Of a stretch of 64,000 nt of DNA, positions 1-64,000 are shown one piece after another; within the stretch, counting starts at the first letter, position 1, and each line of letters starts with the position of its first letter. The notes below the pieces were generated by a model, which saw only the letters and a program-made list of their open reading frames with translations, was not told where the DNA came from and made no database searches. Both the position numbers and the translations under genes were made by a program. This stretch comes from Ignavibacteria bacterium (lineage in GTDB: Bacteria; Bacteroidota; Ignavibacteria; UBA10030; SZUA-254): NCBI GenBank assembly GCA_016178595.1, contig JACOSY010000005.1, positions 1 through 64,000 of the forward strand, read 5' to 3'.

Positions 1-294
1 GAAGGAATTCCACACCTGACCACACAACAAGGTCGGGAGTTCAACTCCCTCCCAGCAGGAGAACGGATCATGACTACACAACTAGGAGGGAGTTCCACTC
101 CCGACTTTATCATAAGTGCAGGAATTCCACACCTGACCACACAACAAGGTCGGGAGTTCAACTCCCTCCCAGCAGGAGAACGGATCATGACTACACAACT
201 AGGAGGGAGTTCCACTCCCGACTTTATCATGAGTGAAGGAATTCCACGCCTGACTACACAACAAGGTCGGGAGTTCAACTCCCTCCCAGCAGGG
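1..294. repeat. 117-bp tandem repeat, about 2.5 copies, probably continuing off the left edge
   Basis: ggaattccac starts at 4, 121 and 238 (period 117). Each unit carries GTCGGGAGTTCAACTCCCTCC (32-52, 149-169, 266-286) and, in the first two units, the near-complementary GGAGGGAGTTCCACTCCCGAC (85-105, 202-222). Confidence 0.95.
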
Positions 295-316
295 CACACG
301 TAACTGGATATAACTA

Positions 317-790
317 ATGCATTTTGAATTCACAATAATAAGTTTCATTACTCTTGCTATCGCAGTATTAGGGGCTGTCCTTGGCGTGATCAATACTTGG
401 AATGCGATCGAGCGAGATAAGGTCAAGCTTAGAGTGGTTCCGAAACTCGCCGTACCAATTGGCCTTCCCGACAACAGAACACGCCTGTGCATCGAGGTAA
501 CGAATTTGAGTGCTTTCGCCGTGACCATTTCTGATGTCGGGCTTCTTTTTAAAGGCACAAAGAACCGCGGAACTCTAGTCCAACCAATGCTGTTTGACGG
601 CGGCTCTTTTCCACGACGACTTGATGCACGATCTTCATTTACGGTTTATTTCTCTCCAGAAGCAACGCAAGAAGATAACTTTCTGACGACTCGCTGCGCT
701 TATGCAAAAACAGATTGTGGCGTGCAAGCAACTGGAACAAGTGGTGCTCTAAAACAAATGGTACATGAAGCTAGAAAAGCACACAACTAG
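317..790 (+). CDS. Hypothetical small membrane-anchored protein (N-terminal TM helix)
   Basis: 157-aa ORF with hydrophobic N-terminus MHFEFTIISFITLAIAVLGAVLGVI followed by a soluble beta-rich-looking domain. Confidence 0.6.
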   Translation: MHFEFTIISFITLAIAVLGAVLGVINTWNAIERDKVKLRVVPKLAVPIGLPDNRTRLCIEVTNLSAFAVTISDVGLLFKGTKNRGTLVQPMLFDGGSFPRRLDARSSFTVYFSPEATQEDNFLTTRCAYAKTDCGVQATGTSGALKQMVHEARKAHN

Positions 791-855
791 TAATGAGAGT
801 CCATGATTTCAGTCGCGTGCGCTGCTCATAATAAGCAAAAACACCGACGCTCTTC

Positions 856-939
856 AATAACGGATAACAAATAACCGGTAACGACTAACGATCCTCCAAC
901 ATCAGATTTCTAACCCCTAAACTCAAACCTCTAACCTCT
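856..939. repeat. Degenerate period-7 repeat abutting the next start codon
   Basis: In-phase heptads AATAACG GATAACA AATAACC GGTAACG ACTAACG ATCCTCC AACATCA GATTTCT AACCCCT AAACTCA AACCTCT AACCTCT. Confidence 0.8.
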
Positions 940-942
940 CCT

Positions 943-1995
943 GTGCCCTCTCGTCGTATCGTCATTCTTGCCGAAGGAACATTCAGTCCGCTTGAATCGA
1001 AGACCGCCAATCAGGTCATCCGGTATATTCCGGAACAAGTCGTGGCTGTCATTGATAGCAAACAGGAGGGACGAACGGCGCAGCAGGTGCTGGGATTTGG
1101 CGGCGATATTCCCGTCGTTCCGAATCTTCACTCTGCACTCGCTCATGCGCCTGATACATTACTTATTGGCATTGCCCCAACGGGCGGACGGTTGCCGGAT
1201 GAATGGCGACACATTATCACTGAAGCGATCAATAACAAACTCGACATCATCAGCGGGCTTCACACATATCTTTCCGATGACAAGGAATTTTCGTATCATG
1301 CATCCATCAAGAACGTTCGGTTGATCAACCTTCGAGGAATTCCCCCGGAGTATGAAGTTGTCGCGAAAGGATGTTGGAAGGAACGGGAGGCAAGAACCAT
1401 CCTCACCGTCGGCACAGATTGTAATGTCGGAAAAATGACGGCATCGCTGGAATTGCACCGCGAGTTTCTCCGCCGGGGAATGAAATCGGATTTTGTCGCA
1501 ACGGGGCAGACGGGCATCCTTCTTTCCGGACACAGAGGGGTTGCCGTCGATTCAGTTGTTAGTGACTATGTTGCAGGCGCGATCGAGTACGAAGTGGAAC
1601 GTTCCGTCGCTCGCGGTGCGAAATATATTCATGTCGAAGGACAAGGCTCGCTGACACATCAAGGATATTCGAGTGTCACACTTGGCCTGCTGCACGGCGT
1701 CATGCCGGATGCGATGATCATGGTGCATCATCCGGCACGTCACGCTGACGATTATGGATTCTCGCTCGATAATGTCAAACGACTGATTGATCTCCATGAG
1801 ACGATGCTTCGGCCGTTCAAGGAATCTAAAGTCATCGGCATTGCCATCAACACCGTCATGATGACCGCGCAGCAGGTTGAAGTTGCAAAGCGTGAGCTGC
1901 AGGAACAGACTGCTCTTCCGGTTGCGGATGTGCTCACGCCCGGTGTTCGCATCCTTGCCGATGCGCTTCTCGAATATTTTCAAAGTAAGCCATAG
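943..1995 (+). CDS. DUF1611 domain protein (DgcN-like), GTG start
   Basis: P-loop segment LTVGTDCNVGKMTASLELHREFLRRGMKSDFVATGQTGILLSG is typical of DUF1611. Confidence 0.85.
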   Translation: MPSRRIVILAEGTFSPLESKTANQVIRYIPEQVVAVIDSKQEGRTAQQVLGFGGDIPVVPNLHSALAHAPDTLLIGIAPTGGRLPDEWRHIITEAINNKLDIISGLHTYLSDDKEFSYHASIKNVRLINLRGIPPEYEVVAKGCWKEREARTILTVGTDCNVGKMTASLELHREFLRRGMKSDFVATGQTGILLSGHRGVAVDSVVSDYVAGAIEYEVERSVARGAKYIHVEGQGSLTHQGYSSVTLGLLHGVMPDAMIMVHHPARHADDYGFSLDNVKRLIDLHETMLRPFKESKVIGIAINTVMMTAQQVEVAKRELQEQTALPVADVLTPGVRILADALLEYFQSKP

Positions 1996-2001
1996 AATAG
2001 T

Positions 2002-3369
2002 ATGATCGTGATGAAGTTCGGCGGTACTTCCGTAGAAGATGCCGCCGCAATACGAAGAGTCATCGATATCGTCCGGCGGGAAATTCCCCATACGCCGCTT
2101 GTGACGGTCTCGGCGTGTGCCGGAGCGACGAACGATCTCATCAATGCGGCACACGCCGTTCGTGACGGCCGATTGGAAACAGCGATGAACGTTCTCACTA
2201 CGCTGCGTGAACGCCATGTGACCATCGCGCACGAGCTTCTGAGTGCAGACGAGTACAATCGAGTTGCGGCTGCATTGGATGGAATGTTCACGGAGCTGCA
2301 GAACTATATTCAGGGTGTTTTCCTTCTCGGCGAGTTGACAAACCGCTCGCTCGATACCTTCTCCAGCTACGGCGAGCGTTTGTCGTCCATCATCATTCAC
2401 GCTGCGATGCAGGAAATGGGGATGCCATCAGAGCTTGTGGATGCACGGAAGGTCATGATCACCGACGCACATTTCGGTTCGGCGCAGCCTCTTTGGGAAG
2501 TCGTAGCAGAACGGGCTAAACAGTTTTTCCTTCCAATTCTCGAAGCGAAAAAAATAGTGGTGACGCAGGGATTCATCGGCGCAACGGAGGATGGAATTAC
2601 CACAACGATCGGCCGCGGCGGCTCGGATTTGAGCGCGGCGATTTTCGGATCGGCCTTGCGTGCCGAGGAGATCCAAATCTGGACTGATGTCGATGGAATG
2701 ATGACCGCCGATCCGCACATCATACCGGAATCGAAATTGATCGACATCATGAGCTTTAATGAAGCATCCGAGCTTGCCTATTTCGGCGCGAAAGTGCTTC
2801 ATCCCCGAACAATTCTTCCGGCAATTGAAAAGAATATTCCTGTGCGAGTGCTCAATTCCCACAGGCCTGAGGTTGGCGGCACACTGATCGTCAAATCACC
2901 GGAATCCTCGTCCGGTGCAAATGGCGACGTCATCAAGTCCATCGCCTTCAAGAAAGGCATTACGGTCATTAACGTCAGCTCATCAAGGATGTTGATGGCC
3001 CACGGATTTCTCGCAAGGCTATTTTCCATTTTTGCGGATCATGAGAAGAGTATCGACGTTGTTGCGACCTCCGAGGTGAGCGTCTCGCTAACCGTTGATA
3101 ATGAAACCGGCTTGGCAGAAATTGTGAAGGAACTTGAGACGATCGGCGAGATACGGCTTCATCGCGGCAAGGCAATCATCTGTATTGTCGGCGAAGGAAT
3201 GAAACATACGCCCGGGATTGCCGGAAGAATTTTTGGCGCGCTCGCGCGGGCGAACGTGAACATCGAGATGGTATCGGAAGGCGCGTCCGAAATCAATCTG
3301 ACACTCGTCGTCGATGAGAACGATGTGAACACGTCGGTGCGGGTATTGCACGATGAGTTTTTTGGCTAA
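2002..3369 (+). CDS. lysC: Aspartate kinase with C-terminal ACT domains
   Basis: MIVMKFGGTSVEDAAAIRRV; GRGGSDLSAAIFGSALRAEEIQIWTDVDGMMTADPHI. Confidence 0.95.
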   Translation: MIVMKFGGTSVEDAAAIRRVIDIVRREIPHTPLVTVSACAGATNDLINAAHAVRDGRLETAMNVLTTLRERHVTIAHELLSADEYNRVAAALDGMFTELQNYIQGVFLLGELTNRSLDTFSSYGERLSSIIIHAAMQEMGMPSELVDARKVMITDAHFGSAQPLWEVVAERAKQFFLPILEAKKIVVTQGFIGATEDGITTTIGRGGSDLSAAIFGSALRAEEIQIWTDVDGMMTADPHIIPESKLIDIMSFNEASELAYFGAKVLHPRTILPAIEKNIPVRVLNSHRPEVGGTLIVKSPESSSGANGDVIKSIAFKKGITVINVSSSRMLMAHGFLARLFSIFADHEKSIDVVATSEVSVSLTVDNETGLAEIVKELETIGEIRLHRGKAIICIVGEGMKHTPGIAGRIFGALARANVNIEMVSEGASEINLTLVVDENDVNTSVRVLHDEFFG

Positions 3370-3389
3370 GTCTTCAGTGAAAGCGACGG

Positions 3390-4655
3390 ATGGAACAATT
3401 CCACTACAAAAATAACGAGCTTTGGTGTGAAGAGGTTAACGTCGACGAGATCGTGCGAAATGTCGGCACGCCGGTGTACGTTTACAGCAGGCGCTCAATT
3501 GTCGATCACTGCAGATGGATCGAGCAGGCATTCGGAACGATCGATCATCTTTCCTGTTACGCCGTGAAGGCAAACGCAAACCGCGAAGTTCTTCGGACAC
3601 TTGCGCACGAGGGAATTGGCGCCGATGCCGGCTCAGTCGGTGAGTTGTACCTTGCACTTGCCGCAGGCTTTCCTCCCGAGAAGATTACCTTCAGCGGCGT
3701 GGGTAAACGGAACGACGAGATCGAGTTCGCACTGCGACGAAACATTCTTTCCTTCAATGCCGAATCGGAGGAGGAGATACAAGTGCTGAGTGACATCGCC
3801 GGCACGTTAGCGACGACTGCGCGTGTGTTTCTTCGCGTGAACTTCGATATCAAGACGACAACTCATCCCTACATTACTACCGGACGCAGGCACAACAAGT
3901 TTGGCGTCGATTCATCCAAAGCTCTTTCCGTTCTTCGGTCGGCAAGCAGACTGCCGGGGCTTGAGGTGGTCGGCATTCACAGTCACATCGGTTCACAGAT
4001 CATTGACGAGGAAACTTTCATTGCTGCGGCAGAGGCACTCTCTCGCGTAGCCAGCAACCTCCGCAGTGAGGGGATCAACATTACACAAATCAATTTCGGA
4101 GGCGGCTTCGGAGTGCAATATCGAAACTACATCACGCACCGGCTTCTTCCCTTGGAACCTGAAAATCCCGAAGCGGAAGTGACTACAGTCCGGCTGCTGC
4201 AAGCGATCCTCCCGATACTCAAGAAAACGGGCTGCAGGATATTTATTCAGCCCGGGCGCTCGATTGTTGCCCACGCTGGAATCTTACTCACAAAAGTGTT
4301 ATATAGGAAACAAGGAGATGGTAAGATATTTGTCATTGCCGATGCAGGGATGAACGATCTTATTCGTCCGAGTCTGTACCAATCGTACCATCAGATCGTT
4401 CCAACAAGATTGGTCGAGAATGAACATGAAATTGTCGATGTCGTTGGGCCACTCTGCGAGACAGGCGATTTCTTTGCCCTGGATCGGCGACTTCCGCACG
4501 TTGACCGGGGAGACTCGTTAGCTGTTCTGTGTGCTGGTGCATACGGCTATGTTCTCTCGTCGAACTATAACGGCAGGCCTCGTCCGGCTGAAGTCATGGT
4601 GGACGGAGATACGTTTGCCATTGTTACACCGCGTGAAGTTCTTGAGGATTTATAA
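3390..4655 (+). CDS. lysA: Diaminopimelate decarboxylase
   Basis: Fold-III PLP decarboxylase: VGTPVYVYSRRSI, CYAVKANANREVLRTLAHEGIGADAGSVGEL, GGGFGVQY, GPLCETGD. Confidence 0.95.
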   Translation: MEQFHYKNNELWCEEVNVDEIVRNVGTPVYVYSRRSIVDHCRWIEQAFGTIDHLSCYAVKANANREVLRTLAHEGIGADAGSVGELYLALAAGFPPEKITFSGVGKRNDEIEFALRRNILSFNAESEEEIQVLSDIAGTLATTARVFLRVNFDIKTTTHPYITTGRRHNKFGVDSSKALSVLRSASRLPGLEVVGIHSHIGSQIIDEETFIAAAEALSRVASNLRSEGINITQINFGGGFGVQYRNYITHRLLPLEPENPEAEVTTVRLLQAILPILKKTGCRIFIQPGRSIVAHAGILLTKVLYRKQGDGKIFVIADAGMNDLIRPSLYQSYHQIVPTRLVENEHEIVDVVGPLCETGDFFALDRRLPHVDRGDSLAVLCAGAYGYVLSSNYNGRPRPAEVMVDGDTFAIVTPREVLEDL

Positions 4656-4671
4656 TTGAAGCAATGACTCA

Positions 4672-5688
4672 ATGAGACAATTCAACGTCGCTGTTGTCGG
4701 AGCTACGGGACTTGTTGGACGGAAGATGATCCAGGTATTGGAGGAACGGAATTTTCCTGTTGGCAATCTCCGTTTGTTAGCTTCGAAGAAGTCGGTTGGA
4801 AAGAAGATCACGTTTCGCGACATGGACTATGCGGTTGAAGAGTTGACTCCGAACAGCTTCATGGGAATCGACATTGCGCTCTTCTCTGCGGGCGCTGCCG
4901 TGAGCAAAGAGTTTGCGCCTGTCGCAGCTCGCGCCGGTGCGCTCGCCATCGATAACAGCAGCGCGTGGCGAATGGACAAAGACGTACCGCTCGTTGTTCC
5001 GGAAGTGAACCCGGACGCCATCGTTCTACACAAGGGCATCATAGCGAATCCAAACTGCTCGGCGATTCAGATGGTTGTTGCACTCAAGCCGCTGCATGAT
5101 CGGTGGAAGATCAAACGTGTTGTCGTATCGACGTATCAGTCGGTGACCGGCGCAGGAAACCTTGCCGTACGCCAGCTCGAATCCGAACTCGCGAAGGATG
5201 CGAATCCAACAAAGAAATTTCCTCATCCCATCGCATTCAATGTCTTGCCGCAGGTCGATGTTTTTGTCGACGGCGGCTATACAAAAGAGGAAATGAAGAT
5301 GGTCAACGAGACGAAGAAAATTATGGGAGATGACTCTATTAACGTGACGGCGACGTGTGTTCGGGTACCGGTTATTGGCGGCCATAGTGAAGCGGTAAAC
5401 TTAGAGTTCGAGAATCCGTATACACTTGAAGAAGTCTACGATGTGCTGCGGCGTGCTCCGGGCATTTGCCTTCAAGACGATGTCAACCAAAGTATTTATC
5501 CAATGCCGATCTGGTCGCACGAATGTGATGAGGTGTTTGTCGGTCGCATACGCCGCGATGAGACGATTAAGAATGGACTGAATTTGTGGATCGTCTCGGA
5601 TAATCTGCGCAAGGGCGCCGCAACAAACGCGGTACAGATTGCAGAAGAGTGGATTAACGACAATTCAAAAGTAAAAAGTAAAAAGTAA
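4672..5688 (+). CDS. asd: Aspartate-semialdehyde dehydrogenase
   Basis: VAVVGATGLVGRKMIQVLEERNFPV; NPNCSAIQMVVALKPL. Confidence 0.95.
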   Translation: MRQFNVAVVGATGLVGRKMIQVLEERNFPVGNLRLLASKKSVGKKITFRDMDYAVEELTPNSFMGIDIALFSAGAAVSKEFAPVAARAGALAIDNSSAWRMDKDVPLVVPEVNPDAIVLHKGIIANPNCSAIQMVVALKPLHDRWKIKRVVVSTYQSVTGAGNLAVRQLESELAKDANPTKKFPHPIAFNVLPQVDVFVDGGYTKEEMKMVNETKKIMGDDSINVTATCVRVPVIGGHSEAVNLEFENPYTLEEVYDVLRRAPGICLQDDVNQSIYPMPIWSHECDEVFVGRIRRDETIKNGLNLWIVSDNLRKGAATNAVQIAEEWINDNSKVKSKK

Positions 5689-5793
5689 AAAAGTAGTTGA
5701 GTATGTGAGATAATAAGGGGTTGAGATAGTTATCGGTTATTCGACCGCAGTCATATTTCCAAAAGAATCCAAAATCCAAAAAATCTAAAATTC
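5665..5793. repeat. Degenerate period-7 repeat tract covering the asd stop codon and intergenic region
   Basis: tcaaaag taaaaag taaaaag taaaaaa gtagttg ... agttatc ggttatt, then AATCCAA AATCCAA AAAATCT AAAATTC at 5766-5793. Confidence 0.7.
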
Positions 5794-5807
5794 TCCAGGA
5801 GAGTACC

Positions 5808-6386
5808 ATGAAATACCTTCTTGCGTTCTTGCTCGTTTTTTCCTTCATCGGCCATGCAGGGGATCTGAAAGATCTCAAAGTCGGTGAAGCCGTTCCTTCC
5901 TTCACGCTCAAAAACTATGACGGCAAAGACTACGACCTGAAAAAAGTTCTGAAGGAGAACAAGTACGCCGTTGTGATGTTCATTTCAACCGAATGCCCGG
6001 TCTCCAATGGATACAATGAACGGATGGTGAAGTTGAACGAGACATTCGGCAAGAAAGGGGTCGCATTCCTCGGTATCAATGCGAACAAGGAGGAAGATGT
6101 GAAAAGGATTGCCGCGCATTCGAAGGAACACGGATTCAAATTTCCTGTCTTGAAGGACGTACAGAACAAAGTCGCCGATCTCTACGCTGCGCAGGTGACA
6201 CCGGAAACGTTCGTCATTAATACGGAAGGAAAGCTCGTCTATCACGGTCGCATCGACGACAGTCGAACTCTATCCAAAGTCACGACGAACGATCTCGCCG
6301 ACGCGTTGGACAAACTTCTTGCCGGCAAGACTTTGACCGCTGCAACATCGAAGGCATTCGGCTGCTCGATCAAGCGTGTGGACTGA
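5808..6386 (+). CDS. Secreted redoxin / AhpC-TSA family thioredoxin-like protein
   Basis: Signal peptide; FISTECPVSNGYNERMVKLNETFGKKGVAFLGINANKEED. Confidence 0.85.
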   Translation: MKYLLAFLLVFSFIGHAGDLKDLKVGEAVPSFTLKNYDGKDYDLKKVLKENKYAVVMFISTECPVSNGYNERMVKLNETFGKKGVAFLGINANKEEDVKRIAAHSKEHGFKFPVLKDVQNKVADLYAAQVTPETFVINTEGKLVYHGRIDDSRTLSKVTTNDLADALDKLLAGKTLTAATSKAFGCSIKRVD

Positions 6387-6902
6387 GTGCCGATGCTGCG
6401 CTGGTTTCTTTTCGGTTCTCTTATCGTTCTCGGTACGACATTCGGTGAAGCACAGACAAAACTGCGCGGACTTCCTCCGGTCACGCCAATCCATATCGCC
6501 GAGTTAAAGGAAATGATCCGGCACGACTCCGGCAACGTCGTGTTTGTGAATGTATGGGCAACGTGGTGCAAGCCGTGTAGGGAAGAGATGCCGCAGGTCG
6601 TTCGGTTGCGGAAGAATTTTTTGAATAAAGGATTTTCGCTGATCCTCGTTTCAGTGGATGATAGCGATATTGTCGGTACACAAGTTCGACCCGCGCTGCA
6701 AAAGCTTGGCGTCAATTTTCCTTCCTATATCATCAACGAGAAATCCGACGAAGCATTCATTACGGGGATGGATTCGAGCTGGAACGGCGCGCTGCCAACG
6801 ACGTTTGTGTACGACCGGCATGGAGCTCTCTCCAATATTTTAACCGGCGAACGGACCTACAAACAGTTTGAGGAAGCCATAAGAAAATTTCTCCGCGAGT
6901 AG
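6387..6902 (+). CDS. TlpA-like thiol-disulfide oxidoreductase
   Basis: VFVNVWATWCKPCREEMPQ (WCxxC); GTG 6387 or ATG 6393 start. Confidence 0.88.
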   Translation: MPMLRWFLFGSLIVLGTTFGEAQTKLRGLPPVTPIHIAELKEMIRHDSGNVVFVNVWATWCKPCREEMPQVVRLRKNFLNKGFSLILVSVDDSDIVGTQVRPALQKLGVNFPSYIINEKSDEAFITGMDSSWNGALPTTFVYDRHGALSNILTGERTYKQFEEAIRKFLRE

Positions 6903-6936
6903 ATGTTTGGAATTCACTCACTCATTTGGTATTTTA

Positions 6937-6969
6937 ATCCCGTTATCCCGTAACGGGATTTTTATTTTC
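6937..6969 (+). terminator. Rho-independent terminator
   Basis: ATCCCGTTA-TCCCG-TAACGGGAT perfect 9-bp stem followed by TTTTATTTT. Confidence 0.85.
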
Positions 6970-6978
6970 GATGATCGT

Positions 6979-8808
6979 ATGAAGAAGCCATTTCGTGAAC
7001 GCATCAAGGAAGGTCCTATCGTCTGTGACGGCGCGATGGGCACGCTGCTCGATCTCTACGAGTACGATGAGATACCGCATGAAATTCAGAATCTGAAAAA
7101 CCCGGAGATCGTCGAACGAGTTCACCGCGAATACGTTGACGCAGGTTCCGAGATCATCGAATCCAACACCTTCTCCGCCAACCGCCTTCGCCTTTCCCAG
7201 TTTCATTTGCAGGAAAAGCTCCGCGAGATTAATCTTCGGGGTGTTGAGATCGCACGCCGTGCCGCAGGCGAATGCGCATACGTCGCCGGCTCTGTCGGCC
7301 CGACCGGCATGCTGCTCGAGCCGATCGGAAAGATCAAACGGCAACAGGCACGCGATGCATTTAAGGAACAGATCGAAATTCTCCTCGAAGCCGGTGTCGA
7401 TCTGATCATGCTGGAAACATTCGTCAGTGTTCAAGAGCTTGACGAAGCGCTTGGTGTTGCAAAGGAGCTGACCGATCTGCCGGTCGTTGCGCAAAAGGCT
7501 TTCGCTGAAGACGGCGCTATATTAAGCGGCTCTTTTCCGATTGATGTCATCGAACATTTGATCGAGCAGGGAGCGGACGTCGTTGGGGCGAACTGTACCG
7601 TCGGGCCGCAGCGGATGTTCAGCATCATCCGCAACGTCCACAAAGACGGCGTCATTCTTTCTGCGCAGCCGGCGGCGGGTATTCCAACACTTCTCAACGG
7701 CCGGTCGATCTATCATACGACCCCGGAGTACCTTGCACAGTACGCGAGAGAGCTTGTGAGTTCCGGTGTAACGCTGATTGGCGCGTGCTGTGGTTCCACG
7801 CCTGCACATATCCGTGCGATCGCCGACGCTGTAAAAGGTTTGAAAGTCGGAAGACCCGCTCCGAAGATCGACGCGAAGATGAAAGATACTGCACCGGCAC
7901 GGCTCGAGCCGCAGTATTATGTCGAATCATCCCGATGGTCGAAGTTTGCGCGGAATGTAGGGAAGAAGTTCATGACGACGGTCGAGCTTGACGTTCCCCG
8001 CGGGCTCGACATGTCGAGCGTGCTGGAAGGCGCGCAGTATTGTTACGAGCGGCAGATCGACGCCGTGAACATCACTGAAGGTGCGAGGGCCCGATTGAGG
8101 ATGAGCTCCATCGCGATCTCCGTTATGATTCAGCAGCGTGTGGGAATCGAAGCGATGACGCACCGCGCGACGCGCGACCATAATTTGATCGGGCTTCAGG
8201 CGGAGCTCCTTGGTGCGTATGCACTTGGCATCCGAAACATTTTATGCATTACAGGCGATCCTGCCGGGATCGGCGACTACCCGCATGCCAACTCCGTCTA
8301 TGATGTTGATTCCGTCGGATTGATCCGTGCGGTTCGTTCAATGAATGAAGGAACCGATATCATGGGCAACTCCATCGATAGTCCGACGTCGTTTTACATT
8401 GCGTGCGCTGCTAATCCATGCGCTGACAATTTGGATATCGAAGCCGAGAAGATCGAGCGCAAAGTCGAAGCGGGGGCGAACATCGCTTTCACGCAGCCGG
8501 TGTTCGAGATGAAAACGCTGGAGACTTTTTTGAAGCGCATCGAACATTTGAAGCTTCCCATCATGCTGGGTATCATCCCGTTGCGGAGTTACAAGCACGC
8601 CGACTTCCTCCACAATGAAGTGCCGGGGATGAGGATACCGGAAAAATTCCGGGAGATGATGCGCACTGCAGGTCCTGATGCGGCGAAGCTTGGGGTAAAA
8701 CTCTCGATGGACTTCTTGAAGGAAGCGAAGCCGTGCGTGGCCGGCGCTTATATGATGCCGCCGTTTCAGAAGTATCAGGTGATTGAAGAGTTGCTGGGGG
8801 TGGTGTAG
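6979..8808 (+). CDS. Bifunctional homocysteine S-methyltransferase / methylenetetrahydrofolate reductase
   Basis: Start reassigned from TTG 6907 to ATG 6979. GANCTVGP and GACCGSTPAHIRAI (Zn ligands), then an MTHFR domain (TTVELDVPRG...CITGDPAG...FTQPVFE). Confidence 0.93.
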   Translation: MKKPFRERIKEGPIVCDGAMGTLLDLYEYDEIPHEIQNLKNPEIVERVHREYVDAGSEIIESNTFSANRLRLSQFHLQEKLREINLRGVEIARRAAGECAYVAGSVGPTGMLLEPIGKIKRQQARDAFKEQIEILLEAGVDLIMLETFVSVQELDEALGVAKELTDLPVVAQKAFAEDGAILSGSFPIDVIEHLIEQGADVVGANCTVGPQRMFSIIRNVHKDGVILSAQPAAGIPTLLNGRSIYHTTPEYLAQYARELVSSGVTLIGACCGSTPAHIRAIADAVKGLKVGRPAPKIDAKMKDTAPARLEPQYYVESSRWSKFARNVGKKFMTTVELDVPRGLDMSSVLEGAQYCYERQIDAVNITEGARARLRMSSIAISVMIQQRVGIEAMTHRATRDHNLIGLQAELLGAYALGIRNILCITGDPAGIGDYPHANSVYDVDSVGLIRAVRSMNEGTDIMGNSIDSPTSFYIACAANPCADNLDIEAEKIERKVEAGANIAFTQPVFEMKTLETFLKRIEHLKLPIMLGIIPLRSYKHADFLHNEVPGMRIPEKFREMMRTAGPDAAKLGVKLSMDFLKEAKPCVAGAYMMPPFQKYQVIEELLGVV

Positions 8809-8812
8809 TCAA

Positions 8813-8854
8813 GGCAAAAATGCAAAGGGAAAAAGTAAAAAAGCCGGCGGAAAA
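8813..8854. repeat. Degenerate period-7 repeat directly after a stop codon
   Basis: GGCAAAA ATGCAAA GGGAAAA AGTAAAA AAGCCGG CGGAAAA in one phase. Confidence 0.6.
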
Positions 8855-8900
8855 ATACACGATGTCTACCCTAATACCTTGCGGATGCCCGGTCACCACC

Positions 8901-8925
8901 CACGAATTCATATCTTAAATTCGTG
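8901..8925. repeat. Short palindrome
   Basis: CACGAATT-catatctta-AATTCGTG, 8-bp perfect arms. Confidence 0.6.
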
Positions 8926-9191
8926 CCGGTTGTCAAATCAACAAAGCAAAATTGCCTCTGAGAGGGAAGAAGGAAAATTTTCCTCCTTGGGTCAAGGATA
9001 GAGCTTTAAGAGATAAGAATAAGAAACACTATATTTCAACCTCCCGCAAATGGTGACAAAAAGAATGAAGATTTGAATTCGGATTAACTGAGAAGATACA
9101 AAAGTGAGTATCAAATGATAAAAGCCTATTTGTCGGAAATTCTTCATGCTCAATTTGGCAAGTGATTATTATACGTAACGCTCAAGAAGCT

Positions 9192-9281
9192 ATGAGGAAT
9201 CTTCTGAGCATTTGCCATCGTTTGTACGTCAGAAGATTCGTCACGGCGACCGACAGCACCGAGCGTTCATTTGGAGATTAG
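9192..9281 (+). pseudogene. Truncated remnant of a class II aldolase N-terminus
   Basis: atg...tag reads MRNLLSICHRLYVRRFVTATDSTERSFGD*; intact gene at 9769 reads ...SNLLDICHRLYARGFVTATDGNVSVR. Confidence 0.85.
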
Positions 9282-9287
9282 CGTCAA

Positions 9288-9542
9288 ATGAAAAAACGTA
9301 AGTTACTGAAGAAGGTTATCTCCGGCAGCAGGAATGTTCGCTTTGTTGAAATACAAGCGCTGCTGGAAGCATTCGGCTTTCGACTTGATCGGATCAAAGG
9401 AAGTCACCATATTTATGTACATCCGGATATCCCTGAGCTTATCAATGTGCAAAACGTCAAGGGAAGGGCTAAGCCGTATCAAGTCAAACAGCTATTGACG
9501 ATCATAGAGAAATACAACCTTCAGATAGGAGAAGAGGAATGA
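9288..9542 (+). CDS. hicA: HicA family toxin (type II toxin-antitoxin)
   Basis: ALLEAFGFRLDRIKGSHHIYVHPD...VKGRAKPYQVKQLLTIIEKY; conserved GSHH. Confidence 0.92.
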   Translation: MKKRKLLKKVISGSRNVRFVEIQALLEAFGFRLDRIKGSHHIYVHPDIPELINVQNVKGRAKPYQVKQLLTIIEKYNLQIGEEE

Positions 9543-9763
9543 AAGATTACCACATCAACATTTTTTATAGCGAAGAAGATGAAGGATACATCGCTGATAT
9601 CCCGGATTTAAAACATTGTTCAGCATTTGGCAGATCTCCTGATGAGGCGCTCCAAGAAGTTTTGAAGGCAAAGTCGACCTGGATTGCAGCGGCAAAAAAA
9701 CATCGCAAGCCAATTCCAAAACCACGCTACAAACCGTTCATTTATCAATCTGCGCTTGCCTAA
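9539..9763 (+). CDS. hicB: HicB family antitoxin
   Basis: YSEEDEGYIADIPDLKHCSAFGRSPDEALQEVLKA; ATGA overlap with hicA. Confidence 0.92.
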   Translation: MKDYHINIFYSEEDEGYIADIPDLKHCSAFGRSPDEALQEVLKAKSTWIAAAKKHRKPIPKPRYKPFIYQSALA

Positions 9764-9768
9764 CAAAA

Positions 9769-10518
9769 ATGGGCCTGCCTCAACAGCAGTTAGCAAGTAA
9801 CCTCCTTGATATCTGCCACCGCCTCTACGCGCGTGGCTTCGTCACAGCGACCGACGGAAACGTGAGCGTTCGTCTCCGGAATGGAAATTTCCTTACGACA
9901 CGAACGTCCGTCAACAAAGGCATGATCGCGCCGGATGATCTGGTCGAGGTAAATCCAGAAGGAATACCGATTACCTCACACCTCCAACCTTCGACAGAAA
10001 TCGGAATGCATTTGTTCATTTATTCCCAGCGGCCCGATGTTAACGCAATCGTTCACGCACATCCGACATATGCAACAGGATTTGCGACCGCCCGTCAGTC
10101 ACTCACTGACTGTATCTTTCCCGAAGTCATTGTGGGACTTGGCGCGATTCCTCTCGCGGAGTATGCAACACCATCGACGAACGAAGTTGCCGAATCGCTG
10201 CTGCCATACGTGAAGAGTGCCGATGCAATACTCCTTACGAATCACGGCGTCGTGACGTATGGAAAGGGTTTGTTCGATGCATATTTCAAGATGGAAAAAG
10301 TCGAACACGCCGCGCACATCACGTTCGTTGCAAGAATGCTGGGCGGCGCAAAACCCCTTTCATCATCGGAAGTCGAGAAGCTTCGAGCGATTAGTCAGCG
10401 GGCATACGCAAAAGATTTTTCCGACAAGATTGCTTGTGAGCCGGAAAGCGGCAATTCGAACGAGGTACCCACAGACGAAGAGATTCGCGAAATTGTCCGG
10501 CAGATGATACAAGCATAG
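9769..10518 (+). CDS. Class II aldolase/adducin family protein (fuculose-phosphate aldolase-like)
   Basis: FVTATDGNVSVRLRNG; STEIGMHLFIYSQRPDVNAIVHAHPTYATGFA; LLTNHGVVTYGK. Confidence 0.93.
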   Translation: MGLPQQQLASNLLDICHRLYARGFVTATDGNVSVRLRNGNFLTTRTSVNKGMIAPDDLVEVNPEGIPITSHLQPSTEIGMHLFIYSQRPDVNAIVHAHPTYATGFATARQSLTDCIFPEVIVGLGAIPLAEYATPSTNEVAESLLPYVKSADAILLTNHGVVTYGKGLFDAYFKMEKVEHAAHITFVARMLGGAKPLSSSEVEKLRAISQRAYAKDFSDKIACEPESGNSNEVPTDEEIREIVRQMIQA

Positions 10519-10526
10519 AGCATAGA

Positions 10527-10591
10527 GCAGAAAGCAGAAAGCAGAAAGCAGAAAGCAGAAAGCAGAAAGCAGAAAGCAGAAAGCAGAAAGC
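10527..10591. repeat. Perfect heptanucleotide microsatellite (GCAGAAA)x9
   Basis: Nine uninterrupted copies at 10527-10589, then GC; ATG of ddl at 10600. Confidence 0.98.
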
Positions 10592-10599
10592 TTAGGATA

Positions 10600-11763
10600 A
10601 TGAGCAGTTCCATTCCAAAATCTAAAATTCAAAATCCGAAAATCCGGGTCGGCGTGATCTTTGGTGGGCGATCCGCAGAGCATCAAGTTTCTCTTGTCTC
10701 CGCAACATCAATCATGAACGCGCTTGATAGGGAAAAGTACGATGTGGTCCAGATCGGCATCACACCCGAAGGGAAATGGCTTAGCGCGTCCGATGCGATT
10801 GCGCTGTTGAAGAATGACGCTACGTTCGACAAGTCAAAAGAAACGATTCTGCTTCCGGACCCGACGGTGAAAGGATTGGTACGGCTGAATCCGGAATTTC
10901 CTTCATCTCATATCGAATCGCTCGACGTCATCTTTCCCGTGCTGCACGGGATGTACGGCGAGGATGGAACGGTACAAGGTTTATTCGAGCTGGCTGGAAT
11001 TCCCTACGTCGGTGCCGGCGTGTTGGGCTCTGCCGCCGGAATGGATAAAGTCGTCGCAAAACAGCTCTGTGAAAATGCCGGCATACTCGTGACGCCGTAC
11101 GTATGGTTTCCGGCGTCCGCGTATGACAGAACCGGGAAGAAAATCGTTGATGACATCGAGAGGAAGCTGAAGTATCCGTGTTTCGTCAAACCCTCCAACT
11201 CTGGATCGAGTGTTGGAATCTCAAAGGCACACAACAGGAAGGAGCTTCTTGTTGCCATTGATCTTGCCATGGAATACGACCGGAAAATTCTTGTTGAAAA
11301 AGGGATCAAGAACGCGCGCGAGATCGAAATCAGCGTGCTCGGAAACGACGAACCGGTTGCATCCGTGCCGGGCGAAATTTTTTCCTCCAACGAATTCTAT
11401 GACTACGACGCGAAGTACGTCGACGGCAAGTCGACAGCAGTCATTCCCGCCAAGCTCCCGAAATCGGTTGTAAAGAAGATCCAAGAGCTTGCCATTCGTA
11501 CCTTTAAGGCCGTGGACTGCTCGGGCATGGGACGTGTTGATTTTCTCGTCACGAAGCAGGGTAATAAGATTTACTTGAATGAAATCAATACGATTCCGGG
11601 TTTTACATCTATCAGCATGTACCCGAAGTTGTGGGAAGCATCGGGCCTATCGTACTCGAAGCTCCTCGATCGCCTCATTGAGCTTGCGATCGATCGTTAC
11701 CGCCAACGACAATCATTGAAGACGACCTTCAAGCCCAAAAAGGAGTGGTTTAGAGAAGAGTGA
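10600..11763 (+). CDS. ddl: D-alanine--D-alanine ligase
   Basis: KIRVGVIFGGRSAEHQVSLVSATSI; VLHGMYGEDGTVQG; EINTIPGFTSISMYP. Confidence 0.95.
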   Translation: MSSSIPKSKIQNPKIRVGVIFGGRSAEHQVSLVSATSIMNALDREKYDVVQIGITPEGKWLSASDAIALLKNDATFDKSKETILLPDPTVKGLVRLNPEFPSSHIESLDVIFPVLHGMYGEDGTVQGLFELAGIPYVGAGVLGSAAGMDKVVAKQLCENAGILVTPYVWFPASAYDRTGKKIVDDIERKLKYPCFVKPSNSGSSVGISKAHNRKELLVAIDLAMEYDRKILVEKGIKNAREIEISVLGNDEPVASVPGEIFSSNEFYDYDAKYVDGKSTAVIPAKLPKSVVKKIQELAIRTFKAVDCSGMGRVDFLVTKQGNKIYLNEINTIPGFTSISMYPKLWEASGLSYSKLLDRLIELAIDRYRQRQSLKTTFKPKKEWFREE

Positions 11764-11829
11764 ATTATTTTCTATTGAGATGATGTAGTTCACTTTGGAA
11801 TTCTATCAAATAATTGTACATTGATCACG

Positions 11830-12174
11830 ATGGATGACCAGTATTATCGCAAGCCGAAACAGAAGTCGCACGTCACGATGTGGCTGAAAAATGTCATCAA
11901 GAACAAGAATGTTCTCCTGACGCTTGTCGTTGTCATTCCGATCTTCTCCTTCATCACGTTCAGCAACAGGGGAATCCTGAAGCGGATGAGTTTGGAAGCG
12001 GAGAAGGAAGCGATGCAAGAGAAAGTTCGCCATGCGCAAGAGGAGCAGAAGACGCTCCTCGAGCAGTCGAAGGCGCTGGAAAAAGACAACAAGGCGATCG
12101 AGAAAGTGGCGCGTGAAAGATACGGAATGGTCCGCGAAGGCGAAACGGTGTATAAGGTGAAGAAGGAGAAGTGA
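11830..12174 (+). CDS. FtsB/DivIC-type septum formation initiator family protein
   Basis: Small single-TM protein with coiled coil and C-terminal ARERYGMVREGETVYKV. Confidence 0.8.
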   Translation: MDDQYYRKPKQKSHVTMWLKNVIKNKNVLLTLVVVIPIFSFITFSNRGILKRMSLEAEKEAMQEKVRHAQEEQKTLLEQSKALEKDNKAIEKVARERYGMVREGETVYKVKKEK

Positions 12175-12215
12175 CGCGATAGGTGGATGACGCAGAACGC
12201 GTCGTACGCTGACTG

Positions 12216-13559
12216 ATGAATATGGATCTGTTCGAGCGAAACGCGACAACCGGACAATTTCCCGCACAACAACCCACCGCTCCGTTGGCGGAGCGTCTGC
12301 GTCCTACCAAACTCGATGACATTGTTGGCCAGCAGCTTCTTCTCGGCGAAGGCAAAGCTCTCAGCGTCTTCATCGAGCGCGACGAAGTTCCATCAATGAT
12401 TTTTTGGGGTCCTCCCGGTTGCGGCAAAACGACGATCGCACGCGTCATTGCCAGCCATGCGAACGCCGACTTCTTCCAATTGAGTGCCGTTGCCTCGGGC
12501 GTCGGAGACGTACGGAAGGTACTCGATCACGCCCATGCCAATCGGACGAAGCTTCATCGCAGAACCATTCTCTTCATCGATGAGATTCATCGTTTTAACA
12601 AGGCACAGCAAGACGCGCTCCTCCATAGTGTTGAAGACGGCGATATCACGTTCATCGGCGCAACGACGGAGAACCCGTCGTTCGAAGTCATCTCTCCGCT
12701 TCTTTCCCGATGCATGGTGTATGTGCTCGAGCCGTTGAGCGGCGATGACCTCGACGCGCTCATCGATCGCGCACTGAAAAGCGATCTCATCCTGCGAGAT
12801 CAAACAATTCATATTCGAAAAAATGAACGCGAACTGCTGATGCTGCTTGCGGGCGGTGATGCACGCATCATGTTGAACGGACTTGAAACTGCGTTGCGGC
12901 TCACCAAGCCGGGCAAGGATGGTGAACGAGCTATCACGCGCGGCGCGATCGAAGGTGCGTTTCAGCGAAAGCCCACGAAGTATGACAAAGGCGGTGAGGA
13001 ACATTACAACATTATCTCGGCGTTCATCAAGAGTATGCGCGGCGGCGATCCCGACGCGACAATCTACTGGCTTGCGCGAATGCTGGAGGGTGGAGAGGAT
13101 CCGAAGTTCATCGCTCGGCGGATGATCGTTCTTGCCTCGGAAGATGTTGGAAATGCCGACCCGCAAGCGTTGCCGCTTGCCGTAAGCTGTTTTACGGCAG
13201 TGGATTATGTGGGTATGCCGGAAGCACGAATCATTCTCGCGCAGGTTGCCGCGTACCTTGCCTCTGCGCCAAAAAGCAATGCACCGTACATGGCGATCGA
13301 GGAAGCGCTCGAAGACGTTCGCAGGCGGAGCAACGAGGATGTGCCGCTTCACTTGCGTAACGCGCCGACAAACCTCATGCGCGATCTCCACTACGGCAAA
13401 GACTACAAGTATAGCCATCAGTACGACGATCACTTCGTCGAGCAGCAATATCTTCCCGACGCTCTCAAGGACAAAATCTATTATCGTCCCACCGATATCG
13501 GAATGGAGAAAGCAATTCACGAGCGACTCAATCGATGGTGGAAACGGAAACAGCGATGA
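12216..13559 (+). CDS. rarA: Replication-associated recombination protein A (AAA+ ATPase)
   Basis: PLAERLRPTKLDDIVGQQLLLGEGKAL; FWGPPGCGKTTIARVIA; FIDEIHRFNKAQQD. Confidence 0.95.
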   Translation: MNMDLFERNATTGQFPAQQPTAPLAERLRPTKLDDIVGQQLLLGEGKALSVFIERDEVPSMIFWGPPGCGKTTIARVIASHANADFFQLSAVASGVGDVRKVLDHAHANRTKLHRRTILFIDEIHRFNKAQQDALLHSVEDGDITFIGATTENPSFEVISPLLSRCMVYVLEPLSGDDLDALIDRALKSDLILRDQTIHIRKNERELLMLLAGGDARIMLNGLETALRLTKPGKDGERAITRGAIEGAFQRKPTKYDKGGEEHYNIISAFIKSMRGGDPDATIYWLARMLEGGEDPKFIARRMIVLASEDVGNADPQALPLAVSCFTAVDYVGMPEARIILAQVAAYLASAPKSNAPYMAIEEALEDVRRRSNEDVPLHLRNAPTNLMRDLHYGKDYKYSHQYDDHFVEQQYLPDALKDKIYYRPTDIGMEKAIHERLNRWWKRKQR

Positions 13560-14524
13560 CGCCGAAAAAGACATACGCTGTCGGCGTTGATATGGGTGCG
13601 ACTACAATAAAATCCTGCGTGGTCGATTTGAACGGGAAAATCCTCGACCAGTTGACGGTGGACACGAAAGCGAGCAAGGGCCCGGAGATTGTCGTTCAGC
13701 AGATCATGGTTACAGTGCAAGAACTTTTCACTAAGCACAAGCCTGCCGAATGTCTCGGGATCGGTATCGGTGCGCCGGGTGTGGTGAACGTGAACACAGG
13801 GACGGTTCTGTATCCGCCAAACTTCGCCGACTGGACCGAAGTTGCACTCGAACAAGTTATTCGCAAAACATTTCCGCTGCCGGTCTCTATTGAGAATGAT
13901 GCAAACTGTGCCGCGCTTGCCGAGGCGAAGCATGGCGCCGGATCTGACGTCAAAGATTTCATCTTCGTCATTTGGGGAACCGGCGTTGGCGGCGGCATCA
14001 TCCTCGACAGAGAAATTTACCGCGGACCGTTCGGCGGGGCCGGCGAAATCGGTCACGTCTCCATCGATTACAACGGGCCGCTCTGCAACTGCGGCAATCG
14101 TGGCTGCATCGAGGCGTACATCGGCCAGCGCTACCTTTCAGCGCGAACAAAAGAAATTCTAGAGAGCGAGGCGCACGAGGGAGTCCGATCCAAGATTCAA
14201 GAGCTTGTTGAAGGAAACCTGGTCAGGATTGAGCCGACGACTATTTCAATGGCTGCTCAGCAAGGCGACCGGACCGCGATCGAGATACTGGAAGAGGCTG
14301 GCGATCTGCTCGGGTGTACGCTTGCTTCCGTTATTAATGTTCTGGATATTCGAACCGTCGTTGTCGGCGGTGGAATTTCCGCAGCCCCGAAATTTGTTTT
14401 CGATGCAATTCACAAGGGTGTTGCATCTCGCGTGCTCAAACCGCACCGCCTCGCAATTCGCATTCTCAGAGCGACGCTCGGTAATTCCGCCGGAATGATT
14501 GGCGCGGCAAGCCTGGTCATGTAA
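13556..14524 (+). CDS. ROK family sugar kinase (glucokinase-like)
   Basis: VGVDMGATTIKSCVVDLNG; ENDANCAALAE; CNCGNRGCIEAY; ATGA overlap with rarA. Confidence 0.93.
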   Translation: MTPKKTYAVGVDMGATTIKSCVVDLNGKILDQLTVDTKASKGPEIVVQQIMVTVQELFTKHKPAECLGIGIGAPGVVNVNTGTVLYPPNFADWTEVALEQVIRKTFPLPVSIENDANCAALAEAKHGAGSDVKDFIFVIWGTGVGGGIILDREIYRGPFGGAGEIGHVSIDYNGPLCNCGNRGCIEAYIGQRYLSARTKEILESEAHEGVRSKIQELVEGNLVRIEPTTISMAAQQGDRTAIEILEEAGDLLGCTLASVINVLDIRTVVVGGGISAAPKFVFDAIHKGVASRVLKPHRLAIRILRATLGNSAGMIGAASLVM

Positions 14525-14529
14525 CAACG

Positions 14530-17043
14530 ATGCGCTTCTGGTTTTCCATCCTCCCTGTCGTATTTTTCACAACGCTCTCCGTCGGGCAAGAGGCAATGCA
14601 CGAGACGAATGCTCGACCGGATACCATTGCGAGAGACACACTTGCGGCGGTCAAGCCCGACACGACAGCCTCCACAACCGGAATCGATACTATGATTACC
14701 TACTCAAGCGCCGACTCAATCGTCTACGATCTATCGACGAAAACGATGGAGCTTTTTTCGAAGGGGCAGATTTCCTACCAGGATTTACAACTCAAGGCGG
14801 ATCGGATCGGCATTAACTGGAATACTTCGACGATGGTAGCTCACGGTGTAACGGACACTTCCGATACTGCCAAAGTAAAAGTCAAAGGCTCGCCGGTGAT
14901 GAAGGATGGGAATGAAGAATACCGCGGCTCCGAGCTTGCCTATAACTTCCGGACAAGGAGGGGAAAGATCAACATTGCCAACACAACGATCGACCAGGGA
15001 TACTACCATGGCGAAACGATCAAGAAAGTCGACAAGGACGTGCTCTTCGTTGCCGGAGGGAGATACACGACGTGCGATGCGCCGGAACCGCATTATTATT
15101 TTTTTAGTCCAAAGATGAAAGTTGTGCCGGGGGATAAGGTCGTTGGTGAGCCGGTGTACTTGTACGTTGCCGATGTGCCGATCTTTGCACTTCCGTTCGG
15201 CGTCTTTCCAAACCAGCGCGGGCGCAGGTCGGGCATCATCGCGCCGGCCTACGGGGAGAATCAGCGCGGGCGATACCTTGCCCATCTCGGTTACTACTTG
15301 GCGATCAGCGATTATATGGACGCGAACCTCCGGACCGATCTGTACTCGAAAGGCGGCTGGGCGCTGTACTCGGATTACCATTATAAGCTGCTGTATTACT
15401 TCAGTGGCGGGATTTCGGGAAACTACAAACGTCTGCACCTCGGTGAAGAAAACGATCCACAGCGGACGGAAGAAGAATCATATTCTCTCAGTATCAATCA
15501 CTCGGAAGACTTCGACCCGTCGACACGGCTGAGCGCGAACTTCAACTTCGCGAGCGACAATTCCTACCGGACGACGAACAATCTCGACCAGGCGCTGAGT
15601 CAATTTCTTCAGTCGAGCGGAAGTTTTTGGCACACGCTCGATGATAAGAACAGTATCACGCTTGGCGTTACGCGAAGCCAGGATCTTCGCAGCGGCAACA
15701 TCGAGGAGACTCTTCCCTCCATGAGCTTCAATCACAGCCAGAGTTATCCGTTCCGATGGGGGAAGAAGATCGCTGATGAAGAGAACACATCATGGCTGGA
15801 GGATATCGGCTTCGACTACAGCGTGAGCGCGCAAAACCGGCGCTCAAAGATCAATACACGCGTAGACAGCATTCGCATGAATATTGGCGGCATCGATACA
15901 CTTGGTGTCGTTGAAGAATATGCGCGGAACCGCCAGCAAGATGTGTCGCAGAGTGGGTCGCTCACCTTTGCACCGAAGCTCGGGTATTTCACGCTCGCAC
16001 CATTTTTCAATTACTCCGATAGCCGGACGTTCACCGACAACGACGTTCCAACACGGGACAAAGGTGACACGGTGCTCTACATTCGAAACGATCGGCGCAC
16101 CGACCGCTCAGGAGTTCTCTCCACAGGAATCAGCACAAGCACGAAACTCTACGGAATCGTCCAGCCTGGAGTTTTTGGAATCACTGCAATTCGGCACACC
16201 ATGTCGCCGCGGCTTACGTTTTCCTACAACAAGAAAATCATCGGCGACGATCCGGTTGGCCGACAAATGTTGGCGAGCCTCGGTGTCGGGAATCTCCTTG
16301 AGATGAAAACGAATCCGACAGAAGAAGGAAAAGAGGGAAACAAGATTCAGCTTCTCAATCTTGGCGCAGACATTTCATACAACTTCTCGATCGACAGCCT
16401 TAACTTCTCCCCGCTTCGTTTATCTTATCGTACCAGCATCGGTCGCTTGTTGGATATCGATGGCGGAATGACGTACAGCCTATACAAACTTGTGCAGGTT
16501 GGCCCAAACGATTATCGTACAATCAACACGTTTCTCCTTTCGGACGAAAAGCGGCTTGCACGATTGACCGATTTCAGCTTGCGGCTCTCGACCTCGCTCT
16601 CCGGTGAGAAGAAAACTTCCGCAAAACCGTCACCGCAAACCGATTCTCTCGCTCAGCGCCAGAGCGCTCGCGGCGTGTACGCCGGAGTCTATGGTGACGA
16701 AGAACCTGACTTCAGCATCCCGTGGCAGCTTTCACTTTCATTCGATTATGCAGAGAACAAAGTGCCCCCGTCTCCTCATCGCAGTGCAAACATGCAAGGC
16801 AGCCTCGAGTTCAACCTGACGGAGAATTGGAAATTCTCGATGCACTCGAGTTACGATCTCATCACGAAAGAAATTATCGCTCCGCAAGTGAACATCACCC
16901 GTGACTTGCACTGCTGGCTCATGAGCTTTACATGGGTTCCTATTGGAAATTACCGGAACTATCATTTCGAGATTCGCGTGAAGGCTCCGCAGCTCCAGGA
17001 TTTGAAGGTGACGAAATCCGGCAGCGAACGGGGGATTTACTAG
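14530..17043 (+). CDS. lptD: LptD/OstA-like outer membrane LPS-assembly protein
   Basis: OstA-like N-terminal region then LPFGVFPNQRGRRSGIIAPAYGENQRGRYLAHLGYYLAISDYMDANLRTDLYSKGGW. Confidence 0.85.
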   Translation: MRFWFSILPVVFFTTLSVGQEAMHETNARPDTIARDTLAAVKPDTTASTTGIDTMITYSSADSIVYDLSTKTMELFSKGQISYQDLQLKADRIGINWNTSTMVAHGVTDTSDTAKVKVKGSPVMKDGNEEYRGSELAYNFRTRRGKINIANTTIDQGYYHGETIKKVDKDVLFVAGGRYTTCDAPEPHYYFFSPKMKVVPGDKVVGEPVYLYVADVPIFALPFGVFPNQRGRRSGIIAPAYGENQRGRYLAHLGYYLAISDYMDANLRTDLYSKGGWALYSDYHYKLLYYFSGGISGNYKRLHLGEENDPQRTEEESYSLSINHSEDFDPSTRLSANFNFASDNSYRTTNNLDQALSQFLQSSGSFWHTLDDKNSITLGVTRSQDLRSGNIEETLPSMSFNHSQSYPFRWGKKIADEENTSWLEDIGFDYSVSAQNRRSKINTRVDSIRMNIGGIDTLGVVEEYARNRQQDVSQSGSLTFAPKLGYFTLAPFFNYSDSRTFTDNDVPTRDKGDTVLYIRNDRRTDRSGVLSTGISTSTKLYGIVQPGVFGITAIRHTMSPRLTFSYNKKIIGDDPVGRQMLASLGVGNLLEMKTNPTEEGKEGNKIQLLNLGADISYNFSIDSLNFSPLRLSYRTSIGRLLDIDGGMTYSLYKLVQVGPNDYRTINTFLLSDEKRLARLTDFSLRLSTSLSGEKKTSAKPSPQTDSLAQRQSARGVYAGVYGDEEPDFSIPWQLSLSFDYAENKVPPSPHRSANMQGSLEFNLTENWKFSMHSSYDLITKEIIAPQVNITRDLHCWLMSFTWVPIGNYRNYHFEIRVKAPQLQDLKVTKSGSERGIY

Positions 17044-17082
17044 GAAGTTTGTGTCTTGATTTGCCGTCGACCCTCACCCCTA

Positions 17083-17250
17083 TGATCCTCTCTCCCAAAT
17101 TGGGAGAGGGGATGTCACGCAGTGACAGGGGAGAGGGTCAGAAGAAGTCTTATGTGTGCAGCTTGATTAGCTTTCAAGACTTTCCTCGCTCCCAAGCTCC
17201 GCTTGGGAGCGCAGATTCCGATGATAGACGTTCCCAAACAGAGTTTGGAA
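17083..17250. repeat. Cluster of four palindromes between convergent genes
   Basis: CTCTCCCAA-A-TTGGGAGAG; TGTCAC-gca-GTGACA; GCTCCCAAGC-tcc-GCTTGGGAGC; CGTTCCcAAAC-aga-GTTTGGAACG. Confidence 0.9.
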
Positions 17251-17349
17251 CGAGTCTTAACTCAGTAAAAGAGTTGACGGAGGAGGAGAGAATGGTGGTG
17301 GAGGGACAGATGTAGAGCGAGCTGACAGACCTCTCTACAAAAGCAATCG

Positions 17350-18612
17350 TTACGCCGAAGCCTTCCTCTCCTTGTACACGTAAACTGGTTCCTGTTTCTC
17401 CACGATCGCTGCCTTCGTGATGATACACTTGGTCACGTTTCGCCTCGTTGGGAGGTGATACATGATCTCGAGCATTGTTTCTTCCATGATCGATCGCAGC
17501 GCACGAGCGCCGGTTCGGCGTTCGGTAGCACGCTGAACCACAAGCTCCAACGTGCCCGGCTCAAACTCCAAATCCACGCCTTCCATACGAAATAATTTCT
17601 GGTACTGCTTCACGATTGCATTCTTCGGCTCGATGAGGATGTTGAGCAGAGCCTGCTGGTTCAACGAATGGAGTGTCGCCACGACGGGAAGCCTGCCGAC
17701 GAACTCAGGGATCAAGCCGTACTTCAACAGGTCATCCGGCTCGACGAGCGGGAGGTACTCGTCCGGCGTGTACTCTTTTTTACCTCGGATGTTAGCTCCG
17801 AAGCCGATCGGAGTTTGGTTCACCCGATGAGAAATGATCTTATCCAGTCCTTCGAAGGCGCCGCCGCAAATGAAGAGAATGTTCTTCGTGTTGATGTTGA
17901 TAAGACTTTGCTCCGGATGCTTGCGGCCGCCCTTTGGCGGAACTCCGGCAAGCGTTCCTTCCAAAATCTTCAACAGCGCTTGCTGAACCCCTTCACCCGA
18001 CACGTCGCGCGTGATCGATGCGCTGTCGCTCTTGCGGGCAATCTTGTCGATCTCATCGATATAAATGATGCCGCGCTCCGCCTTCTCCACGTTATAGTCG
18101 GCGTTCTGGAGAAGATGGACAAGAACAGTCTCGACGTCGTCTCCGACGTAACCGGCCTCGGTGAGTGTCGTTGCGTCGGCGATTGCAAACGGGACGGAGA
18201 GAATCTTGGCGAGTGTTTGTGCGAGCAGCGTCTTGCCTGTTCCTGTCGGGCCAAGGAGGAGAATGTTGCTTTTCTCCAGCTCGACTTCCTGAAGGCTGTG
18301 AAGATGGTCGCGCGAATCGATTCGCTTGTAATGGTTGTAGACCGCAACCGCAAGAATTTTCTTCGCGTTATCCTGGCCAATGACGTAATCGTCAAGTGCC
18401 TTCTTCAAATCGACAGGAGTGAGGACGGGTCGTGTTGTCGTACTGCGAGCGTTAATCGCAGCGAGGTTACTCCGGAGAATATCGACGGAACTCGCGACAC
18501 ACGTGTCGCAAATGTACGCGTCAGGTCCCGCAATGATGCTTTGAGCTTGTTCTGCAGTCTTCCCGCAGAACGAGCACTTGATGGGTTCCTCTGTCCGTGA
18601 TCGTGGCGGCAT
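17350..18612 (-). CDS. clpX: ATP-dependent Clp protease ATP-binding subunit ClpX
   Basis: Zn finger [12 protein letters not shown]...[42 protein letters not shown]. Confidence 0.97.
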
Positions 18613-18617
18613 GGCTC

Positions 18618-19286
18618 TTACTTTGTTTCCTTCTTGCTTTCGAGGCGAGGTTTCTTCACAAGAATATTATCGATGAGGCCGTATTGTTTCGCCTCATCCG
18701 AGGTCATGTAATTGTCGCGGTCGGTATCTTTCGTAACCTGCTCGGCTGTCTTGCCGGTGTGGCCGGCGAGAATCTCGTTGATCCGCTTTTTGATGCGGAG
18801 GATTTCTTCCGCCTGGATGCTGATATCCGATGCCGTCCCCTGCGTGCCGCCCCACGGCTGGTGGATCATGATGCGGGAGTTGGGGAGCGCTGTCCGCTTG
18901 CCCTTGGTTCCACCGGCAAGAAGAATGGCTGCGATACTTGCCGAGAGGCCGACACAAATCGTGGAGCAATCGGGGCGGATGTATTGCATCGTGTCATAGA
19001 TCGCCATACCGGCGTATACGCTGCCGCCGGGACTGTTGATATACACATGAATGTCCTTGTCTGGATCTTCAGATTCGAGAAAGAGGAGCTGTGCGATGAC
19101 TAAGCCCGCGATAGTGTCGTCAATTGGTGTACCGATGAAAACGATTCGTTCCTTGAGGAGGCGCGAGTAGATATCGTACGCTCGCTCGCCGCGTCCGGTT
19201 GTTTCAATAACCATGGGGACCAACTGGTTATACACGTTCCCTTGCATGTCTGTTCTTACCTTTCTGGATAAATGTGTGGATGTCAA
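18618..19286 (-). CDS. clpP: ATP-dependent Clp protease proteolytic subunit
   Basis: [59 protein letters not shown]. Confidence 0.97.
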
Positions 19287-20557
19287 TCAATAGAATTTTC
19301 GGCGACCCGTTCAGTCACGCGTGCCTGTTGCTTCAACAAGTTTATGAGCTTCTCAGACACAAGACGATCTTTGATCGCGTCCGATGACTTGTAGAAGGAG
19401 AGGAGGCGATCTTTTTCGATCCCCATCTTTGGCGAATCGATCTCCGCTTGCCGCTCCATGTCGGCTTCGTCGGCGATCAAACCCTCCGTCTCAATGATGC
19501 GTTCCCGAATCAGATACCACTTGGCCTGGAAGATTGCGTAGCCCCTGTTCTGATCGCGGAATTCCTGTTCGTTGAAATCGGGAGGGAGCTTTTTGTTTGG
19601 GAATCGATTCTTATACTCCTCCATCATTGAATCGAGAACGCCGCGCACCATCGATTCAGGAACCGTGAGGTCGTGTTGCCGGACGATCTCGCCGATGAGA
19701 GCATCGACCATTTGCCGCTCACTCCGATCGTGCCAGTAGCGTTCAAGATCGGTTCGCAATTGCTTTGCAAACTCGTCGGCAATCGTGACTTTGTCCTTGG
19801 TGATTTTCTTGACGAACTCGTCATCGAAGGCCGGCAGCTCAACCTTCTCAATTTTCTTTACGGTAAGCTCGAGGCGATTTGTCTGCTCCTGCTCGTTCTG
19901 CTTTATCTCAACCTTTGCGTGCGCCGTCGTACCGAGTGCAGCATTCTTGAGCGCTTGTTTGATTTCCGGATACACCTGTTCATCGGCTAAGTACACGCGA
20001 ACGTTTGCCAACTTCTTGCCGATGAGCGGCGTTCCGGTTTCATCGAGCTGCTGCACATCGACGGTGACGATATGGTCATCGTCGGTAACCTGCTGGACTT
20101 CAGTCGTCGTGCTATTTGAACGGCGAAGTCGTGTAACCTCATCGTCCACTTCCTTGTCGGTCACTGTGTGGATGAGTTTCTCGATGGGAATTCCCTTATA
20201 CTCTTTCAATTCAACATTGGGCTTCACCTCGTACTTCACTTTGAAGCGCAAGGTCTCGCCGCGCTTATAGTCGATGTCGGTAAGCACCGGCTCGCCAATC
20301 GGTCGGATATTACGCTCCTGGACGACCTGGCGATAGAAATCGCTGGCGACGTCGTCGAGAGAACCATATTCGATTGCTTCACCGTGCAGCTTCTTTACCA
20401 GGTCAAGCGGTGCTTTTCCCTTACGGAATCCCTTGATCTCCAACTTCGCTCGCTGCTTCTGGTAGACTTTCTCGAAGATCGGGGCAAGCTCTTCTGCGGT
20501 GGCTTGAATCTGAAGCTCTTTTTCTACGTCACTAATGTCGGTGATCGAGATGTCCAT
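19283..20557 (-). CDS. tig: Trigger factor
   Basis: [15 protein letters not shown]; three-domain length; upstream of clpP-clpX. Confidence 0.94.
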
Positions 20558-20660
20558 TCAATACTTCTGTTCTTGTTCGTCTATGATGACTTCCCTTGTC
20601 GAGAATCGATTCCTCGAACATAGATTGAGATTGTTTTCTCCAAGCAGTTGTACTACGCAG

Positions 20661-20742
20661 TGGGTAAGGGGGGATTTGAACCCCCATCCCTTTCGGGACT
20701 AGATCCTAAGTCTAGCGCGTATGCCAGTTCCGCCACTTACCC
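20661..20742 (-). tRNA. tRNA-Leu (anticodon UAG)
   Basis: Minus strand GGGTAAGTGGCGGAACTGGCATACGCGCTAGACTTAGGATCTAGTCCCGAAAGGGATGGGGGTTCAAATCCCCCCTTACCCA; GGGTAAG/CTTACCC acceptor stem, CTTAGGA anticodon loop, class II variable arm. Confidence 0.97.
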
Positions 20743-20894
20743 ATTCGGAACGCCGGCAATCTTCGATGAACGGCACGCCGAAGTGCTTGGAAAATAACGG
20801 TAACAATATACACCTTTTCTGAAGGAACTTCAAGAAATGGGGCTACGACCGACATGAAGGCCCCTCCGCGGGATAATTCAGGGCGTTGGGAAAA

Positions 20895-21263
20895 TTATTC
20901 TTTCACTACCCGCTTGATGCAAGCGAGTAGGTTCTTGAATTCGATCGGCTTGGTGAGGAAATCGTCTGCACCGAGTTCGAGGGCTTCTCGTGCAATCTTC
21001 AACTCATCCACGCCGGTGAGCATAACGACTTTCTTGGCGAGCTTCTCTGCTTTTAGCCTCCGGAGGACCTGGAGTCCATCCATATCGGGCATGCGGATAT
21101 CGAGGATAACGACATCGTACGTTTTGTTCTTCATCGTTTCCAGAGCGATAATACCGCCATCTGCTTCATCGACATCAAACCCATCAAACTCGAGCTCGGA
21201 CTTTAACAGAGTCCGAAGTCCGTCTTCATCATCGACGACGAGCAGTTTTAGTTTGTCAGCCAT
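20895..21263 (-). CDS. Single-domain response regulator (CheY-like)
   Basis: LKLLVVDDEDGLRTLL...DVVILDIRMPDMDGLQVLRRL...VVMLTG...GADDFLTKP. Confidence 0.95.
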   Translation of the reverse strand: MADKLKLLVVDDEDGLRTLLKSELEFDGFDVDEADGGIIALETMKNKTYDVVILDIRMPDMDGLQVLRRLKAEKLAKKVVMLTGVDELKIAREALELGADDFLTKPIEFKNLLACIKRVVKE

Positions 21264-21486
21264 AGTCTGTCATCCTTTCGAAAGTGGACGTAATATAACA
21301 GGAAGGAGAGGAAAAAACAACTTACCGGATACCAACATCACACGCTCCCAACAGGTGCGAAAATAGTAACGAATTGAATGCGAGCTTCAGGATGCTATGA
21401 ACGCTCACTCAGTATGAAGCCTTGCGTTTCGACCATATCTTTGATAGATTTAGTCTCCTATGATCAGAACAGAACGACTACCATAG

Positions 21487-22077
21487 ATGGAACTTGTCAC
21501 ACTTTGGATCGCGCAGTACGGCTACTTCGGTCTCTTTGCACTCTTGATGTTGGGTATCGCCGGGCTTCCTATCCCCGATGAAACACTACTCACGTTTTGC
21601 GGATACCTGATCTACAGGCATCAGTTCTCTTTTCCTGTCACGTTGATCGTGGCATTTCTCGGAAGCATCTTCGGTATTACGCTGAGTTACATTCTCGGTC
21701 GGAGTATTGGCTTGTATTTGCTTCACAGGTATGGCCGCTACGTTCTGGTCACGCCGGAGAAGCTTGAACGCGTTCACCAATGGTTCGAGCGGAGAGGAAA
21801 ATGGAGCCTGGTCGTTGGATACTACATCCCCGGTGTTCGTCACTTGACGGCGTACACTGCCGGTGCGACCAAGCTTAAGCTGCCGACATTCATGCTCTTT
21901 GCCTATTCGGGTGGATTGATTTGGTCGACGACATTTATCTTGCTCGGATACTTGTTCGGTGAGCAGTGGGAATTCGTTGTCGATAAACTCCAGGAAAATA
22001 TCTTTGTCGGTACACTCATCGTGGCTGGACTGTTGGTGGTATTGTGGGCGTTCAAAAAGAAGCTCATAAGAATTTAG
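21487..22077 (+). CDS. DedA family membrane protein
   Basis: GIAGLPIPDETLLTFCGYL; YYIPGVRHLTAYTAGATKL. Confidence 0.9.
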   Translation: MELVTLWIAQYGYFGLFALLMLGIAGLPIPDETLLTFCGYLIYRHQFSFPVTLIVAFLGSIFGITLSYILGRSIGLYLLHRYGRYVLVTPEKLERVHQWFERRGKWSLVVGYYIPGVRHLTAYTAGATKLKLPTFMLFAYSGGLIWSTTFILLGYLFGEQWEFVVDKLQENIFVGTLIVAGLLVVLWAFKKKLIRI

Positions 22078-22178
22078 GCGCTCCCTGTCAAAAAATTCTC
22101 CTGCACGTAACTGCTCGGTCGAAGCCTTCTTCGGCGGGTTTGCGTTCAATTGTGGGAGAGAAATAATTGAAACAAGGA

Positions 22179-22574
22179 TTATGTGAATGGACTCCGTCCT
22201 TTACGTTTCTCTGCCGGCGTGATGAGAAATTTAAGCCAAGCTTTCAATTCATTCATTTCTTTTCCTTTTTTCCAAAAGCCGGCATTCGCAGACGACTGAA
22301 TAGCCATGCGGGTCAATTCATCGTCATAACCTGACATAAAGAGAAAGGGAAGTTTCTCGTATTCAGGAACAGCTCTGATAGCCTTGAAAAATTTTAGGCC
22401 GTCCATGACCGGCATGTAAACATCTGAAAGGATAATGTCTATCGCAGCATCTTTGAGCATGGTTAACCCGACAGCGCCGTTCTCAGCTTCGAAGACAGTC
22501 CAGCCGTCGCCTTTCAGAAATTGTTTCATCAATGACCGCACTATGGGGTCATCTTCCACAACCAGTATATTCAT
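22179..22574 (-). CDS. Single-domain response regulator
   Basis: MNILVVEDDPIVRSLMKQFLKGDGW...DIILSDVYMPVMDGLKFFKAIR. Confidence 0.93.
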   Translation of the reverse strand: MNILVVEDDPIVRSLMKQFLKGDGWTVFEAENGAVGLTMLKDAAIDIILSDVYMPVMDGLKFFKAIRAVPEYEKLPFLFMSGYDDELTRMAIQSSANAGFWKKGKEMNELKAWLKFLITPAEKRKGRSPFT

Positions 22575-22794
22575 ACAAGACCCTTCTTGTGACAGAGAAT
22601 TCATTGGCGAGTTAGTAACAATGTCATGAAATATAAGCTGAATAACATAGACTCACAAGTGCGACCAGATCCGCTAAGTCTGACTGTAACTATACACGTA
22701 ACGATTAGTTTGTGTCATCGAGTAGTGAACACTTGGCTATGTTGCAGTTCTTCTATGGCTAGCGAAGAAAAAATCCCGATGTGAGGAAGTTCCT

Positions 22795-22850
22795 TCGGGA
22801 AACTCCCGACCGCAAATGCCGAGGTCGGGAGCGAAGTCACTCCCAGCGAT
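22795..22850. repeat. Palindromic element
   Basis: CTCCCGACC (22803-22811) / GGTCGGGAG (22823-22831), 9-bp perfect arms, plus GGGAGcgaagtcACTCCC. Confidence 0.8.
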
Positions 22851-22899
22851 CGAGAATGAGACAAAAAAATGCGCGCATCTTATGTCACATATCGTGCTC

Positions 22900-25812
22900 T
22901 TAGTGCGCTTCCAACCAATTCTTCCCGATACCGACTTCGACCTCGATCGGTACGGAAAGTGGCAATGCGTTTTTCATTTCTTCCATCACCAACTTCCCGG
23001 CTCTATGCTCCATGCTCTTTGCTATTTCAAAAACCAATTCGTCGTGCACTTGCAAAATCATTTTGGCGTCGATCCCTTCATCCCTTAATCTGCTGTAAAT
23101 ATTTATCATCGCCAGCTTGATCATGTCGGCGGCTGTGCCCTGGATCGGCATGTTAATCGCCTGTCGCTCCGCATTACTGCGTACGTTGAAGTTGCGGCTG
23201 TTGATATCGGGGAAGTAACGGCGGCGTCCAAGCAGCGTTGCCGTGTAACCGTCGTGTCTTGTTTTTGCAAGAGTGTCGCCGATCCATTGTTTCACTTTTG
23301 GGAAACGGTTGAAATAGCGTGTGATGAGATCCTTCGCCTCAGTCTGTGAAATGCTGAGCCTTGAAGAAAGTCCGAACGGACCGATGCCGTACATGATTCC
23401 GTAATTGACTTGCTTCATGTTCCGGCGCATCTCTTTCGAGACATCGTTGACGGGCACATTGTACACTCTCGCTGCGGTCGTCGTGTGGATGTCTTCGCCA
23501 TCCATGAATGCCTGACTCAGCGTTTCGTCGCCGGAGATGTGTGCCATGATGCGCATCTCGATCTGCGAGTAATCAGCCGAGAGGATGCGATGCCCGGGCT
23601 TGCCGGGGATAAAGGCTTTGCGGATGCCGCGACCGATTTCCGTTCGGATGGGAATGTTCTGTAAGTTGGGATTGCTGCTCGAGAGTCGTCCAGTCGCTGC
23701 GATAGCCTGGTTAAACGACGTGTGGATGCGGCCGGTCTGCGGATTGATCAGTGCCGGCATTGCATCAATGTATGTCGACTTCAACTTTTGAAGCTGCCGG
23801 TATTCCAGCAACAGTTCGATGACGGCGTGCTTGCCCCGCAATTCTTCCAGCACGGATGCGTCGGTCGAATATCCGGTTTTTGTTTTCCGCGTGGCGGAGA
23901 GTTGTAACTTTTCGAAAAGAATCTTGCTTAATTGCTGCGTCGAGTTGATGTTGAATTCCTCACCGCAGAGCTGGTAGATGTCCCGCGTGAGGTTTTCCAA
24001 CACCCGTTCCATTTCTTTGGAAAGATCCGCAAGGTAATCGACGTCGAGCGAGACGCCCGCGTATTCCACATCGGCGAGAACGCTGATGAGCGGGAACTCG
24101 ATCGTCTCGCAAAGTTCAAGCTGTCCGAGATCGGTGAGCTTTTGCTTCAAAATAGTGTACAGCCGCCACGTAATATCTGCGTCCTCGGCAGAGTAGTCCG
24201 CTATTTTTCCAACATCAATCTCTCGGAGAGCTTTTTGGTCCTTTCCTTTTCCAACAAGATCCTCATACGAGATCATTTTGTACTGCAAGTGCTCCGCGGC
24301 AAGTGCATCTAAATTATGCTGTCCATCGGGACGAAGGATGTAGTTTGCGACCATCGTATCGAACGCCGCACCTTGAAGGCGCACGCCGTGTGCGAGGAGA
24401 ACAAGCATATCGTACTTGATGTTCTGCCCAACCTTCTTGATGGCAGGGTTGGTGAGGATGGGAGAAAGTTCTCGAAGGACATCGTCGATTGGAAGACCGA
24501 TATGGTGAAGCTGCTCGATTGGCTCGGCGATGGAATTCTTCGTGTCGTCGAATGATGACAAATTATCGGTGAAAAGGTCGGCTGACTGTTTTTTCCTTCC
24601 TTGAGAATTTTGTGATAACGCCGCCTTCTGCACAGTTCGTTTCGTGTTCTGTCCGCTCGTCTCAACGATTGAGATATACCATGCTTCACCGGATGTTATC
24701 GCGAACGAGAGGCCGATGAGTTCTGCCCGTAGAGGATCGACGCTCGATGTCTCGGTGTCGAAAGCAAAGATCCCCGCCTTCTTGAGGACTTTCAAGAATG
24801 CATTGAATTGCTTTTCGGTTGCGACCAGATGGTACGTATGCTTATCTGTTGCAATGTCGGAATATTCAAGCTTGGCCGTATCAAACTCGGTTGATTCCTT
24901 CGCTGCAGCTTCCGTCGGTGTGAACTTCTTGATGAGCGATCGAAACTCCAGGTCGGTGAATAACCGGAGGAGCTTGGCGTCGTCGCACGGCTTTGCCGAG
25001 AGCCGGTGGAAATCGATCGCCACAGGAACATTCGTATCGATTGTAACGAGTTTTTTCGAAAGCAAGGCATCATCATGATACTGTTCGAGCTTCTGCGCGG
25101 AGCTCTTTTGAGCAACCTTGTGGATGTTTTGGAGGATGTTCTCGACGCTCCCGAACTCCTGGACGAGCGGTATCGCTGTCTTCTCACCGATTCCATAGAC
25201 ACCGGGAATATTGTCGGATTTATCGCCGATGAGCGCAAGAACATCGATAACCTGTTCAGGCGGTACGCCAAATTTTTCCCTGACGGCAGTTTCATCCAGA
25301 ATTTCCCAGTCATCGCCTCGCTTGCCGGGTCTGTACATCTTGATGAATGGAGAGATCAGTTGCATGAAATCTTTGTCGCCCGTGACGAGATATGTTTCGA
25401 TTCCTTCTTTCTCGGCCCTGCGCGCGAGCGTGCCCATGATGTCGTCGGCTTCGAAGCCCGGGACTTCAACGCTGGGAACGTTGAATGCACGGACGACTTC
25501 TTTGAGCTTTTCGAGCTGGCCGGACAACTCCTCCGGCATCTTCTGGCGAGTGGCCTTGTACGGTTGGTACATGAGGTGCCGGAAGGTCGGCTGTTTCGTG
25601 TCGAACACGACGGCGATGTGATCCGGCTTCTCGTCGTTCAAAATTTTCATCAATGTATTGACGAAGCCGAAAATGGCGCTCGTGTTTTCTCCCTTCGAGT
25701 TAATGAGTGGACGGCTGATGAATGAGAAGTATGCACGATAGGCGAGCGCCATGCCGTCAAGCAGGAACAATCGCTCCTTCTTCGATGTAGTGCGATTCGA
25801 GTTCTTGGACAT
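22900..25812 (-). CDS. polA: DNA polymerase I
   Basis: 5' nuclease LFLLDGMALAYRAYF; FAFDTETSSVDPL; polymerase motifs DYSQIEMRIMAHISGD and LQVHDELVFE. Confidence 0.97.
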   Translation of the reverse strand: MSKNSNRTTSKKERLFLLDGMALAYRAYFSFISRPLINSKGENTSAIFGFVNTLMKILNDEKPDHIAVVFDTKQPTFRHLMYQPYKATRQKMPEELSGQLEKLKEVVRAFNVPSVEVPGFEADDIMGTLARRAEKEGIETYLVTGDKDFMQLISPFIKMYRPGKRGDDWEILDETAVREKFGVPPEQVIDVLALIGDKSDNIPGVYGIGEKTAIPLVQEFGSVENILQNIHKVAQKSSAQKLEQYHDDALLSKKLVTIDTNVPVAIDFHRLSAKPCDDAKLLRLFTDLEFRSLIKKFTPTEAAAKESTEFDTAKLEYSDIATDKHTYHLVATEKQFNAFLKVLKKAGIFAFDTETSSVDPLRAELIGLSFAITSGEAWYISIVETSGQNTKRTVQKAALSQNSQGRKKQSADLFTDNLSSFDDTKNSIAEPIEQLHHIGLPIDDVLRELSPILTNPAIKKVGQNIKYDMLVLLAHGVRLQGAAFDTMVANYILRPDGQHNLDALAAEHLQYKMISYEDLVGKGKDQKALREIDVGKIADYSAEDADITWRLYTILKQKLTDLGQLELCETIEFPLISVLADVEYAGVSLDVDYLADLSKEMERVLENLTRDIYQLCGEEFNINSTQQLSKILFEKLQLSATRKTKTGYSTDASVLEELRGKHAVIELLLEYRQLQKLKSTYIDAMPALINPQTGRIHTSFNQAIAATGRLSSSNPNLQNIPIRTEIGRGIRKAFIPGKPGHRILSADYSQIEMRIMAHISGDETLSQAFMDGEDIHTTTAARVYNVPVNDVSKEMRRNMKQVNYGIMYGIGPFGLSSRLSISQTEAKDLITRYFNRFPKVKQWIGDTLAKTRHDGYTATLLGRRRYFPDINSRNFNVRSNAERQAINMPIQGTAADMIKLAMINIYSRLRDEGIDAKMILQVHDELVFEIAKSMEHRAGKLVMEEMKNALPLSVPIEVEVGIGKNWLEAH

Positions 25813-25993
25813 GCAATCGGTACGACAGAATGAAATTTGCGGCAGGCTTTACGAAGCCCCGTGTACAAGATAGTAATTTTCCGTTTCCCGGCAAATCAGC
25901 GATGGCGATGGAATAGCATAGAAACGCATGAATCATGAGAATTTGTACAAAATTACATAGGCAAGCAAGTCACAGTCGAAACATAAAAAAGTC

Positions 25994-26022
25994 TTGACTT
26001 TCAACCTCATTTCCTGTAAGTT
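25994..26022 (+). promoter_or_regulatory. Candidate promoter TTGACT-17-TAAGTT
   Basis: TTGACT at 25994-25999, 17-bp spacer, TAAGTT at 26017-26022, upstream of the 26111 ORF. Confidence 0.45.
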
Positions 26023-26110
26023 AGGTTATCAATCCCATCATGCGTCGTATGAAATTCGTGTTGATGTCCGCACGTGATACCATGTTCTCCAAACCTTATT
26101 AGGAATCTCT

Positions 26111-27193
26111 ATGAAGCCCATTCGCGAATCAGTTTTTCTCATGGTTCTCATGGCAGCGTTCCTTCTTGCTCCCCCATCGACGATCGGGCAACCGACGACG
26201 ACGACAAACGCTGCAACGAACATCTCCTCGACTTCAGCGAAGCTGAACGGTTCGGTCTTATCGCCAGCTCTGCCGGCCACCGCACATTTTGACTGGGGAA
26301 CAACGATGTTGTACGGCAATGTTACGCCGGACGTGATCGTGAGTGAGGCTTCTACGCCGCAGCCCATAATGTTCACACTTACCGGTCTCGTTCCAAATTC
26401 AACGTATCATTTCCGTGCATCGGCATCGAACGATAACGGGTCAAGCAATGGTTCCGATATGAGCTTCGTGACAACCGCGGCGGCGCCCACGGTCGCGACG
26501 TCGTCGGCACAGAACGTCACCTCGTCATCGGCACGATTGGTCGGGACTGCTAATCCGAGAAACAGTGCGACGAATGCACACTTCGAATGGGGAACGAGCA
26601 TCGCGTATGGCAATACAACTCCAAATTCCTCCCTCACTGCTGACACAACAACGCAGACAGTCATGTTTGATCTTGGAAGTCTGTCGCCAAATATGACATA
26701 TCATTACCGAATCACAGCAACGAATCCGGGTGGGACTTCGAACGGCGGCGATCAGACATTCACGACTGCTCCGCTTGCGCCGTTACCGACTGTAACGGTT
26801 CTACAACTCCAGGATCTTACGCCGAACTCTGCTAGGTTTGTCGGAGCGGTCAACCCGAATGGAGCCTCGACCACTGCGCATTTCGAGTGGGGGCCGACGT
26901 CGCTGTATGGAAATACGACTCCGGACGTGTCGATGGGCAATGGAACATCCGATGTTCAAATCAGTTTTGCACTCGGCGGTCTCTCTCCGCACTCCACCTA
27001 TCACTACCGCCTTGTCGCGACGAACATTGGTGGAACGGCAAACAGCGGCGATCAAGTCTTCGCTACGACGTCGATTGGTCCATCACTAGTGCCGCTTCTT
27101 ACTCCGTGGGGTGGAATACTCTTGGCTTCGCTTTTTCTGATTGGATTTATCTCATCAATACTTGTGCAGCGTCGGGTGAAATCGCGCAGGTAA
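26111..27193 (+). CDS. Secreted protein with three FN3-like repeats and an IPTL-CTERM-like C-terminal tail
   Basis: Repeats ...AHFDWGTTMLYGNVTPD..STYHFRA / AHFEWGTSIAYGNTTPN..MTYHYRI / AHFEWGPTSLYGNTTPD..STYHYRL; tail VPLLTPWGGILLASLFLIGFISSILVQRRVKSRR. Confidence 0.8.
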   Translation: MKPIRESVFLMVLMAAFLLAPPSTIGQPTTTTNAATNISSTSAKLNGSVLSPALPATAHFDWGTTMLYGNVTPDVIVSEASTPQPIMFTLTGLVPNSTYHFRASASNDNGSSNGSDMSFVTTAAAPTVATSSAQNVTSSSARLVGTANPRNSATNAHFEWGTSIAYGNTTPNSSLTADTTTQTVMFDLGSLSPNMTYHYRITATNPGGTSNGGDQTFTTAPLAPLPTVTVLQLQDLTPNSARFVGAVNPNGASTTAHFEWGPTSLYGNTTPDVSMGNGTSDVQISFALGGLSPHSTYHYRLVATNIGGTANSGDQVFATTSIGPSLVPLLTPWGGILLASLFLIGFISSILVQRRVKSRR

Positions 27194-27314
27194 ATTCGAG
27201 ATAATTTTTCGTTGACAGACAAGCTCTCCTTACTGCATTTCCTGCAACTATACGATTTGCTTTTCGCCTGAAAAACCACGAACTTCTTTCCGTCAATACA
27301 CGTAAAGTAAGTTC

Positions 27315-28304
27315 ATGGTTCCGTCAGCACTTCTCAATTCCATTAAAGATCAGGCGAAGAAACTCAAGAAGACAGTCGTTCTTCCCGACGCACTCGATGA
27401 GCGCGCGCTGAAAGCGGCTCGCATCATCCTTGATGAAGGCATTGCATCTCCCATTCTCATCGGCGACGAGAATCAGATTCGACAGAAAGCCGAATCACAA
27501 TCAGTTGCGATTAGTCTCCACAACATCCGCATCGTCGATCCCGTAAAGTCTGGAAAGTTGAGCGACTTCTCCCACGTCTTCTTTAATCTTCGCAAGTCGA
27601 AAGGGTTGGATTTCACGCAGGCCGGAACCCTCATGAAGAATCCGCTTTATTTCGGCGCGATGATGGTTCGGGAAGGATTGGCGGATGGAAGTGTCGCAGG
27701 TTCGCTCTCGACGACGGGAGATGTCTTGCGTGCGGCAATCCAGGTGATCGGGCTTCGCGAGGGCATCAGCGTCGTTTCGAGCTTTTTTCTGATCGTATTT
27801 CCCCATGCAGTGTACTCGTTCGCCGATTGCGCCGTTGTCCCCGACCCGACTGTGGAGCAGCTTGCGGACATTGCGATTGCGACCGCGGAGAACCACCGAA
27901 AGCTCACCGGCGAGGAGCCGCGCGTCGCGATGCTGTCGTTCTCGACGAAGGGAAGCGCGAGTCATCCATTCATCGAGAAAGTACAACAAGCAACGGTCAT
28001 CGTGAAGCAAAAAGCTTCCGGCCTCCTCATTGATGGCGAGCTGCAGCTCGATGCGGCCCTCGTTCCGAAAGTCGCACGATCCAAAGCCCCCGGCAGTCCG
28101 GTCGAAGGAAACGCAAATGTTCTCATCTTTCCTGATCTCAATGCGGGCAACATCGCTTACAAGCTGGCGGAACGTCTCGGCGGGGCAGAGGCCATCGGCC
28201 CGATTGTGCAAGGACTGAAGAAACCCGCTTTCGATCTTTCGCGCGGCTGCAGCGTGGAGGATATTGTCAACACGGTTGCCATCAACTGTGTGCTCGCGGC
28301 GTAG
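27315..28304 (+). CDS. pta: Phosphate acetyltransferase
   Basis: [90 protein letters not shown]. Confidence 0.93.
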
Positions 28305-28315
28305 AAGGCACAGCT

Positions 28316-29476
28316 ATGGCGGAGCCTCTCGCCGTGCCGAAGCGGCGTCATCTCTTTATCGACCTCTACCGGAGCGCAGTCATCCTCCTCATGCTCGAAG
28401 GTCACGTCTTCCGCACGTTTCTTCCGCCGGACGTTCAGCAAACGCCGTTCTTTCAGTTCCATGAATTCTTTCACGGATTGAGTGCACCGGCATTCTTGTT
28501 CGGCGCCGGACTAACATTCGTCATCTCGACACGGAAGCGGTGGGAGTCGTATCATCATTGGGACGAGCCGTTGGCGCGTCGCGTGCGACGATTGCTGCTT
28601 GTCCTCTGCCTCGGACTCGGTCTGCATCTCCCGTACTTCTCTTTCCGGAAGATTCTTCTTGAAGGTACACACGATGAAATCCTCCAGTTTTTCCGATTCG
28701 ATGTTCTTCACTGCATCGGTGTGGGCTTGCTCCTTTTGCATGCACTGGTCTTTTTCTTCAAAACGGAAGTCCGGTTTTACGGTCTTGTTCTTGCAACCAC
28801 AGTTACCGTTTGCTTCGCGACACCGCTCATGTGGGATGTCGATGTTGTCCGAATGCTTCCAGTCCCGATTGCCCAGGCGTTGAGCGGCAGCCATGGCTCG
28901 CTGTTTCCGCTTTTCCCGTACGTCGGTTTCCTCTTTGCGGGCGTCATCGTTTCGTGGGAATACCTCATCGCCTCAGAACAGCGGCGAGAAAGATTGTTCA
29001 TGCAGAAGCTGCTAACGATCGGTGCCTCACTGATTATTGTTGGAATTCTTTCAGATGTTGTCCCGATCCGGATATATCCGCACTATAACTTCTGGTTCAC
29101 AAGTCCGAGTTACTTTCTCATTCGCGTCGGTGCGCTGATGATGGTCGTTGCCGCTTTCTGGTATGCGGCAGCACGCACCGTGGCCCCCAAAAAAGTTCTC
29201 ACCGTGCTTGGGATCGAATCGCTCTTCGTCTACGTCCTCCATCTTCTTATCCTGTACGGGTCTGCGATGAATCCGGCTTTCAATCTTCAAGTCATATTGG
29301 GAAACAATCTGACGGTTCTTCAGACGATGGGCGTGTTCATCGGCGTTCTTCTCACGATACTCGCAGTCGCGCTGGCATGGAATTTCCTGAAGAGAATCCA
29401 TCCCAATTTCTACCGCATCGTCCTGCTTGCGGGCACTGCGATATTCCTCTATCAATTCTTTACAAGAGATTTTTAG
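28316..29476 (+). CDS. DUF1624/HGSNAT-like multi-TM membrane protein
   Basis: RHLFIDLYRSAVILLMLEGHVFRTFL...HGLSAPAFLFGAGLTFVI; multiple TM segments. Confidence 0.7.
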   Translation: MAEPLAVPKRRHLFIDLYRSAVILLMLEGHVFRTFLPPDVQQTPFFQFHEFFHGLSAPAFLFGAGLTFVISTRKRWESYHHWDEPLARRVRRLLLVLCLGLGLHLPYFSFRKILLEGTHDEILQFFRFDVLHCIGVGLLLLHALVFFFKTEVRFYGLVLATTVTVCFATPLMWDVDVVRMLPVPIAQALSGSHGSLFPLFPYVGFLFAGVIVSWEYLIASEQRRERLFMQKLLTIGASLIIVGILSDVVPIRIYPHYNFWFTSPSYFLIRVGALMMVVAAFWYAAARTVAPKKVLTVLGIESLFVYVLHLLILYGSAMNPAFNLQVILGNNLTVLQTMGVFIGVLLTILAVALAWNFLKRIHPNFYRIVLLAGTAIFLYQFFTRDF

Positions 29477-29478
29477 TG

Positions 29479-30666
29479 CTACGGAAGAGCAATGACTCCG
29501 AGGATGGTTTGCATGCGTGCGCCGGTTGCACCCGGCACATTGCCCGCATGACCTGCGACGGCTTCGTTGGCAAAGAGTGCGAAGCAGAGTGCTTCTTTCG
29601 CGTCGGAAGAAATGCCGAGTTCGTCGGTTGTCCGAATGCTGATACCGGTAAAGTATCTCCGCAGTGCTTCCATAACGTACGCATTGTGCACGCCGCCGCC
29701 GCTGACAAAAAGTTCGGCGAGCGGCGTCTTTCGCCGAATAAATCGCAGATAGCTTTGGAAAATACTGAGCGCCATGAACTCCGCAGATGTTGCGACGAGA
29801 TCGGCGGGCTCCATGCCCCGGCCTCTCTTCAATACTTCATCGACAAACACTTGCCCGAAGGCCTCACGCCCCGTCGACTTCGGTGGCTTGAGCCTTAGGT
29901 AGGGATGTTTGATCATCCATTGAAGCAGCTCCGGAATGATATGTCCGCGTGAAGCGATCATGCCACCGTTATCAAAGGGTTTGTTGATGAATCGATGCGT
30001 GAGCGCGTCGATGATCATGTTGCCGGGACCGGTATCGAATGCGACCACATCGCCGATCGAACAGTTTCGCGGGAGAACGGTTATGTTCGCGATGCCGCCG
30101 ATGTTCAGCACGGCGCGGTTCATTGTTCGTGATCGTAGCATGAGATAATCGAAGAGAGGAACGAGCGGCGCTCCCGATCCGCCGACTGCAATATCACCGA
30201 CGCGAAAATCGCCGACCGTGACAACTCCGGTGAATTTGGCAAGTGCAGATGGATTCCCGATCTGCAATGTTGAGCGTATGCTTTTGCCGAAGAGTCTCTG
30301 TCGTTGGGGGAGATGGTGGATCGTTTGTCCGTGTGAGCCGATGAGGTCGACATCGTCCATGCGAAGTCCCGCTGTACGGGCGATACGCTTTGCTGCGTCA
30401 GCGAAGAAAGTTGCGACGAGCATATCGAGTCGAGTTACCTCGTCGAGACGCGCAGTGTCGGCGTCGGAATTCTTCAAGAGGAATTGTTTGAATCCCCGCG
30501 GATAGGGATACGTTTGAAATGCACGCTGTCGTATGTTCGATCTGGTTCCTGAGCCAGTGATCGCGACAAGCACCGCGTCGATTCCATCGACCGACGTACC
30601 GGACATGAGGCCAATAACTTGTTTCCGCTTCTTGCGAAATAATTTTTCGAGTGTATTCATTTTCAT
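29479..30666 (-). CDS. anmK: Anhydro-N-acetylmuramic acid kinase
   Basis: VIGLMSGTSVDGIDAVLVAI; GSHGQTIHHLP; LNIGGIANIT; FDTGPGNMIID. Confidence 0.95.
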   Translation of the reverse strand: MKMNTLEKLFRKKRKQVIGLMSGTSVDGIDAVLVAITGSGTRSNIRQRAFQTYPYPRGFKQFLLKNSDADTARLDEVTRLDMLVATFFADAAKRIARTAGLRMDDVDLIGSHGQTIHHLPQRQRLFGKSIRSTLQIGNPSALAKFTGVVTVGDFRVGDIAVGGSGAPLVPLFDYLMLRSRTMNRAVLNIGGIANITVLPRNCSIGDVVAFDTGPGNMIIDALTHRFINKPFDNGGMIASRGHIIPELLQWMIKHPYLRLKPPKSTGREAFGQVFVDEVLKRGRGMEPADLVATSAEFMALSIFQSYLRFIRRKTPLAELFVSGGGVHNAYVMEALRRYFTGISIRTTDELGISSDAKEALCFALFANEAVAGHAGNVPGATGARMQTILGVIALP

Positions 30667-30693
30667 TCATCACGTCGAGAGTGTTCCATGAAG

Positions 30694-30735
30694 AAATCCT
30701 AAATACCAAGTCCGAAGCTCCAAACAAATTCTAAT
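30694..30735. repeat. Degenerate period-7 repeat
   Basis: AAATCCT AAATACC AAGTCCG AAGCTCC AAACAAA TTCTAAT. Confidence 0.75.
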
Positions 30736-30754
30736 CTCTCAGGGGTTAGTTCCC

Positions 30755-30819
30755 CGCCGCTTGCGGCGAGAAAATTAAAATAAAACATAATCAACTTGAT
30801 ACACCGCTGCTTGCGGCGG
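30755..30819. repeat. Pair of CGCyGC-TT-GCGGCG mini-palindromes
   Basis: CGCCGC-TT-GCGGCG at 30755-30768 and CCGCTGC-TT-GCGGCGG at 30804-30819. Confidence 0.85.
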
Positions 30820-30875
30820 GCGTAGTTCATTTTCTAAATTCTGCACCGAAAATCGGTTACTCAATTTCTGTACCA

Positions 30876-31763
30876 ATGAACGAATCGCAAATGGCAGATT
30901 CTACTAAGCCTCTGATCGGCGCTCACCAATCCATCGCCGGTGGAATTCACAAAGCATTCGAGCGAGCGAAACAGGTTGGCTGCACCGCGCTGCAAGTGTT
31001 CACGAAAAATTCCAACCAATGGAACGCCAAACCGCTCACCGACGAAGATATCGCAAGCTACAAAATGGCTGCTTCGAAGTCAACTATTATCGCGCCTGTT
31101 GTCGCACACGATTCGTATCTCATCAACTTGTGCGCGAAAGATACGGCACTGCTGCAACGATCGCGTCGTGCATTTGTCGACGAGCTGAAACGATGCGAGG
31201 CGCTTGGCATTCCGTACCTCAACTTTCATCCGGGTGCGCACACGGGGCAAGGCGAAGAGGAGGGAATCACGCGCATTATCGAGTCACTCAATTGGGCGCA
31301 CGAAGAGACGAAGGGATTCAAGGTGAAGAGTGTGTTGGAAACAACGGCGGGACAAGGTTCGGCGATCGGCTACCGCTTCGAACATCTTCAACAAATCATC
31401 GATGGAGTTGATGAGCCGGAGAGGATGGCGGTGTGCATCGACACATGTCATATCTTCGCCGCGGGCTATGACATCAGCACGGAAAAAGGATATGATGAAA
31501 CGATGAAGGAATTCGATGCGATTATCGGATTGGAGCGGCTCGCCGCCATTCACACCAACGATTCCAAGAAGCCGCTCGGCTCGCGCGTTGACCGGCACGA
31601 GCACATTGGGAAAGGTGCAATCGGGGAGCTTGGTTTCCGCATGTTGATGCAGGATGAGCGGCTCGCGAATATCCCAAAAATACTTGAGACGCCGAAGGGG
31701 GAGGACCTCAAAGAGGATAAGATGAATTTGAGCGTGTTGAGGAAGTTGGCGGAAGGGGAGTAG
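30876..31763 (+). CDS. nfo: Deoxyribonuclease IV (AP endonuclease 2 family)
   Basis: IGAHQSIAGGIHKAFERAKQVGCTALQVFTKNSNQW; LNFHPGAH; CIDTCHIFAAGYDI; HTNDSKKPLGSRVDRHEHIG; start may be ATG 30891. Confidence 0.95.
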   Translation: MNESQMADSTKPLIGAHQSIAGGIHKAFERAKQVGCTALQVFTKNSNQWNAKPLTDEDIASYKMAASKSTIIAPVVAHDSYLINLCAKDTALLQRSRRAFVDELKRCEALGIPYLNFHPGAHTGQGEEEGITRIIESLNWAHEETKGFKVKSVLETTAGQGSAIGYRFEHLQQIIDGVDEPERMAVCIDTCHIFAAGYDISTEKGYDETMKEFDAIIGLERLAAIHTNDSKKPLGSRVDRHEHIGKGAIGELGFRMLMQDERLANIPKILETPKGEDLKEDKMNLSVLRKLAEGE

Positions 31764-31823
31764 TAGAGTGCTGGAGTAAGGGAGTGGTGGAACGATGTTC
31801 GATGTCCGTTGTTCGACGTGGGT
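31758..31823. repeat. Degenerate period-8 then period-7 repeat after the nfo stop
   Basis: GGAGTAGT AGAGTGCT GGAGTAAG GGAGTGGT GGAACG, then ATGTTCG ATGTCCG TTGTTCG ACGTGGG. Confidence 0.7.
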
Positions 31824-32018
31824 CAAGAGTTATGAAAAGAGAAAGCCGACCCGGTGTGGATGGGCTCTCCGGTAGATTCTTCGACTTTACTCAATTTGGC
31901 TTCGGATCCCTCCGGACACAAATCGTGCGCCGGGATGATGTTTCTTCAAAGCGGACTTGCCTTCACGAAGTGTACCTCGCATGATTTCGTGCGGAGTTCG
32001 CTGAGTCCGGGAGAAACG

Positions 32019-33779
32019 TCACTTCATCACCACCATCTTCTTCACGCTTGTAAACGATTGTCCAATTGTTCCTTCCACTCCATCGCCGATTCCTTGCGCG
32101 ACAATCCGATAGAAGTACACGCCCGATGGGAGCGAAGACGCATCAAAGTCCACTTCCTGCGTCCCTTCATACATCTCCTCGTTATCGAGCACTACCGCGA
32201 TTTCCTGACCAAGCGTGTTGAAAACCGTTAACGTGACTACGCTCTGTGTTTCTAGCTCGAAGCTGATCGTCGTTGTGGGGTTGAAGGGATTGGGATAATT
32301 CTGGTCGAGCCGATACTCGGTGACGACTTCATCTTCGGCTGCCGGTGTCGTTGTTGGCATCGCACCTGCTGAAGGTAATGAGTAACGGGCAAGGTAGGGC
32401 GAGGACGTAGCGTCCAGTTGAATGAGGTTTACCATGCCTTCCTCCGGGTTCATCGCACTGGAGAAGATTTTGATCGGGTCGGTAAACGTGTACGTGTAGG
32501 GCGCGTCTGCGGGCGCTCCGGAGATGAATGCACCGGATACCGCATTAAGACGCGAGAGCTCCGCAGGTCCGGTCTTGACAAGCAAGCCGAACGTATTCTT
32601 ACCGTTGTTACCATATGTCGTACTGTAGTCGAATCGGTAGAGGGGCAGGTTAGGGTAGACCACTTTTGCTTTAGTATATTCCGCCGCTCTATAGCGAAAC
32701 CGGATGCCATTCACGTGCGTTGTACCAACGCCATTCACCATCGTTCCGTACAGTGCTTCTCCCAGAATATAAAGATATCCCGGTTCTCCCACGGCTGGTG
32801 GGCTGTACACGCTTTCACCGTTATCCGATTTGGTGTAGAAGTTGCCGCTCCCATCCTTGTAATACCCCGGTGCCACATAGCTGTTCATCGTTCCAGCCAA
32901 TCCTGTCAGATTGATGTTGAGGATGCGAAGCTCGTTAAAGTCGAAAAACTTGTCGCTAAAGGCAGTTGTTTGATGTTTTCGGTAATGGTAGTTCGCTGCC
33001 GAGACAAGCCGCCCGCCGACGAAGACGAAATCATAGAAATATGGCCACTCGTCGGCATCGTATTCGAGGGAATTCGTACCCGTGGATGCGATGACGTGAT
33101 AATTCTCTTGGTACACTTTGTTCTGTGTAATAAAGGAACCCGTGGAAAAATCGAATTGCGCCACCCACATGGAACCTCGGAAGATTTCACTGGGCGGCGC
33201 AGAGAGGTCCTGGAGTATACTTGAGACAACCAATAACTTATTGCCGTCGGTGTACGCTCCAATGGGATCCATCACTTGAAATCCGGGCACCGATGGTACG
33301 GGAATCGCTGTCTGGAATCCAGCCACGCCCGCAGGTGAAACCTTCTGAATGAAGGGATTCCCACCCACTTCAATAGCAGCGTAGATATTTCCTGCGGGGT
33401 CGATGGAGGCAGTGCCGTGCATCGGTCCGTCAAGCTGGAGCGACCAGTCTTCTATGCCCGTCGTGTTGGTGGATAGGTAGGAATAAATTTTCGCCGCTGG
33501 ACCGCTTACGCTGCGGAATACGTAGAGTGACGTTCCGGTATACAGCATTTGCCGGATCGGATCGCTGGAAATCGCGACCGACCATGCGTGCGTTCCGTTC
33601 GGTTTGATTTTCCGTAGCACATCAGGCAGCAACTTTTCAGCCACGTAGACATTTCCGACTCCGTCTGGAATCACGATCGGTATCGCCGAGGTCAGCGGCT
33701 CTTTCCAAAGATTTGTTTGGCCGATGAGCGAAAGGGTCGTCAGTACGGACAAGAGTATGATACATGGTACTGCTTTCAT
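32019..33779 (-). CDS. Secreted protein with T9SS type A C-terminal sorting domain
   Basis: Signal peptide MKAVPCIILLSVLTTLSLIGQ; C-terminus YRLDQNYPNPFNPTTTISFEL...LPSGVYFYRIVAQG...SFTSVKKMVVMK*. Confidence 0.92.
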   Translation of the reverse strand: MKAVPCIILLSVLTTLSLIGQTNLWKEPLTSAIPIVIPDGVGNVYVAEKLLPDVLRKIKPNGTHAWSVAISSDPIRQMLYTGTSLYVFRSVSGPAAKIYSYLSTNTTGIEDWSLQLDGPMHGTASIDPAGNIYAAIEVGGNPFIQKVSPAGVAGFQTAIPVPSVPGFQVMDPIGAYTDGNKLLVVSSILQDLSAPPSEIFRGSMWVAQFDFSTGSFITQNKVYQENYHVIASTGTNSLEYDADEWPYFYDFVFVGGRLVSAANYHYRKHQTTAFSDKFFDFNELRILNINLTGLAGTMNSYVAPGYYKDGSGNFYTKSDNGESVYSPPAVGEPGYLYILGEALYGTMVNGVGTTHVNGIRFRYRAAEYTKAKVVYPNLPLYRFDYSTTYGNNGKNTFGLLVKTGPAELSRLNAVSGAFISGAPADAPYTYTFTDPIKIFSSAMNPEEGMVNLIQLDATSSPYLARYSLPSAGAMPTTTPAAEDEVVTEYRLDQNYPNPFNPTTTISFELETQSVVTLTVFNTLGQEIAVVLDNEEMYEGTQEVDFDASSLPSGVYFYRIVAQGIGDGVEGTIGQSFTSVKKMVVMK

Positions 33780-33952
33780 ACATAATCTTTCTATGCTTTT
33801 TGGTTGGGTGAGTGGATTACTCATAGAGATCAGATCATGAGCACCACAGCAGATGCCCGCCCCCGGCAATACGTATCAACAAATAATCTATCGAATTCTA
33901 ACCATTGTGTCAATAGAAAAATCCGGGATTGTATCAATTCAGGAAAAACATT

Positions 33953-34001
33953 CGGTGGGACAGGCATTTGGTGAAACCATCCCTTAGGGACCTGCCTGTT
34001 T
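33953..34001. repeat. Structured dispersed repeat, copy A
   Basis: cggtgggacaggcatttggtgaaaccatcccttagggacctgcctgttt; outer ACAGGCA/TGCCTGT arms with two inner hairpins; matches 37431-37479. Confidence 0.88.
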
Positions 34002-34017
34002 GTTCTATATCAGTGAG

Positions 34018-34056
34018 CTACCTTATTGCCACCATCTTTTTCACGCCGATGCGCAA
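34018..34056 (-). pseudogene. Orphan T9SS C-terminal tail scar
   Basis: Minus strand reads ...LRIGVKKMVAIR*. Confidence 0.65.
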
Positions 34057-34060
34057 CCCA

Positions 34061-34238
34061 TCCCAAAGGGGATCCCTTTGGGAGACCACTTCCCCGAAGG
34101 TCCTAACGACTCTCCAAGGGAGCACTTTGTGCCTTCGGAGGGTACTTCGGACGTGGTGACAAAAGGCTGCGGTTACCGCACTGCAAGTTATCCTCGTGTG
34201 CGTAACGCCGAGTGGTCGTCAGGTCGGAAGACCTGACG
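34061..34238. repeat. Palindrome cluster
   Basis: TCCCAAAGGG-gat-CCCTTTGGGA; CCGAAGG...CCTTCGG enclosing CTCC-aag-GGAG and CAC-ttt-GTG; CGTCAGGTC-ggaa-GACCTGACG. Confidence 0.9.
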
Positions 34239-34255
34239 GTACCTTGAGAATTTTG

Positions 34256-34297
34256 CTATTTCATCAGCACCATCTTCTTTACATGAATAAATGTCTA
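34256..34297 (-). pseudogene. Orphan T9SS C-terminal tail scar
   Basis: Minus strand reads *TFIHVKKMVLMK*, close to SFTSVKKMVVMK* of the intact gene. Confidence 0.75.
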
Positions 34298-34648
34298 CCC
34301 GTGTCTATGACTGCTTTTAGCGAAGGATACCCCAACCCTATCAGAAAATCTTGATAGAATTCATTACACGAAAAGAAAAACGTAGGATCAAGAGAAAAGA
34401 GTCATCGAATCATCACTACACCGGCAGATGAAATTGCCGCGAGAAGTATTTTGACATGAGCATGAAATGAACGCTCGCCCCCGAGCAATTCTTGATAAAA
34501 ATATAGACCTTTTTGTCTGAAATGTCAAGAGGAAATTTCTTTGGATGGAAGAATGTGGTGGTGTAGGATTCAACAGCGTCTCGCTTTGTGGCTTGCCATT
34601 GCCAGGAAATGACTTTATATTATAGGTGGTATTCGGTGAAAGTGTTGT

Positions 34649-35725
34649 ATGCCTGAAACACAAGAACTTACTCTCAAAGAACTCCTCGGCCAGCACACGA
34701 AGGAAGGCGAGCTTTACCGCAATCTTGGAAACGGAACGCTCGAGTGTTTTGCGTGTGGTCATCGCTGCGTTGTGAAGGAGGGGCGCGATGGTATCTGCCG
34801 CGTGCGGTTCAATCGGGGTGGCAAGCTGTATGTTCCCTGGGGATATGTCGGCGCACTTCAACTCGATCCCATAGAAAAAAAACCGTTCTTCCATGCGCTT
34901 CCCGGAAATCTTGCGATGAGCTTCGGCATGATGGGCTGCGATTATCATTGTTCGTACTGCCAGAACTGGGTCACGTCGCAAGCGTTGCGAGATCCTAATG
35001 CAGTAGCGGCGCCGGAATTCATGTCGCCGACAGACTTTGCCGTTCTTGCGCTGAAACATGGCGCAAAGGTTGTGACGAGTACCTACAACGAGCCGCTCAT
35101 CACGAGCGAATGGGCTATAGAGATATTCAAGACCGCCAGGCAGTACGGACTCGTCACGTCGTACGTTTCCAATGGCAACGGCACGCCGGAGGTGTTGGAG
35201 TACATCCGTCCGTGGGTTGATTTGTACAAAGTCGACTTGAAGGGATACGATGATAAGCACTACCGAACGCTCGGCGGCGTCCTCCAACATGTTCTCGATA
35301 CCATCAAGATGCTGTATGAGAAAAAGTTCTGGCTCGAAGTCGTAACGCTCTTCGTTCCGGGCTTCAATGACTCGGAAGGGGAGATGCGCGACATCGCAAG
35401 CTTCCTCGTCTCCGTCTCACCCGATATTCCCTGGCACGTGACGGCATTCCACTCCGATTACAAAATGATGGATACGCAAAGCACGCCGGTAAAAACATTG
35501 ATCCGTGCTGCCGAGATTGGCTACGAAGCCGGTTTGCGTTACGTCTATGCCGGAAATTTGCCCGGCAGCGTTGGTCAGTATGAGAATACGTATTGTCCGG
35601 CGTGCAATGGAACGCTCATTGAGCGGCGGGGATTTCGAGTGTTGCGGAATGCGCTGAAGAATGGTCGCTGCCCGAAGTGCACGACAGTGATTCCGGGATT
35701 CTGGAACGCTCCGTCCAAGCCTTAA
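34649..35725 (+). CDS. amrS: AmmeMemoRadiSam-type radical SAM enzyme (AmrS-like)
   Basis: CFACGHRCVVKEGRDGICRVRFN; GCDYHCSYCQNW (CxxxCxxC); TSTYNEPLI; VDLKGYDDKHYRTLGG. Confidence 0.9.
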   Translation: MPETQELTLKELLGQHTKEGELYRNLGNGTLECFACGHRCVVKEGRDGICRVRFNRGGKLYVPWGYVGALQLDPIEKKPFFHALPGNLAMSFGMMGCDYHCSYCQNWVTSQALRDPNAVAAPEFMSPTDFAVLALKHGAKVVTSTYNEPLITSEWAIEIFKTARQYGLVTSYVSNGNGTPEVLEYIRPWVDLYKVDLKGYDDKHYRTLGGVLQHVLDTIKMLYEKKFWLEVVTLFVPGFNDSEGEMRDIASFLVSVSPDIPWHVTAFHSDYKMMDTQSTPVKTLIRAAEIGYEAGLRYVYAGNLPGSVGQYENTYCPACNGTLIERRGFRVLRNALKNGRCPKCTTVIPGFWNAPSKP

Positions 35726-35797
35726 GAAGATAATTGAACAGGGCGGCAGCAAATTATCACTGCCGCCATCTGCTTTCATCCCGCCAAAGTCACGAGC

Positions 35798-37216
35798 CTA
35801 CTCTGGTCTTGTAACAAACGAAAACGTATATGCAGCTTTAGGGGTTGACCCGAAAAGATCCTGCACGTACGGATTGATCTTCACCGTGTACTTTGTATTC
35901 GGCAACAGTGACGAGCCTGGTATGAATGTCACGACGTTCTTTGCATCATCATTGTAACCGGTGCCGTAGCCATAGACGAAGGTTCCGGTCACTGGCGGGG
36001 TGATCGAAAACGAATTCTGAACAGTGGACTTCACGATGAACGTGTTAAAAGCCATCGTGATATTCGGTTGATACTTGACGAAAAGCTCGCCATTCGTCGG
36101 ACTTGTAGATGATACACGCACGGGTGAAGTCCAAAAGGAAAATGAAAACCGTTGCCCAAGCGAATTACCATCCAGGTCTTTGGCAGTTGAATCGACCGTG
36201 ACGGTATACTTTGTTTCCGCACGGTACACGCCGCCAAGGTAGATCGTCATCTGGTTCTCGACCGGCCACAGGACGATGCGCGAATCGTCCGGTGTGATTG
36301 CAAGCGCCGCTTCGGTTGATGTGGGATCCATCCGGCGCGGGAATGTTATATGGATTCCACTGTAACTAATGGGTGGAACTTCAATGTCACCGTCCACGGG
36401 ATCGGATTGGATGCCGTAAATGGTATAGCCCGCCTGTATCGTCTTGAACTTGAGGACGAGCGGGAATCGAAGGTGATTACCCGACGTATCGTGTGCCGAT
36501 GTCGAGAGTGTTACCGTGTATGTCGTATCGACATACGAATCCTTCCGCGACAGCACGTACGTGAGCGATGTTATCTTACTGAATGTCGTGATTGTTGCGC
36601 CTGGATTGATAGGAGTAAATTCACGATCTGCATCACTATTGTAGAGCGCATAGATCGGCGAGTAGGTGTATGAGCCCCAATAGAAAATCCCCGTGCTGGG
36701 CGGGTCGGTTGTGAGCGCTTCTTCCACACTTTTTCGATCCATCGGTTGGGTGAAGAGGATCGAAATGGAGAGGCGTGCGAACCTGTTATCATAGACGATC
36801 TCATCCTTATCCTTCGGATACACATCGGCGACAAGATCGGGGATAGTAGAGAGATCGATATCGCCGACGTATACAATGCCGCCGCCCGGCACAATTACAT
36901 TACTGCGCTTGTAGATGCGAAAGTTATTTGCGCGAATCGTTAGATCGTAATTTCCAAGACGAACACTCTGGAAGATGAACGAGCCGTCGCGTTGGTCAAT
37001 CGCCACAGAATCGATGATGTTAACCTGGCTAACGTAGGCAACTGCGCCGCTTTCGTATTGCAGAACGCGGCCCACGATATCGCCATGATATTGATCGTTT
37101 TGGATCGGTTTCCCCGGAGGGAAATTATCCCGGTATTCGATAATGTGTTCCTTGCAGGATGAAAAGAACAACAGGGAGACCAATGATAGCAGAATGTACA
37201 AAGGATATTTCGCCAT
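35798..37216 (-). CDS. Lipoprotein with bacterial Ig-like (Big_5-type) repeats
   Basis: Lipobox LLFFSSCKEH; repeated VSSTSPTNGELFVKYQPNITMAFNTF / LPNTKYTVKINPYVQDLFG motifs. Confidence 0.85.
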   Translation of the reverse strand: MAKYPLYILLSLVSLLFFSSCKEHIIEYRDNFPPGKPIQNDQYHGDIVGRVLQYESGAVAYVSQVNIIDSVAIDQRDGSFIFQSVRLGNYDLTIRANNFRIYKRSNVIVPGGGIVYVGDIDLSTIPDLVADVYPKDKDEIVYDNRFARLSISILFTQPMDRKSVEEALTTDPPSTGIFYWGSYTYSPIYALYNSDADREFTPINPGATITTFSKITSLTYVLSRKDSYVDTTYTVTLSTSAHDTSGNHLRFPLVLKFKTIQAGYTIYGIQSDPVDGDIEVPPISYSGIHITFPRRMDPTSTEAALAITPDDSRIVLWPVENQMTIYLGGVYRAETKYTVTVDSTAKDLDGNSLGQRFSFSFWTSPVRVSSTSPTNGELFVKYQPNITMAFNTFIVKSTVQNSFSITPPVTGTFVYGYGTGYNDDAKNVVTFIPGSSLLPNTKYTVKINPYVQDLFGSTPKAAYTFSFVTRPE

Positions 37217-37430
37217 AGTGGCAACCCTCCTTTCGAGTTGGTTTATGTTGATGAACGAACGAATTCCGGGCGGGCGTGATCGGGAAATGCTCTAAGGCAA
37301 TGTAGTCAGAGCCTTCGACAAAGGCAAAAATCGAATTGCCCATGATACTCCTTTGTTGCATGAAATGTTCCATCCTGCCGATCGTACAAATCCTATCAGT
37401 TTGAGCAATGTTTTAAATCAAAAATTCTAT

Positions 37431-37479
37431 CGGTAGGACGGGCATTTGGCAAAGCCATCCCCTTTGGGGCTTGCCTCTC
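37431..37479. repeat. Structured dispersed repeat, copy B
   Basis: cggtaggacgggcatttggcaaagccatcccctttggggcttgcctctc; same orientation as copy A. Confidence 0.88.
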
Positions 37480-37552
37480 TTGACAAATGTCAGACAGGTC
37501 CCGCGAAGCGGGATGGCGCTCTACGAGTCTGACGACTCGGTAGAGTCGTAAA
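37480..37552. repeat. Adjacent palindromes
   Basis: TGACA-aa-TGTCA; TCCCGC-gaa-GCGGGA; CTCTACGAGTC/GACTCGGTAGAG. Confidence 0.8.
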
Positions 37553-37633
37553 CCACAGGCGCTCAAATGTCCGACCCACTACCGCAAAATTAGACAGTAC
37601 ATCCGTTTGCGAAATGTTCCGGCATTTAGTATT

Positions 37634-38494
37634 ATGCACACAATGAAAAACGCACGGCCACAGAAGAAGAAGCCTGAAGAGATCCGGCGAAACCCGCTGG
37701 CAGAACTCCCGATGAGCGCGGAGGATTGGGAAGAGTTCGAGCGGGGAGTGAGGCTTTTCAATGAAAGAAAATTTTGGCACGCGCACGAAGCGTGGGAAGA
37801 AGTCTGGAAACATCACGCTGAAGATGAGCGGCTCTTTTTCCAGGGTCTCATTCAGCTTGCCGCTGCCTATTATCAGCTCGTGACAAAAGCGAGCTACCGC
37901 GGTCTGATGAATAACTTCGACAAAGCGCTTGCGAAACTCGAAGTGTTTCAGCCGGAGTATCTTGGTGTTTCCGTCGAACCGCTTCTCACATTTATTGAGA
38001 AGGGAAAGGAGGAAGCGGAGCGGCTTGGCGATGGCAATGCCGGTAACTTTAACATGAAGCTCATCCCCAAGCTCCAGTTCCGGAAACAAAGCAATCCCGA
38101 CTTCGTCGTCGAAGTCAAAGATCTCATCGACTCGCCGCGATTTAAGGACGGGGTGAAGTTATTCAACTCAGGGTATTACTGGGAAGCGCACGAAGCGTGG
38201 GAGGATGTGTGGCGTGAACATGAAGACGACGTAAGGACGTTTGCACAGGCGTTCGTGCAGATGGCGGCGGCGTACAGCTTTATCAAGCTCGGGAAGCTGA
38301 GCAGCGCGAAGTATCTGTTCGAAAAATCAATCGAGAAGTTCCAGCAGTTCGAACATGAGCATTGTATCGTGAAGATCGTTCCTCTCATTGATGCAATGAA
38401 GGCGACGCTGTCCGCCGTCATGCGCTCGCTCTCGAACGGAAACACACCCATCAAGATTTCCAGCGTCCCGCTGATTGCACTTCCACAGACATGA
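37634..38494 (+). CDS. Tandem DUF309 protein
   Basis: Two copies: FNERKFWHAHEAWEEVWKHH..ERLFFQGLIQLAAAYYQL and FNSGYYWEAHEAWEDVWREH..VRTFAQAFVQMAAAYSFI. Confidence 0.88.
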   Translation: MHTMKNARPQKKKPEEIRRNPLAELPMSAEDWEEFERGVRLFNERKFWHAHEAWEEVWKHHAEDERLFFQGLIQLAAAYYQLVTKASYRGLMNNFDKALAKLEVFQPEYLGVSVEPLLTFIEKGKEEAERLGDGNAGNFNMKLIPKLQFRKQSNPDFVVEVKDLIDSPRFKDGVKLFNSGYYWEAHEAWEDVWREHEDDVRTFAQAFVQMAAAYSFIKLGKLSSAKYLFEKSIEKFQQFEHEHCIVKIVPLIDAMKATLSAVMRSLSNGNTPIKISSVPLIALPQT

Positions 38495-38509
38495 ACGAGC
38501 CGGAAGGAG

Positions 38510-40030
38510 TCAGCGCTTCCCGCCAACAAGACCACGCTCGAGAGCGGAGTGTTCGTCGTCGCTGATTCCCAATTCCTTACGCATTGCAGCAAGCCGGTCG
38601 AGTGAAGTGTTTGACGTGGAACCGGATGTGGAAGCTGTTCGGAGGGTATCGGAATAGACTTCGCGCTTGGCTTCGAACTCTATCTGCTCGTGTTCATCCG
38701 GTTGAATGTGGAGTGATTTTCGGAGGTTTTCCAGGACTTCGTGTTCGCTTGAAGAGAGTGGAGCGTTCGTCCACGCCTTGCGCAAAGCGCGTCTGTAGAT
38801 GTCGGTAGCTTTCTGTTGTCGGTCGTTCCTCGAATGTTCGAGCTCGAGTCGCAAAAGCTGTTTCCGTTCCTTCCGGATGGATTCTTCAAGTTGCCGGGCA
38901 TCAGGATCGTCAGGATTGATGAAAAGGACTTTTGTCACCTCGGTCAGAGCTTCATCAAAAGCACGTTGCGCGTATAACTGCCGTGCACGTCCGAGGTATT
39001 CCTTTGCCTTGACAGCCTGCGCCTGACGGATTCCCTCTTCGCGCGCAGCTCGAAGAACCTCTTGCTCTTTCTCTTTCTTGCGCAACTCTTCATCCAAACG
39101 GCGGCGAAGCTCACCCTCGAATTTGATTCGTGTAGTCTCTTCGGCACGCCGGAGGAGTTCTCCTTCGAGTCGCTTTCGTTCTTCGTCAAGTTTGGTGCGG
39201 AGCGTTTCATCCTTTATGCGGAGTTCTTCTTCCATGCGCTTGCGGTCGGAAGCGAGCTTTACGCGTTCTTCGTCGAGTGTCTTTCGTGCGATCTCGCTCT
39301 GTCGCTTGGCTTCTTCAGTACTTTTCGTTCGCGCCTCATCGGCTGCCTGTCGTGCAGCACGCTCTCGAGAGGCGACTTCTTCTTCCAACCGTCGGCGAAG
39401 CTCTGCGACCTTCTTCGCCTCCTCTTCGAACTTCTGATGAGAGTCGGAATCCTTCAGCTGAGATTCCTGTTGAAGGTGCTTGCGTTCTTCGTCGAGTAGA
39501 TGCCGTTGTTCCTCAGTTGAGCGCTGGAATTCCAACTCCTTCCGATGAAATTCTTCTACGAGCTTGCGCTGGGTATCCATCAATTTCGTTCGATCTTGCT
39601 CGATCTTGATTCGCTGTTCCTCAATGTGTTTCTGCAACGCTTCAAGTTCCAACATCCTCCGGCGGATTTCCTCTTCAGCATGTTTCAGCTTTTCTTCATG
39701 CTGTTTTTGCACTTCGCGGTCATGATCGAGTTTCTCCGGCACCGGTTTCAGGTGCTCCTGTTTTTTCGTGTCGGGAGTTTGTTGGGGAGTCGGATGTAAG
39801 TGAGCGATAGGAATGCTCGGAGGATGAGTTGGCTTCTCCGTTTGTGGAGTCTTGTCCTTAGCTTCAAGGATGCGCAATTTGTATGCTCGTGCGTAGAAGT
39901 TCGAAGGATCCAGAGCCAGCGCTTTTTCAACTTCTTCAAGAGCTGCGGTCATCTCTCCCGATTTTAAGAGTCGATCTGCGTTCTTGAGCAATTCACCCGC
40001 CTGCTTTTTTGATGCGTTGTCGCTAGCCAA
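38510..40030 (-). CDS. Coiled-coil/TPR protein with a repeated C-terminal DEH motif
   Basis: TPR-like ends with ~200-aa Glu/Arg/Lys coiled coil; C-terminal LENLRKSLHIQPDEHEQIE and LAAMRKELGISDDEHSALE. Confidence 0.82.
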   Translation of the reverse strand: MASDNASKKQAGELLKNADRLLKSGEMTAALEEVEKALALDPSNFYARAYKLRILEAKDKTPQTEKPTHPPSIPIAHLHPTPQQTPDTKKQEHLKPVPEKLDHDREVQKQHEEKLKHAEEEIRRRMLELEALQKHIEEQRIKIEQDRTKLMDTQRKLVEEFHRKELEFQRSTEEQRHLLDEERKHLQQESQLKDSDSHQKFEEEAKKVAELRRRLEEEVASRERAARQAADEARTKSTEEAKRQSEIARKTLDEERVKLASDRKRMEEELRIKDETLRTKLDEERKRLEGELLRRAEETTRIKFEGELRRRLDEELRKKEKEQEVLRAAREEGIRQAQAVKAKEYLGRARQLYAQRAFDEALTEVTKVLFINPDDPDARQLEESIRKERKQLLRLELEHSRNDRQQKATDIYRRALRKAWTNAPLSSSEHEVLENLRKSLHIQPDEHEQIEFEAKREVYSDTLRTASTSGSTSNTSLDRLAAMRKELGISDDEHSALERGLVGGKR

Positions 40031-40089
40031 GATAGTACCTCGTACTCATTTGTTCCTCTGGTTGTTCTGCTGTAGTTTGCAGTTCATGC

Positions 40090-42486
40090 TTAGAGTCCCG
40101 CGTATCCTTGCAGAACTGATCGAAACTCGCTCTGCTCGTACATATTATAGAAATCCGCGTTCGTCAGTTCATCCAGGCGAAAACTGTGCGCAAGCGCGTT
40201 TCGCAGAGCCTGAAGGGCTTCGCTCTTTTTCTTCTCGTCAATTGCGTTGTTCTTTTGTGAGTACATCTGCAGCGAGTAGACTTGAGCAATTCTGTATCGA
40301 ACTTCCGGACTTCCCGGGTCGATCTTCAATGCTTGTTTCGCAAGTTCCGTTGCTTCCGGAAATTTGCCCAGCCGGGTAAGGGTCTTTGCCATCAATACCA
40401 TTGCCCGTACATCACGAGGGTGGAGTTGTAAATGGGCTTTGAGACGTGATTCAAGCTTCATGAGTAAATCGGTTGCGTCAGCCGCCTGTCCCGTCACCTG
40501 TAACATCCGGGCAAGACCGTACTTCGCGGTGTAGTCAGATGAATCCGCTCGCAAACGCCGCTGGAAAGCTGCCCCAACGCGAGAACTGTAAATCAATGAA
40601 AGACTCGGGTCAGACAGGATCTCATCTGCAACAGGACCGATGAGATACGATGTGGAATCAGCAACGAGTGTGAGAGCGATTTCATGGTATGCGATGCCCT
40701 GGCGGGCAGTTCCTGTCAGTTGGTGCATGGAGGCATATGTCGTTAGCACGTAAGTATCCAGCGGATTCAACTCATAAGCTCGTGCCATCGCATCCATAAG
40801 TTCATTGTACTTGCCGATTTTGAAGTATGTTATGGCTCGACTAAGCTGCACATCGCTGCTTCGCGGTGTGAGCTCAAGTGCGCGGTCAAGTTGTTGAATG
40901 GCTTCGTCGTATTTTCCTTCTTGCGTCAGGACCTCGCCGAGCGCACAATATGCACTGCCGAGCGATGAATCAATTTTGACAGCCTCCTGAGCGAGATTTT
41001 TCGCAATACTGAACGATGAGCGCGACGTGTCCCATCCCCGTTCAAGCTGGAAAAGGATGGCCTTGGCAGCTGCCGCGCGTGCCTCCGCAAATTGCTGGTC
41101 TTGGAGTGAAGCCTTCATGAAAAGATCAAGCGCCTGTCGAACATTCTCGGCTGACCGACCATAGAGTTGTGCGAGTCCTTCAAGATAAAGAATATAGGCA
41201 TCGCTTGCGATGGGTTGCGTCGGCACGCTATGATGAGTCAGTGACTCGTCTGTAAGCGTCCTGAATGTTCCCATCACATCGGCGAATACTTCCCGGGGAA
41301 GTTGAGAGAGCGAGGAATTCGATTTTACAAACTGGCGCGACCAAAGGATGGCGCCGGTTGAATCAACAAGTTGAAGATTCGCGAAGAGGTTATCTCCGGT
41401 ATGGCTAAACGAGCCTTGTATCACATACGGGTAGCCGAGACGGAAGGCAGCCTGTGCCGGGTCCTTGGATGTTTGCATGGAATTGTAGACAGAGGAGGTT
41501 CCGAGCGCCATCACCGGCTTTAATTGTTCAAACAACGTACTGAGTTCCGCAGCGAGACCCGTCGCAACAAGATTCTCTTCCGGACTGTTCGATGCAAGAG
41601 TCCATGGAATAACGACGACCTTGATCGGCGTCGGGAAGATCCTCTTCTTAAAATGAATCAATACAAAAACAGCGACCACAACCAAGCTCGTAAAAATCCC
41701 ATAGGCAATGTAGCGGAAAAGCTTCGACTTCTGCTCCGGCTTCAATGAAGGGGTCTTGCGGAGTTGTGGCGCTTCTGTGACTGACCGGCTCAGCTTCTCT
41801 TCAACGACAACGGCTGCGGCGGTTCCTTTTTCCTGTGCCTCCTTGACCTTCTGATCTAACGCAAGAATATCGGGATGGGCCGGGTCATTTACTAGTGCCT
41901 TTGCGACTTCGATGGCAGCGTGTTCATAGTTGCCGCTGGCGTAGAAAGATTCCGCAGTTTGAAGAAGTGTCTGAATGCGTTCCTGGCGTTCGACTTCCCG
42001 TCGAAGTCTTTCCTGATCGCGGCGGAGTGTTTCAAGTTCCGATCGTTTCTTCTCTGCTTCGCGCTTCCGTTCTTCTTCAGATTCTCGGCGTATTTGTTCT
42101 TCTTCTGCTCGACGTCGCGCCAACTCCTCCTGTGCTTTCCGTTCCTCCTCGTGTCGCTGTTCGTCCATCTCGCGACGCTTGAGTTCGAGTTCTTCGCGGC
42201 GGCGTGCCTCGAATCGTTTTTGCCGTTCGAGTTCCAGAACCCGCAGAACTTCATCCTCGGCTGCCGTCATCTTCAGCTCTTCTCGCCGTTTCTCTTCGTC
42301 GACCTCCTGGCGTTTCTCTTGAAACACCTCGGCATCATCCGAAAGCTGCCTCTTGGTAAGATCACGGGCACGTTTCTCAGCTTCCAACTCTAAACGGCGG
42401 GCTTCTTCCTCGAACGCTTTCTGTTTGAGTTCTTCAGCCCTTTGCCGGAGCTCGTCTGAATCTCCTTGGTCCCCATGGTCGTGCAC
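40090..42486 (-). CDS. Coiled-coil / single-TM / TolB-like domain / multi-TPR protein
   Basis: GTG start at 42486 with AAGGAAAGGAAC upstream; TM FRYIAYGIFTSLVVVAVFVLIHF; VVVIPWTLASNSPEENLVATGLAAELSTLFEQL..PYVIQGSF; TPR array. Confidence 0.82.
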   Translation of the reverse strand: MHDHGDQGDSDELRQRAEELKQKAFEEEARRLELEAEKRARDLTKRQLSDDAEVFQEKRQEVDEEKRREELKMTAAEDEVLRVLELERQKRFEARRREELELKRREMDEQRHEEERKAQEELARRRAEEEQIRRESEEERKREAEKKRSELETLRRDQERLRREVERQERIQTLLQTAESFYASGNYEHAAIEVAKALVNDPAHPDILALDQKVKEAQEKGTAAAVVVEEKLSRSVTEAPQLRKTPSLKPEQKSKLFRYIAYGIFTSLVVVAVFVLIHFKKRIFPTPIKVVVIPWTLASNSPEENLVATGLAAELSTLFEQLKPVMALGTSSVYNSMQTSKDPAQAAFRLGYPYVIQGSFSHTGDNLFANLQLVDSTGAILWSRQFVKSNSSLSQLPREVFADVMGTFRTLTDESLTHHSVPTQPIASDAYILYLEGLAQLYGRSAENVRQALDLFMKASLQDQQFAEARAAAAKAILFQLERGWDTSRSSFSIAKNLAQEAVKIDSSLGSAYCALGEVLTQEGKYDEAIQQLDRALELTPRSSDVQLSRAITYFKIGKYNELMDAMARAYELNPLDTYVLTTYASMHQLTGTARQGIAYHEIALTLVADSTSYLIGPVADEILSDPSLSLIYSSRVGAAFQRRLRADSSDYTAKYGLARMLQVTGQAADATDLLMKLESRLKAHLQLHPRDVRAMVLMAKTLTRLGKFPEATELAKQALKIDPGSPEVRYRIAQVYSLQMYSQKNNAIDEKKKSEALQALRNALAHSFRLDELTNADFYNMYEQSEFRSVLQGYAGL

Positions 42487-42707
42487 CCAGCAGTTCCTTT
42501 CCTTAAATTCTATATAAGCAGGCGAAATATATTGAAATCGGTGAGCAATGTCAATTAACATCGTATGCCAGGTCAATGGTACTGCTGATATTGTACGCTT
42601 GCAGGAAGTGTTGCTGTAAAAGGGTGCAGCGAGCGTAGCATCCCAGATGGAAAAGACGTATATTCAAATCGAATTTCTGATCTGGTCAATGGATTCTGCG
42701 AAAGCTT

Positions 42708-43154
42708 ATGAAAAAAATACGAACATCAAAGTCGTCGAACGGATCGAAGACAGCAAGCTTCGTTGGGTTGGATCGGCGCTACGATGTCGAGGAACTACGC
42801 ACTGTCGATGTCGATGTGCTGGGTACGTTTCCCTATGAGTATCAGGGGAGGGATGTTGTCATCAACATCGATACGAATGAGTTTACAGCGGTGTGCCCGT
42901 TCTCCGGTCTCCCGGACTTTGCGATTCTGCGCATCAACTACATTCCGAACAAACAGATCCTCGAGCTGCGGTCGGTAAAGTATTATCTGCTTTCCTATCG
43001 TAACGTCGGCATCTACCAGGAACACGCCGTCAATAGAATTCTCGATGATCTCGTCCGATGCTGCAAGCCAAAGTGGATGCAGGTCGTCGCCGATTATAAC
43101 ATCCGTGGAGGCGTCCATACCGTCGCCAGCGTGGAGTGGGGGAAGAAGAAGTGA
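42708..43154 (+). CDS. queF: NADPH-dependent 7-cyano-7-deazaguanine reductase
   Basis: EFTAVCPFSGLPDFAILRINYIPNKQILELRSVKYYLLSYRNVGIYQEHAVNRI. Confidence 0.95.
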   Translation: MKKIRTSKSSNGSKTASFVGLDRRYDVEELRTVDVDVLGTFPYEYQGRDVVINIDTNEFTAVCPFSGLPDFAILRINYIPNKQILELRSVKYYLLSYRNVGIYQEHAVNRILDDLVRCCKPKWMQVVADYNIRGGVHTVASVEWGKKK

Positions 43155-43528
43155 CGAGCACACGACTTGTTGTCGTTCTTGCGGCGCTCTCAGCATTCAT
43201 TGCCGTTGTCCTCGGTGCATTTGCCGCACACGCACTCAAAGAGAAACTTTCGCCGGATCTCTTCAACGCTTGGGAAGTTGGAGTGCGCTATCACATGTAC
43301 CACGCGCTGGGACTCTTCGCGGTAGCATGGGCGATCGCACAATTTCCCAATAGTCCTGTCTCGGTTGCAGGATGGCTGTTCATTGTAGGAACGATCCTTT
43401 TTTCCGGAAGTCTCTACGCGCTAAGTTTGAGTGGTATTCGCTGGCTCGGCGCCATCACACCCGTTGGAGGAGTGTGCTTTCTTGCAGGATGGTTGTGGCT
43501 TGCGTGGAGTGTGTGGAGATCGCCGTAG
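43151..43528 (+). CDS. DUF423 family membrane protein
   Basis: LGAFAAHALKEKLSPDLFNAWEVGVRYHMYHALGLF...ITPVGGVCFLAGWLWLAW. Confidence 0.92.
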   Translation: MTSTRLVVVLAALSAFIAVVLGAFAAHALKEKLSPDLFNAWEVGVRYHMYHALGLFAVAWAIAQFPNSPVSVAGWLFIVGTILFSGSLYALSLSGIRWLGAITPVGGVCFLAGWLWLAWSVWRSP

Positions 43529-43529
43529 C

Positions 43530-44198
43530 CTAACGTTGTTCTGTCGTCGTAGGTTGTCGCCGCTGTGCAACTTTGTGTCGGATAAACTCAAACACAGCCG
43601 GCAGCATTGAGATGAGAACGATTGCGCCGATGACGAGTGAGAAATTGTTCTTCACTGCCGGGAGGTTTCCGAAGAAATACCCGCCGAAGACAAAAACCGC
43701 TACCCACACGATTCCCGCAATCACATTGAAGAACATGAACTTCCCATAGTTCATGAAGCCGATACCGGCGACGAATGGTGCGAATGTCCGGAGGATGGGG
43801 AGAAATCGCGCTATCACGATCGCTTTGCCGCCGTGTTTTTCGTAGAATTGGTGCGCGCGCTCGAGGTAGGCGCGGTTGATAAACCGGCCGTTCTTCTTCC
43901 TGATGATGTTTGGGCCGAGCATGTAGCCGATCCAGTAGTTGACAACATTACCGAGGATCGCAGCCGCGGAAAGAAGAATGAAGAGCAGCATGGAATCGAG
44001 CGAGCCTTTTGCGGCGAAAGCACCGACGGCAAAGAGTAACGAATCCCCCGGAAGGAAAGGAGCAATCACCAATCCCGTTTCACAGAAGATGATCGCAAAG
44101 AGAATGGCATACGACCAAAGACCGTAAGTGATGATGAGATCGTTCAAGTGAACGTCAATGTGAAGAGCGAAGTCGAGGAGTTGTTGGAGGAATTCCAA
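43530..44198 (-). CDS. DedA family membrane protein
   Basis: CETGLVIAPFLPGDSLLFAVGAFAA; HGGKAIVIARFLPILRTFAPFVAGIG. Confidence 0.95.
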   Translation of the reverse strand: MEFLQQLLDFALHIDVHLNDLIITYGLWSYAILFAIIFCETGLVIAPFLPGDSLLFAVGAFAAKGSLDSMLLFILLSAAAILGNVVNYWIGYMLGPNIIRKKNGRFINRAYLERAHQFYEKHGGKAIVIARFLPILRTFAPFVAGIGFMNYGKFMFFNVIAGIVWVAVFVFGGYFFGNLPAVKNNFSLVIGAIVLISMLPAVFEFIRHKVAQRRQPTTTEQR

Positions 44199-44301
44199 TG
44201 ATTTCCTTTGTCCTTGTTGCCGGTTGAATTAATGAGTAATGGATGTCAGTATTTCGAAATTCAAAGCTGAAACGAAGGTTGTTCTGTATGAGCGCAGTAA
44301 G

Positions 44302-46491
44302 TTACTTTCGGGAACGTTTACTGTCAATGTTATCTTTGCGTTCCGCCAACCGAAAATCGATCTTCCGTTCTTCCGGATCGACTCGTACGACCCGGATGTC
44401 GACCTTGTCGCCGAGTCTGAAACGCTTCTTGTCGCGTCGACCGATGAGTACATACTTCTTTTCGTCGAACGTATAGAAATCGTCGCCCATGTCGCGCACG
44501 TGAATGAGTCCTTCCACGAGCAGATCGGTAATCTTAACGAAGAGCCCGAAATTTGTCACGCCGGAAATGATTGCGTGAAACTCATCACCGATGTGGCGCT
44601 TCATATACTCCACCTGCATGACCTTCACCGAGGCTCGTTCGGCTTCCTGCGCAACGCGTTCGCGCTCGGATGCAGTTTCACAAATTTCCGGAAGAACCCC
44701 GACGAGTTGTTCTCGCCGTTTGTGAGGCATTCGATGTAAGTATTCAAAAAGCAACCGGTGGACGATTAAATCCGGGTAGCGACGGATGGGGGATGTGAAA
44801 TGCGTATAGTAATCGAACGCCAATCCGAAATGCCCGATATTGGTTTCGCTATAGATTGCCTTTGCCATCGACCGAATGGCTACTTCATTAATGACGCTTT
44901 CTTCGTCTTTTCCTTTCACATCATTCAAGAGTTTTTGAAGTGCGCGTGAAGTGACGCTTCCACCATTCATGTTCAGCGAATAGCCCAGGTGCTCGACGAA
45001 CGACGCAAGGTCGGCAAGTTTCTCCGGTGGTGGAGAATCGTGAATACGGTAGACAAACGGATGGATGTCGGTTTCCTTCTTGGGGACTGCGATATGCCGG
45101 GCAACAGTCTGGTTCGCGAGCAGCATGAATTCTTCAACCAGCCTATGTGCATCAAGACGAACTTTTTTGATGATCTCCGTGGGTTTCCCGTGTTCGTCGA
45201 ACCGGAACTTCGTTTCCGCTGTTTCAAAATCCAGGGCTCCGTTCTTCAAGCGTTTCGTGAGGAGTGTTCGGCTGAGCTTGTGCATCTGCTTGATCGCACC
45301 CGCGAAGTCGCCGCGGCCCGTTTCGATGATCTTCTGTACCTCTTCATAGGTGAAGCGGCGCTTGCTATGGATGACGCTCTTCTCTATCTGGTAATCCTTC
45401 ACCACCCCGCGGGGCGTTACGGTCATGAAAGCCGTGTATGCCAGTCGATCTTCGCGTGGACGAAGACTGCAGAGGTTATTCGACAACTTTTCAGGCAGCA
45501 TCGGTATGACTTCGTTGGCGAGGTAGACGCTTGTGCCCCGCTTAAGCGCTTCACGGTCAAGAGCAGATCCTTCCTTTACATAATGGCTCACGTCGGCGAT
45601 GTGAACGCCGAGTCTGAGACTTCCATCCCCCAACAGTTCAAGCGATACCGCATCATCGAAGTCCTTGGCATCTTCGGGATCGATGGTGAAACAGGGAAGT
45701 TCACGCAAATCCGACCGCTTATCGTACTCCTCCTTCGGAATCGATTCGTTGATGCGCTCCGATTCCTGCAAGACTTCTTTTGGAAAACGAAGCGATAATT
45801 GAAATTCGCGCGCGACCGCAGTCATCTCGGCGCTTACCTCTCCGGCTTTGCCGAGTACCTCGATAATGTGTCCTTCAGGATTTAAGTTGCGTGATTCCCA
45901 ATCATCGACTTGTGCGACGACCTTCTCTCCGGGGCGAGCGCCTTTTGTCTTTCCGGGAGGTATGTAAATGTCACGATCTGCACTGCGACTATCCGGCACG
46001 ACGAAGAAAAAATTCTTGCTCTTCGAGAATACGCCGACAATTGGCTGCTGACTTCGTTCGATCACCTCGACGATTTCACCCTCGGGCATGTCATCTCGCT
46101 GTTTATCTTGCCGCTTTGTCGTTGCAAAGAGCGCGACACTTACCGTGTCGCCGTCGAGAGCGGTTTTCATGAAGCGCGCTGGAACGACGATGGTTCCTTT
46201 CTCCGGAGGAAGAAGCCGCACAAGTCCGTATCCGTTCTTCTGTACATCGACGACGCCGGCCATGCGGCTTGCAACAGGTGGGATACCGTGGCCGTAACGC
46301 TTTCGTTTGCCGCGTGTGATCTCATTTGCCTGGAAGAGTTCGTTTAGAACACGTTGCAGCGTACGGTAATCTTCCTGTCCCGTTATCGCAAGTCGGTGAG
46401 CAAGTACTTTCGGTTTGAACTGTTCGTTCGGATGCTTGGCAAGAAAGTGCAGAACTCTTTCCCGTACATCCGTAAGTGTCGAGTTTGTCAT
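44302..46491 (-). CDS. rnr: Ribonuclease R
   Basis: ELPCFTIDPEDAKDFDDAVSLE; HIADVSHYVKEGSALDREALKRGTSVYL; HFTSPIRRYPDLIVHRLL; C-terminal S1 domain. Confidence 0.95.
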   Translation of the reverse strand: MTNSTLTDVRERVLHFLAKHPNEQFKPKVLAHRLAITGQEDYRTLQRVLNELFQANEITRGKRKRYGHGIPPVASRMAGVVDVQKNGYGLVRLLPPEKGTIVVPARFMKTALDGDTVSVALFATTKRQDKQRDDMPEGEIVEVIERSQQPIVGVFSKSKNFFFVVPDSRSADRDIYIPPGKTKGARPGEKVVAQVDDWESRNLNPEGHIIEVLGKAGEVSAEMTAVAREFQLSLRFPKEVLQESERINESIPKEEYDKRSDLRELPCFTIDPEDAKDFDDAVSLELLGDGSLRLGVHIADVSHYVKEGSALDREALKRGTSVYLANEVIPMLPEKLSNNLCSLRPREDRLAYTAFMTVTPRGVVKDYQIEKSVIHSKRRFTYEEVQKIIETGRGDFAGAIKQMHKLSRTLLTKRLKNGALDFETAETKFRFDEHGKPTEIIKKVRLDAHRLVEEFMLLANQTVARHIAVPKKETDIHPFVYRIHDSPPPEKLADLASFVEHLGYSLNMNGGSVTSRALQKLLNDVKGKDEESVINEVAIRSMAKAIYSETNIGHFGLAFDYYTHFTSPIRRYPDLIVHRLLFEYLHRMPHKRREQLVGVLPEICETASERERVAQEAERASVKVMQVEYMKRHIGDEFHAIISGVTNFGLFVKITDLLVEGLIHVRDMGDDFYTFDEKKYVLIGRRDKKRFRLGDKVDIRVVRVDPEERKIDFRLAERKDNIDSKRSRK

Positions 46492-46498
46492 AGCGTCG

Positions 46499-49400
46499 TT
46501 AGAATGAGAATCGATAATAGATGCGCGTCTCGTACGTTTTCTTGTCGTCATTAAAATTCGTATCGCGTCGTTGAAGTTCGATAAATAGGTTTCGCAAGGA
46601 TCGGTTATCCAGAAAATCGCCGACGCTTATTTGGTAGCTCACATTCGGATCAAACCTTCCTCTGCCTTCTTCGCTCTGGATGTGTGCTCCAACCTGAAAC
46701 CGTCCTTTGAATGCTTCGCCGGTAACGCGCACGTTGGGGTTCCCGCCTTCGTAGCTGAATTCGGCTGTTCTGATGAACGGGAATTCTCGCCGCAGGACAT
46801 CAGTGAGGATGCCCGAGAGGAGGTTGGATGTAAAGCCGCTGCTCGCCGTCGAACCGACGGTCGATGCAATGTCGCGCTGCTCACCTGAGGTCAGATCGTC
46901 GCGAAATTTTCCCGTGAGAATGAATGAGATTGCGTCAGACTGCACGTCGCCGCCTTTTGCCTTCGTTGACCAGTCGACCAGATTCTCACTCCCCGGCTCC
47001 TGAACTTTCATCGACAGTACAAGCTTCGGCTCATACCGTGTTCCTGTAATGTCAAGAATGACCGCAACTTTCTGTTCCGTAAGAGGTTTCGATTCATCGT
47101 TCTGGCTTGAGGGAATCTTTGTCGGATCGATTGTTCGAGTACCCTCGTAGCGGGCTGTGATGTTAAGCTCGGGATTATCCCACGGACCAACGAATTTGAG
47201 CGTACCTTCTGCCTCGAAACGCCGGAAGAAGTAATAGTACGAGCGCGGGAGAACTCGAATATCGCCGTAGACATTCGGCGCGCCTTGATTATTGATGACA
47301 CTGGCGCTACCATCCAATTCCGCATACAACTCTTCATTTGTTGCCGGAGTAAAAATCATCTTGATTGCAGTTGTTCCCTGCGTTTCAATGGTGAGATTGT
47401 AACGGAGCCTATCAACCAGCGACAACACACGCCGCCGGTTCGGTCGGGACGGCTCTATGGCAGCAATTCCGTTGCCTGTAAAGAATTTTGATTTGTGCTG
47501 CTGCAACGTATCACTCGTTGTCCGTGATGTGTCATCGATAACGATGCGATTGAGTGCAAGCTGGGATGTTGTTCCTGCTGCCCTGGCCGGTGGGGAGACC
47601 AGATTCGCTTCCCGCACGAACAGTTTGCCGGAGAGGAACGGACGATCGAGTGTGCCGTTCAGGGATAGTCCTTTCGAATCGGTTTCAGTGAAGAGCGGAC
47701 CGTAGAGTGTTGCATCTGTTCGCCGTGTCGCATCGCTCATCACAAGCAGTTGACCGATCGCCGTCATGTCAAATGTAGCGATCGTGTAATCCTTGATCGT
47801 CAGCGATCCGGTCACTTGCGTTTTACCAATCGGACCCTCGGTCGCAACGTTCTGTACGAGGAAGTTTTGGAGTACGATGTGTTCTCCGGACGGCTGCAAC
47901 GTCGCATTGAGTGAGTACGTGACATAATTCGGCGTAAAGAGAAACATGACATCTCGCAACGTAATGAGACCACCAAACTCCGGTGTGCGCGGCGTTCCAC
48001 CGACTGTGACGTCACACGTAAGATTACCTGACAGGTTATCGAATTCGCCGAGCAGCGGATCAAGCACACCGAGGTTGAATCCTTGTGATACAATATGGAG
48101 ATCCTGCTGAAGATCGGGAAAGCGACCGTGGATATCGGAAAAAGCGAGATTGATGGGCAGGGTACCACGAATAGTGAGCGACGGGACGCTATCCTTCGAA
48201 GAGCCGACTGAAATGTTCGTCGTTGCGACTGTATCTTTGTAGGATATGTTCGCGCTGGCTGTTCCAATATGAATCTGTCGGTACGCCACACTGTCCGCGG
48301 AAGCGGCAAAAGTGATAATAGGGTTCGTTAGCGAGCCGGCGAGGTGGAGATCAGCATTAGCCTTTCCGGAAAAACCTTGACCGGACGATGAGATTTTTTC
48401 TTCCGGCAGCCAATGTGCCAGCCCGCCAAGATCGAAGTTACGGAGACCAGCCGTAACGTCAATGTCGCCGGAGTATTGGAGAGAGCCTGCCAGTGAAACC
48501 ATCTCACTGTTGCGAACCATCTCGGCATGCATCACGCGAGTTCCTTCGCTATTAACACGGAGCTGGATATCCTGATTGTTCCGCCAGACGTATTGACCCG
48601 ATGAAAACCGGAATGTATCGACGTCAAAGACGTACGTTCCCGGTTGGATCGATGTCTCACCGGAGACGCTCATTCGATAAACCGAATCCACAATTCCCTG
48701 CATGGAAAGCGTGCCGCGTGTCCGGCTGTATCGAAGAGACAGTGCCGAACTGTCGAGATGCATATTATTGATCATTGCCGATCCGAAGCGAAACTCGGCG
48801 CCGGCAGAGAGATGTTCGAGCGGATCGCTGTTTGTCAGGGAATCAAGTGCAAGCGCAATGGCGCAATGATTCACAATTGCGCCGCTATCGGATGAGCCGA
48901 TATAGAATTCATCGATCATTCCCTTACAAGTGAATGCGAGCATGTCATTGCTCGTACTCATCTTGCCGTTAAGGTCCGCATGTGCATCGAATGGCTTCGG
49001 TGAGAAGAGCGTCGCGATAGGGCCAAGATCTTTAATACGCGCTGTGTAGTCGAAATCCATTGTCCGTTGTGCTGCGGTGTGGGGAGGAATGGTAAATGGA
49101 ACATGCGATATTTTCACAGACTCTGGCGGAAGTGCATGTTCGCCGATTGCATTCATGAGATTCACGAGTTGCTGCGGGAGAATCACGGATGCGTAGTCGA
49201 GATCGAATCGCCCCGAGAGGTCGATGTCTGCGATTGATGAGCCGAGCGAGAGATGTTTGCTGTCAGCATCGCGCTGATCCAGAAGGAGATGGATTTCCTG
49301 TTGATCGAGCTTGTGTCCCCGGAATATCGAGGGAAGAAGTGTCACTCTCGAGTCCGTGCTAAAATCGTCAATTGTACTGCCTGAGCCTCCGATTATTCCA

Positions 49401-51028
49401 CGAAGGGTGAGGTCGCTTGCGAAACGATCGTCGTCGAGCAGCGTCGCGAGGTTGAAATTGGTGAGCGAAATATCGGAGGTGAATTCCGGCATCCTGACAT
49501 TCATGAAGTTTCCATGTATAGTAACATCGGCCCGCATCGCCTGTGCGAGCAACGATGCATTCGCGTCGATGTGATGAGGCGCCGCCGTGATCTTGACTTG
49601 CGCAGCGTCGATGCGGAGCTTGCGTATCCGAGACGAGTCTGATTGTACCGAGAGAAAAGCATTCAAACTGTCCAGCGAGAACCCTTCGCCCTTCACGTTT
49701 CCGTGGACGGACAATGAAGTCGAAAGGGCGTGAGCAAAAATTCTGCTGATATTGAGATCCTTCGTACTGAAATTCAGGTTGTAGCGTGGAAGTGTACGCG
49801 TAAGATTCATTTCTCCGTTTGCATCAAGCTCGCCGAAGCGCCCGCGGAGAATTGTCTTCGCGGTGAAGTTGAGCGGCTCACCGGTAAACTGCGCATAGAG
49901 GAGTGACTGTCCGGCGCTGTCGAATGTCGGAATATCGAACGGCGGAAGCAGCCGTGCGAGATTGCCTGGATGGATTTGGCTTTCACCGACAAAGATGTTG
50001 AGGAACAAATGCTCAGGTCTATGAAGGTTCCGCACCGTGCCGGAGAGATTGAGCGTGCTTTGATAAGTCTTCAGATGGAAAGACTGAATATCGACATCGC
50101 CAAAAACCCCGGCTGCATGGAGATCGACGAACGCCGAGCCTTCAAGGAAATCAACTTGCGGGATGAAAATTTTCAACTCGCCAAAATCGAGGCTGCTTGC
50201 TTTCAATTGCAGTTGAAGTGAGTCCTCGCGTAAGCTTGCAAGTTCTACATCCCGAAAGATATTCGCGCCTCGCAGCTTGGCATCCATTTCAAGGTATGAG
50301 CGACCGGTCTGAACGACCATATTGGATGCTGCAAGGCCGTGCTCATTCGCTGCGAAATCGCCTTTGAAATGTGTTAACTCGAACTGCGGCTGGTCTGCAT
50401 AGCAACTTGCGTGTATGACTCGTGCAGAAACATCGTTCTTCTTGAATGTTCCGTTGAGTTGGATGTTGATATCCTTTGCCGTGAAACGATGGTATTCAAT
50501 AGAAGAGGGGAGCCCCAATGAATGTTCAGGCGAGAGCAGCGATGCTGAATCGATGACCGTGATCATCCCATTCTTCAACTCGAGATCATCGACTCTTCCT
50601 GTCCATTTGAATTCTCCCTTGTTCGTATCGCCCGAGGACTTCATGACTTTTTCGAAATTCCAATCACCGCTTGCTGATCGGATGAGGTATATTTTCGGCT
50701 GTTCGATAATGAAGTAACGAACCTTCAATTTGTTTTCGAGAAGAGGAAAAAGCTCGTATTGAAGTGTCACCTTACCGCTCGTTATGACAGGCTGGTCGTT
50801 ATAAGAAATGCCGAGGGAGTCAACGCTAATCTCGTTGAAGAAGTTGCCACGGATAGTTCCGATATGCAGCGTACCGTTAATCCGATCGGTGAGGGTCGAG
50901 ACAAGGAGAATACGAAGACGATCCTTGAAGAATTGTGTCTGCGTGAAGAGTGTGAGCAGCACCAGCAGCACGACGACGATCACCCCGACGTAGGCGATGA
51001 TCTTAAGAATTCGTATGAGGGTCTTCAT
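46499..51028 (-). CDS. tamB: TamB-like (DUF490) translocation/assembly module protein
   Basis: ~1500 aa, N-terminal TM, repetitive beta structure, C-terminal QVGAHIQSEEGRGRFDPNVSYQISVGDFLDNRSLRNLFIELQRRDTN...ETRIYYRFSF. Confidence 0.85.
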   Translation of the reverse strand: MKTLIRILKIIAYVGVIVVVLLVLLTLFTQTQFFKDRLRILLVSTLTDRINGTLHIGTIRGNFFNEISVDSLGISYNDQPVITSGKVTLQYELFPLLENKLKVRYFIIEQPKIYLIRSASGDWNFEKVMKSSGDTNKGEFKWTGRVDDLELKNGMITVIDSASLLSPEHSLGLPSSIEYHRFTAKDINIQLNGTFKKNDVSARVIHASCYADQPQFELTHFKGDFAANEHGLAASNMVVQTGRSYLEMDAKLRGANIFRDVELASLREDSLQLQLKASSLDFGELKIFIPQVDFLEGSAFVDLHAAGVFGDVDIQSFHLKTYQSTLNLSGTVRNLHRPEHLFLNIFVGESQIHPGNLARLLPPFDIPTFDSAGQSLLYAQFTGEPLNFTAKTILRGRFGELDANGEMNLTRTLPRYNLNFSTKDLNISRIFAHALSTSLSVHGNVKGEGFSLDSLNAFLSVQSDSSRIRKLRIDAAQVKITAAPHHIDANASLLAQAMRADVTIHGNFMNVRMPEFTSDISLTNFNLATLLDDDRFASDLTLRGIIGGSGSTIDDFSTDSRVTLLPSIFRGHKLDQQEIHLLLDQRDADSKHLSLGSSIADIDLSGRFDLDYASVILPQQLVNLMNAIGEHALPPESVKISHVPFTIPPHTAAQRTMDFDYTARIKDLGPIATLFSPKPFDAHADLNGKMSTSNDMLAFTCKGMIDEFYIGSSDSGAIVNHCAIALALDSLTNSDPLEHLSAGAEFRFGSAMINNMHLDSSALSLRYSRTRGTLSMQGIVDSVYRMSVSGETSIQPGTYVFDVDTFRFSSGQYVWRNNQDIQLRVNSEGTRVMHAEMVRNSEMVSLAGSLQYSGDIDVTAGLRNFDLGGLAHWLPEEKISSSGQGFSGKANADLHLAGSLTNPIITFAASADSVAYRQIHIGTASANISYKDTVATTNISVGSSKDSVPSLTIRGTLPINLAFSDIHGRFPDLQQDLHIVSQGFNLGVLDPLLGEFDNLSGNLTCDVTVGGTPRTPEFGGLITLRDVMFLFTPNYVTYSLNATLQPSGEHIVLQNFLVQNVATEGPIGKTQVTGSLTIKDYTIATFDMTAIGQLLVMSDATRRTDATLYGPLFTETDSKGLSLNGTLDRPFLSGKLFVREANLVSPPARAAGTTSQLALNRIVIDDTSRTTSDTLQQHKSKFFTGNGIAAIEPSRPNRRRVLSLVDRLRYNLTIETQGTTAIKMIFTPATNEELYAELDGSASVINNQGAPNVYGDIRVLPRSYYYFFRRFEAEGTLKFVGPWDNPELNITARYEGTRTIDPTKIPSSQNDESKPLTEQKVAVILDITGTRYEPKLVLSMKVQEPGSENLVDWSTKAKGGDVQSDAISFILTGKFRDDLTSGEQRDIASTVGSTASSGFTSNLLSGILTDVLRREFPFIRTAEFSYEGGNPNVRVTGEAFKGRFQVGAHIQSEEGRGRFDPNVSYQISVGDFLDNRSLRNLFIELQRRDTNFNDDKKTYETRIYYRFSF

Positions 51029-51037
51029 CGCGCCGCC

Positions 51038-51520
51038 TCACCGGGATGAAAACTGCTCGAGGATATGCTCAATAATGGATGAGGTGGAACGGTTTGGGAT
51101 GAGGTCGATGGTTGCAACATGACCGCCGGAGCGTTCGACAATGTCTTTGCCGACGATGTCGTCTATATTCCAGTCGGCTCCTTTCACGAGCACATCCGGT
51201 CGTAAGACAGTAATGATTTCCAGCGGCGTATCTTCCCCAAAGGCGCAGACGTAATCGACCGGCGTAAGATTAGCGACGATGTATGCGCGGTCATCTTCAC
51301 AAACGACAGGGCGCTTGCTCCCTTTGATCCGTCGGACAGATGCATCAGTGTTAATGCCGACGACCAGGACATCGCCAAGTGCTTTCGCTTTCACCAGGTA
51401 TTCGATGTGGCCGCGGTGGATGATGTCGAAACAGCCGTTCGTGAAAACAACCGTCTTTTTTTCACGGTGGAGTTTTTCCCGGATATCTTTGAGCTCTCCG
51501 ATGCCGACAACTCTACCCAT
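51038..51520 (-). CDS. rfaE2: D-glycero-beta-D-manno-heptose 1-phosphate adenylyltransferase
   Basis: VVFTNGCFDIIHRGHIEYLVKAKALGDVLVVGINTDASVRRIKG. Confidence 0.93.
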   Translation of the reverse strand: MGRVVGIGELKDIREKLHREKKTVVFTNGCFDIIHRGHIEYLVKAKALGDVLVVGINTDASVRRIKGSKRPVVCEDDRAYIVANLTPVDYVCAFGEDTPLEIITVLRPDVLVKGADWNIDDIVGKDIVERSGGHVATIDLIPNRSTSSIIEHILEQFSSR

Positions 51521-52542
51521 TAACGCTTCTTTCCATGGTCTAAACGCTTATCCATATCATCTCGAACAAACGCCGTCAATTCTTGTTTGTCGATCGGAAC
51601 AATTCCAACGTACCCACAGACAATCCCGCCGGCAAAATTCGCGAGTGTCGCCGCCTCGCGGACAGTTGCCCCACCGGCAAGCGCCATCGTCAGCGTGGAA
51701 ATCACGCTGTCTCCGGCGCCGGAAACATCGGCCACGTTCCGTGCTTTGGTGGCAGCATGGCAGATTGTACCATTGGATTCGAAAAGCGACATGCCCTGTT
51801 CGCCGAGGGTCAACAGCACATTCTTCGCCTTGAGTCGTTGGAGAAGTAAACGTCCCGCGTCAAGCACGTCGTGTTCATTCCGGAGCCGCGCGCCAAGAAC
51901 TTCTTCAACTTCGCTCCGATTCGGCTTGAAGACCGTGACATTCTTATACTCAAAGAAGTTGTTGAATTTTGGATCGATCGTGATGTGTGTGTTATGCTCG
52001 TTGGCAAGTTCGATCACTTGTCCGATGAGATCCTGCACAACCACACCCTTGTTATAATCTTCAATGATGATCCCATCCAGCGATTCGATGTGCTGACGAA
52101 GGACATCGAGAATCTTATTCTGGATGATGTGGGAGATATCGGACCTCATCTCGCGATCGATTCGCACCACGTGCTGGCTATGCGCGATGACTCGCGTTTT
52201 CACCGTTGTCGGACGATTTCCATCGACGACCACGCCGTCGGTAGGAAAATCGCACTCACGGATGATCTCGAAGAGTTGTTTGCCGCTATTGTCTGCGCCG
52301 ATGACGCCGATCAAGAACGGCTCGCCTCCCAGTGCCTTAATGTTTCGTGCAACATTCGCCGCGCCGCCAAGGCGTGCCTGTTCCGATTCCATATCGATGA
52401 TAGGAACCGGTGCTTCAGGAGAAATTCGATTGACACTCCCCCAAATGTAACGGTCAAGCATCAGGTCGCCGACAACGGCAATTCGACGTCCATCCATACA
52501 GGTAAGGAGTTCCTTCAGTCGCGTGTCGGAGATGTGAATCAA
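51520..52542 (-). CDS. rfaE1: D-glycero-beta-D-manno-heptose-7-phosphate kinase
   Basis: RIAVVGDLMLDRYIWGSVNRISPEAPVPIIDMESEQARLGGAANVARNI; NVADVSGAGDSVISTL. Confidence 0.93.
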   Translation of the reverse strand: MIHISDTRLKELLTCMDGRRIAVVGDLMLDRYIWGSVNRISPEAPVPIIDMESEQARLGGAANVARNIKALGGEPFLIGVIGADNSGKQLFEIIRECDFPTDGVVVDGNRPTTVKTRVIAHSQHVVRIDREMRSDISHIIQNKILDVLRQHIESLDGIIIEDYNKGVVVQDLIGQVIELANEHNTHITIDPKFNNFFEYKNVTVFKPNRSEVEEVLGARLRNEHDVLDAGRLLLQRLKAKNVLLTLGEQGMSLFESNGTICHAATKARNVADVSGAGDSVISTLTMALAGGATVREAATLANFAGGIVCGYVGIVPIDKQELTAFVRDDMDKRLDHGKKR

Positions 52543-52668
52543 CAGTCGAGTCCTTTAGAATGTCTTTCGATTATTCACAATATAGCCAGAACCCTCTCGA
52601 AAATCAAGGATTTACCATATCATGGCCTGCTTGGATTTTCTACGATCATTTTCTATATTCGCTTCGCC

Positions 52669-53472
52669 ATGACTTATTCAACTCGTGCCACGAAAGCAAA
52701 GCTTGCGGGCTACCAAAAGCTCTTGCAGAAAAAGTACAGACAGTTGCAGAGACGATTCCTGATTGAAGGAGTGCACCTCGTTGAAGAAGCACTCGCATCG
52801 GAATGGGAAATTGAAGCGCTGCTTGTATCCGATGGCTTTCTTTTGAAGAAGGAATATCCGGATATAGAAAGAAAGGCGGCGAGCAGGCGTGCGGCGATTT
52901 ATGGAGTGTCCGACCGTGAACTTGAGAAACTTTCAGACACAATCACGTCTCAAGGAATCGTCGGAATTGTTCATCAAAGGTCTGCCGATGCTAGAGATGT
53001 GTTTGGAAAAACTTCCAGCCACTCTATGATTGTTGCGCTCGACGGCATTGCCGATCCCGGCAATCTTGGGACTATCGTTCGAACGTGCGATTGGTTTGGA
53101 GCGGATGCCATCCTCCTCAGCGACGATACAGTCGAGCTGTATAATCCCAAAGTTGTCCGCACCACAATGGGATCGCTCTTCCACTTGCCGATTCTCACAG
53201 AGAGCGATATTCCCGGGCTTTTGTCGGATGCGAAACGTGCGGGATTCACGATTGTTGCCACTGCGTTACGTGGTGAATCAATCTACACGTTTAGTCCGTT
53301 GCCCGACCGCTGTATCATGATATTCGGCAATGAGGCGCACGGTGTTCGCCCGGAGTTGCACGAGCTGGCCACAGTACGTATGGCAATACCGCGATTCGGC
53401 AAAGCAGAATCGCTCAACGTTGCCTCAGCCGTTTCTGTCGTACTCTCCACGTTTCGACTCCGCCAATCGTGA
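52669..53472 (+). CDS. TrmH/SpoU family RNA methyltransferase
   Basis: Start reassigned to ATG 52669. FLIEGVHLVEEAL; VALDGIADPGNLGTIVRTCDWFGAD; IFGNEAHGV; SLNVASAVSVVL. Confidence 0.94.
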   Translation: MTYSTRATKAKLAGYQKLLQKKYRQLQRRFLIEGVHLVEEALASEWEIEALLVSDGFLLKKEYPDIERKAASRRAAIYGVSDRELEKLSDTITSQGIVGIVHQRSADARDVFGKTSSHSMIVALDGIADPGNLGTIVRTCDWFGADAILLSDDTVELYNPKVVRTTMGSLFHLPILTESDIPGLLSDAKRAGFTIVATALRGESIYTFSPLPDRCIMIFGNEAHGVRPELHELATVRMAIPRFGKAESLNVASAVSVVLSTFRLRQS

Positions 53473-53604
53473 AGGGATGATGTGGCTTCCATGGCTGCGT
53501 TCTGTTTGTGGGAGTGACGCAGTTGAGGAAATACACCGCACCTTGAGCGATTTGCGCAACGTCATTACAACGGGGAAATTTCAAGTTCGAGAGGGGAGAG
53601 TCTG

Positions 53605-54411
53605 TCAGTCGGAGGATTTTTTTGCATCGCTGGCGGAACCCAGGCCGGAGTGATCTAATCCCATTGCCTCGAAAATTCCATTCCGCATATCGATGTATTC
53701 TTGTGCGTCAAGTACTCTGGGCCTCGGCAGCGTAATCTCGATGATCGTGCGGATTGTCGCAGGCCGCCGGCTCATGACCACGACACGGTCCGCAAGCTGC
53801 ATAGCTTCTTCTACATCGTGAGTCACGAACAGGATAGTTTTCTTTTCTCGTTCCCAGATCGAGACCAGCTCCGCTCGCATGCGCAGGCGTGTAAAGTAGT
53901 CGAGCGCACCGAATGGTTCGTCCATAAACAGCACATCCGGGTTTGCTGCAAGAGCACGGGCAATCTCGACGCGTTGTTTCATCCCGCCGGAAAGCTCACT
54001 TGGATAGGCTTTTTCAAATCCTGTGAGGCCAACCATCTCGACGTAGTGCCGGATAATTCTGCGACGGTTCTCTTTCGGTGAGTGCAGGATGCCGAAGCCT
54101 ACGTTCTCATCTACCCTCAGCCATGGAAATACACCGCACTCCTGAAAAATGAATATCCTGCGGTGATCGGGTACAAGAACTTCTTCGCCGTCAATGAGCA
54201 CGTGACCGCCCGTTGTTTTCAAGAATCCGGCAATGACGTTCAGCAGTGTCGTTTTGCCGCAACCCGACGGTCCAACGATGCACACGAATTCACCTTCTTC
54301 TACTCGGAGATTGACTCGCTCGAAGACCGGTAACGGAACTCCGTTCATCGCGCCCGGAAATGTCATCGAGAGATCACGGAGCAAAATTTTAGGTGGGGAT
54401 GTACCTTCCAT
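53605..54411 (-). CDS. ABC transporter ATP-binding protein (SsuB/TauB/NrtD type)
   Basis: VGPSGCGKTTLLNVIAGF; ELSGGMKQRVEIARALAANPDVLFMDEPFGALD. Confidence 0.95.
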   Translation of the reverse strand: MEGTSPPKILLRDLSMTFPGAMNGVPLPVFERVNLRVEEGEFVCIVGPSGCGKTTLLNVIAGFLKTTGGHVLIDGEEVLVPDHRRIFIFQECGVFPWLRVDENVGFGILHSPKENRRRIIRHYVEMVGLTGFEKAYPSELSGGMKQRVEIARALAANPDVLFMDEPFGALDYFTRLRMRAELVSIWEREKKTILFVTHDVEEAMQLADRVVVMSRRPATIRTIIEITLPRPRVLDAQEYIDMRNGIFEAMGLDHSGLGSASDAKKSSD

Positions 54412-54431
54412 GACGGATGAATTGGTCAGAT

Positions 54432-55220
54432 TTAGCGGGCTGCGAACGACTGAAATCCCCAGCGCACTTCATCAAGTTGCTGAAGCTTTCTAATGGCAAG
54501 GTCGAGGATGAGCCCGATGAGTCCGATAAGAATCATGCCTGCGACGACGAGATCGTATCGCTTGCCGGCATTGCGGGCATCGATGATCAAGTAGCCAAGG
54601 CCGGAATTCACAGCGATCATCTCGGCAGCGACAACCACCAACCATGCGATACCGAGCGCCAGTCTGATACCGGTAATGATTTGCGGCATCGTGGCAGGAA
54701 GAATGATCTTCTTAAAAAGCGCCAGGCCATGTACATGAAAATTTCGCGCAGCTCGCAAGTAGACTAGCTGAATATTCTGTACCGCCGCAATAGTTGCGGT
54801 GAGAATAGGGAAGATGCTGGAAAGAAAAATGAGGAAGATGGGGGCGAGATCGCTCAGCCCGAACCAGAGGATTGCCACGGGTATCCAGGCGATCGGTGAA
54901 ATTGGTCTGAGAATCTGTATCAAAGGATTGAATGCCGAGAACGCGCGGCCGAACCAGCCGACGAAGAGTCCGGCCGGAATACCGATCAAAACCGCGAGAA
55001 GAAATCCGACTGAGACACGAAAGAGCGAGGCCACAATATAATTGAGAAGCACTCCGTGTCGCATTAATTCTACAATGCCCGTAAAAGCGTCGACCGGTGT
55101 TGGAAAGATGGTACTGCCCGACCAGAGGACAAGCCCATGCCAAAGAGCGATGAAGCAGCTTGTAACACCGACCGGCAAAAGAATTCGTTCAAGACTCGAT
55201 CTCATTGTTTCATTTCCCAC
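54432..55220 (-). CDS. ABC transporter permease (SsuC/TauC type)
   Basis: NPLIQILRPISPIAWIPVAILWFGLSDLAPIFLIFLSSIFPIL; ALGIAWLVVVAAEMIAVNSGLGYLI. Confidence 0.94.
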   Translation of the reverse strand: MGNETMRSSLERILLPVGVTSCFIALWHGLVLWSGSTIFPTPVDAFTGIVELMRHGVLLNYIVASLFRVSVGFLLAVLIGIPAGLFVGWFGRAFSAFNPLIQILRPISPIAWIPVAILWFGLSDLAPIFLIFLSSIFPILTATIAAVQNIQLVYLRAARNFHVHGLALFKKIILPATMPQIITGIRLALGIAWLVVVAAEMIAVNSGLGYLIIDARNAGKRYDLVVAGMILIGLIGLILDLAIRKLQQLDEVRWGFQSFAAR

Positions 55221-56251
55221 GAATAAGGTTGAGCATCGTGCGTCCGAGCGGAAAACGTTGTATCGGCATAATTGTCGAATGAGACGGAGCCGTCAAGAAT
55301 TCCAGCCTCAAGTGCAAGCCGCTCGATCACCTCGAAATCTTTCCGCGCCAGAGCAAGGTTGGTATAGGTGACTCTGTCGGGTGGTTTGCTTAAGACGAAA
55401 CGCAAGAGCCGCGGGTCTTGATGGTAATAATTCTTTGCCACGGCTTCCGAAGCTTCCATGCGATGCTCCATATCGGAGTCCAACCATTTACCACTTCTTG
55501 CGATTCCATCCACAAGTTGTTGCACCCATTCGGGATGTTCTCTGATAGTGCGTTCATGAACCACCAGCACACATGAGATGAAATTGGGCCATAGCTCTTT
55601 CGCCTGATAAAAAACTCTACCATATCCGTCCATCTCAGTTTGTGCCATAAAAGGTTCCGCGGCGGTAATTCCATCCACTGCCTTTGCCTGAAGGGCAGCG
55701 GGCATGTCGGGAGGTGGCATCTCCACGAGCTTTACATCATCAATCGTCATTCCATGATCTCTCAGCCCCTTGTAGATAATGAGCATCTGATTCGAGAAAC
55801 GGTTCGGTATTGCAATAGTCTTACCTTTCAAGTCATTGAAGTTGAATATCTTTGAATCTTTGTGTACCATCAAAGCGGTTCCATCTCGATGACCAAGATA
55901 AACAATCTTTACCGGCACACCTTGCTGTCGTAGCACCATCGCCATCGGAGCGAGCAGGAATGTCGCAGGCAAATCGCCGGAAAGGAATGCTTCTTTCAAT
56001 TCCGGCCAGCCGCTGAAGCGCACAGGCTCATAAAATCCTTTACCAACCATGTTCTGATTGATCCAATCGGTGACAGGACACGTAAGATGGCACGTTACGG
56101 GAAGGAACCCAACGCGGAATGTGCTCACATCCGTCGATGCAGTTCCAATTGAGTTACCCGAAGCCGCACGACCGTTTAGCCAATAGTGAACAAGCGACAA
56201 AACAAGTGTGCATCCCACGACGAGAAAGATGATAAGTCTCGGTTTGGACAT
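55202..56251 (-). CDS. ABC transporter substrate-binding protein (NrtA/SsuA-like)
   Basis: VGFLPVTCHLTCPVTDW; LKGKTIAIPNRFSNQMLIIYKGL; VDGITAAEPFMAQTE; start at ATG 56251. Confidence 0.88.
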   Translation of the reverse strand: MSKPRLIIFLVVGCTLVLSLVHYWLNGRAASGNSIGTASTDVSTFRVGFLPVTCHLTCPVTDWINQNMVGKGFYEPVRFSGWPELKEAFLSGDLPATFLLAPMAMVLRQQGVPVKIVYLGHRDGTALMVHKDSKIFNFNDLKGKTIAIPNRFSNQMLIIYKGLRDHGMTIDDVKLVEMPPPDMPAALQAKAVDGITAAEPFMAQTEMDGYGRVFYQAKELWPNFISCVLVVHERTIREHPEWVQQLVDGIARSGKWLDSDMEHRMEASEAVAKNYYHQDPRLLRFVLSKPPDRVTYTNLALARKDFEVIERLALEAGILDGSVSFDNYADTTFSARTHDAQPYSWEMKQ

Positions 56252-56457
56252 TTGACCTCTGCAAACTATGCTGTGAATCAAGAGTTCGAAGTGCTCTGCA
56301 ATAATACGCAAAAGAGGCACCACTGTCAAGCGCTTGAACGGCCGATCACGACTGCAAGCGACCGGGCTGGAACACGACCGAACGGACTGGATTCGTCAAC
56401 GTCTAAAATCAGCCAGATTCTGCAACCGTAATTTGGATGCTATCCGAATTTTCAGCC

Positions 56458-56486
56458 TTGACTTTGTCTTTATTATTTAGTAGTTT
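56458..56486 (+). promoter_or_regulatory. Candidate promoter TTGACT-17-TAGTTT
   Basis: TTGACT 56458-56463, 17-bp spacer, TAGTTT 56481-56486. Confidence 0.45.
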
Positions 56487-56648
56487 CACAATGCACAACA
56501 ATTTGAAAGCATTGCCCCGGATACTTGCTATCGCGTAACCTGTTTTCGAGAGTCACTATCTACGTTGATTGAACTCATGGGCAATGTCTCGCCGGGTGTG
56601 TCTGTTTCGGAGAGAAGACCACGCGGTTTTTTTTATACTTCCCGACCA

Positions 56649-57491
56649 ATGAAGAAAGTACCCTTCTGTCTCTGCGTTTCCGTTCTTTCGTGTATGTTCT
56701 TCTTCTCCTCCTGCAAGAAAGAGGTGGAAGGAACAATCGATTCCCAATTCTATTCTCCGTACCTTCTTTCTGCCAGGCTGAGTGAAGGCAAACTGAACCT
56801 GGATACGACGACGAGTGAAAGCATCACGAGATTACCGGATGGAAGGTATCAAGTCTCAGATTCTGTTTACGTTCAAGCGATCGATCCTACCGATGCTCGC
56901 AATCTCGGCCAATGCAGCTTCCGGATATACAGACCGGGAGCGAGATCTTCATTTCTCACAGGAGTGCTTCCTCAATCAAGCGCTTCCGGTAATGCTGCCT
57001 CGTACACCGTACGATTCACATTCACAGCAAACCGGAGTGACATTGGCCAGTATCTCGTTGAGGCCTATCTGAAGGGATCGTCAAACTTTGAGAGTAATCA
57101 CCTCTATTCATCGCTCGTGCTCACCCGTAATAATGCACTCCCCAGCCTTTCTGGTCTTTCAGTTCCCGATACTCTCCGGCGTCCGAACAGCGGCACGCGG
57201 AACGTTTTCTTCGCAGTGACTGTAAGCGATTCGGACGGGCTCACTGATATCGACAAGGTGTTCTTCAATAGTATCAATTCGACCTTCCCGAACTTCGAAC
57301 AGCCTATGTTCGATGATGGAGATGTGCACATCACCGGCGACTCGGTCGCACATGACGGCCTGTATTCTCGTCTTCTTCAACTTGATTCCTCGGCAACGGT
57401 AGGGACGAAGGAATTTCGATTTTGGGCGCGAGATAAATCGGGCGCGCTGAGCGATTCGCTCGTTCATTTCATTGTGGTGGTTCCAGAATGA
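56649..57491 (+). CDS. Secreted lipoprotein
   Basis: MKKVPFCLCVSVLSCMFFFSSCKKEVEG lipobox; YYxx-type Ig-like segments. Confidence 0.85.
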   Translation: MKKVPFCLCVSVLSCMFFFSSCKKEVEGTIDSQFYSPYLLSARLSEGKLNLDTTTSESITRLPDGRYQVSDSVYVQAIDPTDARNLGQCSFRIYRPGARSSFLTGVLPQSSASGNAASYTVRFTFTANRSDIGQYLVEAYLKGSSNFESNHLYSSLVLTRNNALPSLSGLSVPDTLRRPNSGTRNVFFAVTVSDSDGLTDIDKVFFNSINSTFPNFEQPMFDDGDVHITGDSVAHDGLYSRLLQLDSSATVGTKEFRFWARDKSGALSDSLVHFIVVVPE

Positions 57492-59092
57492 TGAAACCTC
57501 AAGTCATTCGTATTCTTTGTTCGCTGTTGCTTTTTTCTGCGAGTATACCGAGCGGTATCTTTCCACAGTCAAAGTTCCTGAAGTCTTTTGCCATCGGCCA
57601 TGTTGCGGATCAACCATTGCCATTCCCTCCGAGTAACAACATCTCCCACATCAACGTCGACGGCTCGATCCTTTGGATCGGGACAGGTAAAGGAGTAGGG
57701 AAGAGCGTTGACTTCGGCAGAACATGGGAGAGTTACCGAAACGATCCCGCCTTTGCAAACGATGGCATCTTTGCGATTGTAACGGATGGCGATACAGTGT
57801 GGGTTTCAACAGGATTCGACAAAGAGACGAACGATGGTTCAGTGCAGACCGGCAGTGGATATACGTATTCAAACGATAACGGTCAAACCTGGCATCACGT
57901 CGGTCAAACGCTCGATCAACAGGGCGACAGCCTCATCTCTTATGGCATAAACGATTCACTCCGTATCTTGCCGGTTGTCGTGCCAGAACAAAATGTTACG
58001 TTCGATCTTGCAGTAAGCCCGGGAACTATCTGGATCGCAAGCTGGGCCAGTGGGCTCCGAAAGTCAACAGACAACGGCGCAACATGGCAGCGGCTTCCTC
58101 TTCCGCCCGATAACAGAGGCTCACTCAAGCCGACCGACACTCTCTGGACATACGCGCCAACCGACACCGCACGTCTGCATCGTTTATTTCAGCGCTTCGA
58201 TCCTCGGCGAAATAATAATTTTCTCGGCTTCGCTGTTTACACCGCAGATGGCGAGACGGTGTGGTGTGGTACTGCAGGCGGCGTCAATAAATCCACAGAC
58301 GGGGGAATGAGCTGGGTAAAATTCAGTCATCAGAATCAGGCCTTGCCGATTCTCGGTAATTGGGTTATTGCGATCGACGAGCAGCGCTTTCAAGGAAAGA
58401 GCAGGATATGGACGACGAACTGGAAGGCGGAAGACCCTGACGAAGATTATGGAGTCAGTTATACCGACGATGGTGGAAATAGTTGGAAGAATCTCTTGCG
58501 CGGAATCAAAGCGTACGATTTTGCATTCAAGGATTCTATCGCGTACATTGCCACCGACCACGGGATCTATCGGACTTCTGATGGAGGACTCACGTTCAAC
58601 AATTTTTCGAGTATTACTGATCCCGCAAATCATCAAATCGTTGCCTACTCAAGCATGTTTTCTGTCGCCGTCATGAGTGATACGGTTCTCGTTGGAACGG
58701 CTGATGGATTGGCCTCAACGATCGATAACGTGAATCATCCCTTCGGCTCATCATGGACGATCCGACGAACCTATCACGAGGTTCAGTCAACGAATGAGAC
58801 GTACGCGTATCCGAATCCATTTTCGCCGCGGTTTCAGGTTATCCGAGTTCATTTCGGAAAATCCTCGACCCTGTCAGCCGAGCGGTCAGTCTCCGTCGAT
58901 ATTTTTGATTACGGTATGAACCGTGTGCGTGCATTAATCAATAATGCGCACCGCTCAACCTCGGTTGAATACGATGAGATTTGGGATGGTCGACGCGACG
59001 ATGGGACGATGGTCGCCAGCGGCGTCTACATCTACCGCGTGACAATCGATAATGGCGAACCACAATTTGGAAAAATTCTCGTACTCCAATAA
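57488..59092 (+). CDS. BNR/sortilin-type beta-propeller protein with FlgD-like/T9SS C-terminal domain
   Basis: Repeated SVDFGRTWESY, SNDNGQTWHHV, STDNGATWQRL, STDGGMSWVKF, TDDGGNSWKNL; tail AYPNPFSPRF...VASGVYIYRVTIDNGEPQFGKILVLQ*. Confidence 0.88.
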   Translation: MMKPQVIRILCSLLLFSASIPSGIFPQSKFLKSFAIGHVADQPLPFPPSNNISHINVDGSILWIGTGKGVGKSVDFGRTWESYRNDPAFANDGIFAIVTDGDTVWVSTGFDKETNDGSVQTGSGYTYSNDNGQTWHHVGQTLDQQGDSLISYGINDSLRILPVVVPEQNVTFDLAVSPGTIWIASWASGLRKSTDNGATWQRLPLPPDNRGSLKPTDTLWTYAPTDTARLHRLFQRFDPRRNNNFLGFAVYTADGETVWCGTAGGVNKSTDGGMSWVKFSHQNQALPILGNWVIAIDEQRFQGKSRIWTTNWKAEDPDEDYGVSYTDDGGNSWKNLLRGIKAYDFAFKDSIAYIATDHGIYRTSDGGLTFNNFSSITDPANHQIVAYSSMFSVAVMSDTVLVGTADGLASTIDNVNHPFGSSWTIRRTYHEVQSTNETYAYPNPFSPRFQVIRVHFGKSSTLSAERSVSVDIFDYGMNRVRALINNAHRSTSVEYDEIWDGRRDDGTMVASGVYIYRVTIDNGEPQFGKILVLQ

Positions 59093-59093
59093 C

Positions 59094-60041
59094 GTGAAGC
59101 CGCTGCTGTATTATATTCTGCTCATTCTCTTGGTTACAACCGGCCATGCTCAAAATGCCGGCAGCGCAGGAGCGTTTGCACGCCTGGGTTACGGCGCTCG
59201 GGGGATGGCAATGGGTAATGCTGGAACGGCGATCAATGCGGGTACCGTTGCCACCTGCTACAATCCTGCACTTGCATCATTTTCAGAAGAGCGAATTGTG
59301 GCAGCAACGTTTGGAATTCTTGCTTTTGATCGGTACCTTAACTTTCTCAGTTATACACAAGCCATTCAACCGACGGCTGGGATTTCGATTGGGCTGATCA
59401 ACGCAGGTGTCCGCAATATCGACGGGCGCGATGAAGATGGCGAGCACACGGATGATTATTCGACATCCGAGAACCAATTCTTTCTTGCTTTCTCGAACAA
59501 AGTTGATCAATCGGTTTCACTCGGCGTCTCAGTGAAATTATATTACAGCAAGCTCTTCAACGATGTTAAGTCGACAACCGTCGGCTTCGATCTTGGCGCG
59601 TACGTCCAGGCAACTGAAGCGCTTGGCATCGGCCTTACGGTCCAGGATTTGAATTCAAAGTACAAATGGGATACGAAGGACGTTTACGGCGCACAGGCAG
59701 GAGGACCGAGTGAGGATAAATTTCCAAATCTTCGACGGCTCGGTTTTTCGTACAAACTCCCTGCAAGCGCCGGAATATTGACGGCAGAGTTTGAGAATTC
59801 CTCCCTCGGCACGAACGTCGTTCGCGTTGGTGCCGAGTACAACGTGATTGAGAACTTTACCGTGCGCGGCGGTGCCGATAGAATCGATCTCGGCGATGCG
59901 GCAACCGGAGTAAAACCAACGTTCGGCTTCAGCGTGAAGAATTCTTTCAATGGTTGGTCGCCGGCACTTCACTATGCTTTTATCGCAGAGTCATATGCAT
60001 CGCACGGAATGCACATCATCACACTCTCTACAGCTTTCTAA
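59094..60041 (+). CDS. PorV/PorQ family outer membrane protein
   Basis: NAGSAGAFARLGYGARGMAMGNAGTAINAGTVATCYNPALASF; GTG 59094 start likely. Confidence 0.87.
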   Translation: MKPLLYYILLILLVTTGHAQNAGSAGAFARLGYGARGMAMGNAGTAINAGTVATCYNPALASFSEERIVAATFGILAFDRYLNFLSYTQAIQPTAGISIGLINAGVRNIDGRDEDGEHTDDYSTSENQFFLAFSNKVDQSVSLGVSVKLYYSKLFNDVKSTTVGFDLGAYVQATEALGIGLTVQDLNSKYKWDTKDVYGAQAGGPSEDKFPNLRRLGFSYKLPASAGILTAEFENSSLGTNVVRVGAEYNVIENFTVRGGADRIDLGDAATGVKPTFGFSVKNSFNGWSPALHYAFIAESYASHGMHIITLSTAF

Positions 60042-60052
60042 GCGGATATGAT

Positions 60053-60961
60053 ATGAAGGGAAATACATTCGCGGTATTCTGCATTAGCCTGCTTTTCTCC
60101 ATTCAACTAAGCCATGCCCAACCTGGGCAAGCCGGCTTCACCTTCCTGAAGCTCGGTGTCGGCGGACGGGCGCTTGGAATGGGAGAAGCATATTCTGCTC
60201 TCAGTACCGACCCGAGTGCGACTTATTATAATCCAGCAGGGCTCTCCTTCTCGCAATCCTCACAGATTCTTCTCATGCACAAAGAGTGGCTGCAAGACAT
60301 CACGACCGAATACATCGCTGCTCAGTCGTTCCTCGGAGGTCTGGCTGTCGGAGTCAGCGTCAACGCGACAAACATCAACGACATCGAACTCCGACAGCAA
60401 CCGGGTCCACCCCAGGGAACGTTCAATGCACACAATGCCGCTTTCGGACTTTCTTTTTCCTACAAGGTTGATTCATCCTTCAGTATCGGTGTGACAGGCA
60501 AATATCTTTATGAGAAAATATTAGTAGATGAATCCTCCGGAATCGGAGTGGATCTCGGCGTCCTTTATACAACTCCATGGGATGTTCGTCTTGGTGCATC
60601 GCTCAGCAATATGGGATCGGTGAATGAACTGGATGTGGAATCGTCGAAGTTGCCAACCCTTTTTCGTATCGGTGCAGCGTACATTCATTCCCTTGAAGCG
60701 ATCGACGGCACGATGACGTTCGCTTCCGACCTCGTTTCATCCAGCAACGAAGGCAAAAGTCACATCAACGTTGGGGGCGAGTTGAACTATCATCAGGCTT
60801 TCGCGATCCGTGTCGGATACCAGACAAGTTATGAAGCGCGAAACGTGACAACCGGCCTTGGCTTCAGGTATGGTCTTTTTGCACTCGATTATGCGTTCAT
60901 TCCAAGTCGCTACGATCTGGGATCCACGCATACACTTTCCCTGGGAATAGAATTCCAGTAA
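60053..60961 (+). CDS. PorV/PorQ family outer membrane protein
   Basis: QAGFTFLKLGVGGRALGMGEAYSALSTDPSATYYNPAGLSF; start reassigned to ATG 60053. Confidence 0.9.
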   Translation: MKGNTFAVFCISLLFSIQLSHAQPGQAGFTFLKLGVGGRALGMGEAYSALSTDPSATYYNPAGLSFSQSSQILLMHKEWLQDITTEYIAAQSFLGGLAVGVSVNATNINDIELRQQPGPPQGTFNAHNAAFGLSFSYKVDSSFSIGVTGKYLYEKILVDESSGIGVDLGVLYTTPWDVRLGASLSNMGSVNELDVESSKLPTLFRIGAAYIHSLEAIDGTMTFASDLVSSSNEGKSHINVGGELNYHQAFAIRVGYQTSYEARNVTTGLGFRYGLFALDYAFIPSRYDLGSTHTLSLGIEFQ

Positions 60962-61051
60962 ATTGCGCCGAAAACGATTTTGGCATGGCGGTTTTTTTCT
61001 CAACATTTCGTATATTGTAGTCGATAGGGACTACAAAAAGGATCAGCCGCA

Positions 61052-61600
61052 ATGAAAACGTTCTTTCAAACGATACTCGTTCTGCTCATCGCAGTAGCAG
61101 CAAGCTACGCAGGTGATCCACCCGATAGCAGTAAAGCAAAAGCGGAGCTGCCGTGGAAACCGTTTACGGACGGTTTTGCAGAAGCGAAGAAGAATGACAA
61201 GAAGATCATGCTTGATATCTACACCGACTGGTGCGGCTGGTGCAAGCGCCTTGATGCGAACGTCTACTCCGACCCTGACGTGGCTGCATACCTGAAGGCA
61301 CACTACGTTTCCGTGAAGTTGAATGCTGAATCCAAAACGCAGGTTACGTACAAAGATACGGCATATTCACAGGTCGGATTTGCACAAGCACTCGGTGTGA
61401 CAGGCTATCCAACGATCGCATTTTTTGATTCGCACGGCGATTTTATCACGAAGCTCGGTGGATACGTTGGACCCGAACGCTTTCTTCCAATTGTCAAATT
61501 TATCGGTGAGGACTACTACAAGAAGATGTCGTGGGACGACTATCAGAAACAGTTGTCTCAGAAACAGGCGGACCAGCAGAAAGTCGACAAGAAGAACTAA
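61052..61600 (+). CDS. Secreted thioredoxin-fold protein
   Basis: Signal peptide; KIMLDIYTDWCGWCKRLDANVYSDPDVAAYL; GVTGYPTIAFFDSHG. Confidence 0.92.
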   Translation: MKTFFQTILVLLIAVAASYAGDPPDSSKAKAELPWKPFTDGFAEAKKNDKKIMLDIYTDWCGWCKRLDANVYSDPDVAAYLKAHYVSVKLNAESKTQVTYKDTAYSQVGFAQALGVTGYPTIAFFDSHGDFITKLGGYVGPERFLPIVKFIGEDYYKKMSWDDYQKQLSQKQADQQKVDKKN

Positions 61601-61625
61601 TCCTTGTCAAGTAAGTGAAAACAAG

Positions 61626-61656
61626 AAGCCTCCCGATGACGGAGGCTTTTTGTTTT
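61626..61656 (+). terminator. Rho-independent terminator
   Basis: AAGCCTCC-cgatgac-GGAGGCTT then TTTGTTTTT. Confidence 0.9.
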
Positions 61657-61680
61657 TGGAATAATTGACGATATGCGAGT

Positions 61681-62223
61681 CTATCGAGACTGTAGTCGTT
61701 GCAGACTTGCCAATGCATCCTCAACATGCTTGCTCATATTGACCTCATGGTGAATGACTGCACCGATTATTCCTCCCTTATCGATGACATACGTCACGCG
61801 CTTCGTGACAGGCAGGAGTCCACCAAGCCATCGGGATCCATATTCTCTCATGATAGTTCGATCGGGATCGCTGAGAAGTGTGAAGGGGAGATTGTACGAC
61901 GCAGCAAACATACTGTGCGAGTAGCGATCGTCTGCGCTTACGCCGAGGACGACAGCATCAAGCTTCTGCAGTTCGGCGTAGTTGTCTCTGAGCGTGCATG
62001 CTTGCTCGGTGCATCCGGCCGTGTAATCTTTTGGGTAGAAATAGAGAACGATGTTTTTTCGTCCATGGAAGTCACTCAACCTGATCCGCTCCCCCGCTTG
62101 TGTGAGTGCTGAGAAATCCGGTGCACGATCGCCGACATGCAACATAAAGATTTTTTCTTCAAGGACGAACAGTAGAACAAGCAGCGCAACGATACAACCG
62201 GACGCGAGCGCGATGGTTTTCAT
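61681..62223 (-). CDS. bcp: Thioredoxin-dependent peroxiredoxin (Bcp type)
   Basis: VLYFYPKDYTAGCTEQACTLRDNYAELQKLDAVVLGVSADD. Confidence 0.93.
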   Translation of the reverse strand: MKTIALASGCIVALLVLLFVLEEKIFMLHVGDRAPDFSALTQAGERIRLSDFHGRKNIVLYFYPKDYTAGCTEQACTLRDNYAELQKLDAVVLGVSADDRYSHSMFAASYNLPFTLLSDPDRTIMREYGSRWLGGLLPVTKRVTYVIDKGGIIGAVIHHEVNMSKHVEDALASLQRLQSR

Positions 62224-62225
62224 GC

Positions 62226-63398
62226 CTACGTCATGGCCGGAGTACTTCGGTGCGCATGTTTCTTCAAACGGAATTCATCGACTGCGGAGAGAATGCGATC
62301 CAGGTCGATCATCTGGATGCACTCAAGATTATACGGGCATTCCTTTTTCCAACAAGGCGAGCATACCAAACCCTCGGGAATCACTTTTACACCACGGTTA
62401 AACAAATCGATCTCTTGTGGACAGCTCACGCCGAACCAGGCAATGACATACTTCCGTAAGCCGATCGCTATGTGCATCCCGAAAGAATCGCCCGAGATGA
62501 TAACATCGCAAAGGTTCTCATAGCAGATCCCCCTGCGAACACCTTCGGTCGTCGGTGTGCTCATAACTTTGCCGCCAACGCATCTGGCAATTTCGGCATT
62601 CCGCTCCGTATCTTCCGGACCGCCAAGGAGGAGAAGCTGAAGATCATTCCGCCGTGAAAGCTCTTCGATAAGGACGACGTGCTGGTTAACCGTCATTTTC
62701 TTGTTCGGATAGAGGAGTGAACAACCCGTGTTGAATCCGACAATCGTTGGTGCCGTGATGCCTGCTTCTCGCCGATAATTGTGGCAATACAATTCCTCTT
62801 CTGTTGTCAAGTTGAGCATGTAAGGATCGCGCCGATACTCAAGCCCCATCGCTTCAGTGAGAAGTTGTGCGTTCGATTTCTGGTTTACTCTGAATTTCAG
62901 ATGATCATCCAGACCGAGCCTGTAATTGTACTCCGCCTCGGGATTAAGCGGGATGATAACACCGTTGTCATTCATGCCGTATCCGAGCTTCATTCCGGCA
63001 TTCGTTGACATCGTGAATGCGCCCGCATGGACGGACTTGTCAATGTTCATGACAACATCGAAACACATCCCTTGCAGCTTCAGCCAGCTCGCCGGCTCCC
63101 AGACGTATACATGTTCGATCATGGGATTGTTATCCAGCAGACGGCATGCATTGGGCAGCGTAATCCATGAAATCGTGCTTTGCGGATATTTCCGTTTGAT
63201 GGCGGGAAGAAGCGTCGTTGTCACCAGCACATTTCCCATCGCTTCGAGATTGACGATGAGAATGCGTGTTCCGTATGGTTGCGGATCAGCACACTCGTCG
63301 AGGCAGTTCGTTTCAGGAAAGCACGGCTTGTACCCGGCGAAGTGCTTGCAGTCGGGAATAGCCAACGGCTGTTTGTTGTTAGTCGGCAGATCGCTCAT
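62226..63398 (-). CDS. Glycosyltransferase family 9 (heptosyltransferase-like)
   Basis: RILIVNLEAMGNVLVTTTLLPAIKRKYPQSTISWITLPNACRLLDNNPMIEHV; VGFNTGCSLLYPNKKM. Confidence 0.9.
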   Translation of the reverse strand: MSDLPTNNKQPLAIPDCKHFAGYKPCFPETNCLDECADPQPYGTRILIVNLEAMGNVLVTTTLLPAIKRKYPQSTISWITLPNACRLLDNNPMIEHVYVWEPASWLKLQGMCFDVVMNIDKSVHAGAFTMSTNAGMKLGYGMNDNGVIIPLNPEAEYNYRLGLDDHLKFRVNQKSNAQLLTEAMGLEYRRDPYMLNLTTEEELYCHNYRREAGITAPTIVGFNTGCSLLYPNKKMTVNQHVVLIEELSRRNDLQLLLLGGPEDTERNAEIARCVGGKVMSTPTTEGVRRGICYENLCDVIISGDSFGMHIAIGLRKYVIAWFGVSCPQEIDLFNRGVKVIPEGLVCSPCWKKECPYNLECIQMIDLDRILSAVDEFRLKKHAHRSTPAMT

Positions 63399-64000
63399 GC
63401 TGGTAGTTTGGAAGAAGAGAATAGGCATCACATAATTGCTTGAAGGCATGGAAGACATCATTGACTGATAACTCTTCCATACACGGGTTTCCGATGGGAC
63501 ATGTGGTATAATTACATCCAAGACAAACGAGCTTCGAGTTCCGGGCTACGATCGATTTCTCATTGACAGGTCCTTGAAGCTCAGGAACCGTCGGACCGAA
63601 AATCGCAACGACCGGTGTTCCCAGCGTCGATGCGATGTGCATTGGGCCGGAGTCGTTCGTTACCATCACCGAGCAAGCCTCGAGAATTGCTCCGAGCTGC
63701 TTCAACGATGCCGGCGGGATAAGCATCGCCGGTTCTGACATGGAAGATGCGATTTCATCAGCCAGGTCTTGCTCGCCGGGTCCCCACGTGATGAGAACTT
63801 TTGCACCGAATGTGCGCGCAATGCGATTGCCCAGCTCGGCAAAGTGGCGCGATGGCCAGCGCTTTGTATACCAGCCGCCGCCTGGATTCAGTGCAACGAC
63901 GAACGCATGGTCAAGGCCATTCCGGTAGAAGAAATCATTTGCAAACGCGCGATCATGGTCCCCGATCGGAAAAAAGAGAGACCGATCAACGATGGGAATT
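63379..64000 (-). CDS. Glycosyltransferase family 9 (heptosyltransferase-like), partial at right edge
   Basis: Frame stays open to 64000: VVALNPGGGWYTKRWPSRHFAELGNRI..; LGAILEACSVMVTNDSGPMHIASTLGTPVVAIFGPT. Confidence 0.92.
   Translation of the reverse strand, partial: IPIVDRSLFFPIGDHDRAFANDFFYRNGLDHAFVVALNPGGGWYTKRWPSRHFAELGNRIARTFGAKVLITWGPGEQDLADEIASSMSEPAMLIPPASLKQLGAILEACSVMVTNDSGPMHIASTLGTPVVAIFGPTVPELQGPVNEKSIVARNSKLVCLGCNYTTCPIGNPCMEELSVNDVFHAFKQLCDAYSLLPNYQHERSAD

Follow-up and report, generated by a model that had tools for sequence, protein, structure and literature searches.

The 64,000-nt window analyzed here (positions 1 to 64,000 of contig JACOSY010000005.1, assembly GCA_016178595.1, Ignavibacteria bacterium) carries degenerate repeats that keep a 7-bp register near several gene junctions. 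The question it raises is what holds the length of the unit constant while its sequence changes. The initial annotation listed eight such blocks and suggested either a length-constrained copying mechanism or a helically phased binding protein. We scored each block against dinucleotide shuffles of that block separately, from which all single-block p values are taken. Five or six of the eight blocks hold as heptad tracts (Table 1), while 8813-8854 fails and so does most of the second block (5692-5752), where 14/54 lag-7 matches (p 0.65) leave the heptad register unsupported. The first block is strong over its whole length (856-939; 47/77 lag-7 matches, p 0.0005). At 10612-10646 lag 8 fits as well as lag 7; if any lag is allowed, p becomes 0.14 for 5766-5793 and 0.04 for 30694-30735. 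The last block is weak when taken whole (31758-31823, p 0.05). The array at 10511-10591, for which TRF gives 11.6 copies at 95%, begins at and contains the stop codon of a class II aldolase gene (9769-10518).

Table 1. Heptad tracts and claimed heptad blocks of the window, with their lag-7 matches or scores.
Feature	Position	Strand	Lag-7 support
NNTAACN-family heptad tract, upstream of DgcN-like gene (943-1995)	856-891	+	block score 12
CTAACCC CTAAACT CAAACCT CTAACCT, ending 3 nt before start codon at 943	910-939	+	score 13
AAAAGTA heptad tract, 3' end of aspartate-semialdehyde dehydrogenase gene (4672-5688)	5665-5691	+	19/20, p 0.002; strong
AATCCAA/AATCTAA heptads, upstream of thioredoxin-like gene (start 5808)	5766-5793	+	14/21, p 0.02; weak
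Claimed block, unsupported as heptad tract	8813-8854	+	14/35, p 0.40
AGCATAG x2 then AGCAGAA x9	10511-10591	+	71/74, p 0.0005; strong
AAATCNN heptads in D-Ala-D-Ala ligase (Ddl) gene (10600-11763)	10612-10646	+	18/28, p 0.003; moderate
Degenerate heptads between divergent anmK and nfo	30694-30735		18/35, p 0.0035; moderate
CGATGTT CGATGTC CGTTGTT CG, downstream of nfo (30876-31763)	31793-31816	+	13/17, p 0.0015; strong

The register was examined in 833 kb of the source genome, a 3.1-Mb draft in 61 contigs, read as stretches. Compared by Ddl, the closest named relatives are MAGs of Ignavibacteria/Bacteroidota, with a top identity of 74%. Comparison DNA consisted of 20-kb stretches from 13 relatives, 80 named loci around ddl orthologues and 100 kb of E. 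coli K-12. Genes were called with a simple codon-score caller written for the purpose, so that starts may be shifted and small genes missed, and the identities of tract-bearing genes were assigned with Pfam. Blocks were detected in intergenic DNA as local runs of lag-k self-match (+1/-1, threshold 10), with dinucleotide shuffles as control. At lag 7 the scan returned 37 intergenic blocks versus 1.7 from the shuffles. The other lags gave few (one at lag 5, 6 at lag 6, 8 at lag 8, 5 at lag 9, 3 at lag 10, one at lag 11, 3 at lag 12 and 2 at lag 13), and the harmonics at lags 14 and 21 gave 19 and 15. The 7-bp register is therefore real, and in non-coding DNA a tandem 7-nt unit is over-represented relative to other unit lengths, as is characteristic of bacterial heptameric SSRs. 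Coding DNA held 17 lag-7 blocks versus 5.7 expected and showed no excess at other lags indivisible by 3, except lag 14 (12 versus 7.7). Tract density was 0.19/kb in intergenic and 0.0175/kb in coding DNA. The mean lag-7 autocorrelation of all intergenic DNA (433 kb) showed no excess, being 0.2562 versus 0.2543 in shuffles (z 0.9). Because the blocks exceed the shuffles while this mean stays unraised, the heptad signal is local. The mean was the quantity on which the initial annotation had staked its proposal, and since it is flat the proposal would fail by that measure despite the blocks being real. The claim that these repeats exist is thus partly confirmed: the excess over shuffles is borne out as local blocks and not as a general elevation.

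A fixed motif and a copying process differ in what they predict for units within a tract. Across 36 degenerate tracts measuring 42 nt or more, the identity between units at distances 1 to 6 was 0.697, 0.605, 0.527, 0.463, 0.413 and 0.378. A common-motif model, in which each unit was sampled on its own from the column frequencies of its tract before the same detection was applied, gave a flat 0.68 to 0.66 at every unit distance. The difference between lag 7 and lag 28 was 0.234 (bootstrap 0.186-0.282) versus 0.022 in the model. As identity decays with distance whereas the selection-matched control stays flat, units have been copied from their neighbours and then changed, and a repeated, fixed binding motif is rejected. 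Of the two mechanisms first suggested, length-constrained copying is the one these data support. The helically phased protein finds no support, as units vary in sequence from locus to locus and drift along a tract, a helical repeat does not measure 7 bp, and heptads also lie in mid-coding positions of AlaRS, Mfd and UvrA. That interpretation as a whole is partly supported. The consensus units include AAAAGTC, TAACNNN, AGCAGAA and AATCCGA. The majority of tracts are degenerate, and few, such as 10527-10591 and the one in AlaRS, consist of perfect copies.

Heptads within genes are translated in frame. In the window, the AAAAGTA tract (about 5665-5688) supplies the stop codon of Asd and, before it, the C-terminal residues NSKVKSKK; the ASD profile stops at residue 329 of 338 in a profile search. 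The heptads at 10612-10646 encode SIPKSKIQNPK, an N-terminal extension of Ddl, and similar translated AAATCNN heptads occupy the same position in the orthologues of L011, L018, L025, L043 and L046. In AlaRS of the source genome, (AAAGTCA)4 lies in a loop and is translated as TKSKVKSQKSKSG; the same loop carries GAGCRGN heptads in G003 (GAGCGGTGAGCAGGGAGCGGTGAGCAGT) and CAAATCN heptads in G014 (CAAATCTCAAATCCCAAATCG), and its DNA in six other genera examined is without heptads. A loop of Mfd near residue 312 contains AATCCGA-type heptads in the source genome, G001, G003 and G004 and a short form in G005, with no heptads in G002, G007, G013 and G015; two further Mfd loops hold heptads of differing families, with up to 11 units (G003). 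In UvrA, one loop bears heptads in four genomes (the source genome, G001, G003 and G017), which differ in family, and ten other genera lack them. The initial annotation had placed all blocks at gene ends or starts. This stands only in part: the Asd and Ddl tracts are coding, and elsewhere in the genome tracts lie deep inside genes. The restriction to gene junctions is a result of tolerance and not a property of the element.

The abundance of tracts differs sharply among genomes. With one threshold (score 11) applied to whole sequences, lag-7 density per 100 kb was 4.8 in the source genome, 18.5 in G003 and 8.8 in G017. Values of 8.1, 36 and 27.5 for G001, G004 and G014 are biased upward because some of their stretches were chosen around known tract genes, and the 77 per 100 kb of Kuenenbacteria comes from one 17-kb locus only. 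Density was 0 in five related genera (G002, G007, G013, G015 and G016) and in E. coli. The heptad trait is therefore patchy within one family. In a same-genus pair, G003 and G011, junctions were too diverged and fragmented for alignment.

We propose that the tracts are probably the footprint of recurrent tandem duplication in 7-nt steps, each copying the adjacent unit, followed by point mutation under coding constraint. DNA would be duplicated with the neighbouring unit as source, and mutation afterwards would make the unit drift along the tract. The process would act genome-wide, in coding and non-coding DNA alike, and selection would remove frame-breaking events. A 7-nt step breaks the reading frame, 7 being indivisible by 3, so that most events within a gene would be lost; tracts would persist in gaps, at either end of a gene, and in tolerant loops whose insertion as a whole keeps the frame. 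Some genera of the family and order would have the process active, and in others it would be silent. The proposal is built on the observed period, neighbour copying, different families at one genic site, low coding density and on/off pattern among genera; the crowding of tracts at gene edges, with the register running into the stop codon, also speaks for it. The duplication event itself may be replication slippage, and a size preference of the replicative polymerase would most likely set the 7-nt step. Polymerase geometry as the source of the step has been credited to Mrazek and colleagues for perfect heptameric repeats, according to PMC4692102. Loss of MutS was considered and rejected as the cause: MutS is present in the genome, so its simple loss is not the explanation. 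A bolder version, which we regard as possible but rather doubtful, is that some bacterial lineages own an active 7-nt-step copying process, switched by genus, that writes drifting units, and at times their inverted copy, into essential genes as well as non-coding DNA. If true, it would rest on a specific polymerase or repair gene and be a source of new linkers, gene termini and hairpins between cistrons.

The arrangement of tracts within gaps could instead point to regulatory RNA or DNA elements. Between co-directional genes there are 79 tracts, of which 48 approach a gene edge to 9 nt or less (expected 25.6 +- 3.6); this edge hugging exceeds uniform placement within gaps and counts against tandem duplication. 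On the stop side, the last 7 coding nucleotides including the stop codon share the register (0.44 versus 0.27 without a tract), and positions -14 to -8 do not (0.27). The gene start as template for the tract was rejected, as there is no register match across start codons (0.245). The purine fraction of the mRNA strand is 0.61 in stop-side tracts and 0.39 in the pyrimidine-rich start-side tracts. An inverted partner at p<=0.01 was found in 8 of 52 tract-bearing gaps where about 0.5 are expected, and direct partners at the same level number two. At L106:15251-15323, for example, GAGCGAAGAGCAGAGAGCATAGAG after the stop and CTCTTGGCTCTCCGCTCACTGCTCTCCGCT before the start form an inverted pair, and L067 contains a near-complete hairpin. 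Simple slippage makes no inverted partners, another observation that does not favor tandem duplication. With so few gaps involved, the idea that heptads are always paired as hairpins was rejected. Inverted pairs, which form hairpins between stop and start codons, may stem from selection or from a further process; edge hugging, family recurrence and inverted partners could be contributed by hairpin-templated copying or by selection for a hairpin between cistrons. Three-frame stop codons (7 mod 3 = 1) were also rejected as a function: 80 tracts held 220 stop codons on the sense strand versus 198 when shuffled and 168 antisense, and many had none on the sense strand; the effect is mild and stop codons were used only as a filter.

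Arms that adjoin stop and start codons, with their purine asymmetry and inverted partners, are what would be expected of stop-to-start hairpins that modulate termination, mRNA stability or re-initiation, or that bind S1-, Csp- or CsrA-like proteins. Published heptads lend this some weight. For Xanthomonas and Nostoc, Rehm et al. (2015) described intergenic G-rich heptads, GGGAATC / GGGGA(C/T)T, whose strand layout matches that seen here, 0-50 nt past the stop on the coding strand with stop overlap and on the other strand before the start, but reported no regulatory role (PMC4692102). Translational regulation has been proposed for the TAACTGA repeats of Beggiatoaceae (PMC4679880). We nevertheless consider regulation unlikely. 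The same repeats occur mid-coding in essential genes, and no function tied to junctions can explain the tract in the middle of AlaRS. Most tracts are without an inverted partner, their sequence is variable between and within tracts, and heptads are wholly absent from related genera. Because tracts also sit in tolerant loops of essential proteins, they read as a trace of copying errors and not as control switches.

The recurrence of unit families would be accounted for by a dispersed repeat family, mobile or templated and resembling STRR, REP or RPE, whose copies spread between sites and enter genes in frame. Within the genome 15.7% of heptad pairs recur versus 8.5% for shuffled units, which pure random birth of tracts does not predict, and the same family occupies the Ddl and Mfd sites of several genera, which is likewise at odds with tandem duplication. 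The TAAC core is followed by three variable positions, e.g. TAACGGATAACAAATAAC at 858, and TAACNNN x3 has 32 overlapping matches in the genome versus about 0.4 expected by our own arithmetic from 12 fixed bases. The initial claim that motifs recur between loci holds on this evidence, though 6 matches came from the reversed control and, of the 32, 8 are codons for T9SS sorting tails (Por_Secre_tail domains); the TAAC family is therefore not purely intergenic. TCAAAAN x3 occurs at seven places, AlaRS among them, and MacGregor suggested horizontal transfer for TAACTGA (PMC4679880). Site-to-site copying is nonetheless improbable, as the tracts have no common flanks, defined ends or fixed element length, their units drift inside a tract, and the peptides of one orthologous loop derive from different families. 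Similar A-rich families also occur in distant phyla, e.g. Kerfeldbacteria (L085), so that convergence suffices. An artefact of composition, codon structure or metagenome assembly is already largely refuted and scarcely credible: the tract-bearing genomes here are MAGs, as far as named, and the length of perfect arrays such as 10527-10591 could have been collapsed, but the tracts are absent from dinucleotide shuffles, other lags and E. coli, assembly cannot produce degenerate tracts, and such repeats are present in MAGs from many independent projects and published for isolates (PMC4692102, PMC4679880).

The tracts have counterparts among several known repeats. With the Xanthomonas and Nostoc heptads they share the 7-nt unit, the intergenic bias, the lack of a functional class among neighbours and a between-gene position that is kept while sequence and length vary (PMC4692102). 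Those form one G-rich, quadruplex-forming family per genome, whereas the families in our case are many, A/T-rich for the most part and not of the G-quadruplex type, with no GGGAATC or GGGGA(C/T)T among their consensus units; here, moreover, units drift along the tract and in-frame copies lie in essential genes. MacGregor (2015) reported TAACTGA direct repeats in marine Beggiatoaceae, Cyanobacteria and some Bacteroidetes (PMC4679880). As in our case, a TAAC-core heptamer lies near starts and stops, long arrays are absent from close relatives and, in Bacteroidetes, other heptamers were noted in the same gaps. Theirs is one exact heptamer with hardly any variants, however, while here TAACNNN varies at the three positions after TAAC and is one family of several. 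A further parallel comes from the STRR heptamers of heterocystous cyanobacteria and from survey work of 2007 as cited in PMC4692102 and PMC4060949. To the extent that these citing papers describe them, such surveys likewise found that non-coding DNA favours period 7 over periods 6 and 8 and raised the polymerase-size hypothesis, but they count perfect repeats, and drifting degenerate tracts would be largely invisible to them. Describing the window as an STRR equivalent in a Bacteroidota-like genome was fair as to the relatives; the tracts are not one STRR-type family, because they have many unit sequences. A likeness to integron attC was considered for the GTTA/TAAC arms only, and the other heptad families are without GTTRRRY...RYYYAAC boxes. 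Rickettsia palindromic elements (RPEs) differ from our tracts in being long palindromic elements. Like our tracts, RPEs and Borg repeats are found in intergenic DNA as well as within proteins in frame, but Borg repeats are tandem repeats of extrachromosomal elements and have no fixed 7-nt step (PMC9879509). The tracts behave like the published heptads but are a variant of them; what is new here is the drift, the many unit families and the in-frame copies in essential genes. A search of the literature outside most subscription journals found no paper on this combination.

Why bacteria prefer heptamers over other repeat lengths has been an open question since 2007. Genera of one family range from 0 to roughly 18 or more tracts per 100 kb, and orthologous loops have caught different heptads independently, which makes it testable. 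As genera are on or off, their gene content can be compared and the mutation itself searched for directly. An intergenic heptad should not be read as regulatory without a mutational null model. For annotation, some N- and C-terminal extensions and loops, such as KSKIQNPK and KSEIPNPKSQ, are translated repeats.

Heptads of the GTTANNN type encode T9SS C-terminal sorting tails (Por_Secre_tail, YPNPFNPxTxIxYxLP) in L160, L165, L166 and L167, which are contigs C24, C49, C56 and C59 of the window's own genome (G000), and CGAATNN or similar heptads lie within further T9SS tails (L103, L209, L215 and L207). It is possible that these are heptads captured by the sorting signal. The highest density of lag-7 blocks among the sequences seen was that of L074 from Kuenenbacteria (CPR), with 13 in its 16.9 kb when blocks scoring at least 11 were counted and N runs were excluded; L074 Kuenenbacteria is a suitable system for comparing strains.

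No heptad was seen in the second AlaRS insertion, which is the longer one. The AlaRS of the related genome G005 has an insertion of ~86 aa that resembles it in position only. The whole of G000 gave a single MutS-family match, namely MutS1; a second, MutS2-like match was found in most relatives and is absent from G000 and G004.

Coordinates of the accompanying features
Feature	Sequence	Position	Detail
Tandem repeat, contig end	window	1-293	unit 117 bp, 2.5 copies, 97% (TRF)
REP-type palindrome	window	30750-30830	
REP-type palindrome	L043	9860-9900	
REP-type palindrome	L026	near 3030	
Heptad hairpin	L067 (KSB1)	12600-12694	perfect, 21 bp
Second AlaRS insertion	L168 rc	residues 386-457	~60 aa, different site

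The hairpin is made by the heptad arms GTAAAACGTAAGGCGTAAAGC and GCTTTACGCCTTACGTTTTAC, and its 5' arm contains the stop codon. The REP-type palindromes are short and G+C-rich (CCGCCGCTTGCGGCG; CCTGCTCGGCGGGCAGG), and the Ddl of L043 and of L026 contains one in frame, read as APARRAG/PPVRRAG.
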